Translations under genes and position numbers: made by a program | NCBI GenBank assembly: GCA_016871755.1 | Contig: VHCJ01000014.1 | Location: 1 to 64,000, forward strand | Source: Verrucomicrobiota bacterium | GTDB lineage: Bacteria > Verrucomicrobiota > Verrucomicrobiia > Opitutales > Opitutaceae | DNA: 64,000 nt | Direction: 5' to 3' | In this document: one piece after another, positions 1 through 64,000 of the stretch | Position numbering within the stretch: position 1 is the stretch's first letter | How the letters are laid out: every line of letters starts with the position of its first letter | Notes under the pieces: model-generated | Told to the model about the DNA's origin: nothing | What the model saw: only the letters and a program-made list of their open reading frames with translations | Databases searched by the model: none

Positions 1-2
1 GA

Positions 3-701
3 GCCGGGCCTTCCCTCCGCCAGGGATGGACAACCAGCGTCAGTCGTATCAACCTCAACCCATCACCCAGACCGAACTTAGGGGTGGCTCGAAAATCCGT
101 ACCCCGTCACGCCTATCTGAATATCAAAGGAGGCAGCCTGTCGCATAACATTCCCAACGAGGTCTCGGACACCGTCCTCCTGTCGAGCCGCGGCGGCTAC
201 CGCTACGACCGCACGTTCATGGAAGCGCTGGTGCGCCCCGGCACCGAAGAAGGAAACTGGGTCTCGCGCAACGGGATCGCGGTCACGGGCATCATCCAGA
301 CGGGACCGAAGGAAATGTCGTTCTTTGTGGCTCAGCATTACGCCCAGCCGACGGCCTATGTGAAGCGCTTTGCGCTGAGGCTCGACGGCCTCGCCTCGGT
401 CAATGCCCCGTATGCAGGAGGCGAGATGGTGACGAAGCCGATCGTCGTGGGAGGTCGCGACCTGGTCTTGAACTATGCCACGTCCGCGCCTGGAGAGATC
501 CGGGTGGAACTACAGGAACCCGACGGGGAACCCATTCCCGGGTACTCCTTGCTGGATGGCGCCCCCATCGTCGGTGACAGCGTGGCTCAGGCGGTCACGT
601 GGAAGCTCAAGACCGATCTCTCCGCCCTGGTTGGCAAACCCGTGCGCATCCGCTTCGTCATGAAGGACGCGGACCTCTACTCCCTCCGCTTCCGGAATTG
701 A
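3..701 (+). CDS. C-terminal part of an exported propeller/beta-sandwich protein (5' end outside window)
   Basis: The reading frame is open to the left edge, so this is the 3' part of a longer gene. A GTG at 84 is the first in-frame start but is unlikely to be the true one. The visible part matches the last third of the protein at 9332-10945: both have a DRTFMEAL/QRPFLEAF block, then RPG, GNW, MSF and RLDG(L/F)AS(V/M)NA, and end in a beta-sandwich closing with DADLYSLRF or DADVYSFRF. It is therefore probably a paralogue of that exported glycosidase-like protein. Residues upstream of about position 150 match the paralogue poorly, so either a divergent linker or a frameshift is possible. No catalytic function can be assigned from the part present. 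Confidence 0.7.
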   Translation, partial: AGPSLRQGWTTSVSRINLNPSPRPNLGVARKSVPRHAYLNIKGGSLSHNIPNEVSDTVLLSSRGGYRYDRTFMEALVRPGTEEGNWVSRNGIAVTGIIQTGPKEMSFFVAQHYAQPTAYVKRFALRLDGLASVNAPYAGGEMVTKPIVVGGRDLVLNYATSAPGEIRVELQEPDGEPIPGYSLLDGAPIVGDSVAQAVTWKLKTDLSALVGKPVRIRFVMKDADLYSLRFRN

Positions 702-754
702 ATCCGCCGCGCGCTTCTCCGCGGCTGCGTTGCCCTGATGCATTCCTTCTAACC

Positions 755-2443
755 ATGAAATCCCCCGCCTTCACGTCTCGCCGTTCGTTCCTGCCTGCCT
801 TCGCCCTCGCGAGCGGGCTCGCCCTTGCCAGTCTCTTGGGATCGCGGATCTCCGCTGCTGAGGGGCGAGCGGCATTGAGCGAGTCGGGCTTTGTGCTCCC
901 GTCGGGTAGTCCGACCCGTTTCGAGCGGCTGATCTTCCTCGCCGTCGACGAGCGTTCGCTCCCCATTCGCGACAATCTCGCTCTTTTCCTGAGCAAGCCC
1001 GAAGTCATCCGCGCCCCGGTGCTGGCGCCGGCGACATCACCGACCGCGCCCGACAACAGCGCGGCGCACTTCAACGGCACCGTGATCTACGAGGATGGGC
1101 GGTACCGCATGTGGTACTATGCAATCGGGTACGTCTCCGGAACCGCCCGGGGCAAGTCGGGAGAGTTCGGAATCAGCCCGGTCTGCTACGCCGAAAGCTC
1201 CGATGGGATCAACTGGACGCGGCCGAACCTTCGGCAGGTTGAGTGGCGTGGCACCTGGGACAACAACTGCCTCGCCATCGGTCCGGAGCCCATCCTTGGC
1301 AGCAACTGTTGTTCGGTGATCCGGGACGACGAGGATCCGCGCCCCGAGCGCCGTTACAAGATGGCCTTCGGGTTTCAGGACAAGGCGCGCAACATGTCGC
1401 GGGCGGGCACCGCGGTGAGCCCGGACGGAATCCACTGGACGCGCCTGCCCGCGGACGCCTCGGGGCCGAACTTTGCCGAGATCGGGTCCCTATATAAGCA
1501 CGGCGGGAAGTACTACCTCAACAGCCAGATCCGCGGTTGGGGCGAGGGGGATCGGCCGGAGGGGCGTCAGGCTTATGTTTGGATTTCGACCGATTTCGAA
1601 ACGTGGCTGCCCGAGCCGGCGGCCTCGTTCAAGGTGCCCGAGCCGATTGCGTCCTCGGGTTACGGAACGCATGGACTCCCGCCCGCGAACTACACGCAGG
1701 TTCACCTCGGCGTTGGAGCCACTTCGCTGGGTAACGTCGCGATCGGATTGTGGGGCATGTGGAACAACCGGATCCCGAACTGGGGTGAAGGTGGGATCGA
1801 CTGCCACCTTGGCCTCGTGGTCAGCGAGGACGGTATTCACTTCGACGAGGTGGCGAAAGGCATCCCCTACATCCGCAGCGACGAGTCGCCGGCTGACCCG
1901 GTGCCCGGGAAGAATTATCCCACCATCCTCCATCAGTCGAACAGTATGTTCAACGTGGGGAACCAGACGCTCATCTTCCACGGACGGTGGCGGAACGTCG
2001 ATTTCCAGAAGCTAAAGGGCGCGGTCCGTATGCAACACCTCGCCGAGAACTACTGGGGCGCGGTGGCGCTGGCGCGCCTCCCTCGCGACCGCTGGGGCGC
2101 GCTGGCGCTGGCGGGCGCGAACCCCTGGAGTGGCGTCAAGACCGCTGGCGCGGTGTGGACGCGGGCCCTGACGCTGCCGGCGTCGGCGGTGAGTCGCCTC
2201 ACGCTCAACGCCAGCGACCTCGCCGGCTTGAGGATCGAGGTGGCCGACGACAACTTCCGGTCAATTCAGGGCTTCAGCGACGGACGCGCGAGCGGTGCCA
2301 GCGATCAGTTCGACGCCGAGATCAAGTGGGGAAGCGCCAGTCTGGCGGACCTCGCGGGCCGGACCGTGCGGTTTCGCGTCCACTTTAAGCGCAGCGAAGG
2401 TACCTATCCTCGGCTCTATGCCCTCAATCTGTCCACGAAGTAG
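755..2443 (+). CDS. Tat-exported beta-propeller protein of glycosidase type
   Basis: The 562-residue product starts with a twin-arginine signal (SRRSFL at 8-13 followed by a hydrophobic stretch to about 34). The body looks like a five-bladed propeller of the GH32/GH43 kind: a HFNGT...YRMWYYA block at 105-123 and repeated Asp-box-like motifs at 148-154, 222-228 and 357-363. Residues from about 465 form a beta-sandwich like the ones in the neighbouring proteins ending at 701 and 10945. ATG 755 was chosen because it begins the Tat signal and follows a pyrimidine-rich tract; the frame is open further upstream, but that part overlaps the previous gene. Activity is inferred to be glycan hydrolysis or binding in the periplasm. 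The catalytic carboxylates were not identified. Confidence 0.75.
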   Translation: MKSPAFTSRRSFLPAFALASGLALASLLGSRISAAEGRAALSESGFVLPSGSPTRFERLIFLAVDERSLPIRDNLALFLSKPEVIRAPVLAPATSPTAPDNSAAHFNGTVIYEDGRYRMWYYAIGYVSGTARGKSGEFGISPVCYAESSDGINWTRPNLRQVEWRGTWDNNCLAIGPEPILGSNCCSVIRDDEDPRPERRYKMAFGFQDKARNMSRAGTAVSPDGIHWTRLPADASGPNFAEIGSLYKHGGKYYLNSQIRGWGEGDRPEGRQAYVWISTDFETWLPEPAASFKVPEPIASSGYGTHGLPPANYTQVHLGVGATSLGNVAIGLWGMWNNRIPNWGEGGIDCHLGLVVSEDGIHFDEVAKGIPYIRSDESPADPVPGKNYPTILHQSNSMFNVGNQTLIFHGRWRNVDFQKLKGAVRMQHLAENYWGAVALARLPRDRWGALALAGANPWSGVKTAGAVWTRALTLPASAVSRLTLNASDLAGLRIEVADDNFRSIQGFSDGRASGASDQFDAEIKWGSASLADLAGRTVRFRVHFKRSEGTYPRLYALNLSTK

Positions 2444-3314
2444 ACGGTTTGCCCGGCTGCCGTTCGGTCTCCTGCTGCTCGGCCTTGCGCTGGCATCTAG
2501 CGCAAGAGGGAAGTCGTCCGACCTCGAGACTCGGTTCTCGGTGCTCAGTGGTGCGGAGCAGGTCGGTGTGACGGTGCTGGAGCCAGGTCCCGATCGCGTC
2601 GCGACGGATGCCCTGCTGCTGCTGAACTTCGCGACGGATCGCACTACCTCTCTTCGTGATCCGCTGTACGGCGACCCCGTGCGACGGTTTCTTGCGGCCG
2701 GTCATCGGGCAGCCAGCTTCGATGTGCCCGCGCACGGAGAGCGCATTGATGCGGCGGGGAAGGGGATCGAAGGACTGCGGGAGCGGCTGCTCGCGGGTCG
2801 GGATCCCTTTGCGGGCTTCGTCGCAGACGGTCGTGCGGTGATCGACGAGTGCATCCGCCGTGGTCTGGCTCGCGCTGGGCGGATCGTTGTGTGTGGGAAT
2901 TCCCGCGCCGGCTATTGCGCATTGCGACTCGCGGCGGAGGACCCTCGAGTCAGCGCGGTCGCCGGCCTGGCGCCCGTGACGGATTGGCGGGAGCTCCGTG
3001 AATTCTCGCGGGTGCAGGAGAACCTGGCGGTGGCGGCGCTGGCCCTGGATCGCTTCGCGGAGACGCTGGCCGGGCGACCCGTGTATCTCGTGCTCGGCAA
3101 CGCCGATCGCCGGGTGGGAACCGCCGCGTTTGCGAGGCTCGTGCACAGACTCACCGAGGTGGAGGCGGCGCGCGGACTGGAGCAGTCGGCGCTTTGCCTT
3201 CTGATCGTCGACGACTCACCCGGGCACACGCTGGCGGACCGCTGGAGCGCGGAGGCGGCCCGTTTCTTGATTGCACACGGGGGGAAGTCGGATTTCGCGA
3301 CCAATCGGAACTAG
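2418..3314 (+). CDS. Exported alpha/beta hydrolase
   Basis: The 298-residue protein has an N-terminal signal (about residues 14-30) and an alpha/beta-hydrolase fold. The nucleophile elbow is GNSRAG with Ser162. Asp230 (LGNADRR) and His270 (SPGH) complete a plausible triad. The size and layout fit a dienelactone-hydrolase or acetyl-xylan-esterase type enzyme, so it may remove ester groups from the substrate handled by this cluster. ATG 2418 overlaps the previous gene by 26 bp, and the next gene starts 3 bp after its stop, so it sits inside a tight rightward operon. The ester specificity is unknown. Confidence 0.75.
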   Translation: MPSICPRSRRFARLPFGLLLLGLALASSARGKSSDLETRFSVLSGAEQVGVTVLEPGPDRVATDALLLLNFATDRTTSLRDPLYGDPVRRFLAAGHRAASFDVPAHGERIDAAGKGIEGLRERLLAGRDPFAGFVADGRAVIDECIRRGLARAGRIVVCGNSRAGYCALRLAAEDPRVSAVAGLAPVTDWRELREFSRVQENLAVAALALDRFAETLAGRPVYLVLGNADRRVGTAAFARLVHRLTEVEAARGLEQSALCLLIVDDSPGHTLADRWSAEAARFLIAHGGKSDFATNRN

Positions 3315-3317
3315 TCC

Positions 3318-4544
3318 ATGAAAATTGTTGATGTTCGTACGACGCTGCTGACCGGGCCCTCGACCCACGATCCCTTTCTGCGCGAGGCGCGTAAGCTGCG
3401 GAGCGCGGCGTTCGTCGAGGTCATTACGACTGATGGCCTGATTGGCGTCGGTGAGACCTACGCTGGCTACGCCTGCCCGGAGGTGATTCCGAGCATCGTC
3501 GACTTTTTCCGGCCCATCCTCGTCGGCCAGACAGTGGACGATATCCCCGCACTGTGGCGACGCATGTACCGGTGCGGTAACTCGTGGTGCCGCGTTGGAC
3601 TCGGTACGGCGGTTCTCTCGGGTATCGAGGCTGCGCTTTGGGACCTGAAGGGCAAACGGGCCGGCCTGCCGGTGCATGCACTGCTTGGAGGAGCCAAGCA
3701 TGACAGGCTCCCTTGCTACGCCACTGGAGGACCGGCGAACTATCCCAAGGAGAATCTCGGGCGGAAGATCGACCACTATTTCAGCCTTGGGTTCCGGGGC
3801 ATCAAGGTCGCCGTCGGCAGCTTCGCTCGCGATGGCGGGTGGTACACACCGGAAAGCGAGGCGGAGGCGGTCGACTTTGAGGCCGACAAACTGCGTTTCA
3901 TGCGGGAGCGCGCCGGGAAGGATGCGTGGATCATGCTCGACGCCCACATGGACAACAAAGAGGGGGCAATCTGGTCTCTCGAAACCTGTGTGGCGGTGGC
4001 ACGCGCGCTCGAGCCCTTCGACCTTTTCTTCTTCGAGGAACTGCGGCCCTACACGGACCCGTGGGGGTATGCCGAGTTGTGCCGCCGGACGAGCATTCCG
4101 ATCGCGGGTGGCGAGTTCCTCACGGCAACCTATGAATGGAGAGTCTTTTCGGAGCAGGACTGCTTCGATATCGGGCAACCCGACGCCTCCTTCACGGGGG
4201 GACTGGGGGAGTTCCTCGCGGTCGCCGGAATGCTCGGCGCCCGGGGCAGGCAGGTCGCCACTCACGCGTGGGGCGCCGGCGCCTCGCTCATGCAAAACGT
4301 TCACGCAGGCTTCGCCGCGGCCAACACCTGCATGCTGGAGGTTCCCCCGGACTACGGGCCCCTGCACTCCGAATTGATCGATGGCGGACTGATCCTGCGC
4401 GACGGCTTTATCCTTCCGCCCGAAAGGCCCGGGCTCGGCATCAGGCTGACCGACGACATCCGTCGCCGCTTCCCCTTCCGGCCAGGTTCGGGGGAGTTCA
4501 TCAGCGTGCCCGGGAAAATCCTCAACGACGATCTCCTCCCATGA
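3318..4544 (+). CDS. Enolase-superfamily sugar-acid dehydratase (copy 1)
   Basis: This 408-residue protein belongs to the mandelate racemase/muconate lactonizing enzyme group. Metal ligands are Asp208, Glu240 and Glu266. The His316-Asp289 dyad has the 27-residue spacing of mandelate racemase (297 and 270). Lys163 lies on the second barrel strand, but the second lysine of a KxK motif is replaced (KVA), which favours a dehydratase over a racemase. The usual EEP motif reads EEL at 240-242. The expected reaction is dehydration of an aldonate to a 2-keto-3-deoxy acid. Its stop overlaps the next start by 4 bp (ATGA), so it is translationally coupled to the dehydrogenase. An ungapped paralogue lies at 24036. 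Confidence 0.88.
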   Translation: MKIVDVRTTLLTGPSTHDPFLREARKLRSAAFVEVITTDGLIGVGETYAGYACPEVIPSIVDFFRPILVGQTVDDIPALWRRMYRCGNSWCRVGLGTAVLSGIEAALWDLKGKRAGLPVHALLGGAKHDRLPCYATGGPANYPKENLGRKIDHYFSLGFRGIKVAVGSFARDGGWYTPESEAEAVDFEADKLRFMRERAGKDAWIMLDAHMDNKEGAIWSLETCVAVARALEPFDLFFFEELRPYTDPWGYAELCRRTSIPIAGGEFLTATYEWRVFSEQDCFDIGQPDASFTGGLGEFLAVAGMLGARGRQVATHAWGAGASLMQNVHAGFAAANTCMLEVPPDYGPLHSELIDGGLILRDGFILPPERPGLGIRLTDDIRRRFPFRPGSGEFISVPGKILNDDLLP

Positions 4545-5551
4545 ACATCCTCATCGATCTGGTGCCTCATGTCCCGGCCCTCCAGGCCATCCGCGCATCG
4601 GGTCGTCACACGCTGGAGGTGATGGACCCGCCGTTGGAGCAGCGGAGGCGAATCGATCCCGCCCGGCTGCAAGAGGTTGAGGTCCTGCTGTGCACGTTTC
4701 CCCCGGAGAACTTTGCCGACCTGCCGCGCCTGCGTTGGATCCAGTTGTCATCGACTGGCTACAGCCAGCTCTTCGGGCTGGGGCTGGCGGCCCGCCGCAT
4801 TCGGGCGACCAATTCCCGCGGCTGCTTTGATTGCCCGATCGCGGAGTGGAACGTGGCGATGATCGTGAATCTCGCGCGTGACCTCCGGCAGATGATCCGC
4901 AACCAGGACGCGGCGGTGTGGGACCGCTCCGCCCGTTTTCAGCGCGAGGTTCGCGGCCTGACCGTCGGCCTTTGGGGCTACGGCGGAATCGGACGCGAAA
5001 CCGCGCGTCTGTGCCGTGCGCTCGGCTTGCGCGTGCACGTGCTGACGCGGCAGGGAGTTTCTGATCGCGGGGATACCTATCTCGTGCCGGGAACCGGCGA
5101 TCCGACGGGCACGTTGCCCGACCGTACTTTCCGGGCGGGGGAGGAACTCGAGTTTCTTGCCGGCCTCGACTTCCTCGTGATCGGCATGCCCCTGACCAAG
5201 GCGACCGACGGGCTCATCGGTGAGCGCGAGCTGCGCGCGCTTCCCCCGCACGCGTTCGTGCTCAATCCCGCGCGCGGCCCGATCATCCAGGAGGCTGCGC
5301 TCCTGCGGGCGCTGCGCGAGGGTTGGATCGCCGGGGCGGCGCTCGATACGCACTACGCCTATCCGCTTCCCGCGGAGCATCCGCTCTGGCGGATGAACAA
5401 CGTGATCCTCACGCCGCACATTTCCGGCTCGGGCCTGAGTCCGCACTTCCTTGAGCGTGTCTGGGACATCTTTTCGCTCAACCTTGAACGAATGGAGCGG
5501 GGACAGCCGCTCCTGAATGAATTGTCCGCCGACCAACTGGCGGGCGGTTGA
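4541..5551 (+). CDS. D-2-hydroxyacid dehydrogenase family protein (copy 1), atypical triad
   Basis: The 336-residue protein has the D-isomer-specific 2-hydroxyacid dehydrogenase fold. The Rossmann motif GYGGIG is at 146-151, Arg245 in NPARG and His293 in TPH. The acid that normally completes the Arg-Glu-His triad, five residues after the Asp of the 'LD' motif, is Tyr274. Strand beta-2 ends in VLTR with no acidic residue, which suggests NADP(H) over NAD(H). An insertion with a VPGTGDP motif (182-188) follows. It is coupled by ATGA to the dehydratase before it. It probably reduces or oxidises the 2-position of a sugar acid in the same pathway; the direction is not known. Confidence 0.85.
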   Translation: MNILIDLVPHVPALQAIRASGRHTLEVMDPPLEQRRRIDPARLQEVEVLLCTFPPENFADLPRLRWIQLSSTGYSQLFGLGLAARRIRATNSRGCFDCPIAEWNVAMIVNLARDLRQMIRNQDAAVWDRSARFQREVRGLTVGLWGYGGIGRETARLCRALGLRVHVLTRQGVSDRGDTYLVPGTGDPTGTLPDRTFRAGEELEFLAGLDFLVIGMPLTKATDGLIGERELRALPPHAFVLNPARGPIIQEAALLRALREGWIAGAALDTHYAYPLPAEHPLWRMNNVILTPHISGSGLSPHFLERVWDIFSLNLERMERGQPLLNELSADQLAGG

Positions 5552-5582
5552 ACTCGCACCCCGTCCTTTGCCTCTCACGATC

Positions 5583-6893
5583 ATGTTTCGCCGCCCCCGA
5601 TTACTCGCCTCATTCGCCCTCGCCCTGCTCCCAGCCTTGCCGCTGGCATCGCAGTCCACGGTCCGCTTCGAGGAGAAGCTTATCTGGAACGACTACACCT
5701 ATGGTTTCGGCGTTCAGGCGGCCGATCTCGATGGCGACGGGTTCGTCGACCTCGTGACGGCTGACACCTCCGGCTTCGTCCAAGCCGAGGCGTACGCGGG
5801 AGAGCCTCCGGGCAGCGGACCGACGGATGCTGGAATCCGGCGGCCGGCGATGTCGGGCGGACCCTCGCCGCGCAACAGCCATGTGTATTGGTTTCGCAAT
5901 GACGGACGCGGTGGGTTCGAGCGCCGCTACATTGTCCGCGATGATCCCAATCGCCGGTTGGAGCGGCATGTGATTGTGGACCTGAATGGTGACCGACGTC
6001 CTGACGTCATCATGGTGGACAACTTCCTCGGCGACATCGTTTGGTTCGAGAATCCAGGATCCGACGCCCTCAAGCGCGGGGACCTTTGGCGGAAGCGCTT
6101 CATTTCCAAGGGAGGCATGTTTGGATCGGTGGACGTCACGGTGGCGGACTTCGACGGCGACGGTTTGCTCGACGTAGTCGGTGCGGGCTGGCGGCTGGGA
6201 AACTGCTTCACGTTCTTCCGGAATCCCGGCCCACTCTCGGCGGCGGAGTGGCCGGGAGCGGTGATCGACAGTGGTTTTCCGGGTGCGTCCTGCGTCGTGG
6301 CGGGTGACATCGACGGCGACGGCCGGGGCGACGTGCTGGCGACGAGTCGGGACTCGCGGGCGGTGATGTGGTATCGAGCGCAATCCGGTCCCGGCGGCCT
6401 CGTCTGGCGCCGAAACGTGATCGATCTCACCCCGAGTCCCGAGCCTGTTTTCGCGAAGCTCGCGGATCTCAATCGCGACGGCCGATTGGACGTTGTGCTC
6501 GCGTGGGGCGGATATCTCTCCATCCCGGAAGGCAAGCCCCGCCCTGGTTCCGTGGTGTGGTATCGCAACGCGGGAGTCGCGGATGACCGGGTGCAGTGGA
6601 GCAAGCACGTCATCAGCCATGAACTGCCCGGGGCGGTCGATGTTGTTGTCGCCGACTTCAATGGTGACGGTCGCGACGACGTGGCGGCGCTCGGTTGGAT
6701 GCCGGGAGAGATCGCGTGGTTCGACAACGCCGGCGATCCTGCGGGCCGCTGGCGGAAGCACTCCGTGAAGACCAACTATCCCAACGCCAACCAGATCATC
6801 GCCGCTGACTTCGATCGTGACGGTCGCCTCGACCTCGCTGCGATCGCCGACTACGGAGCGATGGAGCTGAGTTGGTGGCGCAACGTCCCATGA
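5583..6893 (+). CDS. Exported FG-GAP/VCBS repeat protein
   Basis: The 436-residue protein has a signal peptide (residues 1 to about 23, ending LASQS) and seven calcium-loop repeats of the D-x-(D/N)-x-D-G-x-x-D type. They include DLDGDGFVD, DLNGDRRPD, DFDGDGLLD, DIDGDGRGD, DLNRDGRLD, DFNGDGRDD and DFDRDGRLD. Seven repeats predict a seven-bladed integrin-like propeller. It has no recognisable catalytic domain and probably binds a carbohydrate or protein outside the cytoplasm. ATG 5583 lies 31 bp after the dehydrogenase, so it is likely in the same transcript. About 200 bp with no gene (6894-7097) follow. Confidence 0.85.
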   Translation: MFRRPRLLASFALALLPALPLASQSTVRFEEKLIWNDYTYGFGVQAADLDGDGFVDLVTADTSGFVQAEAYAGEPPGSGPTDAGIRRPAMSGGPSPRNSHVYWFRNDGRGGFERRYIVRDDPNRRLERHVIVDLNGDRRPDVIMVDNFLGDIVWFENPGSDALKRGDLWRKRFISKGGMFGSVDVTVADFDGDGLLDVVGAGWRLGNCFTFFRNPGPLSAAEWPGAVIDSGFPGASCVVAGDIDGDGRGDVLATSRDSRAVMWYRAQSGPGGLVWRRNVIDLTPSPEPVFAKLADLNRDGRLDVVLAWGGYLSIPEGKPRPGSVVWYRNAGVADDRVQWSKHVISHELPGAVDVVVADFNGDGRDDVAALGWMPGEIAWFDNAGDPAGRWRKHSVKTNYPNANQIIAADFDRDGRLDLAAIADYGAMELSWWRNVP

Positions 6894-7097
6894 GTCGACT
6901 CCGCCGGATCCTTCCGCCTTCGGTCAACTGCTCGCGCGCGCTGATCGAATCCGAATTTCCTCACTTCTCCAATCTCGTCTCCATCGTCCTCTGCCGATCC
7001 GGCCCTTCGAACCAGATCAGCCCCTCCCATCTGAGTCGTCGAAGACTGTCCACATCCCCATCCTGATCCTTTTTCCCAAACCCTCAGCCTCTTCCCC

Positions 7098-8048
7098 ATG
7101 TCCAAGAAACTTGTCCGTCTGAATCGAAAGAACCTTCGCGGAGTCTGGTGTGCCTTGATCGTTCCGTGGAATGCCCGCGGAACCGTGGATGCGCGCCGCT
7201 TTGCCCGTGAAATCCGGGCCTACCGGGGCACTGGGGTGCATGGGGTCTACACGGGAGGCACGACCGGAGAGTTCTACGCCCAGTCCGATGCGACCTATGA
7301 GCGGATTACGGAGATCGCCTGTGAGGAGGCGCACGCCAGCGGCCTGCCGATCCAGATTGGGGCCACGGCTTTGAGCACGCTGACGGCAAGGCAGCGCATC
7401 CGTCATGCCGTGAAGTCCGGGGCGGACGCGATCCAGATCGCGCTGCCCTGCTGGCTGGAACTCAAGGATGACGAGGTGCTCCGGTTTGTCCGGGAAATCG
7501 CGGACGAAGCGGGATCGACGCCGATCGTGCTGTACCTGACCAGTCGCTCGAAGCGGAAGGTCGCCCCGCCGCTGTTCGGCGAACTGGCCGCGGCAGTCCC
7601 GACCTTTATCGGCACAAAGGACACGGGCAGCGACCTTGAGACGGTCCGTGCGCTCCTGCAGGCGGCGCCGGAGGTGGCGATTTTCGGTGGAGAGGACTTT
7701 TATGAACGCATTCCGGTGGGTGGTCGAGGAGGGTACTGCTCGATCACTGGATTCAATGCCCGCAAAGTCGTGGAACTCTACGAACTCTGCGCGGCGGGTC
7801 GCATGGACGAGGCGAAGCCGTTGGCCGATGCGATCCACCGCTATCTGTACGAGGCGTTGATTCCGCTGGTCAAGGAGCAGGGACTCTGGGACTCAGCGGT
7901 CGATCGAATCCAGCGCGTAGCGGGTGGGGTGGATGTCGGCGTCGCCTGCCAGTCTCCCTATCGCAGCGGCACGGCGGCGCACGTCCGGCAGGTAATCGCG
8001 TGGGTCCGCAAGCACACCCCCGAGTTGCTGCCGGACCACCTCCGATGA
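7098..8048 (+). CDS. DapA/NanA-family class I aldolase
   Basis: The 316-residue TIM barrel belongs to the dihydrodipicolinate synthase/N-acetylneuraminate lyase family. GGTTGE (53-58) binds the pyruvyl carboxylate, Tyr146 is the general acid/base and Lys174 in GTKDTG forms the Schiff base. The usual YNxP after the tyrosine is YLTSR, unlike true DapA, so a role in catabolic cleavage of a 2-keto-3-deoxy acid to pyruvate plus an aldehyde is more likely than lysine synthesis. Some family members are dehydratases (KDG type), which cannot be excluded. The start follows a pyrimidine-rich stretch and no Shine-Dalgarno sequence. Confidence 0.85.
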   Translation: MSKKLVRLNRKNLRGVWCALIVPWNARGTVDARRFAREIRAYRGTGVHGVYTGGTTGEFYAQSDATYERITEIACEEAHASGLPIQIGATALSTLTARQRIRHAVKSGADAIQIALPCWLELKDDEVLRFVREIADEAGSTPIVLYLTSRSKRKVAPPLFGELAAAVPTFIGTKDTGSDLETVRALLQAAPEVAIFGGEDFYERIPVGGRGGYCSITGFNARKVVELYELCAAGRMDEAKPLADAIHRYLYEALIPLVKEQGLWDSAVDRIQRVAGGVDVGVACQSPYRSGTAAHVRQVIAWVRKHTPELLPDHLR

Positions 8049-8168
8049 TGCCCATCACGAGCCGTTTCCTTGGCGCACGCTGGCTCCTGCCCGCGATGCA
8101 CCTCGTCCCCCATCCAGTTCGGCGCTGGCTATGATGTCGCCGCTGCATCAACCCAGAGAAGTCCTTCC

Positions 8169-9290
8169 ATGAGCTATCAGATCGAATTCGAAACCACGGT
8201 GTGTCGCATGCCGCCGGGCACCGCCTTCAGCGCCGTCGCGGGTCCGCGGGTCGTGCGCACCTCCGACGGCGGGCTCGCGTGCTCGTTCGTCGCCCAGTCA
8301 GGGCTCGGGGTGAATGACTTCACCCCGATGCTGGCCCGCTCGGTCGACGGCGGTCGGAGTTGGGGCGAGGCGAGTCCGCTGTGGCCTGACCTCATCGGGA
8401 AGTACTCGATCTTCGGCTCGATGAGCCGGGGTCTCGGCGGGCGCCTCCGTTTCTTCGGCTCGCGTACGGTGATCGCGGCTCCGGGAGAACTGTTCTGGTC
8501 CGATGCGCTGCAGGGCCTGAAAGCCAACGAACTGATCTGGTCGGAGTCTTCCGATGACGGTCGTACCTGGGCGGCCTTCCGGGTCATTCCACAGCCGGTG
8601 CCCGGCAGCGCTGAGGCGCCGGGCGCGCTGTGCGAGACGCAGACCGGAGGCTTGGTCTGCTGCTACGCGCCGTACCGCACCTTTGATCCGGCGGTGGTCG
8701 TGGAGACCAACCAGATCGTTTCCCTTGCGAGCGACGACGGCGGCAAGACCTGGCGGGCGGCCCGAATGGTGACGTTCCCGAACCCCAAGGCGAACGGGGC
8801 GGAGGCGTGGGTGGTGGAACTCTCGGACGGACGCATCCTTGGGACCGCGTGGCACATCAATCCCGGCGTCGACGAGCCAAACGCCTTTGCGCTGTCGCCG
8901 GACGGGGGCTTCACGTGGGGCGCGACGCAGTCCACCGGCATCCTCGGTCAATCGACCGCGCTGGCACCGTGGCGCGAGGGCGAGGCACTGTTCATCTACA
9001 ACCAGCGGCGCCACGGCGACATCGGAGTCTGGCTGGCCCGCGTGCGGCCGGAGGGCGGTCGCTTCGGCGTGGCGAGCAACGCCCGGGTCTGGGCCGCGCC
9101 GCGCCCGGCGCAGGACCCGACGAAGACGACGCATGAGAGCTGGACCAACTTCTCGTTCGGCGAACCGGCGGCCGTGGTGCTGCCGGATGAATCGGTGTTC
9201 GTCGTGCTGTGGACCGCGCCCGCCAGCGGCGGCGGCGAAATCCGCGGCGTCAAGGTGCGGCTGAATTCCGCGTCGGTGAACACGCTGTAG
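8169..9290 (+). CDS. BNR/Asp-box propeller protein, sialidase-like, no signal peptide
   Basis: The 373-residue protein carries four Asp boxes (S-x-D-x-G-x-x-W) at 58-65, 127-134, 188-195 and 243-250, the hallmark of six-bladed sialidase-type propellers. Arginines in GPRVVR near 27-30 could be the first of the carboxylate-binding triad. No signal peptide or membrane segment precedes the propeller when ATG 8169 is used. A longer frame from 8070 lacks a signal as well. It is therefore probably cytoplasmic, which is unusual for this fold. It may act on an imported oligosaccharide or a sugar acid. The assignment to sialidase activity is not certain. Confidence 0.78.
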   Translation: MSYQIEFETTVCRMPPGTAFSAVAGPRVVRTSDGGLACSFVAQSGLGVNDFTPMLARSVDGGRSWGEASPLWPDLIGKYSIFGSMSRGLGGRLRFFGSRTVIAAPGELFWSDALQGLKANELIWSESSDDGRTWAAFRVIPQPVPGSAEAPGALCETQTGGLVCCYAPYRTFDPAVVVETNQIVSLASDDGGKTWRAARMVTFPNPKANGAEAWVVELSDGRILGTAWHINPGVDEPNAFALSPDGGFTWGATQSTGILGQSTALAPWREGEALFIYNQRRHGDIGVWLARVRPEGGRFGVASNARVWAAPRPAQDPTKTTHESWTNFSFGEPAAVVLPDESVFVVLWTAPASGGGEIRGVKVRLNSASVNTL

Positions 9291-9331
9291 CTTCGGACTC
9301 TCTTTCAGATCCTCGATCCTTCGCTCTCTAT

Positions 9332-10945
9332 ATGACCTCGCGCACACCTCCTCGAATCCCGTTGTCGCTCCCTCGGACCATGCCGATCGGCACGTGCCGT
9401 CGAATCACTGTTCTCACTCTGGCATCCCTCTCGGCCGTCTTCGGTCAAGGCGCGCGCCCGGTGGAGGATCGCCTGCAACCCCTGGTCGACGCGACCCTCG
9501 TGGCCAGTGCGACCGGTGCCCGCCTCGTGCAGCATGCTCCGGTCTCCGGCGGCATCGCCCTCCGGTCGGAGCGTCCGTGGGAGGGTGACACCTTCTACAT
9601 CAGCTCCGTTCACCGGCAGGACGGCGTTTACCGCATGCTCTACCGCGGCGTGGACAAGCGCACGGACAGCGAGACGTATCACCTCTGCCTCGCGACCAGC
9701 AAGGACGGGATCACGTGGGAGCGCCCCTCGCTCGGCCTGATCGACTTCGATGGCTCGCGCGACAACAACATCATTTCGGACGGGCGGGGCCAGCGGCTCG
9801 GCATGGGTTTCACCTTCCACGATCCGCGGCCGGGGGTGCCGGCCAATGAACGCGTGAAGGCGTTCGTGTGGTCGGACGGCAAGCGGTACTACCATTACTC
9901 CGCGGGCCGCCCGGAGCGGAAGCTCGTTGTTCTGGGGTCCGCCGACGGAGCCGCGTTCCACGAAACGACCATCCAGTCGAAGCTGTCCAGCGATCGGCCC
10001 AACGCCTTCGACGGTGGGAGCATCTTCTGGTCCGAGGCCGAGCAACTCTTCGTCGGCTATTTCCGCTGGTGGGATCGCGACGCGAAGCCGCATGCGCGCT
10101 CGCTGCAGGACTGGATGTTGCCCCAACTCGGCGACGGTGTGCGTTCGGTGTTTCGCTCCACCTCGAAGGACCTGGTCGAGTGGTCGCCGGAGCAGTCGAT
10201 GTCGTACGGTGACACCCCGCGGGAACACTTCTACGAGAGCGGAACGCATCCCTACTTCCGTGCGCCGGATCTCTACGTCGCGCTGGCGAACCGCTTCAAT
10301 CCCGGACGCCGCTCTCTCAGTCTCGAGGAGGAGAGGGAGCTCGCCATCCGCAGCGTCCCCGGCTCGCGCCAGCGCCGACTCACCTTCGCGAGTGACGCAA
10401 ATGACCTGATTCTCCTCGTGACCCGCCCCGGGAGCGATGTCTACCAGCGGCCGTTTCTCGAGGCGTTCATGCGTCCGGGCGCCAACCCCGGCAACTGGGC
10501 CTCGCGGAGCAACTACCCGCCGCAGCACGGCGGACTGTGGCAGACCAGCCCGACGGAGATGTCGTTCCTCGTGACCCGGCAGCACTTCCAGCCGGCGAAC
10601 CACCTCGAGCGCATGGTCCTGCGTCTCGATGGCTTTGCCTCGATGAACGCCGGCTACGCAGGCGGCGAATTCGTGACTGTTCCCCTCACGTTCCGCGGCG
10701 ACGAGCTCCAGCTGAATTTCGCCACGAGCGCGGCGGGTGAAGTGCGGGTGGAGCTGCAGGACGAGAAGGGAAACCCGCTGCCGGGCTTTTCGCTCGATGA
10801 CTGCGACCCGCTCATCGGCGATCGCATCGCGCATCGCGTGAGCTGGCGGGGGAGGGAGTCGGTGAGTGGCTACGCCGGCCTTCCCATCCGACTGCGCATC
10901 CAGCTGATCGATGCGGACGTTTACTCCTTCCGCTTCACTCGGTGA
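9332..10945 (+). CDS. Exported propeller plus beta-sandwich protein of glycosidase type
   Basis: The 537-residue protein has an N-terminal signal ending near residue 40 (AVFGQG). The propeller part has YRMLYRG and TSKDGITW blocks like the protein at 755, and the C-terminal third matches the partial gene at the left edge. ATG 9332 follows a C/T-rich tract; ATG 9380 is a second possible start that would still leave a signal. It is probably a periplasmic or surface hydrolase or binding protein for the glycan used by this cluster. Related families are often annotated as GH32/GH43-like hydrolases; the active-site residues were not assigned. Confidence 0.72.
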   Translation: MTSRTPPRIPLSLPRTMPIGTCRRITVLTLASLSAVFGQGARPVEDRLQPLVDATLVASATGARLVQHAPVSGGIALRSERPWEGDTFYISSVHRQDGVYRMLYRGVDKRTDSETYHLCLATSKDGITWERPSLGLIDFDGSRDNNIISDGRGQRLGMGFTFHDPRPGVPANERVKAFVWSDGKRYYHYSAGRPERKLVVLGSADGAAFHETTIQSKLSSDRPNAFDGGSIFWSEAEQLFVGYFRWWDRDAKPHARSLQDWMLPQLGDGVRSVFRSTSKDLVEWSPEQSMSYGDTPREHFYESGTHPYFRAPDLYVALANRFNPGRRSLSLEEERELAIRSVPGSRQRRLTFASDANDLILLVTRPGSDVYQRPFLEAFMRPGANPGNWASRSNYPPQHGGLWQTSPTEMSFLVTRQHFQPANHLERMVLRLDGFASMNAGYAGGEFVTVPLTFRGDELQLNFATSAAGEVRVELQDEKGNPLPGFSLDDCDPLIGDRIAHRVSWRGRESVSGYAGLPIRLRIQLIDADVYSFRFTR

Positions 10946-10975
10946 ACCCTGACTCGCTTTCCCTTCTTCCCCCGC

Positions 10976-11809
10976 ATGACCACCTCGACTCCTTTCCCCC
11001 GGCTTCCCGCCCTCGACGCCCACGGGCACTACGGCACGTATCACGACGCGAACCGGCTGCTCTCCGAGTTCTCGAGCGCCTCCGCGGCCGAAGTGGCGCA
11101 GCGCGCCCGGGCGTGCGGGGTGACGTGGACCATCGTGTCCCCGCTCGCCGGCCTGTTCCCGCGCGGTCGGAATCAGTCTGTGATGGCCGCCAACGAAGCC
11201 GCCCACTGCGATGTGCAGGCGACGCCCGGCCTGCTTCAGTATGTCATCGTGAATCCCCTCCAACCGGAGACGTACGACCAAGCGCGGCGAATGCTCAAGA
11301 CGCCTTGGTGCGTCGGCATCAAGGTTCATCCGGAGGAACATACCTACCGCATCTCCGACCATGGCGACGAACTCTTCGCGTTCTTTGAGGAGACCGGCGT
11401 GCCAGTGAAGGCGCACAGTGGCTGCCCGAACAGCTTGCCCGAGGACTTCGTGCCCTTCGCCAATCGCTTCCCGCGTGCCCGGGTCATGCTGGCGCACCTG
11501 GGCAACGGGGCGGGTGCGGGTGGACGCGTGGATCTGCAGGTGCGGGCCGTGCAGGCGGCTCGTCACGGCAACCTCTGGATCGACACCTCCAGCGCCCGCA
11601 GCATTCTCCCTAGGCTAGTGGAGTGGGCGGTGGAGGAGGTGGGGGCGGAGCGCCTGATCTTCGGCAGCGACACGCCGCTGTACCACGTGGCGATGCAACG
11701 GGAGCGCATCGAGTGCGCGGAGATCTCCGAAGCAGACCGTCGACGGATCCTGTGGGACAACGCCCTCGCCCTGTTCGGGTTGGAGCGACTTCGCGACCAA
11801 GCGGGTTGA
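10976..11809 (+). CDS. Amidohydrolase-2 family TIM-barrel hydrolase
   Basis: The 277-residue protein has the metal-dependent hydrolase signature DAHGH (His16, His18). Further likely ligands are His118 (KVHPEEH), His147 (KAHSG), His174 (LAHLG) and Asp232 (FGSDTPLY). Members of this family include sugar lactonases and decarboxylases. A lactonase that opens an aldonolactone before the dehydratase at 3318 would fit the context, but this is inference. It lies 30 bp after the propeller protein and 30 bp before the symporter, all rightward, and its start follows a long pyrimidine tract. Confidence 0.82.
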   Translation: MTTSTPFPRLPALDAHGHYGTYHDANRLLSEFSSASAAEVAQRARACGVTWTIVSPLAGLFPRGRNQSVMAANEAAHCDVQATPGLLQYVIVNPLQPETYDQARRMLKTPWCVGIKVHPEEHTYRISDHGDELFAFFEETGVPVKAHSGCPNSLPEDFVPFANRFPRARVMLAHLGNGAGAGGRVDLQVRAVQAARHGNLWIDTSSARSILPRLVEWAVEEVGAERLIFGSDTPLYHVAMQRERIECAEISEADRRRILWDNALALFGLERLRDQAG

Positions 11810-11839
11810 TTGTCCGGCTGAACGTAACCCGCCGCCATC

Positions 11840-13312
11840 ATGCGTACGATCGACCTTGCGGTCGTTGCGATCTACCTGATCGCGACCATCGCCCTTGGCA
11901 TCGCGTATCGGGGACGAACCGGGGCCGTGGATGAGTACTTTACGGCGCGGGGCATGTTCCGGGGTCGGCTTGGAGAAATCCTGATTGGCCTGAGCATCGC
12001 CGCGACGTTCATGTCCGGCATCAGCATCATCGTCTATGTCAGCGCCGCTTACAGCGATGGGGCGAAGATCGGACTCGGCCTGATCTGCCTACCGATCGCC
12101 TGGTGGGTTCTCATCCACTGGTTCCTGCCGCGCTACCTGGCGGCGGGTGGGGTCCATGCGTACGACGTGGTCGAACGGCGCTTCGGCTACCCGGTGCGCG
12201 TGTGCCTGTCCGTCATGTTCTTCCTCCTTCGCGTCGGGTGGATGGGCGTGATGCTCTATGTGCCAACGTTGATCATCATCGGGTCCACGGGACTTTCGCC
12301 GCAATGGTTCTGGCCGATCGTGCTGGTGATCGGGTTGTCCTCGACGGTCTACACGGTGATCGGGGGCATTCGCGGCGTGATCGTCACGGATGCGTTGCAG
12401 TTCATCGTCATCATGGGAGGGATGCTACTGATCGTCGTCTTGCTGCTGGCGCGGTTGGATCTGCCATGGACGGCCCTGTGGGCCGACTGGGCGGAGCGGG
12501 GACGGCTCCAAGTGCTCGATTTCTCGCTCGATCCGACCAAGTCGCTGACCTTTTGGACGGTGGTGCTGGGCATTTCGGTGGCGAACCTCGGATCCTACCT
12601 CGCGGATCAGATGTCGCTGCAGCGCTACCTCGCCGCCGAATCGATTCCGGCTGCCTCGCGTGCCTTCACGGTGAACGCGGTCGGCGTCGCCATTGTGATC
12701 GTGACGCTGGTTTTGGCGGGGTTGCTGCTGTCGACTTGGTACCAGCGGCACCCGGACCCTACCTTGCCGGTCAAGGCGGACCATGTGCTGGCGTTCTTCA
12801 TCGTCCGGGAGTTGCCGCCTGGGGTGGCGGGCGTACTGATCGCGGCGATCCTTGCGGCGACGATTAGCAGCATGACGAGTTGCATCAATTCACTCGCCGG
12901 CATCATCACCACGGATTGGCTTGTCCGGTGGGGGCGACGCCGGTCGGCGGAAGAGAGCTATCGCCTCGGCCGCTGGATCAGCCTGCTGATCGGCGTGGGG
13001 GCAACGCTGCTGGCCGGCTTCGCCGAGAATCTGGGATCCGTCCTCGACGCTCAGGCGAAGGTCATGGGCGCGTTCCTCGGGCCGATGCTGGCTTGCCTCG
13101 TTCTGGCAGTGGGGCGACGGGAGCGCCGGGGATGGACGGTGCTGGCTGGCATCTCGGCGGGCGTAGTCGCGGGGTGGATCGTCGCCGCGCTGCCGGTAGC
13201 AAGCCTATGGGTTCCGCCCGTCTCGTTCGGTGTCGCGATGGCGGTGGCCGCGGTGTTCCGGCCGGTTGCTGCGGAGGCTTTACCTCCGGCGAGGGGAAAT
13301 ACACCGACCTGA
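11840..13312 (+). CDS. Sodium:solute symporter (SSS family)
   Basis: The 490-residue product is an integral membrane protein with about 13 hydrophobic segments and the SSS-family feel: an N-terminal helix ahead of DEYFTARG (residues 31-38), GLSIAATFMSG in the sodium-binding helix, and ISSMTSCINSLAGI in a later helix. It would import a sugar, sugar acid or similar organic solute with sodium across the inner membrane. It ends the first rightward block and converges on the GntR regulator 54 bp away. The close link with sugar-acid enzymes suggests it carries the substrate of that pathway. Confidence 0.9.
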   Translation: MRTIDLAVVAIYLIATIALGIAYRGRTGAVDEYFTARGMFRGRLGEILIGLSIAATFMSGISIIVYVSAAYSDGAKIGLGLICLPIAWWVLIHWFLPRYLAAGGVHAYDVVERRFGYPVRVCLSVMFFLLRVGWMGVMLYVPTLIIIGSTGLSPQWFWPIVLVIGLSSTVYTVIGGIRGVIVTDALQFIVIMGGMLLIVVLLLARLDLPWTALWADWAERGRLQVLDFSLDPTKSLTFWTVVLGISVANLGSYLADQMSLQRYLAAESIPAASRAFTVNAVGVAIVIVTLVLAGLLLSTWYQRHPDPTLPVKADHVLAFFIVRELPPGVAGVLIAAILAATISSMTSCINSLAGIITTDWLVRWGRRRSAEESYRLGRWISLLIGVGATLLAGFAENLGSVLDAQAKVMGAFLGPMLACLVLAVGRRERRGWTVLAGISAGVVAGWIVAALPVASLWVPPVSFGVAMAVAAVFRPVAAEALPPARGNTPT

Positions 13313-13366
13313 GGGCGCGTCGGCGGATCGGCTCCGTCGCTGCGAGGGCAGTGTCGGCGGCCCCGA

Positions 13367-14092
13367 CTAGATCCCGAGGGCGCTCATCTGTGACGCCTCC
13401 TCGCCGAGCATGCGCTTGATGCTATGATCGAGGATGTCTTGGATGTGAGCTTCCATCGCCGCGGTCGCCGCGACGGCATCGTGGGTCGCGATGGCATCGT
13501 GGATCCGCTGATGCTCGGCCAAGGTCTTCTGCGTCTCCGCGAGGTAGTCCGGGATCTCCGCCGTGTAGAGCGGGGTGATCCCGCCCACGACGCGGTTGAT
13601 GAGCCGTAGGCGGACGATCTCCGTCTTGAGCAGGGAATTATGTGCGGCGTTCATCACCGCCACGTGGAAGCGGATGTCGACGCGGGCGAGGGCGCTCTTC
13701 AGTTCCTCGGTTGGCTCGCGCAAGGCCTCTCGGCCGGCGGCGGCGGCGATCTCCAGCATCTCATCATGCGCCGCGCCAATCTCCCGACGGTCATCGTCGG
13801 TGTGCTCGATCGCCGCCAGACCCGCCGCATTGCTCTCCAGGACCTTCCGCATCCAGCACAACTCCTTGAAATCCTTCAAGTCCATGAACTTCACCATCGC
13901 TCCGATCTTCGGGCGAATCACCACCAACCCGTCCGTTTCCAACTGGCGCAAGGCGTCATGAATCGGCGTCCGACTCACGCCGACCTCGGACGACAACGCG
14001 TTCGCGCTTAGATTCGTCCCGGGGGCGTAGGTGCCATCCAGTATCTTATTGCGGATGAAGGTGTAGGCTTTGCTGGTGCTATCGATCCTCAT
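13367..14092 (-). CDS. GntR family transcriptional regulator, FCD (FadR) type
   Basis: The 241-residue protein has a winged helix at about 20-75 (LSSEVGVSRTPIHDALRQLE is the helix-turn-helix) and a helical FCD ligand domain. Candidate metal or ligand residues include the Asp and His of RVDIRFH and the later histidines of EHQRIH and EAHIQD. This class senses small carboxylates such as hexuronates or aldonates. ATG 14092 was chosen because the helix-turn-helix follows directly; the longer open frame lacks any domain. It is the last gene of the leftward block. It is the natural candidate to control the divergent promoter region at 20515-20788, which has GTATAC-core sites like those of UxuR/ExuR. 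Confidence 0.88.
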   Translation of the reverse strand: MRIDSTSKAYTFIRNKILDGTYAPGTNLSANALSSEVGVSRTPIHDALRQLETDGLVVIRPKIGAMVKFMDLKDFKELCWMRKVLESNAAGLAAIEHTDDDRREIGAAHDEMLEIAAAAGREALREPTEELKSALARVDIRFHVAVMNAAHNSLLKTEIVRLRLINRVVGGITPLYTAEIPDYLAETQKTLAEHQRIHDAIATHDAVAATAAMEAHIQDILDHSIKRMLGEEASQMSALGI

Positions 14093-14271
14093 CTCGGGGA
14101 ATGTTCGGGTTCGCGCAGGGGCGAGGCAAGGGGAAATCCCGCGCGGTCGGGGATGCCGCAGCCGGCGTCCCATCCTCGGGCAGGGAGGAAGTCGTCGCCG
14201 GCGGCGGAGGCCGACGACACTACGGACGACGGTAACGGCAGGGCGGGGTGGCGCGGTTCCGGAGGCGGGGC

Positions 14272-14640
14272 TCAGTTCGTGATGTCGAACGTCGTGCTCC
14301 GCTCGCGGATCGGAATGTACGCCTTGTACCACGCTTTCTGGGCGTCGCTGCCGGCGTAATCCTTGAGGGCCTGCTCGCTGGCAAATTCCATCACGAAGGC
14401 ATTCGCGGCACCGCCCTGAACCTTGATCGACCGGGTCCAGACGCGGGTGATGCCCTTGAACGACTGGGGCAGGGCCTTCACGCCATCGAGGGCGGCCTGG
14501 ATCTGCTCGGGCGTCGTGCCTTCCTTCCACTTGACGGTCACCACGTGGATGACGGTCTTGGGGGCGGTCTCGGCGCGGACGACAGCCGGGAGTGACGCGA
14601 GGAAGACGGTGGCGCAGGCAATGAGGAGGCGGAGTTTCAT
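14272..14640 (-). CDS. Exported Dabb (stress-responsive alpha/beta barrel) domain protein
   Basis: This small protein of 122 residues has a signal peptide (residues 1 to about 23, ending VVRAE) and one Dabb domain, seen in HVVTVKWKEGTTPEQI, LPQSFKGI and FVMEFASEQALKDY. Dabb proteins are dimeric ferredoxin-like barrels; some are enzymes such as small lyases or epimerases, but most have no known role. Export is uncommon for the family. It is separated from the SDR gene upstream by about 215 bp, including a hairpin, so it may have its own promoter. Confidence 0.8.
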   Translation of the reverse strand: MKLRLLIACATVFLASLPAVVRAETAPKTVIHVVTVKWKEGTTPEQIQAALDGVKALPQSFKGITRVWTRSIKVQGGAANAFVMEFASEQALKDYAGSDAQKAWYKAYIPIRERSTTFDITN

Positions 14641-14827
14641 GAGGGGGATCGTACGGATGAGGGTCGGAAGAAAGCGCTCAACCGCACCCGTTCGCGAAGG
14701 GGCGAACCGGCGCGCGAAGCGCACGGAGGAGTCTCTCCGCAAATCGGTGCCGCGCAAGTGCGTATCTTGCTCCGCGCCGGCATGGAGCCTCGTCCTTGCG
14801 CGGCGAAGACGGACTTCTCCCTATCTC

Positions 14828-14851
14828 CGGCTCCGGCGGTCAGCGGAGCCG
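14828..14851 (-). terminator. GC hairpin after the SDR gene
   Basis: An 8-bp perfect inverted repeat (CGGCTCCG and CGGAGCCG) with an 8-nt loop lies 5 bp past the stop of the SDR gene at 14856. There is no T run after it in the leftward direction, so this is at best a weak or Rho-assisted terminator. Confidence 0.3.
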
Positions 14852-14855
14852 CCCC

Positions 14856-15635
14856 TCACCACACGGTCCAACCGCCGTCCACGACCAGGCTCTGGCCCGT
14901 GACGTAGGAGGCACCGTCGCCGAGGAGGAAGAGCGTGGGACCGACGATCTCGGAATTGACGCCGATGCGTCGAAGCGCGGTCTTCGCCGAAAGGTCGGCG
15001 ATCAGCCCGGGGTGGGCCCGCTGCACGTTCGGGTTCGGGAACGGTCCTGGCGTCACGCAATTCACGCGGATGCCGGACGCGCCGTAGTGGACCGCGAAGT
15101 ACTTCGTCATCTGGATGACTGCCGCCTTGCTCGCCCCGTAGTCGATCGGGTTCGGCTTCATCGGCAGGTGGTAGATGCGCGGATCCGGCGAGACCATGCC
15201 GTACATGCTGCCGTAAAGGACGATGCTCCCGGAACCGCGGCTGCGCATCCGCTCCGCGACGTGCCGCGTGAGCAGGAACGCGGGCGTGAGCGCCCGGCAG
15301 AACGTGGAGTCGAGGTCGGACGGGAGGAGCTCCTCCACCGTCTTCCCGGCGGACGACGCGAAGGCAAAGTGCACGACCCCGTCGGGCACACCGTGCTCGT
15401 TCATCAGCGCGTCGAGCGCGGGCGTGAGGCCCGCGACGTCGGTGAGGTCGACGTCGTAGGCGAGCGTGTTCCGGAGACCGCGCTCGCGGACAAACGCCGC
15501 GGCCTTGCCCGGAAGGTCGAGGCAGAGGACCTTTCCGGCGGATCGATCGAGTTCCTCGGTGACCGCGGAGCCGAGGTAGCCGGCGCCGCCGGTGACGAGG
15601 ATGGTGCGGCCGGCGAGGGAGTGCCAGGGATTCAT
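14856..15635 (-). CDS. SDR family oxidoreductase
   Basis: The 259-residue classical short-chain dehydrogenase has TGGAGYLG near the N-terminus, a YGSMYG strand, and the YxxxK catalytic pair in DYGASK. It ends with the usual VDGGW motif. Asp at the end of beta-2 (CLDLPG) favours NAD. The sequence around SMYGMVSPDPRIY resembles the SDR subgroup that includes PtmA of nonulosonate pathways, and also many sugar dehydrogenases, so the substrate is probably a sugar or sugar acid. It starts 4 bp after the stop of the SDR before it. ATG 15635 was chosen; an upstream in-frame stretch overlaps the neighbour and has no domain. Confidence 0.87.
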   Translation of the reverse strand: MNPWHSLAGRTILVTGGAGYLGSAVTEELDRSAGKVLCLDLPGKAAAFVRERGLRNTLAYDVDLTDVAGLTPALDALMNEHGVPDGVVHFAFASSAGKTVEELLPSDLDSTFCRALTPAFLLTRHVAERMRSRGSGSIVLYGSMYGMVSPDPRIYHLPMKPNPIDYGASKAAVIQMTKYFAVHYGASGIRVNCVTPGPFPNPNVQRAHPGLIADLSAKTALRRIGVNSEIVGPTLFLLGDGASYVTGQSLVVDGGWTVW

Positions 15636-15639
15636 CGGG

Positions 15640-16431
15640 TTAACGGGCCGTGTAGCCGCCGTCGACGAGGAGATTGGCGCCGGTGACGTAGCGGCCGGCG
15701 TCGCTGAGCAGGAAGACCACCGGTCCACCGAGCTCCCGCGCCTCCGCCATGCGGCCGAGCATCGTCATCTTCTCGTACTTCTCGAGGAAGGCCGGTGCCT
15801 GCGGCTTGGCCGGATTGTAGATGCCGCCGGGGGAAACGACGTTAACGCGGATGTTGGACTTCCCGTAGTAGGCCGCGAGGTAACGCGTAACGTTGATCAT
15901 TCCGCCCTTGTGGAAGAAGTAGTCGGGCGGCGCCCCCATCGACGTGCCCTCGTAAAGCCACGGGTTCATGCCGACGACCCCGTACATCGACGAAATGTTC
16001 ACGATGCTGCCGGAGCCCAGCTTGGCCATCGCGTCGCCGAACACGCGGATCGTCGCAATGAAGCCAGTCGCGTTGTCGTCCATCGACTGGCGCCACGCCG
16101 CCAGATCGTCGCCGAAGGACTTCATCGGGCGCGACGCCGAGTTGTAGACCACGCCGTCGATGCGCCCGTGCTGGGCGAGCACGCGGTCGCGCAGCGCCTG
16201 CAGCGAGGGCTCGGAGTGTTGGTCGACCTCCTCGGGGTGGACGGTGTTTCCGGCGGCGGCGTGCGCGGCGACGATCTCCTTGAGGGAGTCGCGGCTGCGC
16301 GAGGCGATGACGACGGTGGCGCCGGCGGCGACGAGGGCGTCGATCAGCGCTGGACCGAGCAGTCCGGTGCCGCCGAACTGGACAACGACCTTGCCTTGCA
16401 GGGTCAGGGGAAGGGGCGTGGTATCAGGCAT
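15640..16431 (-). CDS. SDR family oxidoreductase
   Basis: The 263-residue short-chain dehydrogenase has a cofactor loop (FGGTGLLG), the ISSMYG catalytic serine strand and a YFFHK YxxxK pair. It ends in VDGGYTAR. Arg after beta-2 (ASRSRD) suggests NADP. It is a close relative of the SDR that follows it, and both share the SMYGxV and SPGG(I)/TPGP motifs. Its start overlaps the end of the HpcH-type aldolase gene by 8 bp, so the two are made together. An oxidation of a sugar-acid hydroxyl before aldol cleavage would fit, as in non-phosphorylative fucose or rhamnose pathways. Confidence 0.87.
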   Translation of the reverse strand: MPDTTPLPLTLQGKVVVQFGGTGLLGPALIDALVAAGATVVIASRSRDSLKEIVAAHAAAGNTVHPEEVDQHSEPSLQALRDRVLAQHGRIDGVVYNSASRPMKSFGDDLAAWRQSMDDNATGFIATIRVFGDAMAKLGSGSIVNISSMYGVVGMNPWLYEGTSMGAPPDYFFHKGGMINVTRYLAAYYGKSNIRVNVVSPGGIYNPAKPQAPAFLEKYEKMTMLGRMAEARELGGPVVFLLSDAGRYVTGANLLVDGGYTAR

Positions 16432-17245
16432 AGGGGGACCGGGTGGAGGGTTTGACGGACGCCGGAAGGGCCTCGATGTGGCCGCGAACCAGTTCGAGGC
16501 GCTGCTTCACGTAGCTGGAGAGCGCGACGACGTCGGAGCCGATGCCGAAGACGCGGAAACCTTCGTTGACGAGATCGTGGAACGGCGCGTAAAGGCCGGC
16601 GGCCATGCAGAACTTGCCGCTGGCTTTGCACGCCGCCGCGACGCGGCGGCGGGCGGCGACCACGGTCGGGTGATCGAGTTGCCCCGCGACCCCGATGCGG
16701 TGGCTGAAGTCGCCGGGCCCGAACAGAACACCGTCGAAGCCGGGCAATGCGCAGATCGCCTCCACGTGCTCCAAGGCCTCGGGGGACTCGATCTGGAGGA
16801 TCACGATCTTCTCGTGGTTGGAGTAGGAGAGGTAGTCGGCCATCGGCACGAGGCAGAACTGGCCGTCGATGTTGCCGCCATCGAGGGCGCGCCGGCCGAG
16901 CGGATGGAAACGGACGCTGTCGATGATGCGCCGCGCCTCGTCGGCGTCGGCGACGTGCGGCACGATGATGCCGGCCGCGTCCATCTCGAAGGGCTTGATG
17001 TAGTCGCTGTAGCTGCCCTTGGCGACGCGCACCAGCGCATCGACGTTGTGGATACGGGCGGCGCGGATCTGGTTCTCGAGGCCGACCCAGTCGTTGGGCA
17101 CGTGCTCGGTGCAGAGCCACACGCCGTCGACGCCGCACAGTCCGGCGATTTCCAAAACCCGGGGGTCGGAAAGATTGACCTTCAGGATCGAGGGCATGTG
17201 CCCTTCGCGCAGGAGGCGGAGGATGCGGCTGGGTCGTAGGTGCAT
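16424..17245 (-). CDS. HpcH/HpaI-type class II pyruvate aldolase
   Basis: The 273-residue protein matches 2-keto-3-deoxy-acid aldolases of the HpcH/HpaI/YfaU family. Likely catalytic residues are His48 and Arg73, and the metal ligands are Glu153 (QIESPE) and Asp179 (FGPGDF). These spacings follow HpaI (45, 70, 149, 175). It should cleave a 2-keto-3-deoxy sugar acid to pyruvate plus an aldehyde in the cytoplasm. The cluster also has a class I aldolase at 7098, so two chemically different cleavage routes exist. The 5' leader is strongly pyrimidine-rich. Confidence 0.9.
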   Translation of the reverse strand: MHLRPSRILRLLREGHMPSILKVNLSDPRVLEIAGLCGVDGVWLCTEHVPNDWVGLENQIRAARIHNVDALVRVAKGSYSDYIKPFEMDAAGIIVPHVADADEARRIIDSVRFHPLGRRALDGGNIDGQFCLVPMADYLSYSNHEKIVILQIESPEALEHVEAICALPGFDGVLFGPGDFSHRIGVAGQLDHPTVVAARRRVAAACKASGKFCMAAGLYAPFHDLVNEGFRVFGIGSDVVALSSYVKQRLELVRGHIEALPASVKPSTRSPYA

Positions 17246-17276
17246 GAGAAAAAAGGGGAGGGTTGCGGGAGGGTGG

Positions 17277-18245
17277 TCAGTTCGGGGCGATCTCGGTCAG
17301 CGCGATCTCGCGCCCGCCGGACTCGCGGCTGCGGATGCCGGCGATGACGAGCTTCATGAGCTCGACGGTCTCGGCGAACGGGTACGGATGGACGCCCGTG
17401 CGCAGGTACTGGATGAAAGCCTCCAACTGGGCGCGGAACGCGAAGTAGGAGTCGCCGGAGGCGGTCTGGACCCGCCCGGCTGTGCCGCACAACTGCAGCA
17501 CGCCGAAGCTTCCGTACATGTCGGCCGACGCCACGACGACGACATCCACGCCGCGGCGGTGCGTGAGGTGGACGACGTTGCGGGCGGCGGTGCCCGTGTT
17601 GCGCACGGTGAGGAAGCCCGGGCCGAGGATCGGATATACGGCCTCAAGCGCGTGGATCCCGTAGGTCTCCCAGCTCTTGGCGGTGGTGATGCTGACAAAG
17701 CGCAGGTCGCCGAGGTCGCGCGTCGAATGCCGGTAAGGCATGAACTCCTTCGTGTAGCGCATGCTGCTCGACGACATGAGCGGACGGCCCTGGTTGTGCC
17801 ACTGCACGAATGTCTGCAGGTCGGGCTCGTTGTCGGTGAGCGGCTTGTCGACGAAGACCGGCACCCCGGCCTCGATGAAGGGACGGGCGCGTTCGACGTG
17901 CTCGTGGCCGATGTCGGTGGCGATGATCACCGCGTCCACGTGTCCGATGACGTCGGTGGGCTTCTCGACGACGTGCGGGATGAGCGAGAGACGGGCGACG
18001 TGCTCGGCGGTGAAACCGCCGTTGCCCGCGCAGTGGATGTGGGTGACCCGCGCGCCCGGGATGTTGACCGTCGCGGCGGGCTCCTTGTTCAGGTAGGCCG
18101 GAATGCCGGGGAACGGACATTCCTTGGTCATCAGTTCGCGGTCGTAGCCGTTGAACAGGGCGCTCCAGGAGTACGGATGACCGTTGCCGACGGTCGAGCC
18201 GAGCATGGCGAGACGGATCTCGTTGGGATTGCGGACGAGGGACAT
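17277..18245 (-). CDS. Gfo/Idh/MocA-family oxidoreductase
   Basis: The 322-residue protein has a Rossmann N-terminus without a classical GxGxxG (LGSTVGNGHP), then a DKP motif at 133-135 in place of the usual EKP, and a C-terminal alpha/beta domain with a candidate catalytic histidine in YGIHALE. It lacks a signal peptide. It probably oxidises or reduces a sugar with bound NAD(P). It is in the leftward operon, 9 bp after the ferritin-like gene and 31 bp before the aldolase. The unusual N-terminal loop may mean altered cofactor binding. Confidence 0.8.
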   Translation of the reverse strand: MSLVRNPNEIRLAMLGSTVGNGHPYSWSALFNGYDRELMTKECPFPGIPAYLNKEPAATVNIPGARVTHIHCAGNGGFTAEHVARLSLIPHVVEKPTDVIGHVDAVIIATDIGHEHVERARPFIEAGVPVFVDKPLTDNEPDLQTFVQWHNQGRPLMSSSSMRYTKEFMPYRHSTRDLGDLRFVSITTAKSWETYGIHALEAVYPILGPGFLTVRNTGTAARNVVHLTHRRGVDVVVVASADMYGSFGVLQLCGTAGRVQTASGDSYFAFRAQLEAFIQYLRTGVHPYPFAETVELMKLVIAGIRSRESGGREIALTEIAPN

Positions 18246-18254
18246 GGGGGAGGG

Positions 18255-19493
18255 TTACTCGACGTTGATCGGCAGCTTGCCGGTGCGGTATTCACTTTCC
18301 CACACCTTCAGCACGTCGGCGGTGTAGGTGTCGACCGGGCGGGTCTCGCCGATGTGGCGGAGCATTTCCGGCAGCCAGCGGTGCCCGAAGCGCACGTGCT
18401 GGGTTTCGTCGGCGATGTCGTAGCGCACGAACTGTTCGCTCAAGCGGTCGCCCGACTTCTCATGGGCCTCGACGCGGCGGTGGCGGTACGGGAAAGCATG
18501 AACCTCGTTGCCCATGGTGAGCATGCAGTACTGCATGACCGGCGGGAACTGGCAGCGCCAGCGGAACACCTGCAGGTACTGGGGGCTCTGGAAGGGATCG
18601 AGGCCGTTGCGGCGCATCCACTCGTAGCCCATCAGGCAGTGGCGAACTTCGTCGTAGAGGTGCCGGGCGCTGTCGAATTGGAATTCCCACGGCATGTCGC
18701 GGAGCCCGTAGAGGACGACGGCGACGGTCTCGGCGGCGAGCATCTCGGTGGAGTAGCGTTCGAATTCCTCGACCGTGTGGGCGCGGTAGTCGTCCTCGGG
18801 AGGCATGACCGCGAAGTCGGCGCCGCGCTGGGTGAAGCGCTCGTCGCGCGCGGCCTCGCGGGGCGGCGTGAACTCCCGGCGCTCGGGCGGGGTGGCGGGG
18901 GCGGCCGCGCGCGGCGCGAGCCCGGAGACGCCGCCGGCTGCGTCGAGGAGAGCGCGGATGTAGTGTTCCCAAACTTCCGATGCGGGCGATGCGGGCCGGC
19001 CGGCGTCGACGGCCGCGAGGAGTGGCAGCACGCGCTCCTGCTGGGCGCGCAGGTCGAGCTGCGCATGCTGGATCGCGTAGACGCTGGGCAGGTCGCTGTT
19101 CGGAAAGGTCGCCCGCTCATGATTCGCGAGCGCTTGGATGAGTGCCGGAAACACGACGCGGTAGATGCCACCGGCCAGAGCGTGCTCGTCCGGCGCATGG
19201 CGGAGTTCCGTGGCCAATCGCACGAGAGCCGGGTCGTCGGGCCGCTGGAACGCGGGCGACTGGATTTCGCGCAACCGAAGGTAGAACGCGTTCACGTGCA
19301 ACGCGCACTCCCAGATCGAGCGCCCCGCCTCACACTTGGTCTCAAAGTGCCCGATCGCCGGCATCCACCCGGCCAGGATCTGGAGAATCTCGTGCTCGAG
19401 GTAGCGGTACCGATTGAGCAGGCGACGGTTCAGGTCGATGGGCAGGCTGCCGGAATCCGGTGCCGTCGAGGAGGAGTCGGGGAGTGAGACCAT
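18255..19493 (-). CDS. Ferritin-like (DUF455-type) putative di-iron protein
   Basis: The 412-residue protein has a C-terminal four-helix bundle with di-iron ligands: Glu255, then Glu282-x-x-His285 (YDEVRH), and Glu363-x-x-His366 (ADETQH), with Glu330 or Glu353 as a possible bridging ligand. The N-terminal half (about 20-160) is also helical and rich in Glu and His but has no clear motif. Members of this superfamily are oxidases, hydroxylases or iron stores. It lies between two Gfo/Idh/MocA genes in one operon (gaps of 9 and 7 bp), so it likely takes part in the same pathway and may be an oxygen-dependent step. ATG 19493 was chosen over an upstream frame with no domain. Confidence 0.7.
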   Translation of the reverse strand: MVSLPDSSSTAPDSGSLPIDLNRRLLNRYRYLEHEILQILAGWMPAIGHFETKCEAGRSIWECALHVNAFYLRLREIQSPAFQRPDDPALVRLATELRHAPDEHALAGGIYRVVFPALIQALANHERATFPNSDLPSVYAIQHAQLDLRAQQERVLPLLAAVDAGRPASPASEVWEHYIRALLDAAGGVSGLAPRAAAPATPPERREFTPPREAARDERFTQRGADFAVMPPEDDYRAHTVEEFERYSTEMLAAETVAVVLYGLRDMPWEFQFDSARHLYDEVRHCLMGYEWMRRNGLDPFQSPQYLQVFRWRCQFPPVMQYCMLTMGNEVHAFPYRHRRVEAHEKSGDRLSEQFVRYDIADETQHVRFGHRWLPEMLRHIGETRPVDTYTADVLKVWESEYRTGKLPINVE

Positions 19494-19500
19494 GGGAGGG

Positions 19501-20514
19501 CTAGGGTTGGAGATCGGCGCAACGCACCCGCACCCCCTGGTCGGCCGAGGCGAGCGCGGCGAGATTGAAGCGAAGGGTTTGTTCGGCGGCTTCAAGCGAG
19601 CACAACGCGGCCGAGCGGCCCTCGACGAGGTCGAGGAAGCGGTTCGCCTGCACGATGAAGAACGTGTCGCGCTCGGCGGTCGGCATGGCGTGCCACGTCC
19701 AGGCAGTCTCTCCCAAACGCTGCACCCCCCAGCGCCGCAGATGCACTTCCATGCGGACGCTGCCGGCCTCGGCGTTGAACTGCGTGATGGATTCGTTCGG
19801 GGCCTGGAACTGGTTCATGGTGTAGTTGACCAGCACGTCCCCGTGGCGCGCGCAGAGGTTCACGGTGTCCTCGACGGTCACATGGGCCAGCACCTGATGC
19901 GCGCAGTCGCAGTAGACCGAGTCGGTCGGTCCGATCACGCTCTCCACCCAGTTCGCCACGTGGGTGAGTCCATCCTGGATCGCTCCGCCCCCGGTGGCGC
20001 GGTCCTTGTAGTACGTCTGATGGTACGGCACCGTGTGGGCCGGGCGGCACGTCGGGAAGTGCTGGCCGCTGCTATGCACGACCTGCTTGACGGCTCCAAT
20101 GCCCCCGCCGCGGATGAAGTCGCGCACGTCGGAGTAGAGATCGTAGGAGTGCAGCACGTACGCCACCGCCACGCGAAGGCCGGTGCGGTCCCGCAACTCC
20201 CGGAGTTCAGCCACTCCGGCGAAGGACTGCGAGAGAGGCTTCTCGACGAGGGCGTGGCAGCCGGCGGCCAGTGCCTGCCGTGCCATCGGCACGTGGAGGT
20301 GGGCGGGGGTGCAGATCACCACCACCTGATGCCGCCCCGAGGCCAGTTCACCGGCCCAGTCCGTGGACGTCGCCACGCCGTAGGTTTGCGCCAGCGTGGC
20401 CAGCAGTGTGGGGTTGGCATCGCAGGCGGTGACGCGGGCGCGTCCGGTTTTCTGGAAGCAGCGCAGGTGCCGCTCGCCAATGCTGCCGCAGCCCACTACG
20501 AGGACGGAAATCAT
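19501..20514 (-). CDS. Gfo/Idh/MocA-family oxidoreductase
   Basis: The 337-residue protein begins with the NAD(P) motif GCGSIG (residues 8-13) and has EKPLSQS, the standard EKP lysine of the family, plus a C-terminal substrate domain. There is no signal peptide, so it acts in the cytoplasm on a sugar or cyclitol-like substrate. It is the first gene of the leftward block, and its leader (20515 onward) is pyrimidine-rich and carries one GTATAC site about 75 bp from the start codon. Its partner genes are the ferritin-like protein and a second oxidoreductase. Confidence 0.88.
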   Translation of the reverse strand: MISVLVVGCGSIGERHLRCFQKTGRARVTACDANPTLLATLAQTYGVATSTDWAGELASGRHQVVVICTPAHLHVPMARQALAAGCHALVEKPLSQSFAGVAELRELRDRTGLRVAVAYVLHSYDLYSDVRDFIRGGGIGAVKQVVHSSGQHFPTCRPAHTVPYHQTYYKDRATGGGAIQDGLTHVANWVESVIGPTDSVYCDCAHQVLAHVTVEDTVNLCARHGDVLVNYTMNQFQAPNESITQFNAEAGSVRMEVHLRRWGVQRLGETAWTWHAMPTAERDTFFIVQANRFLDLVEGRSAALCSLEAAEQTLRFNLAALASADQGVRVRCADLQP

Positions 20515-20587
20515 GGAACAGGGTGAAAGGAGTTAGGGGTCAGAGAGTAACACGAGCCAAACGCCCCGAAAGTGGAGTATCTCGATC

Positions 20588-20595
20588 TGTATACA
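20588..20595. promoter_or_regulatory. Putative GntR/FCD operator, site 1
   Basis: TGTATACA is a perfect 8-bp palindrome. The GTATAC core is shared with the UxuR/ExuR operators of the same regulator class. It lies about 75 bp upstream of the oxidoreductase start, where a repressor of the leftward operon could bind. Confidence 0.4.
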
Positions 20596-20742
20596 AGAGG
20601 ATTTTCGTTCGATTTCCCCGCAAACGAGCGGGGGAGGATAGGGCACGAGCGGACCACGCCGCCGCGCGATGTTGCGAGGGGCGAGCATTTAAACGACGTC
20701 TCGATGCTTTCGATTTGACACACTCGGAAACCGCCGAAAGTC

Positions 20743-20748
20743 GTATAC
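20743..20748. promoter_or_regulatory. Putative GntR/FCD operator, site 2
   Basis: The GTATAC core repeats here, 41 bp ahead of the TonB receptor start. Only the 6-bp core is symmetric, so this site is weaker than site 1. I saw no further GTATAC in the window. Confidence 0.35.
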
Positions 20749-20788
20749 ACGCGCCAGCGGGCACCCGCCTGTGCGGCGCAGCCAACCT

Positions 20789-22981
20789 ATGAACCAACTC
20801 CCCCGCTGCGGCGCCACCTTGCGCCGCGTCTGCCAGATCGTCGCGGCTTTCGCCGCGGTTTCCGTATCGGTGAATGCGCAGACTGCCGCCTCCCCGTCCT
20901 CCTCCGGACAGAAGGAAGAGGTGATCGCGCTTTCGAAGTTCGAGGTCTCGACCACCCAGGGCAAGGGCTACGTGGCCACGAATGCCGCCACGGGTTTCAA
21001 GACCAACCAGGAACTCATCAAGATCCCGCAGTCGGTCACCGTCGTCACCCGCGACTTGATCGATGACATCGGCGCGACCAAGACCTCCGACGTGCTGCAG
21101 TATGCCGGCGCGTCGCAGTTCTACCGCGGTGAGTCGATCCGCCTGCGCGGCGCCCGGGCGCTGAATCCCTACATGGATGACGCGATCGAGAACGTGCCGT
21201 ACAGCGACAACGTCAACATCGACTCCTACGAAATCATCCGCGGACCGGCGGGCGTGCTCTACGCCAACGCCAGCGTCGCGGGCGTCGTGCTGAAGTCCAC
21301 CAAGAAGCCGCTGCCGTACTCGCGGAACACGGTGAGCTTCTCCATCAAGGACTGGGGCATGCACCGGACCGAGATCGACTCCACCGGGCCGGCGGGCCAA
21401 CTCGGCGACTCCAAGGTCTCCTACCGCGTCGCGGCCGCCTATCAGGACGGCGACGCGTACTTCAAGAACGTCGAGGACCAGCGCTTCGCGGTCCATCCCA
21501 CGATCCAGGTCGACCTGAAGAACACCACCGTGCGTGCAGCGATCGACTATGTCGACGTGACGAGCATCGCCGGCGGGCAGAGCTTCGTGACGCCGGACGG
21601 CAAGCTCTACACGGGCGCCGGTCGCCGTGAAGCCTACTACCCGAAGGGCATCATGGAAAACCACAAGCAGGAGCGTCAGCGCATTGCGATCCTGCAGCGC
21701 TTCGGCGACGGCTGGGAGGCCAAGTTCTCCGCGTCCCATCTCCGGTACGTCCGCCACGGCACGAACGTGCTGCCGAACAACCTGAACCTCCAGACCGGCC
21801 TGTTCAATCTGTTCGCCCGGCGCAACTATCAGCGTCAGGAGAACTGGGTCGTCAACGGCGACGTCCTCGGCAACTACAACATCGGCCCCATTGCCAATCA
21901 AAGCGCGGCGGGCTTCACGATGACCGACGAAGTGAATCGCGCGGCGTTCATCGCCAACGCTGCCTTCGGCGTGCAGGGTTTCCCGATCGCGAACCCCCAG
22001 ATGGATCGCGTCGTTGTTCCGTCCTACAGTTCCTACGCCCCCCCCTCCACGGCGGGCAGTTGGACCAACAATCGGCGGTCGACCTATTACTACCAGCATC
22101 AAGCCGACATCATCAAGGATCGCCTGATCGTGGTGGCGGGTGTGAGCGCGGCAGCGCTGCAGATCAACGACGTGCCGAATATCAATGCCCGCACGACGGC
22201 CGGTGGCACGCGCATCGTGAATTTCGAGGAGAACCTGCGCCGTATCGGCGTGGTCGTGAACGTGACCAAGGACGTCGCTGTCTACGCCCTCGATTCCACG
22301 ACGTTCGCCCCGCAGGGCAACAGCAACACCCGCGACTACTTCGGCGTCCTCCTGCCCGCTCAGGTCGGTTCCGGCAAGGAGTTCGGAGTGAAGACCTCCC
22401 TCTTCGACGGTCGCCTGTCGGCGACGGTCGCCAACTACGAGATGGAGCTGTCGAACGTGGCGGTTCTCGCCGGTCCGTTCAGCCCGATCACGGGCACGGG
22501 TTACTTCGTGGCGAGCGGCCTCCAGAAGCAGAAGGGCTGGGATGCCTCGATCGCGTACTCGCCCATCCCCGAGTGGCAGATCATGGTCACCGGGTTCAAG
22601 GGCACGACGAAGGATCAGACGGGTGCGACGGTTAACAACACCTACGGCAACCTGTTCTCGTTCTTCACGCGCTACGAGTTCAGCGGTGGCTCGCTCAAGG
22701 GCTTCAGCTTCGGTGGTGGTGGCTCGAAGACGGGTGACAACATCTTCACCAGCCTCGGTGGCTACATCCTGCCGGCCGGCTCGACCCAGAAGTCGATCAC
22801 GCTGGAGTCGGTGTGGAACATGACCGCCTTCGCGTCCTACAAGCTGAACCGCAACTGGACGGTCCGCCTCAACATCGAGAACCTGCTCGACAAGGCGTTC
22901 GCCCTCGGTGCGCAGACCCCGATCTACGTCGATCCGTCTCCGCCGCGCACGTTCCAGCTGAGCGCGGTCTACACGTTCTAA
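20789..22981 (+). CDS. TonB-dependent receptor
   Basis: The 730-residue outer-membrane receptor has a signal peptide (to about residue 36, VSVNAQT), an 'ALSKFEVSTTQG' segment typical of Opitutaceae receptors, and a plug domain from about 60 to 190 (IPQSVTVVTRDLI, IRLRGAR, YEIIRGPAGVLY). The rest forms the beta-barrel, and it ends in an aromatic strand (LSAVYTF), as outer-membrane proteins do. No SusD partner is present. It would import a ligand too large for porins, probably the oligosaccharide or siderophore-like substrate of this cluster. An intrinsic terminator follows, so it appears to be transcribed alone. Confidence 0.93.
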   Translation: MNQLPRCGATLRRVCQIVAAFAAVSVSVNAQTAASPSSSGQKEEVIALSKFEVSTTQGKGYVATNAATGFKTNQELIKIPQSVTVVTRDLIDDIGATKTSDVLQYAGASQFYRGESIRLRGARALNPYMDDAIENVPYSDNVNIDSYEIIRGPAGVLYANASVAGVVLKSTKKPLPYSRNTVSFSIKDWGMHRTEIDSTGPAGQLGDSKVSYRVAAAYQDGDAYFKNVEDQRFAVHPTIQVDLKNTTVRAAIDYVDVTSIAGGQSFVTPDGKLYTGAGRREAYYPKGIMENHKQERQRIAILQRFGDGWEAKFSASHLRYVRHGTNVLPNNLNLQTGLFNLFARRNYQRQENWVVNGDVLGNYNIGPIANQSAAGFTMTDEVNRAAFIANAAFGVQGFPIANPQMDRVVVPSYSSYAPPSTAGSWTNNRRSTYYYQHQADIIKDRLIVVAGVSAAALQINDVPNINARTTAGGTRIVNFEENLRRIGVVVNVTKDVAVYALDSTTFAPQGNSNTRDYFGVLLPAQVGSGKEFGVKTSLFDGRLSATVANYEMELSNVAVLAGPFSPITGTGYFVASGLQKQKGWDASIAYSPIPEWQIMVTGFKGTTKDQTGATVNNTYGNLFSFFTRYEFSGGSLKGFSFGGGGSKTGDNIFTSLGGYILPAGSTQKSITLESVWNMTAFASYKLNRNWTVRLNIENLLDKAFALGAQTPIYVDPSPPRTFQLSAVYTF

Positions 22982-23045
22982 TCCCGGGGACGCGCTGACC
23001 TTCCATGTCGCGCGTCCTTCCGGATCAGTCCTCGTAGAATCTTCA

Positions 23046-23076
23046 CGGCCGGAGGCTGAGGCCTCCGGCCGTTTTT
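23046..23076 (+). terminator. Rho-independent terminator after the TonB receptor
   Basis: An 11-bp perfect stem (23046-23056 with 23061-23071), a TGAG tetraloop and a run of five T (23072-23076) lie 65 bp after the receptor stop. This is the clearest intrinsic terminator in the window. Confidence 0.92.
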
Positions 23077-23112
23077 GGTTTCGCCTTCGTCCGCACCGCC
23101 CGCACTCACCCC

Positions 23113-24039
23113 ATGCCCCGCTCCCGTCCGCAGCCCCGCGCTGCCGTGCGAGTTCCTGCTCCGGCACCGGTTTCCGCGCCTGCTCCCGCACCCGCGTCGG
23201 TGCCCGCGCGTCCGCTCTGGCTCTTCGCCACCCTCTGGTCGCTCCGCCAGTATCCCACCGCCAAGCGCGAGTGGACGTGGGAACGAAAGTTCCGCGCGAT
23301 TCGGGACGCGGGCTTCGACGGCGTGTTCTCGCCGCCCCGGCCGGAACTGTCCCAGAGGGGAGACCTGCGCTACCTTGCGGTCACCAGCCTGAGCCCGGGC
23401 ATGGACCTCGCGGCGCCCTTCCGCGCGGCCAAGGATCTCGGGGCCGTCGCGATCGACATCCAGCTTGGTGACTACGACTCCCCGCTCGCGGACATGTTGG
23501 ACCTGGCCCGCACGCTTGCGGGGGTCTCCCGCGACGTCGGGTTGCCCTTCGCGATCGAGACGCATCGGGACACCTTTACGGAGACGCCGGAGGCGACGGT
23601 TGCCCTGGCGCGGGCCTTCCAACGTCGGACCCGCTCGAGGTTGCCGCTCTGCCTCGACCACTCGCACTTCGCGATTGTGCGCCACCTCGCCCCGGGGACC
23701 TTTTGGGAACGCCTCCGGGAGCCGGAAGAACTGCTCGCGGCGGCAACGCAGTTCCATCTCCGGCCGTTCAACGGCCACCATTGCCAGATTCCCGTTCTCG
23801 ATGCCCGCGGGCGTCGCACGCCGGAGTACCGCGATTGGCTCGGCTACGCCGCTTCGCTCCTGCAGCATCTTCGCGCCCAGCCCACCGCCGAGCCGGTGCT
23901 TGCCGTCCCGGAGATCGGCCACGCCGCCCCGTCGTACGGGCTGAGTTGCTTCAGCGACACCTGGGCCGACGTCAGCGCCGTGGAGCGCGACCTGCGGGCG
24001 CTCTGGCGCGCGAACGCTTCCTCTCCCTCCACCCCATGA
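23113..24039 (+). CDS. Sugar phosphate isomerase/epimerase-like TIM barrel
   Basis: The 308-residue protein resembles xylose-isomerase-like TIM barrels. Candidate metal ligands are a Glu in IETHRDTF, an Asp in LCLDHSHF, a His in FNGHHCQIP and a Glu in VPEIGH. Residues 8-35 are an Ala/Pro-rich stretch, odd for this family, so the real start may be further in (for example a GTG near 23146). It overlaps the next gene by 4 bp (ATGA), so it is coupled to the second dehydratase copy. It may interconvert the keto and aldo forms of a sugar or epimerise it upstream of the acid pathway. Confidence 0.75.
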   Translation: MPRSRPQPRAAVRVPAPAPVSAPAPAPASVPARPLWLFATLWSLRQYPTAKREWTWERKFRAIRDAGFDGVFSPPRPELSQRGDLRYLAVTSLSPGMDLAAPFRAAKDLGAVAIDIQLGDYDSPLADMLDLARTLAGVSRDVGLPFAIETHRDTFTETPEATVALARAFQRRTRSRLPLCLDHSHFAIVRHLAPGTFWERLREPEELLAAATQFHLRPFNGHHCQIPVLDARGRRTPEYRDWLGYAASLLQHLRAQPTAEPVLAVPEIGHAAPSYGLSCFSDTWADVSAVERDLRALWRANASSPSTP

Positions 24040-25250
24040 CCATCACCGATGTCCGCACCGTCCTTCTCACCGGACCGTGCACGAACGATCCCTTCCTTCG
24101 CGAGGCGCGCAAACTGCGCAGCGCCGCCTTCATCGAAATCCTGACCGACGGTCCGCACGTCGGACTCGGCGAGACCTACGCCGGATACTTCTGCCCGGAA
24201 GCGGTGCCGGCCATCGTCGACTTTTTCAAGCCCATCCTCGTGGGGCAGAACGTCGACGACATCCCCGAACTCTGGCGCCGCATGTACCAGTGCGGCAACT
24301 TCTGGTGCCGGGTCGGTCTCGGGACGATCGTGATCAACGGCATCGAAGCCGCGCTCTGGGACCTGAAAGGCAAGCGGGAGGACAAGCCCGTGCATGCGCT
24401 CCTCGGCGGCGCCAAGTTCGACCGCCTGCCCTGTTACGCCACCGGCGGGCCGAGCAACTATCCGAAGGAAAAGCTGGCCCGGAAGATGGATCACTATTTC
24501 TCGCTGGGCTTCCGCGGGATCAAGGTCGGCTCCGGGAGTTTCTCGGCGGAGCAGGGCTTCTATTCCCCGGCGGACGCGCGCGAGGCGGCCGACTTCGAGG
24601 CGGACAAGGCCGCGTTCATGCGGGCGCACGCTGGGAAGGACGCGTGGATCATGTTCGACGGTCACATGGGCAACAGCCCGCACCGCACGTGGGATCTCGA
24701 GGTCGCGACCGCCGTCGCGCGGGCGCTCGAGCCCTTCGATCTCTTCTTCCTCGAGGAACCGCTGCACTACACCGATCCGTGGGGTTACGCGGAATTGTGC
24801 AAGGCGACCACGGTCCCGATCGCCGGCGGCGAATGCCTGACGGCGACTTACGAGTGGAAGGTCTTTACGCGCCAGGACAGCTTCGACATCGGCCAGCCCG
24901 ATGCCTCGTTCACGGGCGGACTGGGCGAGTTCATGGCGGTGGCCCGCCTCCTTGAGGAGCGCGGCCGCAAGATCGCCACGCATGCCTGGGGCGCGGGCGC
25001 CTCCCTGATGCAGAACGTGCATGCGGGCTTCGCGGCACCCAATACCTGCATCCTGGAGATCGCCCCGGACTATGCCGGCCTTCACTCCGAGATGATCGAC
25101 GGCGGACTCGTGATCCGCGATGGCTACGTCCTGCCCCCGGATCGCCCGGGACTCGGCGTGGTGCTGACGGAGGAGACGCGGCGTCGCTACCCGTTCAAGC
25201 CCGGCTCCGGCGAATTCAACAGCGTCCCGGGCAAGATCCTGCGTGACTGA
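24036..25250 (+). CDS. Enolase-superfamily sugar-acid dehydratase (copy 2)
   Basis: The 404-residue protein aligns without gaps over its full length with the dehydratase at 3318. Metal ligands Asp208, Glu240 and Glu266, the Asp289-His316 dyad and Lys163 keep the same positions. This copy keeps the standard EEP at 240-242, where copy 1 has EEL. The second lysine of KxK is Gly165 (KVG). Differences near the metal site (FDGHMGNS here, LDAHMDNK in copy 1) suggest a different stereochemistry or chain length of substrate. It is coupled to the TIM-barrel gene before it and followed 9 bp later by the second dehydrogenase copy. Confidence 0.88.
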   Translation: MTITDVRTVLLTGPCTNDPFLREARKLRSAAFIEILTDGPHVGLGETYAGYFCPEAVPAIVDFFKPILVGQNVDDIPELWRRMYQCGNFWCRVGLGTIVINGIEAALWDLKGKREDKPVHALLGGAKFDRLPCYATGGPSNYPKEKLARKMDHYFSLGFRGIKVGSGSFSAEQGFYSPADAREAADFEADKAAFMRAHAGKDAWIMFDGHMGNSPHRTWDLEVATAVARALEPFDLFFLEEPLHYTDPWGYAELCKATTVPIAGGECLTATYEWKVFTRQDSFDIGQPDASFTGGLGEFMAVARLLEERGRKIATHAWGAGASLMQNVHAGFAAPNTCILEIAPDYAGLHSEMIDGGLVIRDGYVLPPDRPGLGVVLTEETRRRYPFKPGSGEFNSVPGKILRD

Positions 25251-25259
25251 CGCTCCTCC

Positions 25260-26270
25260 ATGAAAGTCTTGATCGACGTCCCGGCCGAGCCAGCAGCGCT
25301 GAATCGCCTGCGCGAAGGAAGCACACACGTCTTCGACCTCGTGGTGCCACCGGCCGAGGTGGAGCGGGAATTGCCGGCGGAGCGTCTCCGCGACGTCGAC
25401 GTGCTCTTCTGCACCTATCCGCCCGCGAATCTGGTGGATATGCCGGCGCTGCGCTGGATCCAGATCGCCTCGACGGGCTATTCGCAGCTCTTCCGTCACG
25501 CGCTCCCGTCGCGCCGCATCCGGGCGACGAACGGCCGCGGGTGCTTCGATGCGCCGATCGCGGAGTGGAACGTCGCGATGATGATCAATCTCGCCCGCGA
25601 TTTCCGCCAGATGATCCGCAATCAGGAGGCCCGGGTCTGGGACCGCGGCGCAGCCTTCCAGCGCGAGATTCGCGGCCTCACGGTCGGCATCTGGGGCTAT
25701 GGCGGGATTGGACGCGAGACGGCACGGCTGGCGCGGCACCTCGGACTCCGCGTCCACGTGCTCACCCGCGACGGTGTGCGTCCGACGGGACAGGTGTACC
25801 AAGTGCCGGGCACGGGGGATCCCGAGGGGGTTCTGCCCCATCGTGTCTTCCGCTCCGGCGAAGAGAAGGCGTTCCTTTCCGACCTCGATTTCCTCATCGT
25901 CGCCACGCCCCTGACCCCGGCGACGGAGGGCTTGATCGGCGAACCCGAGTTGCGGGCGCTGCCGCCGCGGGCCTTCGTGCTCAATCCGGCGCGGGGTCCG
26001 ATCATCCGCGAGGAGCCGCTCCTCCGCGCCCTTCGCGAGGGATGGATCGCGGGCGCCGCGCTCGACACGCACTACCGTTATCCCATGCCGCCGGAGCATC
26101 CGCTCTGGGGCTTGCCGAACGTGATCTTCACGCCCCACATCTCGGGCTCGAGTCTGAGTCCGAATTTCCGCAGCCGCCTCTGGGACATCTTCGCCCTGAA
26201 CGTCGGCCGCTTCGAGCGGGGAGAGCCGCTGCTCAACGAACTCACGGCGGCGCAGCTGGCGGGCGCCTAG
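25260..26270 (+). CDS. D-2-hydroxyacid dehydrogenase family protein (copy 2), atypical triad
   Basis: The 336-residue protein has the same length as the copy at 4541 and aligns without gaps. GYGGIG (146-151), Arg245 and His293 are kept, and the catalytic Glu position is again Tyr274. Beta-2 again ends VLTR without an acidic residue, so NADP(H) is likely. The pairing with a dehydratase in both copies shows that the two reactions are consecutive steps. It ends 213 bp before prfB, and I see nothing firm in that gap. Confidence 0.85.
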   Translation: MKVLIDVPAEPAALNRLREGSTHVFDLVVPPAEVERELPAERLRDVDVLFCTYPPANLVDMPALRWIQIASTGYSQLFRHALPSRRIRATNGRGCFDAPIAEWNVAMMINLARDFRQMIRNQEARVWDRGAAFQREIRGLTVGIWGYGGIGRETARLARHLGLRVHVLTRDGVRPTGQVYQVPGTGDPEGVLPHRVFRSGEEKAFLSDLDFLIVATPLTPATEGLIGEPELRALPPRAFVLNPARGPIIREEPLLRALREGWIAGAALDTHYRYPMPPEHPLWGLPNVIFTPHISGSSLSPNFRSRLWDIFALNVGRFERGEPLLNELTAAQLAGA

Positions 26271-26483
26271 TCGACCGCGTGGCACGCCGCGCCGCGCGTC
26301 GGCGGAGCCAGCTTGGCGTCAGCGTCCCGCGGGCGGAGACCTGCAGTCGGCTGCCGACCATGAACGCCGGCGGCTCCGGACGCCTCGCGGTCCCGCTCGC
26401 GCTCCCGGCCGGGGCGGCACGACCGTCGGCGCCCGCATTTGCCCTTGCGCCCACCGGGAGCCATTGCGCTCATAGGGGTTCCC

Positions 26484-27627
26484 ATGCTCTCTCCCGAGAC
26501 CTTTTCCCACATCGAGAACATCAAGAAGCGCGCCGGGCACTTGTGGAGGTTTCTTTGACTGCGAACAAAAGCAGCGGGAGATCGAGGCCATGGAGGGCCA
26601 GATGGGCGCTCCGGCGTTCTGGGATAACAACGATCGGGCGCAGAAGCACATCGCCAAGCTCAACGGGCTGAAGCGCGCGGTGCTGCCCGTCGTGGACTTT
26701 CGGCGCAAGCTGGGGGATGTCGACGTGATGCTGGAGCTGCTCGATGCGGCATCCGACGCCGAGAAGGAATCCTATGCCTGGGAACTCGAGCAGCAGGTCG
26801 TCGGCATGGTCGGCGAACTCGATCAACTTGAGATCGCTTCGTTCCTGACCGGGCAGTTCGATCGAAACAATGCCATCCTTTCGATTCAGTCGGGCGCAGG
26901 AGGCACCGAATCCAACGACTGGGCGGACATGCTCTTCCGCATGTACTCGCGCTGGGCCGACCGGCGCGGGTTCACCGTCGAAGTGCAGGACGTGCAAGCG
27001 GGCGATCACGCGGGGATCTCCCGCGCCACGCTGCTGATCAAGGGCGAGAACGCCTACGGCTACGTCAAGGCCGAGCGCGGCGTCCATCGACTCGTCCGGA
27101 TCAGTCCCTTCGACTCCAACCAGCGCCGCCACACGTCCTTCTGCGCGGTCGACGTCGTCGCGGAGATTTCCGACGACATCAAGGTGGAGATCCCGGAGGA
27201 CGAGATCCGCATCGACGTGTACCGCTCATCCGGCAAGGGCGGGCAGGGCGTCAACACCACGGACTCGGCGGTCCGCATCACCCACCTTCCCACCGGCTTG
27301 GTGGTGGTCTGCCAGAACGAGCGCTCCCAGTTGAAGAACAAGGCCTCGGCGATGAGCATCCTCAAGGCCCGCCTGTACGAAAAGCGACTCGACGAGCAAC
27401 GCAGCGAAATGGAGCGCTTCTACGGCGAGAAAGGTGAGATCGGGTGGGGAAGCCAGATCCGCAGCTACGTGCTCCAACCCTACCAGATGGTGAAGGATCT
27501 GCGGACCGGTGTGAGCACCAGCGACACCCAGGGGGTGCTCGATGGCGACCTCGACCGCTTCATCACGGGATGGCTGCGCGCCGGATGCCCCCGGCATCGG
27601 AACAAGGACATCCAGATCGAGGAGTAA
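26484..27627 (+). CDS. prfB: Peptide chain release factor 2, with programmed +1 frameshift
   Basis: Release factor 2 recognises UGA and UAA. The GGQ hydrolysis motif lies in GKGGQGVN and the UGA-reading SPF motif in ISPFDSNQ. Translation starts at ATG 26484 and reads 24 codons to CTT. The ribosome then slips +1 at the in-frame TGA (26556-26558) and continues at GAC 26557, giving about 380 residues. The peptide around the shift (LWRFL then DCEQKQRE) matches E. coli LRGYL/DYDAKKE. ATG 26590 also opens the second frame but would remove the first conserved helix. It lies between catabolic genes without obvious functional link. Confidence 0.95.
26544..26559 (+). promoter_or_regulatory. prfB autoregulatory +1 frameshift site
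   Basis: The internal Shine-Dalgarno-like TGGAGG (26544-26549), three nucleotides, and CTT TGA C (26553-26559) reproduce the E. coli layout exactly. When release factor 2 is scarce the slow UGA allows the shift, so the protein controls its own level. Confidence 0.93.
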
Positions 27628-27822
27628 CGGTAGGCGCGGGTCGCCCGCCAAGGACGGGCGCGGCGGCGGGCGGACGATGCTTGGCGACGCACCCGCGGGC
27701 ATGCCTCCGACCGTCGTCGATGGCAGCTGGCGCGGGTTTTGCTTATCGTTCACAAGGTGGCGGTCACTTCGGGAATGACAGCACGCCGACGGTGCGTTTG
27801 GCTTATTGAAATTCCCCGCGAC

Positions 27823-29346
27823 ATGACTTCCCCCCTGACCCGCAAACAATTTCTCCGTTCCTCGCTCCTCGGCGGTGCCGCCTCGCTCCTCGCGGTTCCG
27901 GCGGCGCTTCGCGCCCAGTCGGCGACCTCCGCCGGCCGGGTGGCGGGGGCGAACTCGGATGTGCGGGTCGCGGTCGTCGGTGTCCGGGCGCAGGGCGCCG
28001 GTCACATGAAGACCTACTACGCCATGCCCGGGGCGCGGTTGGTCGCGATCTGTGACGCCGATGCCGACATCCTGCGGCAGCGTGCGGCTGATGCGGCGAA
28101 GGAGGGGATCACGGTCGCGACGTATCAGGATTACCGGAAGCTGCTGGCCGACAAGGGAGTCGACGCGGTGGTGATCGCGACGCCCAATCACTGGCACGCG
28201 CTGATGACGATCTGGGCGCTGGAGGCGGGCAAGGACGTGTACGTCGAGAAGCCCCTGTCGCACAACATCTGGGAGGGCCGGCAGGCCGTGGAGGCGGTGC
28301 GTTATCACTCCAAGCAGATCGTGCAGGCGGGAACGCAGAACCGCTCCTCGCTGGACATCCGGCAGGCCATCGCGTTCGTCCAGTCGGGCCAGATCGGCCG
28401 AATCACCCACGTCCGCGGACTCTGTTACAAGCGCCGGGAGAGCATCGGTCTTACCCAGGATCCGCAGGCGGTGCCGGCGAGCATCGACTATGATCTCTGG
28501 ACCGGTCCGGCCGACCTCGTGCCGCCCCAGCGCAACGGGGCCCGCGGGCCGGTGCATTACGACTGGCACTGGTTCTGGAACTACGGTGGCGGCGACATTT
28601 CCAATCAGGGCATCCACCAAGTGGACGTGGCCCGCTGGTTCCTCGGTGAGGAAGGGCTTCCGCGCTCGGTGTTCAGCATCGGCGGCCGCTTTGGTGAGCG
28701 CGACGATGCCGAGACCCCGAACACCGAGATCAGCGTGTTCGACTATCCGAAGGGCCCGCTCCTGTTTGAGGTGCGCGGCCTGCCCATGCGCACCGGCATG
28801 AATGCGATGGACAATTACCGGGGTGCCCGCGTGGGCGTGATCGTCCACTGCGAGGGCGGCTACGTGCACATTTCCGAGGCGGGCAACGCCGCGATCTATG
28901 ACGCGGCGGGCAAGAAGATCGCGGCCTACGCCGAGGGCGGCCTCGCCGGACACCGGGCCAATTTTATTGAAGCGGTCCGGGCCCGCGACCAGTCGATCGC
29001 TCGCGGCCACATTCTCAACAGCCACGTCTCCTCGAATCTTTGCCATCTCGGCAACGTCTCCTACCTGCTCGGGCAGGAGCGATCCTCCGCGGCGGTCGCG
29101 GAGGCCATCGCCGGCGATGCCCTCACCAAGGAGGCGTTTGAGCGCACGCTCGATCACCTCAAGGCCAATTCCGTCGAGGTGGGAACCACCCCGGTCGTTC
29201 TCGGCCCGCTCCTCACGATCGATGCCGCGGGCGAGCGCCTGGTTGGCCCGACCCCGGAGTTGGCTGCCAAGGCGAACTCCAACCTGCTCGTCAAGCGCAC
29301 GGGCCGCAAGGGCTTCGCCGTGCCGACGTACGCCGGCCGGGTCTGA
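27823..29346 (+). CDS. Exported Gfo/Idh/MocA-family oxidoreductase
   Basis: The 507-residue protein has a Tat-like signal with RK in place of RR (LTRKQFLRSS, about 5-14) and a hydrophobic stretch to about residue 30. The Rossmann domain starts near residue 47 (VRVAVVGVRAQGAG). YVEKPLSH carries the family lysine, and GGDISNQGIHQVDVARW the catalytic histidine region. This exported subgroup with bound cofactor is common in Verrucomicrobiota and Planctomycetota, often as glycoside-processing enzymes that work by transient oxidation. ATG 27823 begins the signal. It is separated from prfB by about 195 bp. Confidence 0.87.
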   Translation: MTSPLTRKQFLRSSLLGGAASLLAVPAALRAQSATSAGRVAGANSDVRVAVVGVRAQGAGHMKTYYAMPGARLVAICDADADILRQRAADAAKEGITVATYQDYRKLLADKGVDAVVIATPNHWHALMTIWALEAGKDVYVEKPLSHNIWEGRQAVEAVRYHSKQIVQAGTQNRSSLDIRQAIAFVQSGQIGRITHVRGLCYKRRESIGLTQDPQAVPASIDYDLWTGPADLVPPQRNGARGPVHYDWHWFWNYGGGDISNQGIHQVDVARWFLGEEGLPRSVFSIGGRFGERDDAETPNTEISVFDYPKGPLLFEVRGLPMRTGMNAMDNYRGARVGVIVHCEGGYVHISEAGNAAIYDAAGKKIAAYAEGGLAGHRANFIEAVRARDQSIARGHILNSHVSSNLCHLGNVSYLLGQERSSAAVAEAIAGDALTKEAFERTLDHLKANSVEVGTTPVVLGPLLTIDAAGERLVGPTPELAAKANSNLLVKRTGRKGFAVPTYAGRV

Positions 29347-29359
29347 GCGGGAACCGCGA

Positions 29360-29395
29360 CGTCGTTCGGGTCGCCGCGAGGAGACCCGAACGACG
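29360..29395. terminator. 12-bp hairpin in convergent gap
   Basis: A 12-bp perfect inverted repeat (29360-29371 with 29384-29395) and a 12-nt loop lie 14 bp after the oxidoreductase stop. There is no T run, so its role as a terminator is only likely from position and stability. Confidence 0.4.
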
Positions 29396-29420
29396 CCTCC
29401 CGTCGCCTTGCGGACGCTCT

Positions 29421-29463
29421 GGCGCATCGGGATGCGCCGGTTTTCCGCGGTCTTTGACCGCGG
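29421..29463. terminator. Two tandem hairpins in convergent gap
   Basis: GGCGCAT/ATGCGCC (29421-29438, loop CGGG) is followed by GG and then TTTT (29441-29444), so it can stop rightward transcription. CCGCGGTC/GACCGCGG (29445-29463, loop TTT) follows at once. The rest of the gap to 29633 shows no gene. Confidence 0.45.
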
Positions 29464-29633
29464 AGTTGCGCCCGCTCTCTCGCTGTCCGGCTCTGCGTCC
29501 GGCTGGAGACTTTCGCTTGGGCCACGGTGTCGGCACCGACGAGGGGCTCGGGTTCCGTCGATGACCGCCTCCGTGCGACCGCAGCGTTGCGGGTCGTTCG
29601 CACGCGTCTTGCCGCGCCCACCCGAGCGGGTGC

Positions 29634-30977
29634 TCAGAAGCCCGGCAGACCGCCGCGGCCCTTCATCGCCTCCATCTGGCGCATCATCTTCTTGGCTCCG
29701 CCGCCCCGGAACATCTTCATCATTTTCTGCATCTGCTGGAACTGCTTCAGCAGTTGGTTCACCTCGACGACCTTGACGCCGGCGCCGTTGGCGATGCGCA
29801 GGCGTCGGTTGCCGTTGAGGATCTCGGGCCGCCGCCGCTCCTGCAGGGTCATGGAGTAGATGATGGCCTCGGTGCGGGCGAGGGACTTCCCGGCATCGCC
29901 CTCCAGTTTCACCCCGCTCATCCCCGGCATCATCCCGAGGATGCTCTCCATGGAGCCCATCTTCTTGATCTGCTGCATCTGGGCGAGGAAGTCCTCCAAG
30001 GTGAAGTCCGCCTTGCGGAGCTTCTCGGCCATGCGCTCGGCCTCCGCCTGATCGATTGTCTCCTGCGCCTTTTCGACGAGGGAGACAACGTCACCCATGC
30101 CCAGGATGCGCGAGGCGAGGCGGTCCGGATGAAACACCTCGAAGTCGGCCGGTTTCTCGCCGGTGCCGATGAACTTGATCGGGACCCCCGTGATCGACTT
30201 GATCGACAGCGCCGCGCCGCCGCGGGCGTCGCCGTCGAGCTTGGTGAGGATCAGGCCCGTCAACTGCAGGGCCTCGTGAAACGCCCGCGCCACGTTCACC
30301 GCCTCCTGACCCAGCGCACCGTCGGCGACCAAGAGCACCTCATCGGGCCGCACCCGGGCCTTGAGCAGTCGGACCTCCTCGATCAGGTCGTGGTCGATCT
30401 GCAGGCGTCCCGCGGTGTCGAAGAGCACACAGTCGTTGCCGCCGGTCTGGGCGGCCGCGAGGGCGCGCTCGCCCAGCAGCGGCACATCGCGCACGGCGCG
30501 GTCGGCGAAGAACGCGATCTCCTCCTGCCGCGCGAGAATCTCGAGTTGGTCGATCGCGGCCGGACGGTACACGTCGCACGCTGCCACCAGCGGCCGATAG
30601 CCCCGCCGTTTGAGCAGGCGCGCCAGCTTGACGGTCGACGTGGTCTTGCCCGAGCCATGCAAGCCCACAAGCATCAGGCGGAGCGGGCGCGCCTCGGACA
30701 GCGCGGTGCTGCCTTCCCCGAGCAGCTTGGCCAGTTCGTCATGGATGATCTTGACGATTTGCTGTCCGGGCGTGACCCCCTTGAGGACCTCCTGACCGAC
30801 GCACTGTGCCTGGACGCGCTCGATGAACTCGCGCACGACCTTGAAATGCACGTCCGCTCCGAGCAGGGCGGCGCGCACTTCCTTGAGCGCATCGGCCATG
30901 TTGTCCTCCGTGAGCTTGCCGATGCCGCGGAGGTTGCGGAGCGCGTGGGAGAGCTTGTCGGTGAGCGACTCAAACAT
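29634..30977 (-). CDS. ffh: Signal recognition particle protein Ffh
   Basis: The 447-residue GTPase has an N domain, a G domain with GLHGSGKTT (P-loop), DTAGR and [10 protein letters not shown], and a methionine-rich M domain ([25 protein letters not shown]) that binds 4.5S RNA and signal peptides. The usual GLQGSGKT is GLHGSGKT here, a mild change. It targets nascent membrane proteins to FtsY. ATG 30977 follows a pyrimidine-rich leader; the open frame extends upstream with no domain. It is divergent from the DAHP synthase gene across 128 bp. Confidence 0.97.
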
Positions 30978-31092
30978 GGGAGAAGGGAGGCTGGCAGGGG
31001 GAGAACCCAAATCCACGCAAAAAACGCCGGGCTGCAAGGCCGGCGGGGACGGCGGACTTCAGCCTGTCCTTTTCCGCCCGGATCCCTAGGCT

Positions 31093-31097
31093 GGAGG
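31093..31097 (+). promoter_or_regulatory. Shine-Dalgarno site of the DAHP synthase gene
   Basis: GGAGG stands 8 bp before ATG 31106. It is worth marking because most starts in this window lack such a sequence. Confidence 0.7.
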
Positions 31098-31105
31098 CAC
31101 GTCAG

Positions 31106-32161
31106 ATGATCCTGCCCAAGCAAACCCGTCTCACCCCTGATCAGCTCAACGAGGTCACCCACATCGTGAGTGCGTTCGGCTGCCGCATCCAGCCGATCGT
31201 CGGCGCCCTGCGGACGATCTACGCCATCGTCGGCGACGAGCGGGACGACCTGATGATCACGCGGTTGGAGGGACTGACCTACATCGACCGCATCGACAAG
31301 ATCCAGTCGCCGTTCCGGCTGATGGACCGTCGGTCGGACCTCGCGACGCATCGGATCCGGCTGGGCGGGGTGACGCTGGGTGACGAATTGTTCGTGATCG
31401 CGGGGCAGTGCACGATCGATCCGAAGAGTCCGTCGCTGCTGTACGAGACGGCGGCGGCGGTGAAAGAGGCCGGGGCGCACGTGCTGCGCGGCGGGGTGTG
31501 GAAGCCGCGGACCAACCCTTACGCGTTCCAAGGGGACACCAAGTCGCTCGACATCCTGATGGAGGCGCACCGGCGCACGGGGCTGCCGGTCGATGCGGAG
31601 GTGATGGACGAGGCGCAGCTGCGGCTCGCGCTGGATGCCGGCGTCCACATGCTGCAGGTCGGCGCCCGCAACGCGTTGAACTACTCACTGCTGCGCGCGA
31701 TCGGGCGGGCGGTGGCGGAGCGGGACACGGTGGTGCTGCTCAAGCGGAGCCTGCACATGGGTCCGATCAGCGAATTCATTTCGGCGGCCGAGTACATCGC
31801 CTCATTCGGCAACCCGAACATCCTGCTCTGCCCGCGCGGCACGGCCCCGGCTCTGGACGGCTACCGCAATCATCCGGATGAGAGCATCACGCCCCTGCTG
31901 AAGGAGAAGACGTGGGCGCCCGTGGTGGTCGATCCCTCGCACTCGGTGGGCCGGGCGAGCTACGTGCCCGCGTGCGCGCTCGCGGCGGTGGCCTACGGGG
32001 CGGATGGGCTGTGCATCGAGACGCACGTGCGACCGGCCGAGGGCATCGGGGACGATCCCAAGCAGGCGCTGACGCCGGAGATGCTCGCGGAGACGATCGC
32101 GCAGGCGCAGCAGATCTGGAACCTGCGGCGCGCCGCGCGCGTCACCGCCCCGGTGGCCTGA
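31106..32161 (+). CDS. aroF: 3-deoxy-7-phosphoheptulonate synthase (DAHP synthase)
   Basis: The 351-residue enzyme condenses phosphoenolpyruvate and erythrose-4-phosphate, the first step of aromatic amino acid synthesis. An N-terminal ferredoxin-like domain (about 1-75) precedes the barrel, as in the Thermotoga/Bacillus type Ibeta enzymes. Motifs include AGQCTI, LRGGVWKPRTNPYAFQG, CPRGT and DPSHSVGR, which hold the substrate and metal ligands. The N-terminal domain is probably the feedback site. The next gene starts about 20 bp later and may be co-transcribed. The symbol follows common use for this type and could equally be another aro name. Confidence 0.93.
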   Translation: MILPKQTRLTPDQLNEVTHIVSAFGCRIQPIVGALRTIYAIVGDERDDLMITRLEGLTYIDRIDKIQSPFRLMDRRSDLATHRIRLGGVTLGDELFVIAGQCTIDPKSPSLLYETAAAVKEAGAHVLRGGVWKPRTNPYAFQGDTKSLDILMEAHRRTGLPVDAEVMDEAQLRLALDAGVHMLQVGARNALNYSLLRAIGRAVAERDTVVLLKRSLHMGPISEFISAAEYIASFGNPNILLCPRGTAPALDGYRNHPDESITPLLKEKTWAPVVVDPSHSVGRASYVPACALAAVAYGADGLCIETHVRPAEGIGDDPKQALTPEMLAETIAQAQQIWNLRRAARVTAPVA

Positions 32162-32181
32162 GGATGCGTTCTCCTTCCTCC

Positions 32182-32724
32182 ATGTCGACCACCCTCATTC
32201 TCTCCGTCATCGGACCGGACCGGCCGGGCCTCGTGGAGTCGGTCGCCGCGGTGGTGGCTGGGCACGGCGGCAACTGGCTGGAGAGCCGGATGGCCCGCCT
32301 CGGCGGCCAGTTCGCCGGCATCGTGCGGATCGAACTTCCGCGCGACCGCGAGTCGGCCTTGCGTGAGGCGCTCCGCACGGGCGCTGCCCGCGGGGTCAGT
32401 GTGACCGTCGCCGCCGCGGAGCCGGATGCGGTCCGGAACGCGGGGGAGCCGGGTGCCGTCCGGGCCCGACTCTCGCTCGTCGGCCACGACCGGCCGGGCA
32501 TCGTCCGGCAGGTCACGGCGGTCCTTGCCGCGCACGGGGCGAACGTGGAGGATTTTTCCTCTGGCACGGAGAGCGCCCCGATGTCCGGGGATCGTCTTTT
32601 CCGGGCGACGGCGCTCGTCTCGTTGCCGCCGCGGACCGACCACGCCGCGCTGCGGCGCGCGCTGGAGGAAATCGCTGAGGACCTGATGGTGGACGTCGAC
32701 CTGAGCGCGGTCGAGGGAGCCTAG
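32182..32724 (+). CDS. Double ACT-domain protein, GcvR-like
   Basis: The 180-residue protein consists of two ACT domains: the first from LSVIGPDRPGL, the second from LSLVGHDRPGIV at about residue 92. This layout is that of GcvR, the partner that inhibits the glycine cleavage activator in E. coli. No GcvA is visible here. It may bind an amino acid and regulate amino acid metabolism, perhaps in connection with the DAHP synthase gene before it. ATG 32182 is preferred to ATG 32164 because the domain begins there and a C/T-rich tract precedes it. Confidence 0.83.
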   Translation: MSTTLILSVIGPDRPGLVESVAAVVAGHGGNWLESRMARLGGQFAGIVRIELPRDRESALREALRTGAARGVSVTVAAAEPDAVRNAGEPGAVRARLSLVGHDRPGIVRQVTAVLAAHGANVEDFSSGTESAPMSGDRLFRATALVSLPPRTDHAALRRALEEIAEDLMVDVDLSAVEGA

Positions 32725-32745
32725 GCGCGTCCGGCCGCGCACCGG

Positions 32746-35289
32746 CTAGAGCAGACTGAGCTGATCGTCGTCCTCGGCGCGCACGCTGATCTTTCGCCGC
32801 GGCCGCGCCGCGGGGGAGCGGGCGGGCAGGGTCACGTCGGGCTCGTCCGACTCGAGCTTCGCAAGGATGGTCTTCGCCCGGTCAATGACCGCCAGCGGCA
32901 GGCCGGCCAGCCGCGCCACCTGAATCCCGTAACTGCGGTCGGCGGCGCCGGGCACCACGCGGCGGACGAACACGATGTCGTCGTTCCACTCCTTGACCGC
33001 GACGGAGAAGTTGCGGAGGCGGGGCAGGTGCTTGCTGAGCTGGGTCAGCTCTTGGTAGTGCGTGGCGAACAACGTGCGCGGTCCCCGCGCCTCGTCGCGG
33101 TGCAGGTATTCCACCACCGACCACGCGATCGAAAGCCCGTCGTAGGTCGAGGTGCCGCGCCCGATTTCGTCGAGGATGATGAGGGAGCGATCGGTCGCGT
33201 GGTTCAGGATGTTCGCGGTCTCGTTCATCTCGACCATGAATGTGGAATTGCCCCGGGCGAGATCGTCGTTCGCTCCGACGCGAGAGAAGATGCGATCCAC
33301 CAGGCCGAGGCGGCAGCGGCGGGCGGGGACCCAGCAACCGACCTGGGCGAGGAGGGCGATGAGCGCGACTTGGCGGATGTAGGTCGACTTGCCGGCCATG
33401 TTCGGACCGGTCAGGAGCGCGATCTGGGCGTCGTTCGCCGAGAGCTGCGTGTCGTTCGGGACGAAGGCTCCGCCGTTGCCGGCCCGCAGCATCTGTTCCA
33501 CGACGGGATGCCGACCGTCCTCGATCTCGAGCGTGTCGCCGTCGTCGATCTCGGGCTGGACATGGCGGTAGTCGCGCGCGAGGTCGGCCCAGCCGGCAAG
33601 CACGTCGATTTCCGCGAGTGCATCGGCGGTCTGCGTCAGCGCAATCGAGTCGTCGAGGACGGCCTCCACGAGGCCGGCGAAGAGTTCCTTCTCCCGGCCG
33701 AGCGAGTTCTCCTCGGCGTGGAAGATCTCCTTTTCCTTCTGTTTCAGGGCCTCGGTCACGAAGCGCTCGCCGTTCGCGGTCGTCTGCTTGCGCACGTAGT
33801 CCCCCGGCACGAGGTGCAGGTTCGCCTTGGTGATCTCGATGAAGTAGCCGAAAACCGAGGTGTAACGGACCTTGAGGCTGCGGATGCCGGTCCGTTGCTG
33901 CTCGGAGGCTTCGAGGTCCGAGAGCCAGGTGCGGTTTCCGGACGTGAGCGTGCGCAGGCGGTCCAACTCAGGATCGTGGCCGGGGCGGATGAAGTTGCCG
34001 TCAAGCAGGTCAGCCGGAAGTTCGTCGGCCAGCGCCCGTTGCAACCGGTCGCGCAGGTCGGGGAGCTCGGCGATGCGCGGGACGAAAGCGGCGACGGCTG
34101 GTCCGAACGCCTGCAGGCTTTCCCGGAGGGTGGGGAGTTGCAGCAGGGTGTCGCGCACACCGCCGAGTTCGCGCGGATTGCGCAGGCGGTTCTGCAGGCG
34201 CCCGAGGATGCGGGGAAGATCACGGATCCGGCCCAGTTGGGAGCGCAGGGCGGCGAGGGACGTCGGAGCGGCAAACAGGTCGCCCACCAGGGAGTGTCGC
34301 CGCCTGAGCTCAGCGAGGTCCAAGGGCGGAGCCGCCAGCCAGCGCTCGAGGAGCCGGGCACCCGCGGCGCTGCCGGTGCGATTCACGGCGTGGAGCAGGG
34401 AGCCCTCCCGGGTGCCGCGGGTCGAGGCGAAGACTTCGAGATTGCGCAGGGTGGCGGGATCGAGGAGCAGGCTGCCGTCGCTGCGATACTGCCGCAGGGA
34501 GCGGAGGTTGCCCGGGGTGGCGCGGAGGTTCTCGGTGGCGTACTGGACGAGGGCGCCGGCGGGACCGAGGCCGCGATGGGAGTCGCTGAGTCCGAATCCC
34601 TCGAGGTTGAGCACCTGCAGGGCCGAGGCCACCGTCCGCGCTCCCGCTCCAGGTTCGAAGTGGAACGCCGGGAGCTCCGTGCACAGGCGAGTTGAACAGA
34701 AAGAGTGCAGGGCGTGGTGTCCCGCGTCTTCATGCGGGGCTGCCGCCCACTCGGCCAAGGCGCCCTCCGGCAGCAGGAGCTCCGTCGGAGCCAGGGCGGT
34801 GAGCACGGGGAGGAGTCGCTCGATGCTCGGTTCAGAGGCGACCCGGAACTCGCCAGTCGACAGATCAAGCCACGCGGCATGGAGGCCCGCGCGATCCAGC
34901 TGCAGCGCCGCCAGGTAGTGGTTGCGCTGCGCGTCGATTTGCTCGGCGGAAAGCGTGGTGCCGGGAGTGAGGATGCGCGAGACCGACCGGCGCACGAGCT
35001 TGCCGGCCTTGGCGGGCTCCGCCTGATCGCAAATGGCCACCTTGCGGCCGTGGGCGAGCAACTTGGCGACGTAGGTGTCGAGTGCCTGCGCCGGCAGTCC
35101 GGCCATCGGGTGGTCGATGCGCTTGGTGAGCGTCAGGCCGAGCAGGCGCGACGCGACCACCGCATCATCGAAGAAGAGCTCGAAGAAGTCACCGAGCCGG
35201 AAGAGCAGCAACGTGTCCGACGGCAGCGAGCGCTTCACGTCGAAGTACTGCTGCATCATCGGCGTGAGCTTCTCAGCGTCCGCGGACAT
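32746..35289 (-). CDS. mutS: DNA mismatch repair protein MutS
   Basis: The 847-residue protein begins with the mismatch-binding domain (TPMMQQYFDVK, then LLFRLGDFFELF with the Phe-x-Glu wedge region). Core and lever domains follow, then the ABC ATPase with GPNMAGKST (P-loop) and DEIGRGTSTYDG (Walker B and helix-turn-helix contact). Length and motifs are full. It recognises mismatches and recruits MutL. It converges on the double-ACT gene with 21 bp between the stops. Confidence 0.97.
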   Translation of the reverse strand: MSADAEKLTPMMQQYFDVKRSLPSDTLLLFRLGDFFELFFDDAVVASRLLGLTLTKRIDHPMAGLPAQALDTYVAKLLAHGRKVAICDQAEPAKAGKLVRRSVSRILTPGTTLSAEQIDAQRNHYLAALQLDRAGLHAAWLDLSTGEFRVASEPSIERLLPVLTALAPTELLLPEGALAEWAAAPHEDAGHHALHSFCSTRLCTELPAFHFEPGAGARTVASALQVLNLEGFGLSDSHRGLGPAGALVQYATENLRATPGNLRSLRQYRSDGSLLLDPATLRNLEVFASTRGTREGSLLHAVNRTGSAAGARLLERWLAAPPLDLAELRRRHSLVGDLFAAPTSLAALRSQLGRIRDLPRILGRLQNRLRNPRELGGVRDTLLQLPTLRESLQAFGPAVAAFVPRIAELPDLRDRLQRALADELPADLLDGNFIRPGHDPELDRLRTLTSGNRTWLSDLEASEQQRTGIRSLKVRYTSVFGYFIEITKANLHLVPGDYVRKQTTANGERFVTEALKQKEKEIFHAEENSLGREKELFAGLVEAVLDDSIALTQTADALAEIDVLAGWADLARDYRHVQPEIDDGDTLEIEDGRHPVVEQMLRAGNGGAFVPNDTQLSANDAQIALLTGPNMAGKSTYIRQVALIALLAQVGCWVPARRCRLGLVDRIFSRVGANDDLARGNSTFMVEMNETANILNHATDRSLIILDEIGRGTSTYDGLSIAWSVVEYLHRDEARGPRTLFATHYQELTQLSKHLPRLRNFSVAVKEWNDDIVFVRRVVPGAADRSYGIQVARLAGLPLAVIDRAKTILAKLESDEPDVTLPARSPAARPRRKISVRAEDDDQLSLL

Positions 35290-35347
35290 ACTCGGGGCGG
35301 TGGGCGACGACCGTCGACTCGGGGGAGCGGGGCGAGGCGCGGCACGA

Positions 35348-36466
35348 TCAGTACTGCAACGTGACGCGTCGACCCGTGCGGGCGGAGGCGTAAATGCCTT
35401 CGACGATCACCATGTCGCGGCGACCGAGGGCGGCGGGTGTCGGGATCGGTGTTCCTTGGCGCAGCGCGAGGGCGAGGGCATCGAGGTGGAGCGTCTGCTG
35501 GCGCACGAGCGGGTAGGAGAGTGGACCTTCGTGGGTCCGACCCTTCAAGCCGCGGTAGCTGTAAGCCGGATCCAGTTCGATCCATCCCCGCGAACCCTCG
35601 GCGCGGAACCGGTTCATGTTATCGGCGTAGCTGGTGAAGAGCTCGGCGCGGCCGCCGTTCGCGAACTCCATGGTCCAGTCGAGTGCCTCCTCGACATCGA
35701 CAAACAAGTCGGGCCGCTTCTTGGGACGCTCGCGGGCGGTGAGGGCGATCGGATTTGCCTGGGCGGCAAGGCAGGCCTCGTGGAGCGCGTAGATGCCGAC
35801 ATCCATCAGGGGGCCGCCGCCGGCGAGGGCCCGTTCGGCCCGCCACACCTTGCGAGCCATCGTGAAGCCGAAGCCACCGGACATGGCGACGTAGGGACCA
35901 TCGGTCCCCTCGCGTGCCCGACGGATCAGTTCCTGATGGTACGGATCGAAGTGCAACCGGTAGCCGATCGCCAGCGAGCGAGCCGCCGCGGCCGCCGCGG
36001 CGATCATCTGGTCGCACTCCGCGACCGAGACGGCCATCGGCTTCTCGCAGATGACGTGCTTGCCGGCCCGCAGGGCCGCGATCGTGTGCTCGGCGTGCAG
36101 GGCCGGGGGCGTGACGACGTAGACGAGCTCCGCCTCCGGCGTGTCGGCAAGACGCGCCATCTCGGCGTAGCTCCACACGTTGCGCTCCGGGAAGCCGTGC
36201 TCGCGGGCCCACGTCCGCCCCTTTTCAGCGGAGCCGGTCACGACCCCGACGAGCTTCAGATGCTGCGACTCCTGGATGGCCGGCAGCAACTCCCGGGTGG
36301 CGTAGTTGCCGAGGCCGACGAGGACGATGCCCACGCGCCGCATTTCCGGGGCGGCCCTCAGGGCGCGTGGCAGCAGGGTGGCGGCGGCGGTGGCGGCGAG
36401 CCCGGACGAGGCGCGGGCGAGGAAGCGGCGACGGGAGAGGCCGTTCGAGGGGCGGGAGGGAAGCAT
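35348..36466 (-). CDS. Tat-exported Gfo/Idh/MocA-family oxidoreductase
   Basis: The 372-residue protein carries a twin-arginine signal (SRRRFLARAS at about 10-19). The Rossmann strand VGIVLVGLGNYA follows at about 44. ICEKPMAVS holds the conserved lysine and DVGIYALHEA the expected histidine region. It lies between mutS and glutamate dehydrogenase, away from the main catabolic region, and may be a lone periplasmic sugar enzyme. It starts 52 bp after the glutamate dehydrogenase stop in the same direction. Confidence 0.87.
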   Translation of the reverse strand: MLPSRPSNGLSRRRFLARASSGLAATAAATLLPRALRAAPEMRRVGIVLVGLGNYATRELLPAIQESQHLKLVGVVTGSAEKGRTWAREHGFPERNVWSYAEMARLADTPEAELVYVVTPPALHAEHTIAALRAGKHVICEKPMAVSVAECDQMIAAAAAAARSLAIGYRLHFDPYHQELIRRAREGTDGPYVAMSGGFGFTMARKVWRAERALAGGGPLMDVGIYALHEACLAAQANPIALTARERPKKRPDLFVDVEEALDWTMEFANGGRAELFTSYADNMNRFRAEGSRGWIELDPAYSYRGLKGRTHEGPLSYPLVRQQTLHLDALALALRQGTPIPTPAALGRRDMVIVEGIYASARTGRRVTLQY

Positions 36467-36518
36467 CGCGCCAGTGTGCGCGGCGGTGCGCCCCGGGCAA
36501 GCCGGGGCTTGGGCGGAT

Positions 36519-37793
36519 CTAGGGGAAGAGTCCCCGGCTCTGCTTCGCCTCGGCCACCCGGCCGATTCCCAGGGTCAAGGCCGCGAGGCGCCGGCTGAAC
36601 TTGAATTTGCGCTGCTGGTACGCGACCGACTCCTTCGCCTTGTCGAGCAGGGCGAAAAGCTTGGTCAGAACCTCGTCCCGAGACCAGTAGAAGTGCTGCA
36701 GGTTCTGCAGCCATTCGAAGTAGGAGACAATGACGCCGCCGGAGTTGCAGAGGATGTCGGGGATCAATTCAATGTCCCCGCGGGCGTCGAGGACGCGGTC
36801 GGCTTCGTTGGTGGTGGGCCCGTTCGCGGCCTCGGCCAGGATCCGGCACTGGAGCCGCGCGGCGATTTCGGGGGTGATGACCCGCTCGATCGCGGCCGGC
36901 ACCACCGCGGTGCACTTCAGCGTGAGCAGTTCCTCGTTGGTGATCGGCGTGCCGCCGTCGAAGTCCCGCAGCACCTTGTTGTAGCGGACGTATTCCAATG
37001 CGCGCCGCACATTGATGCCCGCCGCATGGTGGAACGCCGCCGTGTGGTCGGAGATCGCCACGATCCGGGCGCCGTACTGGTCGAGTGCGGCAGCCGTCTC
37101 CGCGCCGACGTTGCCGAAGCCTTGGATCGCGACCGTGGCCTCGGCGACCGGAATGCCCATGTCCTCAAGGTAGCGCTTGAGCAGGTAGGCGACCCCGGCC
37201 CCGGTGGCCTCGCGGCGGCCCTGCGACCCTCCGAGGGCGAGCGGCTTGCCGGTGACGATCGCCGGTTCGAGGTGCCCGACGTGGCTCGAATACGTGTCGA
37301 CCATCCAGCCCATGATCGTCTCGTTTGTGCCCATGTCGGGGGCCGGAACGTCGACCTGCGGGCCAATGAAAGGAATGAGTTCCTGAATGTAGCGACGGGA
37401 GAGTCGCTCCATCTCGGCGGTGGAGAGTTGCGCGGGATCGACGATGACGCCGCCCTTCGCGCCGCCGTACGGCAGACCCACCAGCGAACACTTCCAACTC
37501 ATCCACATCGCCAGCGCCGCCACCTCGCCGATGGTGACGCCGGGGTGGAAGCGGATGCCGCCCTTCGAGGGACCCGTGGACAGACTGTGCTGGACCCGGT
37601 AGCCCTCGAAAACCGAGATCGAACCATCGTCCCGCCGGATCGGCAGCGACACGGCGAGGCACCGCTTCGGCCACTTCGTGCGGTCGCGGATCGCCTCGGG
37701 CAGGTTGATCGCGTCGGCGGCGAGGTCGAACTGGCGACACGCCATGCGGAAGACGTCCGAATCGTAAAGGGGTGAGACGATGACCTTGGACAT
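36519..37793 (-). CDS. gdhA: Glu/Leu/Phe/Val dehydrogenase, probably glutamate dehydrogenase
   Basis: The 424-residue enzyme interconverts glutamate and 2-oxoglutarate plus ammonia. STGPSKGGIRFHPGV holds the substrate lysine, PYGGAKGG the catalytic lysine, and GGSQGRREATG the dinucleotide-domain entry typical of glutamate rather than leucine dehydrogenases. The Rossmann motif is QGFGNVG. Size fits the hexameric NAD(P) enzymes. The leader is pyrimidine-rich (CTCCTCTCC region). It is divergent from the unknown membrane protein at 37922. Confidence 0.93.
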   Translation of the reverse strand: MSKVIVSPLYDSDVFRMACRQFDLAADAINLPEAIRDRTKWPKRCLAVSLPIRRDDGSISVFEGYRVQHSLSTGPSKGGIRFHPGVTIGEVAALAMWMSWKCSLVGLPYGGAKGGVIVDPAQLSTAEMERLSRRYIQELIPFIGPQVDVPAPDMGTNETIMGWMVDTYSSHVGHLEPAIVTGKPLALGGSQGRREATGAGVAYLLKRYLEDMGIPVAEATVAIQGFGNVGAETAAALDQYGARIVAISDHTAAFHHAAGINVRRALEYVRYNKVLRDFDGGTPITNEELLTLKCTAVVPAAIERVITPEIAARLQCRILAEAANGPTTNEADRVLDARGDIELIPDILCNSGGVIVSYFEWLQNLQHFYWSRDEVLTKLFALLDKAKESVAYQQRKFKFSRRLAALTLGIGRVAEAKQSRGLFP

Positions 37794-37921
37794 GGTGGGA
37801 CGGAGAGGAGTGTGTCCGTTATCCCGTCGTTGGCAAACGGCAACGGCCGCGCCATGCCTCCGGCGAACGTCGCTTAGAATGCGCGTTGCTGCGCGACAGT
37901 AGGCTGCTTAACTCCGGGGTA

Positions 37922-39328
37922 ATGCAATCCGTGCTCGGCAGGCTCGTCGCGTGGCCCGCGCAGAAGACGGTGACCGTGGTGGTCATCGTCGGGGTGGGCA
38001 TCGCGGTGGGCGCGCTCGGGCTCTTCGTCCGGGAGCAGCAGTTGCGGGAGCGGGATCGCTCGGTCCGGCGCGGGGAGGTGGCGGCGGAACTGGATCGCCA
38101 GCAAAGTCTCCGGGCGGAGGCGGAGGCGCGGCTGACCGCCCTGGCCGGGCAGATCCAGGCGGAGTCGCAGCGGCTGGAGCGGGCCGCACGGCTCGCCCGG
38201 ACGCTGGCGGAACTGGACGGGTGGTGGGAGCGTTGGTTCGGCGGGGCTGAGCAGGCGCGGCGCAACCGGGAGCGGGCGGATGCGATGCGCCGCCTGGAGG
38301 CGGAGGCACGCGACCGCTTGCGCACGCTGGGTAAGGAGCGGAAGTCGACGACCGGGGAAGTGGCGACGATGCTGGCGCGGGAGTTCGACCTGCAGCGTGA
38401 ACTCCGCGGGCTGGATGCAGCCCAGCCGGAGTGGGTGCGCTACGTGGTTCGGGGCTGGGAGCGCGCCCGGCTGGGGGTGCTTGTGGCGGTGGCGGCTTAT
38501 CTCTTTGGTCCGACCCTTTGGAAGACCTTCGCGTACTTCATCCTCGGCCGGCTTCTCGAACGTTCGCGAGGTCTGCGGCTGGGGTCACCGGGAGCGGAGG
38601 CGGTGAGGGCGGAGGCGCGGGGCGTGGCGGTGGACCTGACCCTGTGGCCGGGCGAACAGCTGCAGGTGCGGCAGCGCTTTCTGCAGGCCAGCGACGAAGG
38701 CTTGGAACGTCGGACACGGCTGCTGCTCGACTGGCGGCATCCGGCGACGAGCTTGGCGAGCGGCTTGATGGAGCTCACCTCCCTGCGGCACCCGCGGGCA
38801 GGCACAGTGGCGCGCGTGACGCTGGCGGACTCCGCGGCGGCGCAGCAGGAATTGTGCATCATCGAGGTGGCGGCCGGCACGCGCCTCGTCGTGCGTCCCC
38901 GCGCCCTCGTCGCGGCCGTGACGAGCGGAGGGGAGCCGCTGCGCCTCCGCGCCCGCTGGTTGTTTTCGCACTGGCTCTCCTGGGTGCTGCTGCATTTCCG
39001 GGTTTTCGAGGTGGAGGGACCGTGCCGCCTTGTCCTGTCCGGAACGCGGGGCGTGCGGGTGGATTCCCTCGGCGGCGCGGATAACGCCCCGGTGCGCCGG
39101 CGCGTGAATCGGGGCACCACCCTCGGATTCAGTTCCAGCCTCGAGCACGGGGTTGCCCGCGCGGAGACCTTCTGGGCATACTACCGCGGCCACCATTTGC
39201 TGCTGGATGACATCTTCGCCGGTTCTGGGACTCTCCTGTGCGAACAACTCAGCCGCGTCGGTACCGATAGCAGTGAGCGGCGCTGGAACACAGCATGGAA
39301 CGGACTGCTCCGGGCGCTCGGTGTCTGA
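37922..39328 (+). CDS. Membrane protein with coiled coil and AIM24-like beta domain, function unknown
   Basis: I do not firmly recognise this 468-residue protein. It has a hydrophobic helix at about 16-36 and a long Glu/Arg/Ala-rich coiled coil to about 165. A second hydrophobic segment lies near 185-210 (VAVAAYLFGPTLWKTFAYFILG). The last 240 residues are beta-rich, with stretches such as VAAGTRLVVRPRALVAA, EGPCRLVLSG and FAGSGTLLCEQ that recall AIM24-type beta proteins. It probably sits in the inner membrane with the beta domain on one side. ATG 37922 is used; an upstream frame adds 12 residues. It converges with uvrA with only 9 bp between the stops. Confidence 0.6.
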   Translation: MQSVLGRLVAWPAQKTVTVVVIVGVGIAVGALGLFVREQQLRERDRSVRRGEVAAELDRQQSLRAEAEARLTALAGQIQAESQRLERAARLARTLAELDGWWERWFGGAEQARRNRERADAMRRLEAEARDRLRTLGKERKSTTGEVATMLAREFDLQRELRGLDAAQPEWVRYVVRGWERARLGVLVAVAAYLFGPTLWKTFAYFILGRLLERSRGLRLGSPGAEAVRAEARGVAVDLTLWPGEQLQVRQRFLQASDEGLERRTRLLLDWRHPATSLASGLMELTSLRHPRAGTVARVTLADSAAAQQELCIIEVAAGTRLVVRPRALVAAVTSGGEPLRLRARWLFSHWLSWVLLHFRVFEVEGPCRLVLSGTRGVRVDSLGGADNAPVRRRVNRGTTLGFSSSLEHGVARAETFWAYYRGHHLLLDDIFAGSGTLLCEQLSRVGTDSSERRWNTAWNGLLRALGV

Positions 39329-39337
39329 AGTCCCGCT

Positions 39338-42300
39338 TCACTCCGCCGTTCGCGGCCGGCTAAGGTGACGGGTAAGGTAGGGCGCGGTGGGGCTGGACCG
39401 GCGCGCCAGCAGCGGCTCCAAGGGTCCACTGTAGAGAAGACGCCCGCCCCGCGGGCCACCGTCGGGTCCGAGTTCCACGACCCAGTCGGCTTCCGCGATC
39501 ACGTCCAGATGGTGCTCGATCACGATCACGGTGTGTCCCTGCTCCACGAGGGCGTGGAGCACGCCGATGAGCCGCTGACAGTCACTCAGGTGCAGGCCGA
39601 TCGTCGGCTCCTCAAGGAGATAGAGGTTGCGCACGGGAGTGCCGCGGGCTCGGTCGCGGGCTCCCGGGAGGCCCGCGGCCAGTTCCGAGACGAGCTTGAG
39701 GCGCTGAGCCTCGCCCCCGGAGAGCGTCGGCGAACTCTGGCCGAGCGCGAGGTAGCCGAGCCCGCAGTCGACCATCAGCCGGCACACGCCGGCGAGCGTG
39801 GCGTGGAAGTCGAAGAACGTGACGGCCTCCTCGAAGCTCATCTGGAGCACCTCGCCGATGTTGCGGCCCTTCCAGCGAATCTCCGCGACATCGGGTCCGT
39901 ACCGCAGCCCCCGGCAGTCCTCGCACGGGAGGTAGGTCTCCGGCATGAAGGCCATCTCCAGACGGATGCGGCCCGCGCCCTCGCACGTCGGGCAGCGCCC
40001 GCCGGCGGTGTTGAAGGAGAAGCGACTCGCGGTGTAGCCGTGGACCTTCGACTCCGGGAGCGTGGCGAAGAAGGTACGGATGAGGTCAAAGATGCCGAGG
40101 TATGTGGCGGGGGTGGAGCGCGGCGTCTTGCCGATGGGGGACTGGTCGACCTCAACGACGGAGCGGAACGTGCCGGCGCCTCGCAGCTCGCGGAAGCCCG
40201 GTTCCCCGGATGCGTTCCCGGATTTGCGGGCCGCGCCGCGGATCCGGTCGACCCCGTCGGTCCGGGCGCGGTTCACGCCGCGACCAATGACCTCGTGAAC
40301 CAGCGTGGACTTGCCGGCGCCGCTTGGGCCGATGACGACGACGAGTCGCCCGAGGGGCAGCGCGAGGTCGAAGCCGGCAAGGTTGCGGGCGGTGACCCCC
40401 GTGAGGGACAACCACTGTGACCGGCCCTTGGCCGGCGGCGGTGTGCGGTACGCACCGCGGGTTGGATGAGCGATTCCTTGGCGGAGCAGGCGGCCCGTGA
40501 TCGAGTCCGGGGAGGCACAAACGGCGGCGGGCGCGCCCTCGGCAAGAAGGCGGCCCCCGTGGATGCCGGCGCCGGGACCGAGGTCGATCAGATGATCGGC
40601 GCGCGACATGAGCTCGTCATCGTGCTCGACCACGAGCACGGAGTTGCCCTTGTCGCGCAGCCGCTCGAGCGTGGCGATCAGGCGCTGGTTGTCGCGGGCG
40701 TGCAACCCAATGCTCGGCTCGTCGAGGACGTAGAGCACGCCGGCTAGATTGGTCCCGAGTTGCGCCGCGAGCCGGATGCGCTGTGCCTCGCCGCCGGACA
40801 AGGTGTCGGTCGGACGATCGAGGGTCAGGTATCCGAGACCGACCTCGTCGAGGAAGCGCAGGCGCTCCCGCACCGGAGGAAGAATGTCCTTCAGGACAAG
40901 CCGACCGCGGGCGTCCAGCTTGAGCCGGGTGAGACCTGTCAGCAGGCCAGCAGGCGTCTCGGCCAGCAACTCGGGCAAGGAGCGGGACGCTCCACCGCGC
41001 AGGGGCAGGCGCACGGCCCGACTGATCCGGTTCAGGCGCGCGCCGCCGCAGTCGGGACAGGGGCTGCCTTCCTCGCCAACATCCTCAGGCGCCTCGAGTC
41101 CGAACTCGCGCAGGCGCCGGGCCGCCTCCTCCGCCTCGTCACCGCCGTCGGTCTCGGCCTCGATCATCCACGGGAAGATGCGTCCGTGCCCGCGGCACGA
41201 CGGGCACCATCCGCGCGGGGAGTTGTGGGAGAAGTGTTTCGGGTCCAACTCGGGAAAACTCTCGCCGGTCTCCCGGTCGGTGCGCGTGGTGGAGAACCAC
41301 GACAGCACTTCGCCGCGAGGTGTCAGGAGGAAGCAGGCGCCCTTGCCGAGGCGCAGCGCGTCGGCGAGAGGATCGGAGCCAGCCTTCCGCGCGCCGGCGC
41401 GGCGCAGGTCTGCGACCACGACCTCGATGTCGTGCTCGCGGTAACGGTCGAGCTTGGCGAAGGTCGACACCGGTTGCAGTTGCCCATCCACCCGCATCAG
41501 TTCGTAGCCGTGCGCCGCGATCCACGTAGCGATGGGCTGGTGATGGCCCTTTCGGCCGCGAACCAACGGGGCGCACAGATAGAGGTGCGCGGCGCGGCGG
41601 GCCGGAGCGGACTGGAGCACGCGGGCGAGGAGGAGACGGAGTTGGGCGAGGCTGAGCGGGGCCACGGCCCGGCCGGTGTCCGGATGGTGCTGCACGCCCG
41701 CCCGGGCGAAGAGCAGGCGCAGGTACTGGGCGACCTCGGTGATCGTCGCCACCGTCGACTTGCGCGACCCGCGCGTCACGCGCTGCTCGATCGCGACGGT
41801 GGGCGGGATGCCCTCGACGCGGTCGACCTCCGGTCGCGGAAGCTGCTCCACGAACTGCCGCGCATAGGGCGACATCGACTCCATGAAGCGACGCTGGCCC
41901 TCGGCGAAGACAATGTCGAAGGCGAGCGTCGACTTGCCGGATCCGGAAACGCCGGTCACGACCACAAGCCGTCGCTGCGGAATGTCGAGCGATAGGTCGC
42001 GCAGGTTGTGCTCCCGCGCCCCCCGAATGCGCAGTATGCCCGAGCCAGGTTGCGCGTCCGGTCCGCCGGACTGGACGTCCAAGTCGGTCACCGCGGGCGC
42101 CACGTCGGCCGGAGTGGCGACAGGAGTCGCGGTTGCGGACTTCAGGGGCGAAGCGGCGACGGCGTGCCGAGGGGACTTGGGTCCTGACCGCACCGAGGCT
42201 GCGTCCACGCGCAAGGCCTCGCGGAGGAACGGGGTGGTCGCCGTGTCTTGCTCCGCGACGGCCTCGGGGGTTCCCTGCGCGACCACCCGCCCCCCGTGGC

Positions 42301-45085
42301 GACCGGCCTCTGGGCCGAGTTCGATGATCCAGTCGGCGCTTTTCAGCACATCGAGGTTGTGCTCGATCACCACGAGGCTGTGGCCGCGGTCGACGATCTG
42401 ATGCAGGACCGTGAGCAGGCGGGCGACGTCGTGCCGGTGGAGACCCGTGGTGGGCTCGTCCAGCAACAGCAGCGCCAGACCCTCGCCGGCGCCGCCGACG
42501 GGACTGAGGTAGCGAATGAGCTTCAGGCGCTGCGCCTCTCCGCCGCTGAGCGTGTTCAGAGGTTGGCCGAGGCTCAGGTAGCCGAGACCAACGGACGCAA
42601 GGGCCTCGAGGCGCCGCTTAACGGCGGGCACGCCGTCGAAGAGCGGCAGCGCGTCCGCCACGCTGGACGCGAGCAGGTCCGCCACCGAGCGACCGCGCCA
42701 CGCGATCGCGAGCACCTCGGGTCGGAAACGGCGTCCGTCACAGGTGGGGCACGGAACGAACACATCCGAGAGGAACTGCATCTCCACCCGTTCGTAGCCG
42801 AGCCCAAGGCAGTGCTCGCAGCGTCCGTCGCCGGCGTTGAAGGAGAAACTCGAGGCGCTGAGCCCGCGCTCCCGTGCCTCGGGCGTCGCCGCGTAAAGAT
42901 CGCGAATGGTATCCCACGCCTCGGTGTAGAGCGCCGGGTTCGAGCGCGGCGTGCGCGACAGCGGTGACTGGTCGACGAAGACGACCTCCGAGAAGTCGGT
43001 CGGTCCCTCAATCGAGCCGATGACCGCCGCGTCATCCGTCAGTTGATGGCGGAGCGACTGGAGGCCTTGATAGAGGGCGTGATCGAGGAGCGTGGACTTC
43101 CCCGAACCGGACACGCCGCTCAGGCAGACCAGCCGACCCAGCGGCACGGCGACGTCGATCCCCTGCAGGTTGTGCTTGGTGACACCCCGCAGGGCGAGGC
43201 GGGGCGTGCCGGCGTTGACCGGCCGCCGTCGCTCGGGCGCAGGTAAGTGCCGTCGTCCGAAAAGGTAGTCGCCAGTCAGGCTGGCGCCGTCCCGCGCGAG
43301 TTCCCCGAGCGGGCCGGAAAAGACGACGTGTCCCCCGCGCGACCCGGGCTCCGGACCGATCTCGATGACATGGTCGGCCGCGCGAATCATGGCCTCGTCG
43401 TGTTCCACGACCACCACCGTGTTGCCGGCCTGCGTGAGTCGGCGGACGATCGCGATCAGTCGGTCGACGTCGCGGGCGTGGAGACCCACGCTGGGTTCGT
43501 CGAGGACGAAGAGCGTGTCGACGAGCGACGTGCCGAGGCACGACGTGAGATTCACCCGCTGCACTTCGCCCCCCGAGAGCGTCTTGGAGGGCCGGTCGAG
43601 CGAGAGGTAGCCGAGACCCACCTGCTGGAGATAGCGGAGCCGGGTCACGATCGCCTCGCGCGCGCTGACCGCCGAACGGTCGCCGACCTCGGCGGCGCCC
43701 GCGGTGAGGAGCGGGAGCAGTTCGTCGACCGGCAACTGGTAGAGTTGAGGCAGCGTGCGACCCTGCCAATGCCAGCAAAGGGACTCGGGCTGCAGGCGGG
43801 TCCCGGCACAATCCGGGCACGGATTGTAGGCCCGGTAGCGGGAGAGAAACACCCGGACGTGCATCCTGTACGTACTCTTCTCAAGCCAGCGGAAGAACCC
43901 ACGGATGCCGTACCACGCCTGCGGCCACTCGCGCCCCTCGGTTCCGTAGTCCGGTTCGCCGTCGATGACGAGCGAGCGGTGCGCCGGGGAAAGGTCCGCG
44001 AAGGGCACATCGACCGGGATGCCCTGAGTGCGGGCGAAGCGGAGCAGGTCCTTCTTCGACTCACCGTAGACCTCGCCTTCCCAGCAGCGAATCGCCCCCT
44101 CGCGGATGGACTTGGAGGCGTCGGGGATGGCGAGGCGGTAGTCGACTTCGATGATGCGCCCGAAGCCGCGGCACCGCGGGCAGGCTCCGAGCGGCGAGTT
44201 GAAGGAGAAGAGCGCTGGAGACGCGGCGCGGAAGCGGCGGCCGGTGACCGGGGAGCGGAGGCCGCGGGCGAAGCGCCCAAGTTCCTCCCGGCTTTCAGCG
44301 TCGAGCACCCGCAACTCGCCGTCGCCGAAATGGAGTGCCGTCTCAACCGCCTCGGCGAAGCGAGTCCGCGCCTCCGGATCGACGCGCAGGCGGTCCTGGA
44401 CGACTTCGATCACATCGCGGCCCTCGAGCGGAGAGGCGTCGGCCAGTTGGTCCTCGATCCGGGTCACAACCGCGGAATCCGAACCCGGGGCGACGGCGAT
44501 GATTCGCTGGTAGGATTGGCCGAGCAGGGACGAAAGCACCTCCCTCCAGGTAAGTTTGCCGGGGCGGCGAACGGGGAAGACCACCAGGACCGTCCTCCCG
44601 GCATGATCGGCCCAGACTTGCTCCCAGATCGAGGCGGGATGGCCGTCGCGGATCGGTGCGCCGGTGGCAGGATCGTGGAGGCGGGCGCTCTGCGCGAACC
44701 ACACTTTGAAGAAGTCGGTGAGCTCCGTCATTGTTCCCACGGTCGAGCGCGAGGTCTTGACGGTGTTGGTCTGCTCGATCGCGATCGACGGACGGATGTT
44801 CTCGATCGCTGCGACGTCGGGCTTGCCCAGCAACTCAAGGAATTGGCGCGTGTAGGCGCTGAAGGTTTCGACGTAGCGCCGCTGCCCCTCAGCGTGGAGC
44901 GTGTCGAAGACGAGGGAGGACTTGCCGGCGCCACTCAGCCCGGTGACCACGATGTAGCGCCCGAACGGAAGATCGAGGTCGAAGCCCTTGAGATTGTTCT
45001 GCCGGACGCCCCTTAGGCGGATGCACTCCGGCCGGGCGCGCGCCTCCGGTCGGGATTCAGGACGGGCGGCGGTGGGAGGGGACAC
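39338..45085 (-). CDS. uvrA: Tandem (double-length) UvrA excinuclease subunit
   Basis: The product is about 1915 residues, twice the normal UvrA. Four P-loops are present, at about 44918-44944 (GLSGAGKSS), 43088-43117, 41929-41960 (GVSGSGKST) and 40302-40330 (GPSGAGKST), and four LSGGE(V/A)QR signatures. All four CxxC...CxxC zinc modules are intact. An Ala/Pro/Thr-rich linker (about 42045-42215) joins two complete UvrA units, each starting with an IRLRGVRQNNL or LRIRGAREHNL block. Chlamydial and related UvrA proteins have the same layout. The start is uncertain: GTG 45085 is the first in-frame start after the ybeY stop. Confidence 0.93.
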   Translation of the reverse strand: MSPPTAARPESRPEARARPECIRLRGVRQNNLKGFDLDLPFGRYIVVTGLSGAGKSSLVFDTLHAEGQRRYVETFSAYTRQFLELLGKPDVAAIENIRPSIAIEQTNTVKTSRSTVGTMTELTDFFKVWFAQSARLHDPATGAPIRDGHPASIWEQVWADHAGRTVLVVFPVRRPGKLTWREVLSSLLGQSYQRIIAVAPGSDSAVVTRIEDQLADASPLEGRDVIEVVQDRLRVDPEARTRFAEAVETALHFGDGELRVLDAESREELGRFARGLRSPVTGRRFRAASPALFSFNSPLGACPRCRGFGRIIEVDYRLAIPDASKSIREGAIRCWEGEVYGESKKDLLRFARTQGIPVDVPFADLSPAHRSLVIDGEPDYGTEGREWPQAWYGIRGFFRWLEKSTYRMHVRVFLSRYRAYNPCPDCAGTRLQPESLCWHWQGRTLPQLYQLPVDELLPLLTAGAAEVGDRSAVSAREAIVTRLRYLQQVGLGYLSLDRPSKTLSGGEVQRVNLTSCLGTSLVDTLFVLDEPSVGLHARDVDRLIAIVRRLTQAGNTVVVVEHDEAMIRAADHVIEIGPEPGSRGGHVVFSGPLGELARDGASLTGDYLFGRRHLPAPERRRPVNAGTPRLALRGVTKHNLQGIDVAVPLGRLVCLSGVSGSGKSTLLDHALYQGLQSLRHQLTDDAAVIGSIEGPTDFSEVVFVDQSPLSRTPRSNPALYTEAWDTIRDLYAATPEARERGLSASSFSFNAGDGRCEHCLGLGYERVEMQFLSDVFVPCPTCDGRRFRPEVLAIAWRGRSVADLLASSVADALPLFDGVPAVKRRLEALASVGLGYLSLGQPLNTLSGGEAQRLKLIRYLSPVGGAGEGLALLLLDEPTTGLHRHDVARLLTVLHQIVDRGHSLVVIEHNLDVLKSADWIIELGPEAGRHGGRVVAQGTPEAVAEQDTATTPFLREALRVDAASVRSGPKSPRHAVAASPLKSATATPVATPADVAPAVTDLDVQSGGPDAQPGSGILRIRGAREHNLRDLSLDIPQRRLVVVTGVSGSGKSTLAFDIVFAEGQRRFMESMSPYARQFVEQLPRPEVDRVEGIPPTVAIEQRVTRGSRKSTVATITEVAQYLRLLFARAGVQHHPDTGRAVAPLSLAQLRLLLARVLQSAPARRAAHLYLCAPLVRGRKGHHQPIATWIAAHGYELMRVDGQLQPVSTFAKLDRYREHDIEVVVADLRRAGARKAGSDPLADALRLGKGACFLLTPRGEVLSWFSTTRTDRETGESFPELDPKHFSHNSPRGWCPSCRGHGRIFPWMIEAETDGGDEAEEAARRLREFGLEAPEDVGEEGSPCPDCGGARLNRISRAVRLPLRGGASRSLPELLAETPAGLLTGLTRLKLDARGRLVLKDILPPVRERLRFLDEVGLGYLTLDRPTDTLSGGEAQRIRLAAQLGTNLAGVLYVLDEPSIGLHARDNQRLIATLERLRDKGNSVLVVEHDDELMSRADHLIDLGPGAGIHGGRLLAEGAPAAVCASPDSITGRLLRQGIAHPTRGAYRTPPPAKGRSQWLSLTGVTARNLAGFDLALPLGRLVVVIGPSGAGKSTLVHEVIGRGVNRARTDGVDRIRGAARKSGNASGEPGFRELRGAGTFRSVVEVDQSPIGKTPRSTPATYLGIFDLIRTFFATLPESKVHGYTASRFSFNTAGGRCPTCEGAGRIRLEMAFMPETYLPCEDCRGLRYGPDVAEIRWKGRNIGEVLQMSFEEAVTFFDFHATLAGVCRLMVDCGLGYLALGQSSPTLSGGEAQRLKLVSELAAGLPGARDRARGTPVRNLYLLEEPTIGLHLSDCQRLIGVLHALVEQGHTVIVIEHHLDVIAEADWVVELGPDGGPRGGRLLYSGPLEPLLARRSSPTAPYLTRHLSRPRTAE

Positions 45086-45116
45086 GCTCCAGAGGAAGCG
45101 AGGGTTCGCGGAAAAC

Positions 45117-45689
45117 TCAACGCCGCGTGCGCGCTCGCAACTGGAATGCCGGCACTGCGTCCGCGCTCCGCAGCAGGTCGAGGGCGCGGCGCTCCGCCAC
45201 GCGCATGCGCCGGCGGCGGGCCGGGGAAAGGTCGTCGTAGCCCGCAAGGTGGAGGAGACCGTGCACGACGTAGAGCGTGAGTTCCTCGGCGAACGGCAGG
45301 CCGGTCGCACCGCCTAGCCGCGCGGCAGCATCGACCGAGACGCAAACCTCGCCGGCCGTGCCGGCGAGCGAATCACCCTCGAACGTGATCACATCGGTCA
45401 CGCTCGGGTCGTCGAGGAACTGCCCGTGCAGGGTGGCGAGCGCGGCATCGGTGAGGAACGCCAGCGACACCTCGCCGGGCGGAATGGGAGAACCCGCCGC
45501 CTCGCCGACGGGGGTGCGCAGCGCCGCCCGGGCGCGGGCCCGCGCGGAGGGCAGGAGATGGGCGATGTCCGCCGGCACCGGACGGAACCCGCCGTCGAGC
45601 ATCGCGACAAGGCGTCGCACGTCAGCCACCGGAACGCGGACCTTCGGGTGGCGCCGCGCGATCAGGACGGAGCGGGAGGGGGCGTTCAC
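45117..45689 (-). CDS. ybeY: Endoribonuclease YbeY
   Basis: The 190-residue protein has the family zinc motif HGLLHLAGYDD near the C-terminus, with the last His of the usual HGxLHLxGYDH replaced by Asp. SVTDVITFE and GEVCVSVD are also typical. YbeY matures 16S rRNA and takes part in ribosome quality control. GTG 45689 overlaps the stop of the phosphodiesterase gene by 4 bp (GTGA), so the two are coupled. The next gene, uvrA, starts about 31 bp later. Confidence 0.92.
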   Translation of the reverse strand: MNAPSRSVLIARRHPKVRVPVADVRRLVAMLDGGFRPVPADIAHLLPSARARARAALRTPVGEAAGSPIPPGEVSLAFLTDAALATLHGQFLDDPSVTDVITFEGDSLAGTAGEVCVSVDAAARLGGATGLPFAEELTLYVVHGLLHLAGYDDLSPARRRRMRVAERRALDLLRSADAVPAFQLRARTRR

Positions 45690-48043
45690 GATGACGCTCG
45701 CGCCGGCGCGGCGGTCGCCTCGGGAGCCGGGTAGGCGACGCGGCTGTGGAGCATGTTGAGCAGCGTGAAGTTGAAGCTGTTCTTGATGCGCGCCAATTCG
45801 TCGAAGGTCAGGGGAGCTTCGTCGAGCTGACCGTCGGCCACGCTCGACCGCACCACCTGCTCGATCAACTCGCTGAGGTGCTGCGGCGTGACCCGGCGCA
45901 TCGACCGTGACGCCGCTTCGCAGACGTCGGCGAGGTGGATGATGGCGCTCTCCTTGAATTGGGGCTGGGGGCCGTCGTAGCGGTACGTGGTCTCGCACAC
46001 CCGTGGCGCGTCGGCACCCTCGCGAGGGGCGAGGCGCGACGGGGCGGGACGCGCGGACTCCTGCATCGCGCGATGGAAGAAGTAGCGGATCAGGGTCGTG
46101 CCGTGATGCTGTTGGATCACGTCGAGGACGGCGCGGGGCAGCTTGTGCTTGAGCGCGAGGTCGACGCCGTCCTTCACGTGGGCCTTGATGATGAGTGCGG
46201 AGAGCGACGGATTGGCGTCGTCGTGAGGGTTCACGCCGTCGCGCTGATTCTCGACGAAATAGTCCGGCTTGGTCGTCTTGCCGATGTCGTGGAACAGGGC
46301 GCAGACACGGGCGAGCAGGGGATTGGCGCCGATCGCGTTGGCCGCATTCTCGGAGAGCTGGGCGACGACGAGGGAGTGGTGGTAGGACCCCGGGGCTTCG
46401 AGCTGCATGCGCCGGAGCAGCGGGTGGTTGAAGTCGGTGAGTTCGAGCAGCGTGATGTCCGTGGTCCGGCGGAAGAGTGCCTCCAGCACCGGGAGCAGAC
46501 CGACGACGAGGATGCCGGACAGCAGGCCGGTGATCGCGCCGCCGGCCATTTCCCCTGCCACCGTCGCGAAGGGCAGGCGGTCCACGATGCCGAGGAGCAG
46601 GGCGAAGCCGGCGACGGTTGCTCCGCCGAGGAGGGCGGCGCGCACGACGCGTCCACGCTTGCGGCTGGAGCGGGCGGCGAGGACGGCGACCATCGAGCCG
46701 ACAAAGGACAGAACGAGAAGGTCGAGGCGGTTGCCGTAGATCACCGCGGTGAAGATGGAGATCAGCAGCGCGGTGAAGATCGCGGCACCCGAGCTGACGA
46801 GGATCGCGATGATGAGGGGGGCGAACGCCGTGGGGGCCAGGTAGGGCAGGAGCGAGCCGGCTTGCGGATTTTCGGCGAAGAAGGGCAGCGATCCCGCCGC
46901 GTGGGTCGCCCGGACGAGCAGGAGGTTGGTCAGAATGGTCAGGGCGAGCAGGCCCAGACGAGCGTTGCTGCGCAGCGTCTCCGAGTCCTCGAGGCGCAGG
47001 TAGATGACGCTCGCGAGCACCATCGCCAGCACCAGCAGGATGCGCCCCGAAAGCTGCAGACCGTCCGTGAGCCCGATGTTGACGTCGGAAAGCAGGGCCC
47101 TGCGGTGGGCCTGCAGCGCCTCGAACTGCTCGGCCGAGACATAGGCACCCGGCTCGACCAGCGTTTGCCCGCGCTCCACCGCGACCGTCACCGGGCGGAG
47201 GGCTTTGAGCGCGGATTGCTGGACCCGCTCGGTCGCGGCCCGGTCGTAGACGACGTTGGACGTCAGGCCGTTTTGGAAGATGCGGTACAGGGCGAGCAGC
47301 GCCTCGCGCCCGAGACCCTCCGCACCGAGGTTGATGCGCAGGAAGGTGTGGGCTTCCTCGAGTGACTGCACCGGGCGCTGGGTGACTTCACCGTCGGGCT
47401 TGAGCACGCGGAAGACCGTCATGCGGCCCTCGGACTCCGAGCCGACGATCGAGCCATCATGCACCCCCTCGGCATAGATCTCGCGCAGGACCACCAGCGA
47501 ACTCTCCATGAGTTGGAAGCGCGTTTTCGCGTCGCCGAGATCAAGGAAGACCGCGACGTGCTCCAGTCCGGCGCGATAGGGTCCGCGGGCGTTGAAGTCG
47601 TTGACGACGGGAGTCAGCGCCGCGCCGCGGAGGGTCCCCGCGGGATGCTCAGTTTCGAAACGCTCCAGCGCGTCAACGAGGTCGCGGATCGCCGCCTCGA
47701 AGCGGTGGAGCGGCTCGAGGTCGAGTCGGTAGACAGGGGGCGTGCGGTCGCGCACCTGCTCGTTCTGCAGACGGGTGCGTTCGGCGCTTTCGTAGCTGAA
47801 CGGCACCGACGCGGTGATGCGAATGGCCGCACGCTGGTTGGGGAGCAGGAACACGTCGCTGCTGGAGACGCCGACGGAGCTCACCAGCACGATCGCGGCC
47901 ACGGTGAGGACGAAGATCAGGCCGGCGATCAGGCGGCTGTTATCCCACTGGTCCCAACGGGCCGACAGGCGGTCCGCCTGCAGACGCTTGTGCGGCGCTC
48001 CCGCGCCGCCGCGCAGGAGCCGGAGCCGGTCAATCAGCGGCAT
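45686..48043 (-). CDS. pgpH: 7TM receptor HD-domain phosphodiesterase, PgpH/YqfF type
   Basis: The 785-residue membrane protein has one N-terminal helix (about 40-60) and an extracytoplasmic domain to about 300. A bundle of seven helices follows, then a cytoplasmic HD domain with FHDIGKT and a second HPHD-like NPHD. This is the c-di-AMP phosphodiesterase family. The last residues include LLNMLHSRVAYP, typical of the family end. It lies between phoH and ybeY, the order seen in many bacteria (phoH-pgpH-ybeY). It is coupled to ybeY by a 4-bp overlap. Confidence 0.92.
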   Translation of the reverse strand: MPLIDRLRLLRGGAGAPHKRLQADRLSARWDQWDNSRLIAGLIFVLTVAAIVLVSSVGVSSSDVFLLPNQRAAIRITASVPFSYESAERTRLQNEQVRDRTPPVYRLDLEPLHRFEAAIRDLVDALERFETEHPAGTLRGAALTPVVNDFNARGPYRAGLEHVAVFLDLGDAKTRFQLMESSLVVLREIYAEGVHDGSIVGSESEGRMTVFRVLKPDGEVTQRPVQSLEEAHTFLRINLGAEGLGREALLALYRIFQNGLTSNVVYDRAATERVQQSALKALRPVTVAVERGQTLVEPGAYVSAEQFEALQAHRRALLSDVNIGLTDGLQLSGRILLVLAMVLASVIYLRLEDSETLRSNARLGLLALTILTNLLLVRATHAAGSLPFFAENPQAGSLLPYLAPTAFAPLIIAILVSSGAAIFTALLISIFTAVIYGNRLDLLVLSFVGSMVAVLAARSSRKRGRVVRAALLGGATVAGFALLLGIVDRLPFATVAGEMAGGAITGLLSGILVVGLLPVLEALFRRTTDITLLELTDFNHPLLRRMQLEAPGSYHHSLVVAQLSENAANAIGANPLLARVCALFHDIGKTTKPDYFVENQRDGVNPHDDANPSLSALIIKAHVKDGVDLALKHKLPRAVLDVIQQHHGTTLIRYFFHRAMQESARPAPSRLAPREGADAPRVCETTYRYDGPQPQFKESAIIHLADVCEAASRSMRRVTPQHLSELIEQVVRSSVADGQLDEAPLTFDELARIKNSFNFTLLNMLHSRVAYPAPEATAAPARASS

Positions 48044-48109
48044 GGCCCGGACAGCGCCTCACCGGAGCCCGGCAGGCACGGAGTTGCAAATTGTCGACAC
48101 ACCCTTGAA

Positions 48110-49090
<981 letters not shown>

Positions 49091-49128
49091 GGACGGGAGC
49101 CGGCGCGGGGGCGGCGGGAGCGGAAGTG

Positions 49129-49641
49129 CTAGGCGGCGCCGCCGGCGAGCGCGCGGGCGGCGTCGGAGAGCTTGGCCCAGGTCGCGTCGAGCGACTCCGG
49201 CAGGATACGGGTGTTCCCGAGCACCGGCATGAAATTAGTGTCGCCGACCCAGCGGGGCACGAGGTGCGCGTGCAGGTGGTCGATGCTCCCTCCGGACGGG
49301 CGTCCGAGGTTGAAGCCGATGTTAAAGGCATCGGGCTTCATCACTTCGCGGAGCAGGCGTTTCCCGAACGTGATCTCGGCCATCAGGTCCGCGCTTTCCT
49401 CAGGCGAGAGCGCCTCGAGGTCGTCGACTTCGCGGAACGGGATCACGAGCAGATGTCCCGGGTTGTAGGGAAACCGGTTCAGCATCAGGTAGGACTGCGG
49501 CGAGCGGTGCACGATGAGCGCCGCGCGATCGTCGCCCAGACGAGGCAGGTCGGTGAACGGCCGGGCCGACCGCGGCTCTCTTGGTCCAGCGATGTACTCC
49601 ATGCGCCAGTAGGGATGCAGGGCGGCGAAGGGGGACTCCAT
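49129..49641 (-). CDS. HIT family hydrolase
   Basis: The 170-residue protein has the histidine triad in IDHLHAHLVPRW (His-x-His-x-His) and the nucleotide-binding NRFPYNPGHLLVIP region. Such proteins hydrolyse or transfer nucleotides from Ap4A or similar substrates; the closest class by sequence is the AP4A phosphorylase-like group. It is the first gene of the run toward phoH, pgpH, ybeY and uvrA, and is divergent from fabF. Confidence 0.9.
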   Translation of the reverse strand: MESPFAALHPYWRMEYIAGPREPRSARPFTDLPRLGDDRAALIVHRSPQSYLMLNRFPYNPGHLLVIPFREVDDLEALSPEESADLMAEITFGKRLLREVMKPDAFNIGFNLGRPSGGSIDHLHAHLVPRWVGDTNFMPVLGNTRILPESLDATWAKLSDAARALAGGAA

Positions 49642-49743
49642 GGGACGTCGGGAGAGGCAATCCGGTGAGGGAGGGGAAGTCAAAGCCGGGTTGCCCCTCG
49701 CCGCTTGCGGCGGGGAGGAAAACCGCTTCGACTGGGGGTTACG

Positions 49744-51087
49744 ATGAATGCCTCCCCCTTCGCTCCACCTCCATCCTCCCAACCCCGTCGGCGTGTCGTG
49801 ATTACGGGCATTGGGGCGGTCACGCCTCTCGGATTGAGCGCATCGGAGACGTGGACCGGCATGGTGGCGGGCCGGTCCGGGATCGGTCCGATCACCCGCT
49901 TCGATGCCAGTCTCTGCACCGCGCGGATTGCCGGCGAGGTGAAGGGCCTGGATCCGGCGCGTCCGCTGCCGGCGCCGCTGCACCCCCGCGGGCCGGCTGG
50001 GGAACCGGTCATGGCTGCGTTCACGCTGAAGGACCTGAAGAAGTTTGGGCGTTTCACCCATCTCGGCATCTGCGCCGCAGTCGAGGCTTACGCCGACTCC
50101 GGGATCGACTCCGCGCGGGCGGACATTCCCGCGGAGCGGATGGGTGTGAACTTGGGCGTGGGCATCGGCGGTTTGCCCGAGATTGAGGCGATGCAGGAGA
50201 CGTTCAAGGCGGGCGGATTCCGCAAGATTTCCCCGTTCTTCATCATCCAGATCGCACCCAACCTGCTCTCCGGCCAGGCGTCGCTGCTGCTCAACCTGCG
50301 CGGACCGAACATGTCGATCGCGTCCGCCTGCGCGACCAGCGGTCATGCCGTGGGCGAGGCCGCGGCGGCGATCGCGCGCGGCGATGTGGACGTGATGGTG
50401 GCGGGCGGCGCCGAGTCAACGGTCACGCCCCTCGCCATCGGAGCTTTTGCGCAGATGCGCGCGCTCTCCACCCGCAACGACGCCCCGGAGAGCGCTTCGC
50501 GGCCCTACGACTCGGACCGCGACGGGTTCGTCCTCTCCGAGGGTTCTGTCGTATTCGTGCTCGAGGAACTGGAGTCGGCCCGGCGAAGGGGCGCCCGCAT
50601 CTACGCCGAGGTGCGCGGTTACGGGGCCTCGGCGGATGCGTACCACCTCTCCTCGCTAGCCGAAGGGGGAGAAGGGTCGCAGCGGTCGATGCGACGTGCG
50701 CTGGAAACCGCGGGACTCGATCCGATGGCGATCGACTTTGTTTCCGCGCATGCGACCTCGACCCCAGGCGGCGACGGAGAGGAAGCGGCGGCGATCGCGG
50801 CGGTGTTCGCGGCGAACCTCGCCGGCCTGCATGTCACGGGGGTGAAGTCGATGGTCGGTCACCTGCTCGGAGGTGCCGGGGCCATGGGCCTGTTCGCCGC
50901 CGTCCTCGCGATCCGAGACGGCGTGGTGCCTCCGACCATCAACCTGCAGAACCTCGATCCGGCGGTCGCCGCCCTTGGGCTCCAGATCGCCGCCAATGAG
51001 GCGGTGCGCCGGCCCGTCCGCGCCGCGCTCGCCAACAGCTTCGGTTTCGGCGGCACGAATGCTTCGATCGTGGTCGCGACCGTGTGA
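49744..51087 (+). CDS. fabF: Beta-ketoacyl-ACP synthase II (FabF type)
   Basis: The 447-residue thiolase-fold enzyme extends acyl-ACP with malonyl-ACP in fatty acid synthesis. The catalytic triad is Cys196 (SACATSGHA), His336 (HATSTPGGD) and His373 (KSMVGHLLGGAG). FGFGGTN near the end is also typical. The stretch 70-95 is a Pro-rich insertion unlike E. coli FabF. ATG 49744 lies 9 bp after a run of five G that may act as a Shine-Dalgarno. It stands alone; another enzyme of this pathway is at 61755 onward. Confidence 0.92.
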   Translation: MNASPFAPPPSSQPRRRVVITGIGAVTPLGLSASETWTGMVAGRSGIGPITRFDASLCTARIAGEVKGLDPARPLPAPLHPRGPAGEPVMAAFTLKDLKKFGRFTHLGICAAVEAYADSGIDSARADIPAERMGVNLGVGIGGLPEIEAMQETFKAGGFRKISPFFIIQIAPNLLSGQASLLLNLRGPNMSIASACATSGHAVGEAAAAIARGDVDVMVAGGAESTVTPLAIGAFAQMRALSTRNDAPESASRPYDSDRDGFVLSEGSVVFVLEELESARRRGARIYAEVRGYGASADAYHLSSLAEGGEGSQRSMRRALETAGLDPMAIDFVSAHATSTPGGDGEEAAAIAAVFAANLAGLHVTGVKSMVGHLLGGAGAMGLFAAVLAIRDGVVPPTINLQNLDPAVAALGLQIAANEAVRRPVRAALANSFGFGGTNASIVVATV

Positions 51088-51145
51088 CCCTCCGCCTGAC
51101 CCGCCGGACCCGGCACCGTCAAACGACGAACGCCGCTGCGCGGGT

Positions 51146-51163
51146 CGTCGCCGTGCGGCGACG
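51146..51163. terminator. Hairpin between convergent fabF and rnc
   Basis: CGTCGCC and GGCGACG form a 7-bp stem with a GTGC loop in the 78-bp gap between the two stops. There is no T run; position alone suggests a bidirectional stop. Confidence 0.3.
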
Positions 51164-51165
51164 CG

Positions 51166-51906
51166 TCAGGCGTTCCGTTTGAATTGCGCCGGGCCGAGCA
51201 GCACCGACAGCGTGGGGCGCTGCAGCGCGTCTCGGGCGGCTTCCTCTTCGGCGGACTTCTTCGACGGACCGGAGCCCCGGCCAATTTCCGTACCGGCGAG
51301 GCGGACGACGACCTCGTAACGCCGGTCGTGGTCCGGCCCGGTCGTGCCGGCGACCTCGTAGCGGAGGGCCTGGGTGCCGTGCTCCGGATGCACGCGCTCC
51401 TGCAACTGGCCCTTGGGATTTTCCTGCGGCGTATCGAGCCCCGTCAGCCGCGGTCCGAGATCGCCATACCATGCCCGCACCACGCCCCGGACGGTTGCCC
51501 AGTCTGCGTCGCAGTAAATCGCGCCGATCAACGCCTCCAGGGCGTCCTCGAGCGCCGCGTCTCGGGTGCGCCCCCCGGCGGCGGCCTCGGCCGGGGAGAC
51601 GTGGAGCGTTTCGCCGATCCGGAGGTCCCGGGCGAGTTGGGCAAGGACCGCCCCCTTCGTGAGCGCGGCGCGCCGCCGGGAGAGCTCGCCCTCGCGCGCG
51701 GTGGGCAAGGCGGCGAAGAGCTGTTCGCTCAGCACCAGTTCCAGCACGGCGTCGCCGAGGAATTCCAGCCGCTGGTTTGTCTCCAACCCGCCCGTGCCCT
51801 CCGCGGCGCAGGACACATGGGTGAGCGCTTGGACGAGCAGGGAGCGGTTCCGGAAACGGTACCCCAACCGCTGTTCGAGCGCGTCGATCGGGTCGGGCAG
51901 GCTCAT
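51166..51906 (-). CDS. rnc: Ribonuclease III
   Basis: The 246-residue enzyme cleaves double-stranded RNA in rRNA and mRNA maturation. The nuclease domain has NQRLEFLGDAVLELV with the metal-binding Glu and Asp, and a second acidic patch LEDALEALIGAIY. A C-terminal double-stranded RNA-binding domain (about 165-235) follows. The start overlaps the ABC permease stop by 4 bp (ATGA), so rnc is translated after the parA-permease genes, an unusual neighbourhood. Confidence 0.96.
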   Translation of the reverse strand: MSLPDPIDALEQRLGYRFRNRSLLVQALTHVSCAAEGTGGLETNQRLEFLGDAVLELVLSEQLFAALPTAREGELSRRRAALTKGAVLAQLARDLRIGETLHVSPAEAAAGGRTRDAALEDALEALIGAIYCDADWATVRGVVRAWYGDLGPRLTGLDTPQENPKGQLQERVHPEHGTQALRYEVAGTTGPDHDRRYEVVVRLAGTEIGRGSGPSKKSAEEEAARDALQRPTLSVLLGPAQFKRNA

Positions 51907-52697
51907 GAGCTGGCGCTGGTGTAGCGGCGCAGGCCCCGGTGGAAGGCAATGATCGCGAGCGAGAGCCAGAGCACGGTGGCTCCCCCGAGCCACAGGGCCT
52001 GCGAGCCCTGGATACCGTGGCGGAGCGTCTGTGCCGGCACGTTGGTGACGACGACGAGCGGCAGGGCGTAGACGAAGACCACGGCCGCGATTCCGCGGAG
52101 CGCCTCGCGGGGCAGGCGGGAGAATTCGTTGAGACCAAAATAGCCTCCCTCCACCCCCTTGGCACTCTGGATCCAGAAAACCAAGGAGATGAAGAACAGC
52201 AGCGTCGCGTAGTGGATCGCGAGTCCGCAGAGAATCATCCCGGCATACGTCGCCCACTGCAGCGCCGTGGGGGAGAGGCCCAGTTGGTGGACGGCGTAGA
52301 GTACAACTCCGAGGGCGATGGGAGCGTTGAGGAAGCCATCAAGATCGATCTTGCGCGTGGAAGCCATGAACAGGACGGGGCCCGGCTGCGCGAGGAAGAA
52401 GTCGAAGGCACCCGAGCGGACGTTGCGGCCCATCTCGAACAGGTTGGTCCAGAAGAACCCCATCAAGAGCCGCTGCACCAAGAGCGACGTCCCCACCAGG
52501 ATGGTCATTTCCCACGGCCCCCAGCCCGCGATCGACTCGGTGTGCTGATAAATGACGCCGATGAGACCGAGGTTGACGCCCATCCAGAACAACTCGACGA
52601 GCGACCACATGATGAAGTCGCCACGGAACATCAGGGTGCGGACCACGGAGTAGCGGGCTCCGGCGAGCCAGATGCGGAGGTATTGCGCGGCGCGCAT
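51903..52697 (-). CDS. ABC-2 type transporter permease
   Basis: The 264-residue protein has about six membrane helices and resembles the DUF990/COG3694 permeases that work as a pair with COG4587 proteins. The NVRSGAFDFFLAQP block is typical. It would be one half of an exporter whose substrate is unknown. The partner permease lies upstream at 52717. No ATP-binding subunit is found in this operon. Confidence 0.82.
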   Translation of the reverse strand: MRAAQYLRIWLAGARYSVVRTLMFRGDFIMWSLVELFWMGVNLGLIGVIYQHTESIAGWGPWEMTILVGTSLLVQRLLMGFFWTNLFEMGRNVRSGAFDFFLAQPGPVLFMASTRKIDLDGFLNAPIALGVVLYAVHQLGLSPTALQWATYAGMILCGLAIHYATLLFFISLVFWIQSAKGVEGGYFGLNEFSRLPREALRGIAAVVFVYALPLVVVTNVPAQTLRHGIQGSQALWLGGATVLWLSLAIIAFHRGLRRYTSASS

Positions 52698-52716
52698 GGC
52701 GGGACGGGTGGCCGAC

Positions 52717-53523
52717 TCAGCCGCCGACGGCGGTGTGACGGCGCAGGCCGCGGGTCCAGAGGAGTTGGGCGAAGCCGTACAGGGCGAGGACCCAGAACAG
52801 CTGGATGCCCAGGCCCTGCAGCGCGGCCTCGGGGGACGCGATCCGACCGGTCAGCAGCGCGGCCGGGAAGTACATCTGGTAGTAGTAAGGCAGATACGAC
52901 GAAATCTCGTAGAGCGGGGCGGGCAGGAGATCGAGTGGGAAGACCTGACCTCCCAGCATCGTCTCGACGGCGAGAGAGAGGATGACGAAGGATTGGATCT
53001 CAAGGAACCAGAACGTCAGCAGACCAAAGCAGTAGGCGAGGGTGAACTGCAGGCAGGCGGAGAGGATGAGCGCCGGCACGGCGGCAAGGTAGGTCCAGCC
53101 ATGCGTCGGGTATTGCAGGTACGGCCACAGCAGCGGCAGCACGAGAAGCAGCGGCAGGAGCGCGAGAGCCCCGGAGACGAGTCGGGCGGAGACGAAGAGG
53201 CTGAACCGGTAGGCGAAGTAGTTGATGGGCTTGAGCAGGAACTGGTTGATCAGCCCGTTGCGGATTTCCTCGGATACCTCGAAATCCTCGTTCATCGCGC
53301 TGATGAAGAACTGCAGGACGAGGATCGTGACGAAGTAGGTCAGCGTCTGGCCGAGGTTGAAGCCCGCAAGCGACTCCTGTCCGCTGAAGGCGGCCCCCCA
53401 GAGGATGAAGACGTACGCGAGGTGCAGGACGGAGAAGGATGCCCGGACCGCGAAATTCCAGCGGTAGACGAGGTTGCCCTGCAACCCCAGCACGAAGGCG
53501 TGGCGGTACTTGGCGAGCGACAT
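52717..53523 (-). CDS. ABC-2 type transporter permease
   Basis: The 268-residue protein has about six membrane helices and the EIRNGLINQFLLKPINY block of COG4587-type permeases, the usual partner of COG3694. It starts 12 bp after the parA stop and ends 19 bp before the second permease. The pair normally needs an ATPase of the COG4586 kind, which must be encoded elsewhere if the exporter works. Confidence 0.82.
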   Translation of the reverse strand: MSLAKYRHAFVLGLQGNLVYRWNFAVRASFSVLHLAYVFILWGAAFSGQESLAGFNLGQTLTYFVTILVLQFFISAMNEDFEVSEEIRNGLINQFLLKPINYFAYRFSLFVSARLVSGALALLPLLLVLPLLWPYLQYPTHGWTYLAAVPALILSACLQFTLAYCFGLLTFWFLEIQSFVILSLAVETMLGGQVFPLDLLPAPLYEISSYLPYYYQMYFPAALLTGRIASPEAALQGLGIQLFWVLALYGFAQLLWTRGLRRHTAVGG

Positions 53524-53535
53524 GGCCGGTGGCGG

Positions 53536-54324
53536 TCAGGACGCGGACTTCAGGTCGAAGCGCGCAATGACCTCCTTGGCCAGGTTCCGGTAGGCGGTGG
53601 AGCCTGGCGAGAGCGGGTCGTAGGCGAGGATCGTCTGTCCGAAGCTCGGGGCCTCGCTCAGACGGATCGTCCGCGGGATCACGCTCTCAAACACCCGGTC
53701 GGGAAGGTGCTTGCGGACCTCCTCGACCACCTGGCGGGCCAGCTTGGTGCGCGTGTCGAACATGGTCATCACGACGCCCCCGAGTTCGAGCGACGGGTTC
53801 ACGCCCGCCTGCTTGATGCGGTCGAGGTTGCGCAGGATCTGCCCGAGTCCCTCCAGCGCGAGGTATTCGCATTGCAGGGCGATGAGCAGGTAATCGGCCG
53901 CGGCAAGGCTGTTCATGGACAGGACGCCGAGGGAGGGGGGGCAGTCGATGATGATGGCCCGGTACTGCCCGGACTCGCGGACCGGCGCGAGCGCCGCCTG
54001 CAGACGGCCGAGGTAGCCCTCCGCTCCAGCCAACTCGATCTCGCTCGCCGCGAGATCTTCCTCGCTCGGCAACAGAAACAGGTTCCGGTAGGCGGTCGGC
54101 ACGATTTTCTCGATCGCCGTGCCCTCGCCCCGGAGCGGCCCGTACAGGCTGGCACCTTCCCGCTTCTCGATCCCGAGAGCGCTGGTGGCGTTGGCCTGCG
54201 GATCGAGATCCACCAGCAGCGTCCGCACGCCCTTCTCGGCGAGCGCGGCGGAGAGATTCACGGCCGTCGTCGTCTTGCCGACGCCGCCTTTCTGGTTCGC
54301 GATGGTGAAGATGACCGAGCGCAT
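53536..54324 (-). CDS. parA: ParA/Soj family chromosome-partitioning ATPase
   Basis: The 262-residue protein has the deviant Walker A motif NQKGGVGKTTT and DLDPQANAT and DCPPS switch motifs, as in Soj. With the DNA-bound ParB it moves replication origins. No parB was found in the window, so it may lie elsewhere, or this is a ParA used for another positioning task. ATG 54324 was chosen; a TTG at 54336 is possible. The gene is divergent from glgA by 146 bp. Confidence 0.9.
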   Translation of the reverse strand: MRSVIFTIANQKGGVGKTTTAVNLSAALAEKGVRTLLVDLDPQANATSALGIEKREGASLYGPLRGEGTAIEKIVPTAYRNLFLLPSEEDLAASEIELAGAEGYLGRLQAALAPVRESGQYRAIIIDCPPSLGVLSMNSLAAADYLLIALQCEYLALEGLGQILRNLDRIKQAGVNPSLELGGVVMTMFDTRTKLARQVVEEVRKHLPDRVFESVIPRTIRLSEAPSFGQTILAYDPLSPGSTAYRNLAKEVIARFDLKSAS

Positions 54325-54470
54325 GGGAGCGGACAAAGCTGGCCCTGATCCGGTCCGGGCCGCAAGCCCGCTTCGCGTCTCCCGGCGCGGAGAGTCTAGC
54401 CTCGACTTGGGGCACGCTCCGAAGAGACTGTCCAGACGCGAGTCGGCTGCATTGCCGCCGCCTTTCTCCG

Positions 54471-55913
54471 ATGAAGATCGTTCACGTCGCCAGCGAAGTC
54501 TTCCCCTACGTCAAGACGGGGGGACTGGCGGATGCCGTGGGCGCGCTGGCTTCGACGTTGGCGGAGCGGGGTCACGAGGTTTCGGTCTTCCTGCCCGGCT
54601 ATCGGAAGGCGCTGGAGCATCCGGCGGCGCGGGGTTCGGAGCGGCGTCTGCGACTCCGGATCGAGATGGGAGACCGGTTTGCGTCCTGCGACGTGCTCGC
54701 CTTGCCGGTCGCGCCGCGCCTGACCGTGTACTTCATCGGCCGGGAGGAGTTCTTCGACCGGCAGGGCATCTACGGCAATGGCGAGCGCGATTATGAGGAC
54801 AACGACAACCGGTTCATCTGCTTCGCCAAAGCGGTGGCGGAGACGCTGCGCCTCCTCGACCTCAAGGCCGACATCGTGCACGCGCACGACTGGCCGACCG
54901 GTCTGATTCCGCTCTTCCTTCGTTATGCGGAGCGTCGGCACGGCGTCATGCTGGCGCTGCGCACCGTCTTCACGATCCACAACATCGCCTTCCAAGGTGT
55001 CTTCCCCATGAAGTCGTTTCCCCGGACGAACCTCCCCGAGGAACTCATGGGCATCGACGGTCTGGAGTACTACGGCCAGATGAGCTTCATGAAGGGCGGA
55101 TTGCTCTTCGCCGACCATCTTACCACGGTGAGCCCCCAGTACGCCCGGGAGATCCAGACCGCAGAGTTTGGTTGCGGGTTGGATGGTGTAACCCAGTCGC
55201 GCGCGGCGGACCTCGTCGGGCTGGTGAATGGCATTGATACCGCCGTCTGGAACCCGGCCACTGATCCGGTGCTGGCGGCGCGGTATTCGGCGGACGACCT
55301 CGGCGGCAAGGCCGCCTGCCGGGCGGACCTCCTGCGGCGGTTGGGTCTCGATCCGGCGTTCCCGGGACCGATCTTCGGGATGGTGGCGCGCCTTACGGAA
55401 CAGAAGGGCATCTCACTGGTCCTCGCGAACCGCCGTTTCTTTGAGTCGAGCCCGGTCGCCCTCGTGGTGCTGGGGTCCGGGGAGGCCCGATTCGAGGCCG
55501 GGCTGCGCGATTTGGTCGCGGCGATGGCGGGCCGCGCTTCGTTGGCGACACGGTTGGACGAGGAGATGAGCCATATCGTGGAGGCGGGCGCGGACTTTTT
55601 CCTGATGCCGTCGCTCTTCGAGCCGTGCGGCCTCAACCAGATGTACTCGCAGGCCTATGGCACGGTGCCCCTCGTCTCGCGGGTCGGAGGGTTGGTGGAT
55701 ACGGTGATCGACCTCGCGGACGACCCGGCAAACGGCACCGGCATCATGGTCCGGCCGACGGCCGCCGGCCTCGCGGAGGGCCTCGAGCGCGCCGTCGCGC
55801 TCCATCGCAACCCTTCGGCTCTGCAAGCGGTGCAGCGACGCGGCATGCGCCGCGATTTCAGCTGGCGGCAGGCCGCGCAGGGCTACGAGCGACTGTACCA
55901 AGACGCCCTCTAG
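54471..55913 (+). CDS. glgA: Glycogen/starch synthase (GT5)
   Basis: The 480-residue enzyme adds ADP-glucose to glycogen. KTGGLAD near the N-terminus holds the ADP-glucose lysine, HAHDWPTG the conserved histidines, and the C-terminal domain has EPCGLNQMYSQAYGT with the catalytic Glu. Length is normal. It is preceded by a C/T-rich leader and stands apart from other glycogen genes in this window. Confidence 0.95.
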   Translation: MKIVHVASEVFPYVKTGGLADAVGALASTLAERGHEVSVFLPGYRKALEHPAARGSERRLRLRIEMGDRFASCDVLALPVAPRLTVYFIGREEFFDRQGIYGNGERDYEDNDNRFICFAKAVAETLRLLDLKADIVHAHDWPTGLIPLFLRYAERRHGVMLALRTVFTIHNIAFQGVFPMKSFPRTNLPEELMGIDGLEYYGQMSFMKGGLLFADHLTTVSPQYAREIQTAEFGCGLDGVTQSRAADLVGLVNGIDTAVWNPATDPVLAARYSADDLGGKAACRADLLRRLGLDPAFPGPIFGMVARLTEQKGISLVLANRRFFESSPVALVVLGSGEARFEAGLRDLVAAMAGRASLATRLDEEMSHIVEAGADFFLMPSLFEPCGLNQMYSQAYGTVPLVSRVGGLVDTVIDLADDPANGTGIMVRPTAAGLAEGLERAVALHRNPSALQAVQRRGMRRDFSWRQAAQGYERLYQDAL

Positions 55914-56049
55914 GCACCGTCGGTCGCCGCGCACGGGTCGGCTGGATCCCGACCCGGTGTGACCGTCGAATGGCGTGGCGACGCCGCCCGCGTCGTGTGG
56001 CCCGAGCGCTTGCGGTGCAGCGATTTCTGCGCACCGATATCGGCTTACC

Positions 56050-57501
56050 ATGGCCGGCTCCCCCACGATTCTCTGGTTCCGTCAGGATCTCCGCCTGCAG
56101 GACAATCCGGCGCTGGCGGCGGCGATCGAGCGGGGAGGGGCGATTCTGCCGGTTTACATCCTCGACGAGTCTGGCGAAGGTGGATGGGCCCTGGGTGGAG
56201 CCTCGCGCTGGTGGTTGCACGGGTCGCTGGCGGCGCTCGACGCGTCGCTTCGCGAGCGCGGGCTGCGGCTGATCCTTGCGCGCGGGGAGAGCGCGGCGGT
56301 CCTGCGGGAGTTGATTGCCCAGACCGGCGCGGATGCGGTTTTCTGGAACCGCCGGTACGAGCCGGCCAGCATCGCCCGCGATTCCGCGATCAAGTCCGAA
56401 CTCGGCGGCCGCGGGATTGATGTCCGGAGCTTCAACGCGAGCCTGCTCTTTGAACCGCAGACCATCGCCAACAAGCAGGGCCGGCCCTTCCAAGTCTTCA
56501 CCCCTTACTGGCGGCATTGCCTGACGTTGCCGGTGAACTCCCCGGTGGCGGTGCGTCACGGCCCTTGGCCCGCGCCCGAGCGGTGGCCGGCGTCGCTCCC
56601 ACTTGCCGCGCTCGGGCTGCGTCCGTCGATTCCCTGGGACCGCGGATTCCACGGAGCGTGGACCCCGGGAGAGGCCGGGGCCCGCGAGCGGTTGGCGGGC
56701 TTCCTTCGCGGTCCGGTGACGGACTACGGCGAAACCCGCGACCGTCCGTCCGTCGAGGGTGTCTCGCGCCTCTCTCCCCACCTGCACTTCGGGGAGATCG
56801 GGCCGCGCCAGGTCTGGGCCGCCGCTGCGGAGCTCGGGCGCACGCGCGGCATCTTCCCGGCGAACGCTGGCGTGGCCAAGTTTCTCGCCGAGGTCGGCTG
56901 GCGGGAGTTCGCGCACCACTTGGTGTACCACTTCCCGCAGACGCCGGAGCAGCCGCTTCGGTCCGAATTCGCGCGCTTCCCGTGGCGAGCCGATCCCGGC
57001 GGTCACCTGCTCAAGGCGTGGCAGCGCGGGCGGACGGGCTACCCGATCGTGGACGCCGGGATGCGTCAGCTGTGGGCGACCGGATGGATGCACAATCGCG
57101 TCCGGATGATCGTGGCATCGTTCCTCGTGAAACACCTGCGCCTCTCCTGGACTCATGGCGCTCGCTGGTTCTGGGACACCCTCGTGGACGCCGATCTCGC
57201 CAGCAATACGCTGGGCTGGCAGTGGAGCGCCGGCTGTGGAGCCGATGCCGCCCCTTACTTCCGGATCTTCGCGCCGGTGCTGCAGGGCGAGAAGTTTGAC
57301 GCCGAAGGTGTGTACGTCCGGCACTGGTGCCCGGAACTCTCGCGAGTTCCGGCCCGTTTTCTCCATCAACCGTGGACCGCTCCGGAGACGGTGCTGACGG
57401 CGGCCGGCGTCCAACTCGGAAAGTCGTACCCGCGTCCTGTGGTCGATCACGCGGAGGCCCGCGCCGAGGCGCTCCGGGCTTTCCAGAGTCTGCGGGGCTG
57501 A
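56050..57501 (+). CDS. phrB: Deoxyribodipyrimidine photolyase (class I CPD type)
   Basis: The 483-residue flavoprotein repairs cyclobutane pyrimidine dimers with blue light. N-terminal WFRQDLRLQDNPAL is the antenna domain start. GVAKFLAEVGWREFAHH, TGYPIVDAGMRQLW and MHNRVRMIVASFLVKHL are FAD-binding and DNA-contact motifs, and TLGWQWSAGCGADAAPYFRIF is the conserved C-terminal core. ATG 56050 was chosen since the antenna domain starts there. It opens a five-gene rightward run of light and redox functions. Confidence 0.95.
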   Translation: MAGSPTILWFRQDLRLQDNPALAAAIERGGAILPVYILDESGEGGWALGGASRWWLHGSLAALDASLRERGLRLILARGESAAVLRELIAQTGADAVFWNRRYEPASIARDSAIKSELGGRGIDVRSFNASLLFEPQTIANKQGRPFQVFTPYWRHCLTLPVNSPVAVRHGPWPAPERWPASLPLAALGLRPSIPWDRGFHGAWTPGEAGARERLAGFLRGPVTDYGETRDRPSVEGVSRLSPHLHFGEIGPRQVWAAAAELGRTRGIFPANAGVAKFLAEVGWREFAHHLVYHFPQTPEQPLRSEFARFPWRADPGGHLLKAWQRGRTGYPIVDAGMRQLWATGWMHNRVRMIVASFLVKHLRLSWTHGARWFWDTLVDADLASNTLGWQWSAGCGADAAPYFRIFAPVLQGEKFDAEGVYVRHWCPELSRVPARFLHQPWTAPETVLTAAGVQLGKSYPRPVVDHAEARAEALRAFQSLRG

Positions 57502-57519
57502 GCGACCTCCGACCGCCCC

Positions 57520-59100
57520 ATGTCCTCCGTCCGTCATCTCGTGCTTGTGCTTGGGGACCAACTTGACCCCGGGTCTGCGGCCTTCGACGGGTTCGACGCG
57601 AAGCGCGACGTGGTTTGGATGGCCGAGGTTGCAGGGGAGTCCGGGAACGTCTGGTCCACCCAGGTACGAACGACGCTCTTCCTCGCGGCGATGCGGCACT
57701 TTCGCGACCGCGCGCGGAAGGCCGGCCGGCGCGTGGACTACTGCGAACTGGATGACACCGAGAACCGGCAGACCCTCGCCGGCGAACTCGAGCGCGCCAG
57801 CCACCGGCTGCGGCCCCAACGGCTGATCGTGGTGCAGCCCGGCGAGTGGCGCGTGCAGGAGGCGCTCCAGTCGGCGGCGAAGACGCTCGGACTGGACCTC
57901 GAGATTCGCCCTGACCGCCATTTCCTCGCGTCGCCGGAGACTTTCGCCGAGCACGCGAAAGGCCGGCGGCAGCTCCGGATGGAATTCTTCTATCGCGAAA
58001 TGCGCCGCCGGCACGACGTTCTGGTGCTGCCGTCCGGCGAGCCCGAGGGCGGCGAGTGGAACTTCGATCACGAAAACCGGGAGAGCTTCGGCCGCACCGC
58101 GCCGAACCCACCTGCGCCGCGGGCCTTTCCGCCGGACCGCCTCACCCGGGAGGTCATCGCCCTGGTCCGGAAGCGCTTTGCGGACCGTCCCGGGGACCTC
58201 GACCGGTTTGACTGGCCGGTGACGCCGGAGGATGCGGAGGCGGCGCTGACGGACTTCGTGGAGCACCGGCTGCGGGACTTCGGGCGCCACCAGGATGCGA
58301 TGTGGGTGGGGGAGCCGTGGCTGTACCACTCCCGCTTGGCCGCGGCGATGAACCTCAAGCTGCTGGATCCGCGCCGGGTCATTGCCGCCGCCGTGGCGGC
58401 CTACCGTGCCGGGACCGCGCCCCTGCCGGCGGTGGAGGGTTTCATCCGCCAGATCCTCGGTTGGCGCGAGTATGTCCGCGGCATCTATTGGCGGTTCATG
58501 CCCGGGTACCTGGAACGCAACGCGCTCGGTGCGACCGCGGCGTTGCCGAAGTTCTTCTGGACGGGCGACGTACCCATGACGTGCCTCCAGGATGCCATTG
58601 GGCAGAGCCTGTCGCTGGGCTACGCGCACCATATTCAGCGGCTGATGGTGACGGGCCTCTACGCGCTGATGCTCGGCGTGGATCCCAAGCAGGTTCATGC
58701 CTGGTACCTCGCGGTCTACGTCGACGCGGTCGAGTGGGTCGAATTGCCGAATACCCTCGGCATGTCGCAATACGGCGACGGCGGCGTGATGGCATCGAAG
58801 CCCTACATCGCGACCGGGCGCTACATCGAGCGGATGAGCAATGCCTGTCGGCAGTGCCGGTTCGATCCTGCCGAGGCCGTCGGACCCAAGGCCTGTCCCT
58901 TCACGACGCTTTACTGGGACTTCCTGCTCCGACACCGCGACCTCCTCGCCGCCAACCCGCGGATGGGCCTGCAGGTGCGCAATCTCGGCAACCTGAGCGC
59001 GGAGCGGGCCCGGTCGATCCAGCGGCGCGCCGAGCAGATCCGGCGCGGCGACGGTGTTCCTCCCCCGGATGAAGCCCTGCTGCCGGGCCTTTCCCCATGA
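57520..59100 (+). CDS. Iron-sulfur bacterial photolyase/cryptochrome (PhrB/CryB type)
   Basis: The 526-residue protein belongs to the FeS-BCP class, (6-4) photolyases or cryptochromes with a 4Fe-4S cluster. Cys355, Cys443, Cys446 and Cys459 stand exactly five positions after the cluster cysteines of Agrobacterium PhrB (350, 438, 441, 454). The N-terminal LVLVLGDQL and [11 protein letters not shown] motifs fit. It may repair (6-4) photoproducts or sense light. Its stop overlaps the next gene by 4 bp. Confidence 0.93.
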
Positions 59101-59288
59101 GCACGATGCGACGCAAGGGAGACCTGCCGACGAAGACCTGCGTGACCTGCGGGCGCCCGTTCGCCTGGCGCAAGAAGTGGGAACGCTGCTGGGAGGAAGT
59201 GCTGACCTGCTCCGAGCGTTGCCGCCGGGTTCGACGTGGTTCCCGGCGCGGCGGCGGCGGAGCCTCCGCCCCCGGAGCGATGCCGTGA
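59097..59288 (+). CDS. DUF2256 small zinc-ribbon-like protein
   Basis: The 63-residue basic protein has two CxxC-type pairs (CVTCGRPF and CSERC) around WRKKWERCW, the full DUF2256 pattern. The family is regularly next to FeS-type photolyase genes, and its role is unknown. It overlaps the photolyase by ATGA and the next frame by a possible GTGA. The C-terminus is a Gly/Arg/Ala tail. Confidence 0.88.
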
Positions 59289-59308
59289 CGCCCGCTGAGA
59301 CCCGTCCC

Positions 59309-60694
59309 ATGAACCTGACTTACCGCGTCCAGATCGAGCGCTCCGCCGAGGAGGCCTTTGCATGGCACGAACGCCCCGGCGCGTTCGAGCGCTTTGCTCC
59401 GCCCTGGGTGCGGACGGACGTCCTGCACCGCTCGGGAGGCATTCGCGACGGCGGACGTCTGGCGATGGTGCAGCACCTCGGCCCCCTGCGGCTGCGCTGG
59501 GACATCGAGCATGTCGACTTCATCCCCGGGCGCCAATTCTGTGACGAGGCGCGCCGGTCGCCGTTCCGGTCGTGGCGGCACGTGCACCGCGTGGAGCCGC
59601 GCGGACCGGGGGCGTGCGAGTGGATCGATGAGATCACCTTCTCGCTCCCGGGCGGCCGCGTTGCGGAGGCGCTGCTAGGCGGCCAGGTGCGGAGCGAGAT
59701 GGAGCGACTCTTTGCCTACCGCCATGCGCGGCTGAAGGCGGACCTCGAGGCCGTGCCGCAGGCGGCTTCGGGCCGAGTCGTCCTTGCCGGGGCGTCTGGG
59801 CTGGTGGGAACCGCGCTGGCGGCGTTGCTTTCGACCCGCGGCTATGAGGTCGTCCGCCTCGTGCGCCGAGCCCCGCGCGCGCCGGACGAACGGTCTTGGG
59901 ATCCGGCGACCCCGGGCGACCTTGCGGACGCGCTGTCCGGAGCGGTGGCGCTCGTGAACCTCGGCGGGGCGGGGATTGCGGACCAACGGTGGAGCGCTGC
60001 GCGCAAGACGGAGTTGCGGGCGAGTCGCCTGCAAGGCACGCAGGCGCTGGTCGCGGCGCTGCGACGGGCGTCGTCGCCGCCGCCCGTGTTTCTCTCGGCC
60101 TCGGCGATTGGCCTTTACGGCGTCGATCCGAAAAGAGACGTCGACGAGACCGGCGCGATCGGGGAGGGCTTCCTGGCGGAATTGACCCGGGACTGGGAGC
60201 GCGAGGCGATGCGGGCGGACGAGGCGGGGGTGCGCACGGTGCTGCTCCGGACGGGGATCGTGCTCTCGCCGCGAGGCGGGGCACTCGGACGACTCTTACC
60301 GATCTTCCGCGTCGGCCTCGGCGGACCGATCGGTCGCGGGCGGCGCTGGATGAGTTGGATCTCCCTTGAAGATGAGATTGGCGCGATTGCTCACCTCCTC
60401 GCGCGGCCCGGGGCGCGCGGCGCCTACAACCTCGTGGCGCCGGAGCCGGTGACGGGCACGGATTTCGCCCGGGAACTCGGGCGGGTGCTGGGTCGGCCCG
60501 CACTCCTCCCGGTGCCGGTCCCGGCCTTGCGGGCGGTGTTCGGACAGATGGCTGACGAGACGCTGCTCGCCAGCCAGCGGGTGAGACCGGCCCGGCTTCT
60601 GGCGGACGGTTACACGTTTCAGCATCCGGGCCTCGCGGCGGCCCTTCGCGACCTGCTCGGAGTCAACCGGGCGACGCCCCATTTCCCTTCATGA
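59309..60694 (+). CDS. SRPBCC domain fused to TIGR01777-family epimerase
   Basis: The 461-residue protein has an N-terminal SRPBCC lipid-binding-type domain (about 1-150, YRVQIERSAEEAF) and a C-terminal SDR-type domain (VVLAGASGLVGTAL near 160, SASAIGLYG, WISLEDEIGAI) of the TIGR01777/YfcH group. The reaction is not known. A GTG at 59285 overlaps the DUF2256 stop and is an alternative start adding eight residues. It ends in an ATGA overlap with the flavoprotein. Confidence 0.88.
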   Translation: MNLTYRVQIERSAEEAFAWHERPGAFERFAPPWVRTDVLHRSGGIRDGGRLAMVQHLGPLRLRWDIEHVDFIPGRQFCDEARRSPFRSWRHVHRVEPRGPGACEWIDEITFSLPGGRVAEALLGGQVRSEMERLFAYRHARLKADLEAVPQAASGRVVLAGASGLVGTALAALLSTRGYEVVRLVRRAPRAPDERSWDPATPGDLADALSGAVALVNLGGAGIADQRWSAARKTELRASRLQGTQALVAALRRASSPPPVFLSASAIGLYGVDPKRDVDETGAIGEGFLAELTRDWEREAMRADEAGVRTVLLRTGIVLSPRGGALGRLLPIFRVGLGGPIGRGRRWMSWISLEDEIGAIAHLLARPGARGAYNLVAPEPVTGTDFARELGRVLGRPALLPVPVPALRAVFGQMADETLLASQRVRPARLLADGYTFQHPGLAAALRDLLGVNRATPHFPS

Positions 60695-61653
60695 ACCGAA
60701 AGATTGCGATCATTGGTGCCGGAGTGGCGGGCTTGTCGGCCGCCCGCGTCCTATCGACCTCCGGGGCTCGCCTCGTGGTCTTGGAGAAGAGCCGCGGCGT
60801 CGGCGGTCGCATGGCGACGAAGCGCGTGGGGGAGGCCGTCTTCGATACCGGGGCGCAATTCTTCACCGCGCGGGCGGACGGCTTCGCCGCAGACGTCCAG
60901 CGCTGGGTCGATCTTGGCCGCGCCGAACCGTGGCCCGGCTCCGCGCACCGCTGGATCGGCCGTGGCGGCATGACCTCGGTCGCGAAGCATCTGGCTGAAG
61001 GCATCGACGTGGAACGCGAACGCAAAGTCACGGCGGCGCGCCGGCACGAGAGCGGCTACTGGGAACTCGACATCGAGAACGCGGGCATCCTGCGGGTGGA
61101 GCGTCTGCTCCTGACCGCGCCCATGCCGCAGTCGCTGGCGTTGCTGGATCAAGGCGGGGTGCGCCTGCCGGACGACGTGGCTGGCGAACTGCGCTCGGTT
61201 TCCTACCGGCCCTGCCTCGCGGCGCTGCTGGTACTGGATGGTTCGAGCGCGGTTCCTCCCGAAGGCGTCGCTCCGTCGGAGGGTCCGCTGCGCTGGGTGG
61301 CCGACAACGGTCTCAAAGGCCTGTGCCGCCAGGCGGCGATCACCGTGCATGCCGGGCCGGAGTTTTCGGCTCGCGAGTACGGCCGTCCGGAAGCCGAGGT
61401 GCTGGAAAGCATGACGGCGGCGGCACGCCCATGGCTCGGAGACCGCCGGGTGGTGTCCGCGGCGCTCCATCGCTGGAGATATAGTGAACCAGTGGGCTCG
61501 CTCCCGCGCCCCTTCGTCTGGATTCCGGAGCTGTCCCTCGGTTTTGCCGGGGACGCCTTCCTCGGCGGACGGGTGGAGGCGGCGGCACTCTCGGGGCAGG
61601 CCCTCGGGCACCATCTCGCCGCGCAACTCGCCCCGGCCGCAAACGAGGCCTGA
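60691..61653 (+). CDS. Renalase-like NAD(P)/FAD-dependent oxidoreductase
   Basis: The 320-residue flavoprotein starts with IAIIGAGVAGLSAAR (FAD motif) and has KSRGVGGRMATKR and FDTGAQFFTAR, which mark the COG3380 group that includes bacterial renalase-like enzymes. The end GFAGDAFLGGRVEAAALSG closes the FAD site. It is coupled to the epimerase and completes the five-gene photolyase run. Its substrate is unknown; it may remove or recycle a reduced nicotinamide isomer, as renalase does. Confidence 0.87.
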   Translation: MNRKIAIIGAGVAGLSAARVLSTSGARLVVLEKSRGVGGRMATKRVGEAVFDTGAQFFTARADGFAADVQRWVDLGRAEPWPGSAHRWIGRGGMTSVAKHLAEGIDVERERKVTAARRHESGYWELDIENAGILRVERLLLTAPMPQSLALLDQGGVRLPDDVAGELRSVSYRPCLAALLVLDGSSAVPPEGVAPSEGPLRWVADNGLKGLCRQAAITVHAGPEFSAREYGRPEAEVLESMTAAARPWLGDRRVVSAALHRWRYSEPVGSLPRPFVWIPELSLGFAGDAFLGGRVEAAALSGQALGHHLAAQLAPAANEA

Positions 61654-61754
61654 CGGGGCGTCGGGGTGCGCTCCGGGGCCAATCCAACCTCGGGCGAAGA
61701 TTGCGATTTCCTTCGGACGCGCCTCGTACACGCTGGCCGAACGCCTTGTAATTC

Positions 61755-62225
61755 ATGACTGACGCCGTCACCTCACTGATTCCCCACCGCCCGCCCTTTC
61801 TCTTCGTTGACGAGATCGTCAGCGAGACGGCCGAGGTGCTGGTGGCGCGCCGCACGTGGCGGGCGGAGGAGGATTTCTACCGTGGCCACTACCCGGGGGC
61901 ACCGATCACGCCCGGGGTGCTGCTGTGCGAGGCCGTGTTTCAGACCGGAGCGCTCTTCCTCGCCCGGGCGGTGGGTCCCGGAGGTCCCTCGACGCCCGGG
62001 GTGCCGCTACTGGCGAAGGTGAGCGACGTGCGCTTTCGCCACCCGGTCTATCCCGGCGATACGGTGCTGATCGAAGTGCGGCGCAAGGAGCGGCTCGGAG
62101 AGTTCAATCTGATGACCGGATCCATGCGCCGGGCGGACGGGGTGCGCGTCCTCAACGTCGATTTCACGGTCGCGTGGAAGGTGCCGGCGGCGGAGGGTGG
62201 CGCGGCGGGTCCCGCTTCAACCTAG
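61755..62225 (+). CDS. fabZ: 3-hydroxyacyl-ACP dehydratase, FabZ type
   Basis: The 156-residue hot-dog-fold enzyme dehydrates 3-hydroxyacyl-ACP. GHYPGAPITPGVLLCEA holds the catalytic His and Glu, and LIPHRPPFLFVDEI is the usual start. It is the first gene of a run with an enoyl-ACP reductase and a KAS III-like enzyme, which together could make a particular acyl chain. The short C-terminal Ala/Gly tail is disordered. Confidence 0.9.
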   Translation: MTDAVTSLIPHRPPFLFVDEIVSETAEVLVARRTWRAEEDFYRGHYPGAPITPGVLLCEAVFQTGALFLARAVGPGGPSTPGVPLLAKVSDVRFRHPVYPGDTVLIEVRRKERLGEFNLMTGSMRRADGVRVLNVDFTVAWKVPAAEGGAAGPAST

Positions 62226-62232
62226 CTTTCCG

Positions 62233-63048
62233 ATGGCCGACTTCCTGAACCTTTCCGGCAAGGTGTTCGTCGTCACCGGCGTGGCGAACCGCAAGAGTGT
62301 GGCTTGGGCGATTGCCAGCGCCCTTGAAGCGCAGGGAGCGAAGGTGCTGTACAGCGTGCGCAGCGAAGCCCGCAAGGCCTCGCTCGCGGCCCTCCTTGGC
62401 GACCGTCCCACCTACGTCTGCGACGTCGAGAAGGAGGGCGCGGCGGCCGCGCTCGCGGGCGCGATCGCGGCCGGGCATCCGGGCCCGATCCACGGCTTGG
62501 TGCATTCGATCGCCTTCGCGAACTATGCGCAGGGTTTCAAGCCGTTCCACCAGACGGCCCGCGGTGACTTCCTGCAGGCCACCGCGATCTCGGCCTTTTC
62601 CCTCGTCGAACTGGCCGAGGCCTTTCGTCCGCTCTTCGCCCGCGATGCTTCAGTGGTGAACATCGGGATCTCCTCCCTGCTGGTCACGCCCGACAACTAC
62701 GGCTACATGGGCCCGATCAAGGCGGCTTTGGAATCCGAGTCACGCTTCCTCGCGAAGTCATTCAGCGCCTTCTCCGAGGTCCGCTTCAACGTCGTGGGCG
62801 CGGGGCCGCTCAAGACCAGCGCCTCGGCTGGAATCCCGGGTTACCTCGAGAGTTACCTGTACGCCGAGAAACTCACGTTCCGCAAACGCGCGCTGGCCAC
62901 CGCCGAGGTGGCGAACGCCGCCCTGTTTCTGCTCAGCGAGCGAAGCAGCGGAATCAACGCCACGACGCTCGTGGTCGACGCCGGCCTCGGTTCGAATGCG
63001 TTCGACGCCGAGGTGATCCGCCTCGCCATGCGCCCGCGGCAGTCCTGA
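62233..63048 (+). CDS. fabI: Enoyl-ACP reductase, FabI type
   Basis: The 271-residue SDR-like protein reduces trans-2-enoyl-ACP. GVANRKSVAWAIA is the FabI cofactor loop, and the Tyr-x6-Lys pair stands in NYGYMGPIK. Later motifs (GPLKTSASAGI) fit the family. ATG 62233 was chosen since an upstream frame adds only residues without a domain. It starts 7 bp after fabZ and ends 2 bp before the KAS III-like gene, so the three are one operon. Confidence 0.93.
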   Translation: MADFLNLSGKVFVVTGVANRKSVAWAIASALEAQGAKVLYSVRSEARKASLAALLGDRPTYVCDVEKEGAAAALAGAIAAGHPGPIHGLVHSIAFANYAQGFKPFHQTARGDFLQATAISAFSLVELAEAFRPLFARDASVVNIGISSLLVTPDNYGYMGPIKAALESESRFLAKSFSAFSEVRFNVVGAGPLKTSASAGIPGYLESYLYAEKLTFRKRALATAEVANAALFLLSERSSGINATTLVVDAGLGSNAFDAEVIRLAMRPRQS

Positions 63049-63050
63049 CG

Positions 63051-64000
63051 ATGGCGAGGTTCCACTTCCGCTCCACCTGCCTCGACTCCCTCGCTGCTGT
63101 CCTGCCGCCGGAGAGGCTGAGCAGCGCCGAGATCGAAAGCCGGCTTGAGCCGCTGTACCGCCGCCTGCGCCTCCCGGAGGGGCGGCTCGAACTGATGACC
63201 GGCATCCGCGAGCGGCGCGTGTGGCCGGTCGGGACGCTTCCCTCCGACGCCAGCGCGGCGGCGGGGCGCGCCGTGCTGGCTCGCTCCGCGATCCCGGCCG
63301 AGGCCGTCGAACTGTTCATCCACGCGGCCGTGTGCCGCGACATGCTGGAGCCAGCGACGGCGGCCTTCGCGCACCGGAAGATCGGGCTGCCCGCCGGGGC
63401 GCAGATCTTTGATCTCTCCAATGCATGCCTTGGTTTCCTCAATGCCATCACCGTGGCGGGCGGATTGATCGAGTCCGGTCAAATCCGCTGCGCCCTCGTC
63501 GTCGCCGGCGAAAACGGGCGTCCGCTCGTCGACGAAACGATCCGGCACCTCGCGACCGCACCGCTCACCCGGGAGCAGATCAAGCCGTACTTCGCCAATC
63601 TCACCATCGGCTCAGGCGCCGTCGCGGCCATGGTCTGCCACCGCGACCTCGCGCCCCAGGGGCATCGGTTTCACTCCGGGGTGGCCCGCTCCGCCACCCA
63701 CCACAGCGCCTTGTGCCAAGGCGATACCCACGGCGCCGATGCGCTGGCGATGCAGACCGATTCCGAGCGTCTGCTCGAGGCGGGGGTCGCCCTGGCGGCT
63801 GAGACGTGGACCGAATTCCGCGAGGTTTCGGGCCGGAGTGCCGATGGATTCAGCCGCTTCGTCTGCCACCAGGTGGGGAGCGTGCATCGCCGCCGGCTCT
63901 ACGAGCGACTCGGTCTCCCCATCGAGCGCGACGTCTCGACCTTCGCCGAGTACGGCAACATGGGCTCCGTCTCTCTCCCGGCGACCCTCGCGGAGGCGGA
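63051..64000 (+). CDS. OleA/KAS III-like thiolase-fold condensing enzyme (3' end outside window)
   Basis: The frame runs off the right edge after 316 complete codons. The thiolase active Cys126 is in SNACLGF. RDMLEPATA places Glu100 26 residues before it, the spacing of Glu117 and Cys143 of OleA, which joins two acyl chains head to head. His273 (CHQVGS) and Asn303 (EYGNMGS) match OleA His285 and Asn315. It is thus closer to OleA than to the FabH that starts fatty acid synthesis, but a family role in lipid biosynthesis other than olefins remains open. It follows fabI by 2 bp. Confidence 0.82.
   Translation, partial: MARFHFRSTCLDSLAAVLPPERLSSAEIESRLEPLYRRLRLPEGRLELMTGIRERRVWPVGTLPSDASAAAGRAVLARSAIPAEAVELFIHAAVCRDMLEPATAAFAHRKIGLPAGAQIFDLSNACLGFLNAITVAGGLIESGQIRCALVVAGENGRPLVDETIRHLATAPLTREQIKPYFANLTIGSGAVAAMVCHRDLAPQGHRFHSGVARSATHHSALCQGDTHGADALAMQTDSERLLEAGVALAAETWTEFREVSGRSADGFSRFVCHQVGSVHRRRLYERLGLPIERDVSTFAEYGNMGSVSLPATLAEA

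Follow-up and report, generated by a model that had tools for sequence, protein, structure and literature searches.

Two copies of a dehydratase-dehydrogenase pair

What does a dehydratase-dehydrogenase gene pair do that one bacterium carries twice in a single region? In the 64,000-nucleotide stretch of Verrucomicrobiota DNA analyzed here (the window), two modules, A and B, each encode an enolase-superfamily protein (Deh) followed by a D-2-hydroxyacid dehydrogenase homolog (Dh):

3318..4544, + strand: DehA, module A, enolase superfamily (mandelate racemase subgroup), predicted dehydratase (Pfam MR_MLE_N/MR_MLE_C; groups with locus L025 in the tree)
4541..5551, + strand: DhA, module A, D-2-hydroxyacid dehydrogenase family, tyrosine for the catalytic glutamate (Pfam 2-Hacid_dh_C; alignment)
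24036..25250, + strand: DehB, module B, enolase-superfamily protein, predicted dehydratase (Pfam MR_MLE_N/MR_MLE_C; AlphaFold2 model, pLDDT 95; key residues in 78/78 relatives)
25260..26270, + strand: DhB, module B, D-2-hydroxyacid dehydrogenase family, Tyr274 for the catalytic glutamate (Pfam 2-Hacid_dh_C; model pLDDT 95; Tyr in 66/66 relatives)

As the initial annotation had described, the pairs lie about 20 kb apart with differing neighbors, and both proteins align without gaps between modules. An isomerase-like gene overlaps DehB, and a DHDPS-type gene belongs to module A. DehA (408 aa, with four extra C-terminal residues) and DehB (404 aa) are identical at 300 of 404 positions (74%), and DhA and DhB at 230 of 336 (68%), similarities far above chance. 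Counted from an ATG at 4541, so that its first 4 bases are shared with the end of DehA, DhA is 336 aa long, equal to DhB. Third codon positions are only ~50% identical between the two copies, indicating that they diverged long ago while their proteins remained under purifying selection. A genome search found modules A and B to be the only close copies in their own genome. Recent tandem duplication was ruled out by the third-position identity and by the placement of the copies in different supported clades.

The pair is a fixed but patchily distributed unit

The initial annotation made its reading depend on the two genes staying together in related genomes, and a genome search showed that they do. 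Among 80 loci, labelled as 12 phyla, Dh adjoins Deh in 67, a contig edge lies close by in seven, and the remaining six have no Dh next to Deh despite sufficient room (L024, L026, L030, L041, L044 and L056). When Deh and Dh were each searched for separately in 387 genomes of the phylum, they were found in the same nine genomes, with 9 of 10 pairs adjacent. The pair is thus a fixed unit, yet a patchy one. Within the organism's own genome and its family, a Dh neighbor was present at 32 of 38 Deh places; in its own genome, all three Tyr-type Dh genes have a Deh neighbor, compared with one of eight Glu-type genes. The similarity matrices of Deh and Dh correlate with r 0.79, a value reached in none of 2000 permutations and of a kind that shared descent alone also yields.

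Deh resembles the mandelate racemase subgroup but has a single lysine

Both the Pfam matches and the structural model place Deh in the mandelate racemase subgroup of the enolase superfamily, with MR_MLE N- and C-terminal domains. Asp208, Glu240, Glu266, Asp289 and His316 are found in 78 of 78 close relatives and lie near strand ends of the DehB model (DSSP). We take the first three to be the metal-ligand positions and Asp289-His316 to be the Asp-His dyad. Deh carries an additional histidine, His210, forming a DxH pattern, and lacks the KxK motif of the second strand: Lys163 is present in all 78 relatives, and position 165 is Gly in 55, Ala in 22 and Ser in one. The solved structures 2qq6 and 3sjn of the same subgroup also lack KxK, so its absence is compatible with superfamily membership; 2qq6 combines DxH with a lone lysine as Deh does, whereas 5olc and 4ggb have the second lysine that Deh lacks.

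The galactonate, gluconate, mannonate and arabinonate dehydratase group (NF010624, NF040866, NF047820; 2qq6, 3sjn, 5olc) shares with Deh its fold (Z 43.6-47.3 for the DehB model, among 50 matches listed), its acidic ligand positions and its Asp-His dyad. Identity to these 50 matches is 20-32%. Against the galactonate dehydratase equivalog NF010624, DehA scored 135.8 and DehB 145.9 bits, far below the curated cut-off of 311, and the second NCBIfam match of both, L-talarate/galactarate dehydratase, was likewise below cut-off. Neither Deh nor Dh reached an NCBIfam equivalog cut-off, and a search for a pathway name left DehA, DehB and six further Deh proteins (types II, III, IV, V and VII and L139, with type VI left out) under every curated cut-off.

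Tyrosine replaces the catalytic glutamate in Dh

Dh has the 2-Hacid_dh_C domain and the fold of the D-2-hydroxyacid dehydrogenases (2HADHs), and retains Gly73 and the glycine-rich dinucleotide motif, whose Gly146 and Gly148 are invariant. Its catalytic triad departs from Arg-Glu-His: Arg245 and His293 are kept, and at the glutamate position 66 of 66 close relatives have tyrosine (Tyr274). Dh is a 2-hydroxyacid dehydrogenase homolog by fold and domain, not a canonical enzyme. The Haloferax enzyme D2HDH (5mh5) superposes on the Dh model with Z 31.2 over 296 residues (rmsd 2.6, 26% identity), and its Arg226-Glu255-His274 triad, as given in the accessible text of PMC12328707, has the same spacing of 29 and 19 residues as Arg245-Tyr274-His293. 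DDH and GHRB types (5mh5; 5v7n) share the active-site Gly, Arg and His with Dh, which differs in having Tyr instead of Glu. The closest solved 2HADHs include glyoxylate/hydroxypyruvate reductases, and the structural matches include the imino acid reductase 6p2i. Arg170, an NADP-like residue at the end of beta 2, is present in 65 of 66 relatives, and this single residue suggests a preference for NADP.

Other replacements of the glutamate are recorded in the accessible passages of PMC6303947, where most formate dehydrogenases have Gln and X4 has Val, and where Tyr is not mentioned; the same passages describe GHRB-type 2HADHs that bind and reduce 2-keto-D-gluconate. Neither the Deh-Dh pair nor the Tyr-for-Glu variant was described in the literature searched, in the portions accessible and with subscription papers outside its scope.

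Genes surrounding the pairs

Between the two modules, the window encodes the following proteins:

7098..8048, + strand: DHDPS-family lyase, candidate 2-keto-3-deoxy acid aldolase (PF00701; adjoins the pair in relatives)
10976..11809, + strand: Amidohydro_2 protein, candidate lactonase (PF04909; beside DHDPS and the pair in genome G007; relatives in 2/80 loci)
11840..13312, + strand: sodium:solute symporter (PF00474)
13367..14092, - strand: GntR/FCD regulator, start chosen by eye (PF00392, PF07729 in 13367-14530)
14856..15632, - strand: SDR2, short-chain dehydrogenase, start chosen by eye (PF13561)
15640..16431, - strand: SDR1, short-chain dehydrogenase (PF13561; Larkinella and a Clostridia bin have relatives close to the pair)
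16424..17245, - strand: HpcH/HpaI-type aldolase (PF03328; best NCBIfam match GarL, TIGR03239, below cut-off)
17277..18245, - strand: Gfo/Idh/MocA oxidoreductase (PF01408)
19501..20514, - strand: Gfo/Idh/MocA oxidoreductase (PF01408, PF22725)
20771..22981, + strand: TonB-dependent receptor (PF07715 plug)
23113..24039, + strand: xylose-isomerase-like TIM-barrel protein, overlapping the DehB start by 4 bases (24036-24039; AP_endonuc_2, weak, below curated cut-off)

The gene ahead of the DHDPS-type gene appeared FG-GAP-like by eye. An Rfam scan, a tRNA search and a promoter scan of 3000-7200 gave nothing of use.

Aldolase relatives accompany the pair in some of the 80 loci: DHDPS in 21, HpcH in 14 and either in 29, with none detected in the other 51 at the threshold used and in the DNA available per locus. 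DHDPS lies directly upstream of the pair in eight Acidobacteria loci, and one locus of this Acidobacteria type, with DHDPS upstream, also encodes a D-galactonate-transporter-like MFS protein (below cut-off). Relatives of the TIM-barrel gene were found in three loci and of the amidohydrolase in two. A census of 118 of 132 selected neighboring genes, called by a simple composition score and excluding long or clearly unrelated ones, contained BNR_2 (18/118), DHDPS (9) and NANM kelch (5) proteins and a YhcH/YiaL-family neighbor. These families hint at sialic-acid use, which we take only as a lead because all four are broad.

A tentative order of reactions

We tentatively propose, with somewhat less than even confidence, that the two enzymes of each pair catalyze successive steps in the breakdown of a sugar acid, Dh and then Deh acting on carbon 2, followed by an aldolase. 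Dh would use NADPH to reduce a 2-ketoaldonate, yielding a (2R)-2-hydroxy acid, Tyr274 perhaps taking over the glutamate's role in supporting His293; Deh would then remove water across C2-C3 of the (2R)-aldonate, and the resulting 2-keto-3-deoxy acid could be split into pyruvate and an aldehyde by an aldolase of the DHDPS or HpcH type. D-2HADHs produce (R)-hydroxy acids, D-galactonate is 2R, and the nearby aldolases need a 2-keto-3-deoxy acid, which favors the order Dh then Deh. The conserved pairing, the correlated similarity matrices, the D-galactonate-transporter-like protein, the reduction of 2-keto-D-gluconate by GHRB-type enzymes and the active-site pattern shared with 2qq6 also speak for the proposal. 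Against this order, we know of no enzyme among the Pfam families matched in the window that makes a 2-ketoaldonate. A Dh without the catalytic glutamate could catalyze something else, and the loci without Dh next to Deh, the rarity of the amidohydrolase, the many loci without a detected aldolase and the lack of an equivalog match also weigh against it. The strict pairing had initially been read as a dehydratase-linked redox step outside the standard routes; the link holds as a gene association, but the chemistry need not be unusual, since a 2-ketoaldonate reductase ahead of a dehydratase is ordinary.

Placing Dh downstream instead, as a hydroxypyruvate or glyoxylate reductase acting on the C3 or C2 product of an aldolase, would accommodate, for example, a route from an aldarate to tartronate semialdehyde and, after isomerization by the TIM-barrel protein and reduction by Dh, to glycerate. 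The GarL match of the HpcH protein and the talarate/galactarate matches of both Deh (all below cut-off), the similarity of Dh to solved glyoxylate/hydroxypyruvate reductases and the overlap of the TIM-barrel gene with DehB all fit such a route. We nevertheless consider it unlikely: Dh is tied to Deh and not to the aldolase or isomerase, the TIM-barrel and HpcH relatives occurring in only 3 and 14 of 80 loci, and known glyoxylate/hydroxypyruvate reductases retain the glutamate in the accessible text of PMC6303947. In the reverse order, Dh would turn the 2-keto-3-deoxy product of Deh into a 3-deoxy-2-hydroxy acid, so that overall the sugar acid would be deoxygenated, which is unusual. This reading draws on the strict pairing, on the 4-base overlaps or short gaps that suggest consecutive steps, and on the NADP-type residue of Dh. 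It appears improbable, however, as the pyruvate-releasing aldolases of 29 loci need the very 2-keto acid that Dh would consume, and the Pfam families matched in the window offer no apparent use for a 3-deoxyaldonate. The invariant tyrosine and the match to 6p2i could even mean that Dh is no keto-acid reductase: it might catalyze a different reaction, for instance the reduction of imines, or assist Deh in a regulatory or structural role. This we regard as very improbable given that Gly73, Arg245, His293 and the dinucleotide motif are retained, and a different residue at the glutamate position has precedent in the Gln of most 2HADH formate dehydrogenases (PMC6303947, accessible passages).

One substrate or two

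Whichever mechanism applies, modules A and B could be redundant copies acting on one substrate. Their 74% and 68% identities fit redundancy, as do the change of DhA at just one strongly conserved position and the lack of significant concentration of DehA changes around the catalytic residues (P 0.07-0.32). By contrast, DehA forms a separate lineage with L025 as its nearest relative, in a different supported subclade from DehB, and departs at 14 otherwise conserved positions where DehB departs at none, consistent with a different substrate; five more distant relatives exceed DehA in such departures. We regard redundancy as doubtful. The two modules probably act on related acids that differ in configuration, and this difference in specificity would reside in the dehydratase.

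The two parallel branches of the initial annotation are supported in part, by the DehA lineage and its changed positions, and the contrast in neighbors turned out to be weak evidence. In G007, the DehB-type pair has relatives of the DHDPS and amidohydrolase genes as immediate neighbors, and relatives of HpcH, SDR and Gfo/Idh follow farther along the same contig; G055 keeps the DHDPS and amidohydrolase genes in the absence of DehA and DhA.

Relation to other sugar-acid pathways

More speculatively, and with little confidence, the Tyr-for-Glu dehydrogenases may form one old clade that co-evolved with enolase-superfamily dehydratases, carrying out an undescribed redox-coupled dehydration of sugar acids, with the two-gene unit spread between phyla and modules A and B representing two specificities. 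Both protein families are large and mostly unassigned. A fixed pair constrains the substrate from two linked sides, so that screening substrates once could assign functions to many genes across the 12 labelled phyla. If Dh does work with tyrosine, nature would have supplied a clean test of what the glutamate contributes.

Several protein families of this window presumably correspond to COG numbers used for SAR202 bacteria. For these, parallel non-phosphorylative sugar-acid pathways were proposed in which many paralogous COG4948 dehydratases work with COG1028, COG0667, COG3618, COG1063, COG3836 and COG0329; there COG1028, a set of NAD(P)-dependent dehydrogenases, is named as the redox partner, and 2-hydroxyacid dehydrogenases are absent from the seven sets listed in the accessible text (PMC10444878). 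Seven genes listed in a study of galactarate in A. niger include an induced mandelate racemase and an induced 2-hydroxyacid dehydrogenase, and the mutants of these two genes still consumed galactarate, according to the accessible part of PMC5153877.

A conserved dehydratase-dehydrogenase module

The initial annotation placed two gene pairs in the window, and domain matches agree at the same positions:

3318-4544: DehA, predicted enolase-superfamily dehydratase of module A, with both mandelate-racemase-type domains
4541-5551: DhA, its D-2-hydroxyacid dehydrogenase family partner, with the 2-hydroxyacid dehydrogenase domain
24036-25250: DehB, predicted dehydratase of module B, with both mandelate-racemase-type domains
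25260-26270: DhB, its partner, with the 2-hydroxyacid dehydrogenase domain

The gapless alignment of the copies was also borne out, with 300 of 404 residues identical between DehA and DehB and 230 of 336 between DhA and DhB. Third codon positions are about 50% identical, indicating long-standing copies maintained by selection. The DhA start falls within the DehA stop codon, and the DehB start within the final 4 bases of the preceding TIM-barrel gene. Immediately after module B, prfB (26484-27627) was recognised by eye. It carries a programmed frameshift site of the usual kind, in which 24 codons are followed by CTT TGA C (26553-26559), preceded by GGAGG. A protein at 18255-19493, which matches DUF455 weakly and below cut-off, lies between the two Gfo/Idh genes and keeps this place in two loci of relatives, L001 and L027.

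Deh-Dh is a real, widely conserved two-gene module, and probably a catabolic one. We scanned genome contigs with DehB, keeping 80 of 93 relatives (57 to 97% identity), and counted a Dh as adjoining at 50% identity or more, on the same strand and within 2.5 kb. By this measure 67 of the 80 loci are paired; 7 of the 13 unpaired loci have at most 700 bases to the contig end, and 6 (L024, L026, L030, L041, L044 and L056) have room yet no Dh. Gene order is reversed in L050. The main clade of the Deh tree carries submitter labels of 12 phyla, some of which may be wrong because its genomes are mostly metagenome bins. The annotation had proposed a search for the fixed gene pair; in separate searches of one set of 387 genomes from the phylum (Dh at E to 1e-60, Deh at E to 1e-90), 9 genomes had both genes and the remaining 378 had neither. 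The two genes are adjacent in 9 of 10 pairs; in the exception, G238, a single contig carries them with about 11 kb between. Deh similarities track Dh similarities (r 0.79 over 65 pairs, with none of 2000 permutations reaching this value), a correlation that would also arise from common descent of the genomes. The distribution is patchy, and within the genus G082 and G105 lack a match at the thresholds used. In a relative of module A (L025, 11223-12186), the Dh seems broken across two frames, perhaps because of a bin error or because the gene is decaying.

Active sites of the two enzymes

Lys163, Asp208, His210, Glu240, Glu241, Glu266, Asp289 and His316 are kept in all 78 close Deh relatives; at position 165, where KxK would have its second Lys, these carry Gly, Ala or Ser. 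His210 would be a second base, as in galactonate dehydratase; the solved structure 2qq6 likewise combines DxH with a single Lys. The solved structures closest to the AlphaFold2 model of DehB (pLDDT 95) are enolase-superfamily members at 20-32% identity, and none of DehA, DehB and six other Deh proteins scanned reached an NCBIfam equivalog cut-off.

The dehydrogenase is an active-site variant, and the module a new variant of known families. The DhB model (pLDDT 95) best matches Haloferax D2HDH (5mh5, Z 31.2), whose active site employs Gly67, Arg226, Glu255 and His274 (PMC12328707). The spacing of Arg245, Tyr274 and His293 in DhB (29 and 19) equals that of Arg226, Glu255 and His274, which places Tyr274 at the catalytic-Glu position. 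Counting DhA and DhB, Tyr274, Arg245 and His293 are present in 66 of 66 close Dh relatives and Arg170 in 65. For the Glu position, the 2-hydroxyacid dehydrogenase (2HADH) classification gives Gln as the residue of formate dehydrogenases and Val as that of subfamily X4, with no mention of Tyr in the excerpts of that paper (PMC6303947).

Every Tyr-type Dh with room in these sets is paired, and pairing is not confined to this type. In a Dh search of the window's own genome, which gives the cleaner figure, Deh adjoins 3 of 3 Tyr-type and 1 of 8 Glu-type Dh. Across 43 distinct Dh proteins from this genome and the family, a set not clean in that it was partly first found via Deh searches, Deh adjoins 20 of 21 Tyr-types and 12 of 22 Glu-types, the one unpaired Tyr-type lying where a contig begins; the Glu-type count becomes 19 of 29 on including seven omitted Glu-types (L113-L119), each adjoining its Deh. 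In the tree built from 52 Dh proteins, one moderately supported branch (76/88) separates the Tyr-types from all other members.

The partnership is also wider than the main pair type. A Dh of some type adjoins 32 of 38 Deh places. These 38 comprise 6 from the own genome (E to 1e-3) and 32 from the rest of the family (E to 1e-60). No Dh adjoins L121, L135, L160, L107, which is at a contig end, or the distant L083 and L086 of the own genome. Two further pairs of more distant types occur in this genome (G000; C16:61348-63198 and C30:18874-20988; L128 and L129). A second, distant pair directly adjoins the main pair in L002, L004, L006, L014 and G007 (Deh 36-40%, Dh 36-38%), and G071 has three pairs of different types in succession within about 9 kb. 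The C30 pair sits with HpcH, TonB and DHDPS relatives. Tandem arrays of two or three different pairs, in L002, L004, L006, L014, L144 and L147, place Tyr-type and Glu-type Dh side by side.

Divergence of the two modules

The suggestion that the pairs serve two parallel branches found partial support. In the Deh tree, the sister of DehA is L025 (98), which comes from a different Opitutaceae genome, and DehB falls with L001 and L027 (100). A single clade of 36 rows, most of them verrucomicrobial, contains both DehA and DehB (98). DehA departs at 14 positions common to 90% of the others, 9 of them also changed in L025; changes next to catalytic residues include G212D, P242L and C267F. DehB has no such departure and DhA one. 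These departures would fit a changed substrate for DehA with an unchanged dehydrogenase step. Against this, five more distant Deh relatives depart at more positions than DehA, and changes are not significantly enriched around the active site (P 0.32 for DehA, 0.07 for L025, 0.20 for shared changes). Gene neighbourhoods also argue against a clean split: in G007, of the same genus, DHDPS and amidohydrolase relatives directly adjoin a DehB-type pair and the same contig holds relatives of HpcH, SDR and Gfo/Idh at a greater distance (L144 and L145, 60000-99800 of C2), and G055 keeps DHDPS and amidohydrolase without DehA/DhA. The L025 flanks hold several module A gene relatives, without DHDPS or amidohydrolase.

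Neighbour genes and a possible reaction order

Within the 80 Deh loci, where counts are limited by contig ends, DHDPS relatives were found in 21, HpcH relatives in 14 and at least one of the two in 29; SDR1 has relatives in 12, the TIM-barrel gene in 3 and the amidohydrolase in 2. DHDPS directly precedes Deh and Dh in 8 Acidobacteria loci, with one gene between in 4 more. The pair in G300 has as neighbours a DHDPS gene and a gene for a protein resembling D-galactonate transporters, the latter match falling below cut-off, and a GH38 alpha-mannosidase-family gene adjoins Deh in G238 and Dh in G382.

We tentatively prefer an order in which Dh would act first, then Deh and finally an aldolase. The nearby aldolase families need a 2-keto-3-deoxy acid, which favours Deh making this compound and argues against Dh consuming it. 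D-2-hydroxyacid dehydrogenases yield an (R)-hydroxy acid, and galactonate, on which the dehydratase type closest to Deh acts, is 2R. The preference draws further on the binding of 2-keto-D-gluconate by GHRB-type 2HADHs (PMC6303947). Similar parallel pathways have been proposed in SAR202, combining COG4948 dehydratases with six further sets; the excerpts of that paper name none of these as a 2-hydroxyacid dehydrogenase (PMC10444878).

A YhcH/YjgK/YiaL (DUF386) gene lies next to the pair in L174 (1151-1600), with relatives in L004, L005, L006, L007, L014 and L036; the family is kin to N-acetylneuraminate anomerase, and the L174 gene, the one on which families were tested, falls below that cut-off. 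In the window, 752-2443 and 9374-10945 (also 84-701) encode proteins, about 520-560 aa long, that on inspection by eye appear to be secreted. The first two have no Pfam match. The proteins are weakly similar, over short stretches, to beta-1,2-mannobiose or oligomannan phosphorylases and may represent a new family of glycoside hydrolases or phosphorylase-like proteins; relatives occur in 20 of the 80 Deh loci, a Clostridia and an Acidimicrobiia bin among them.
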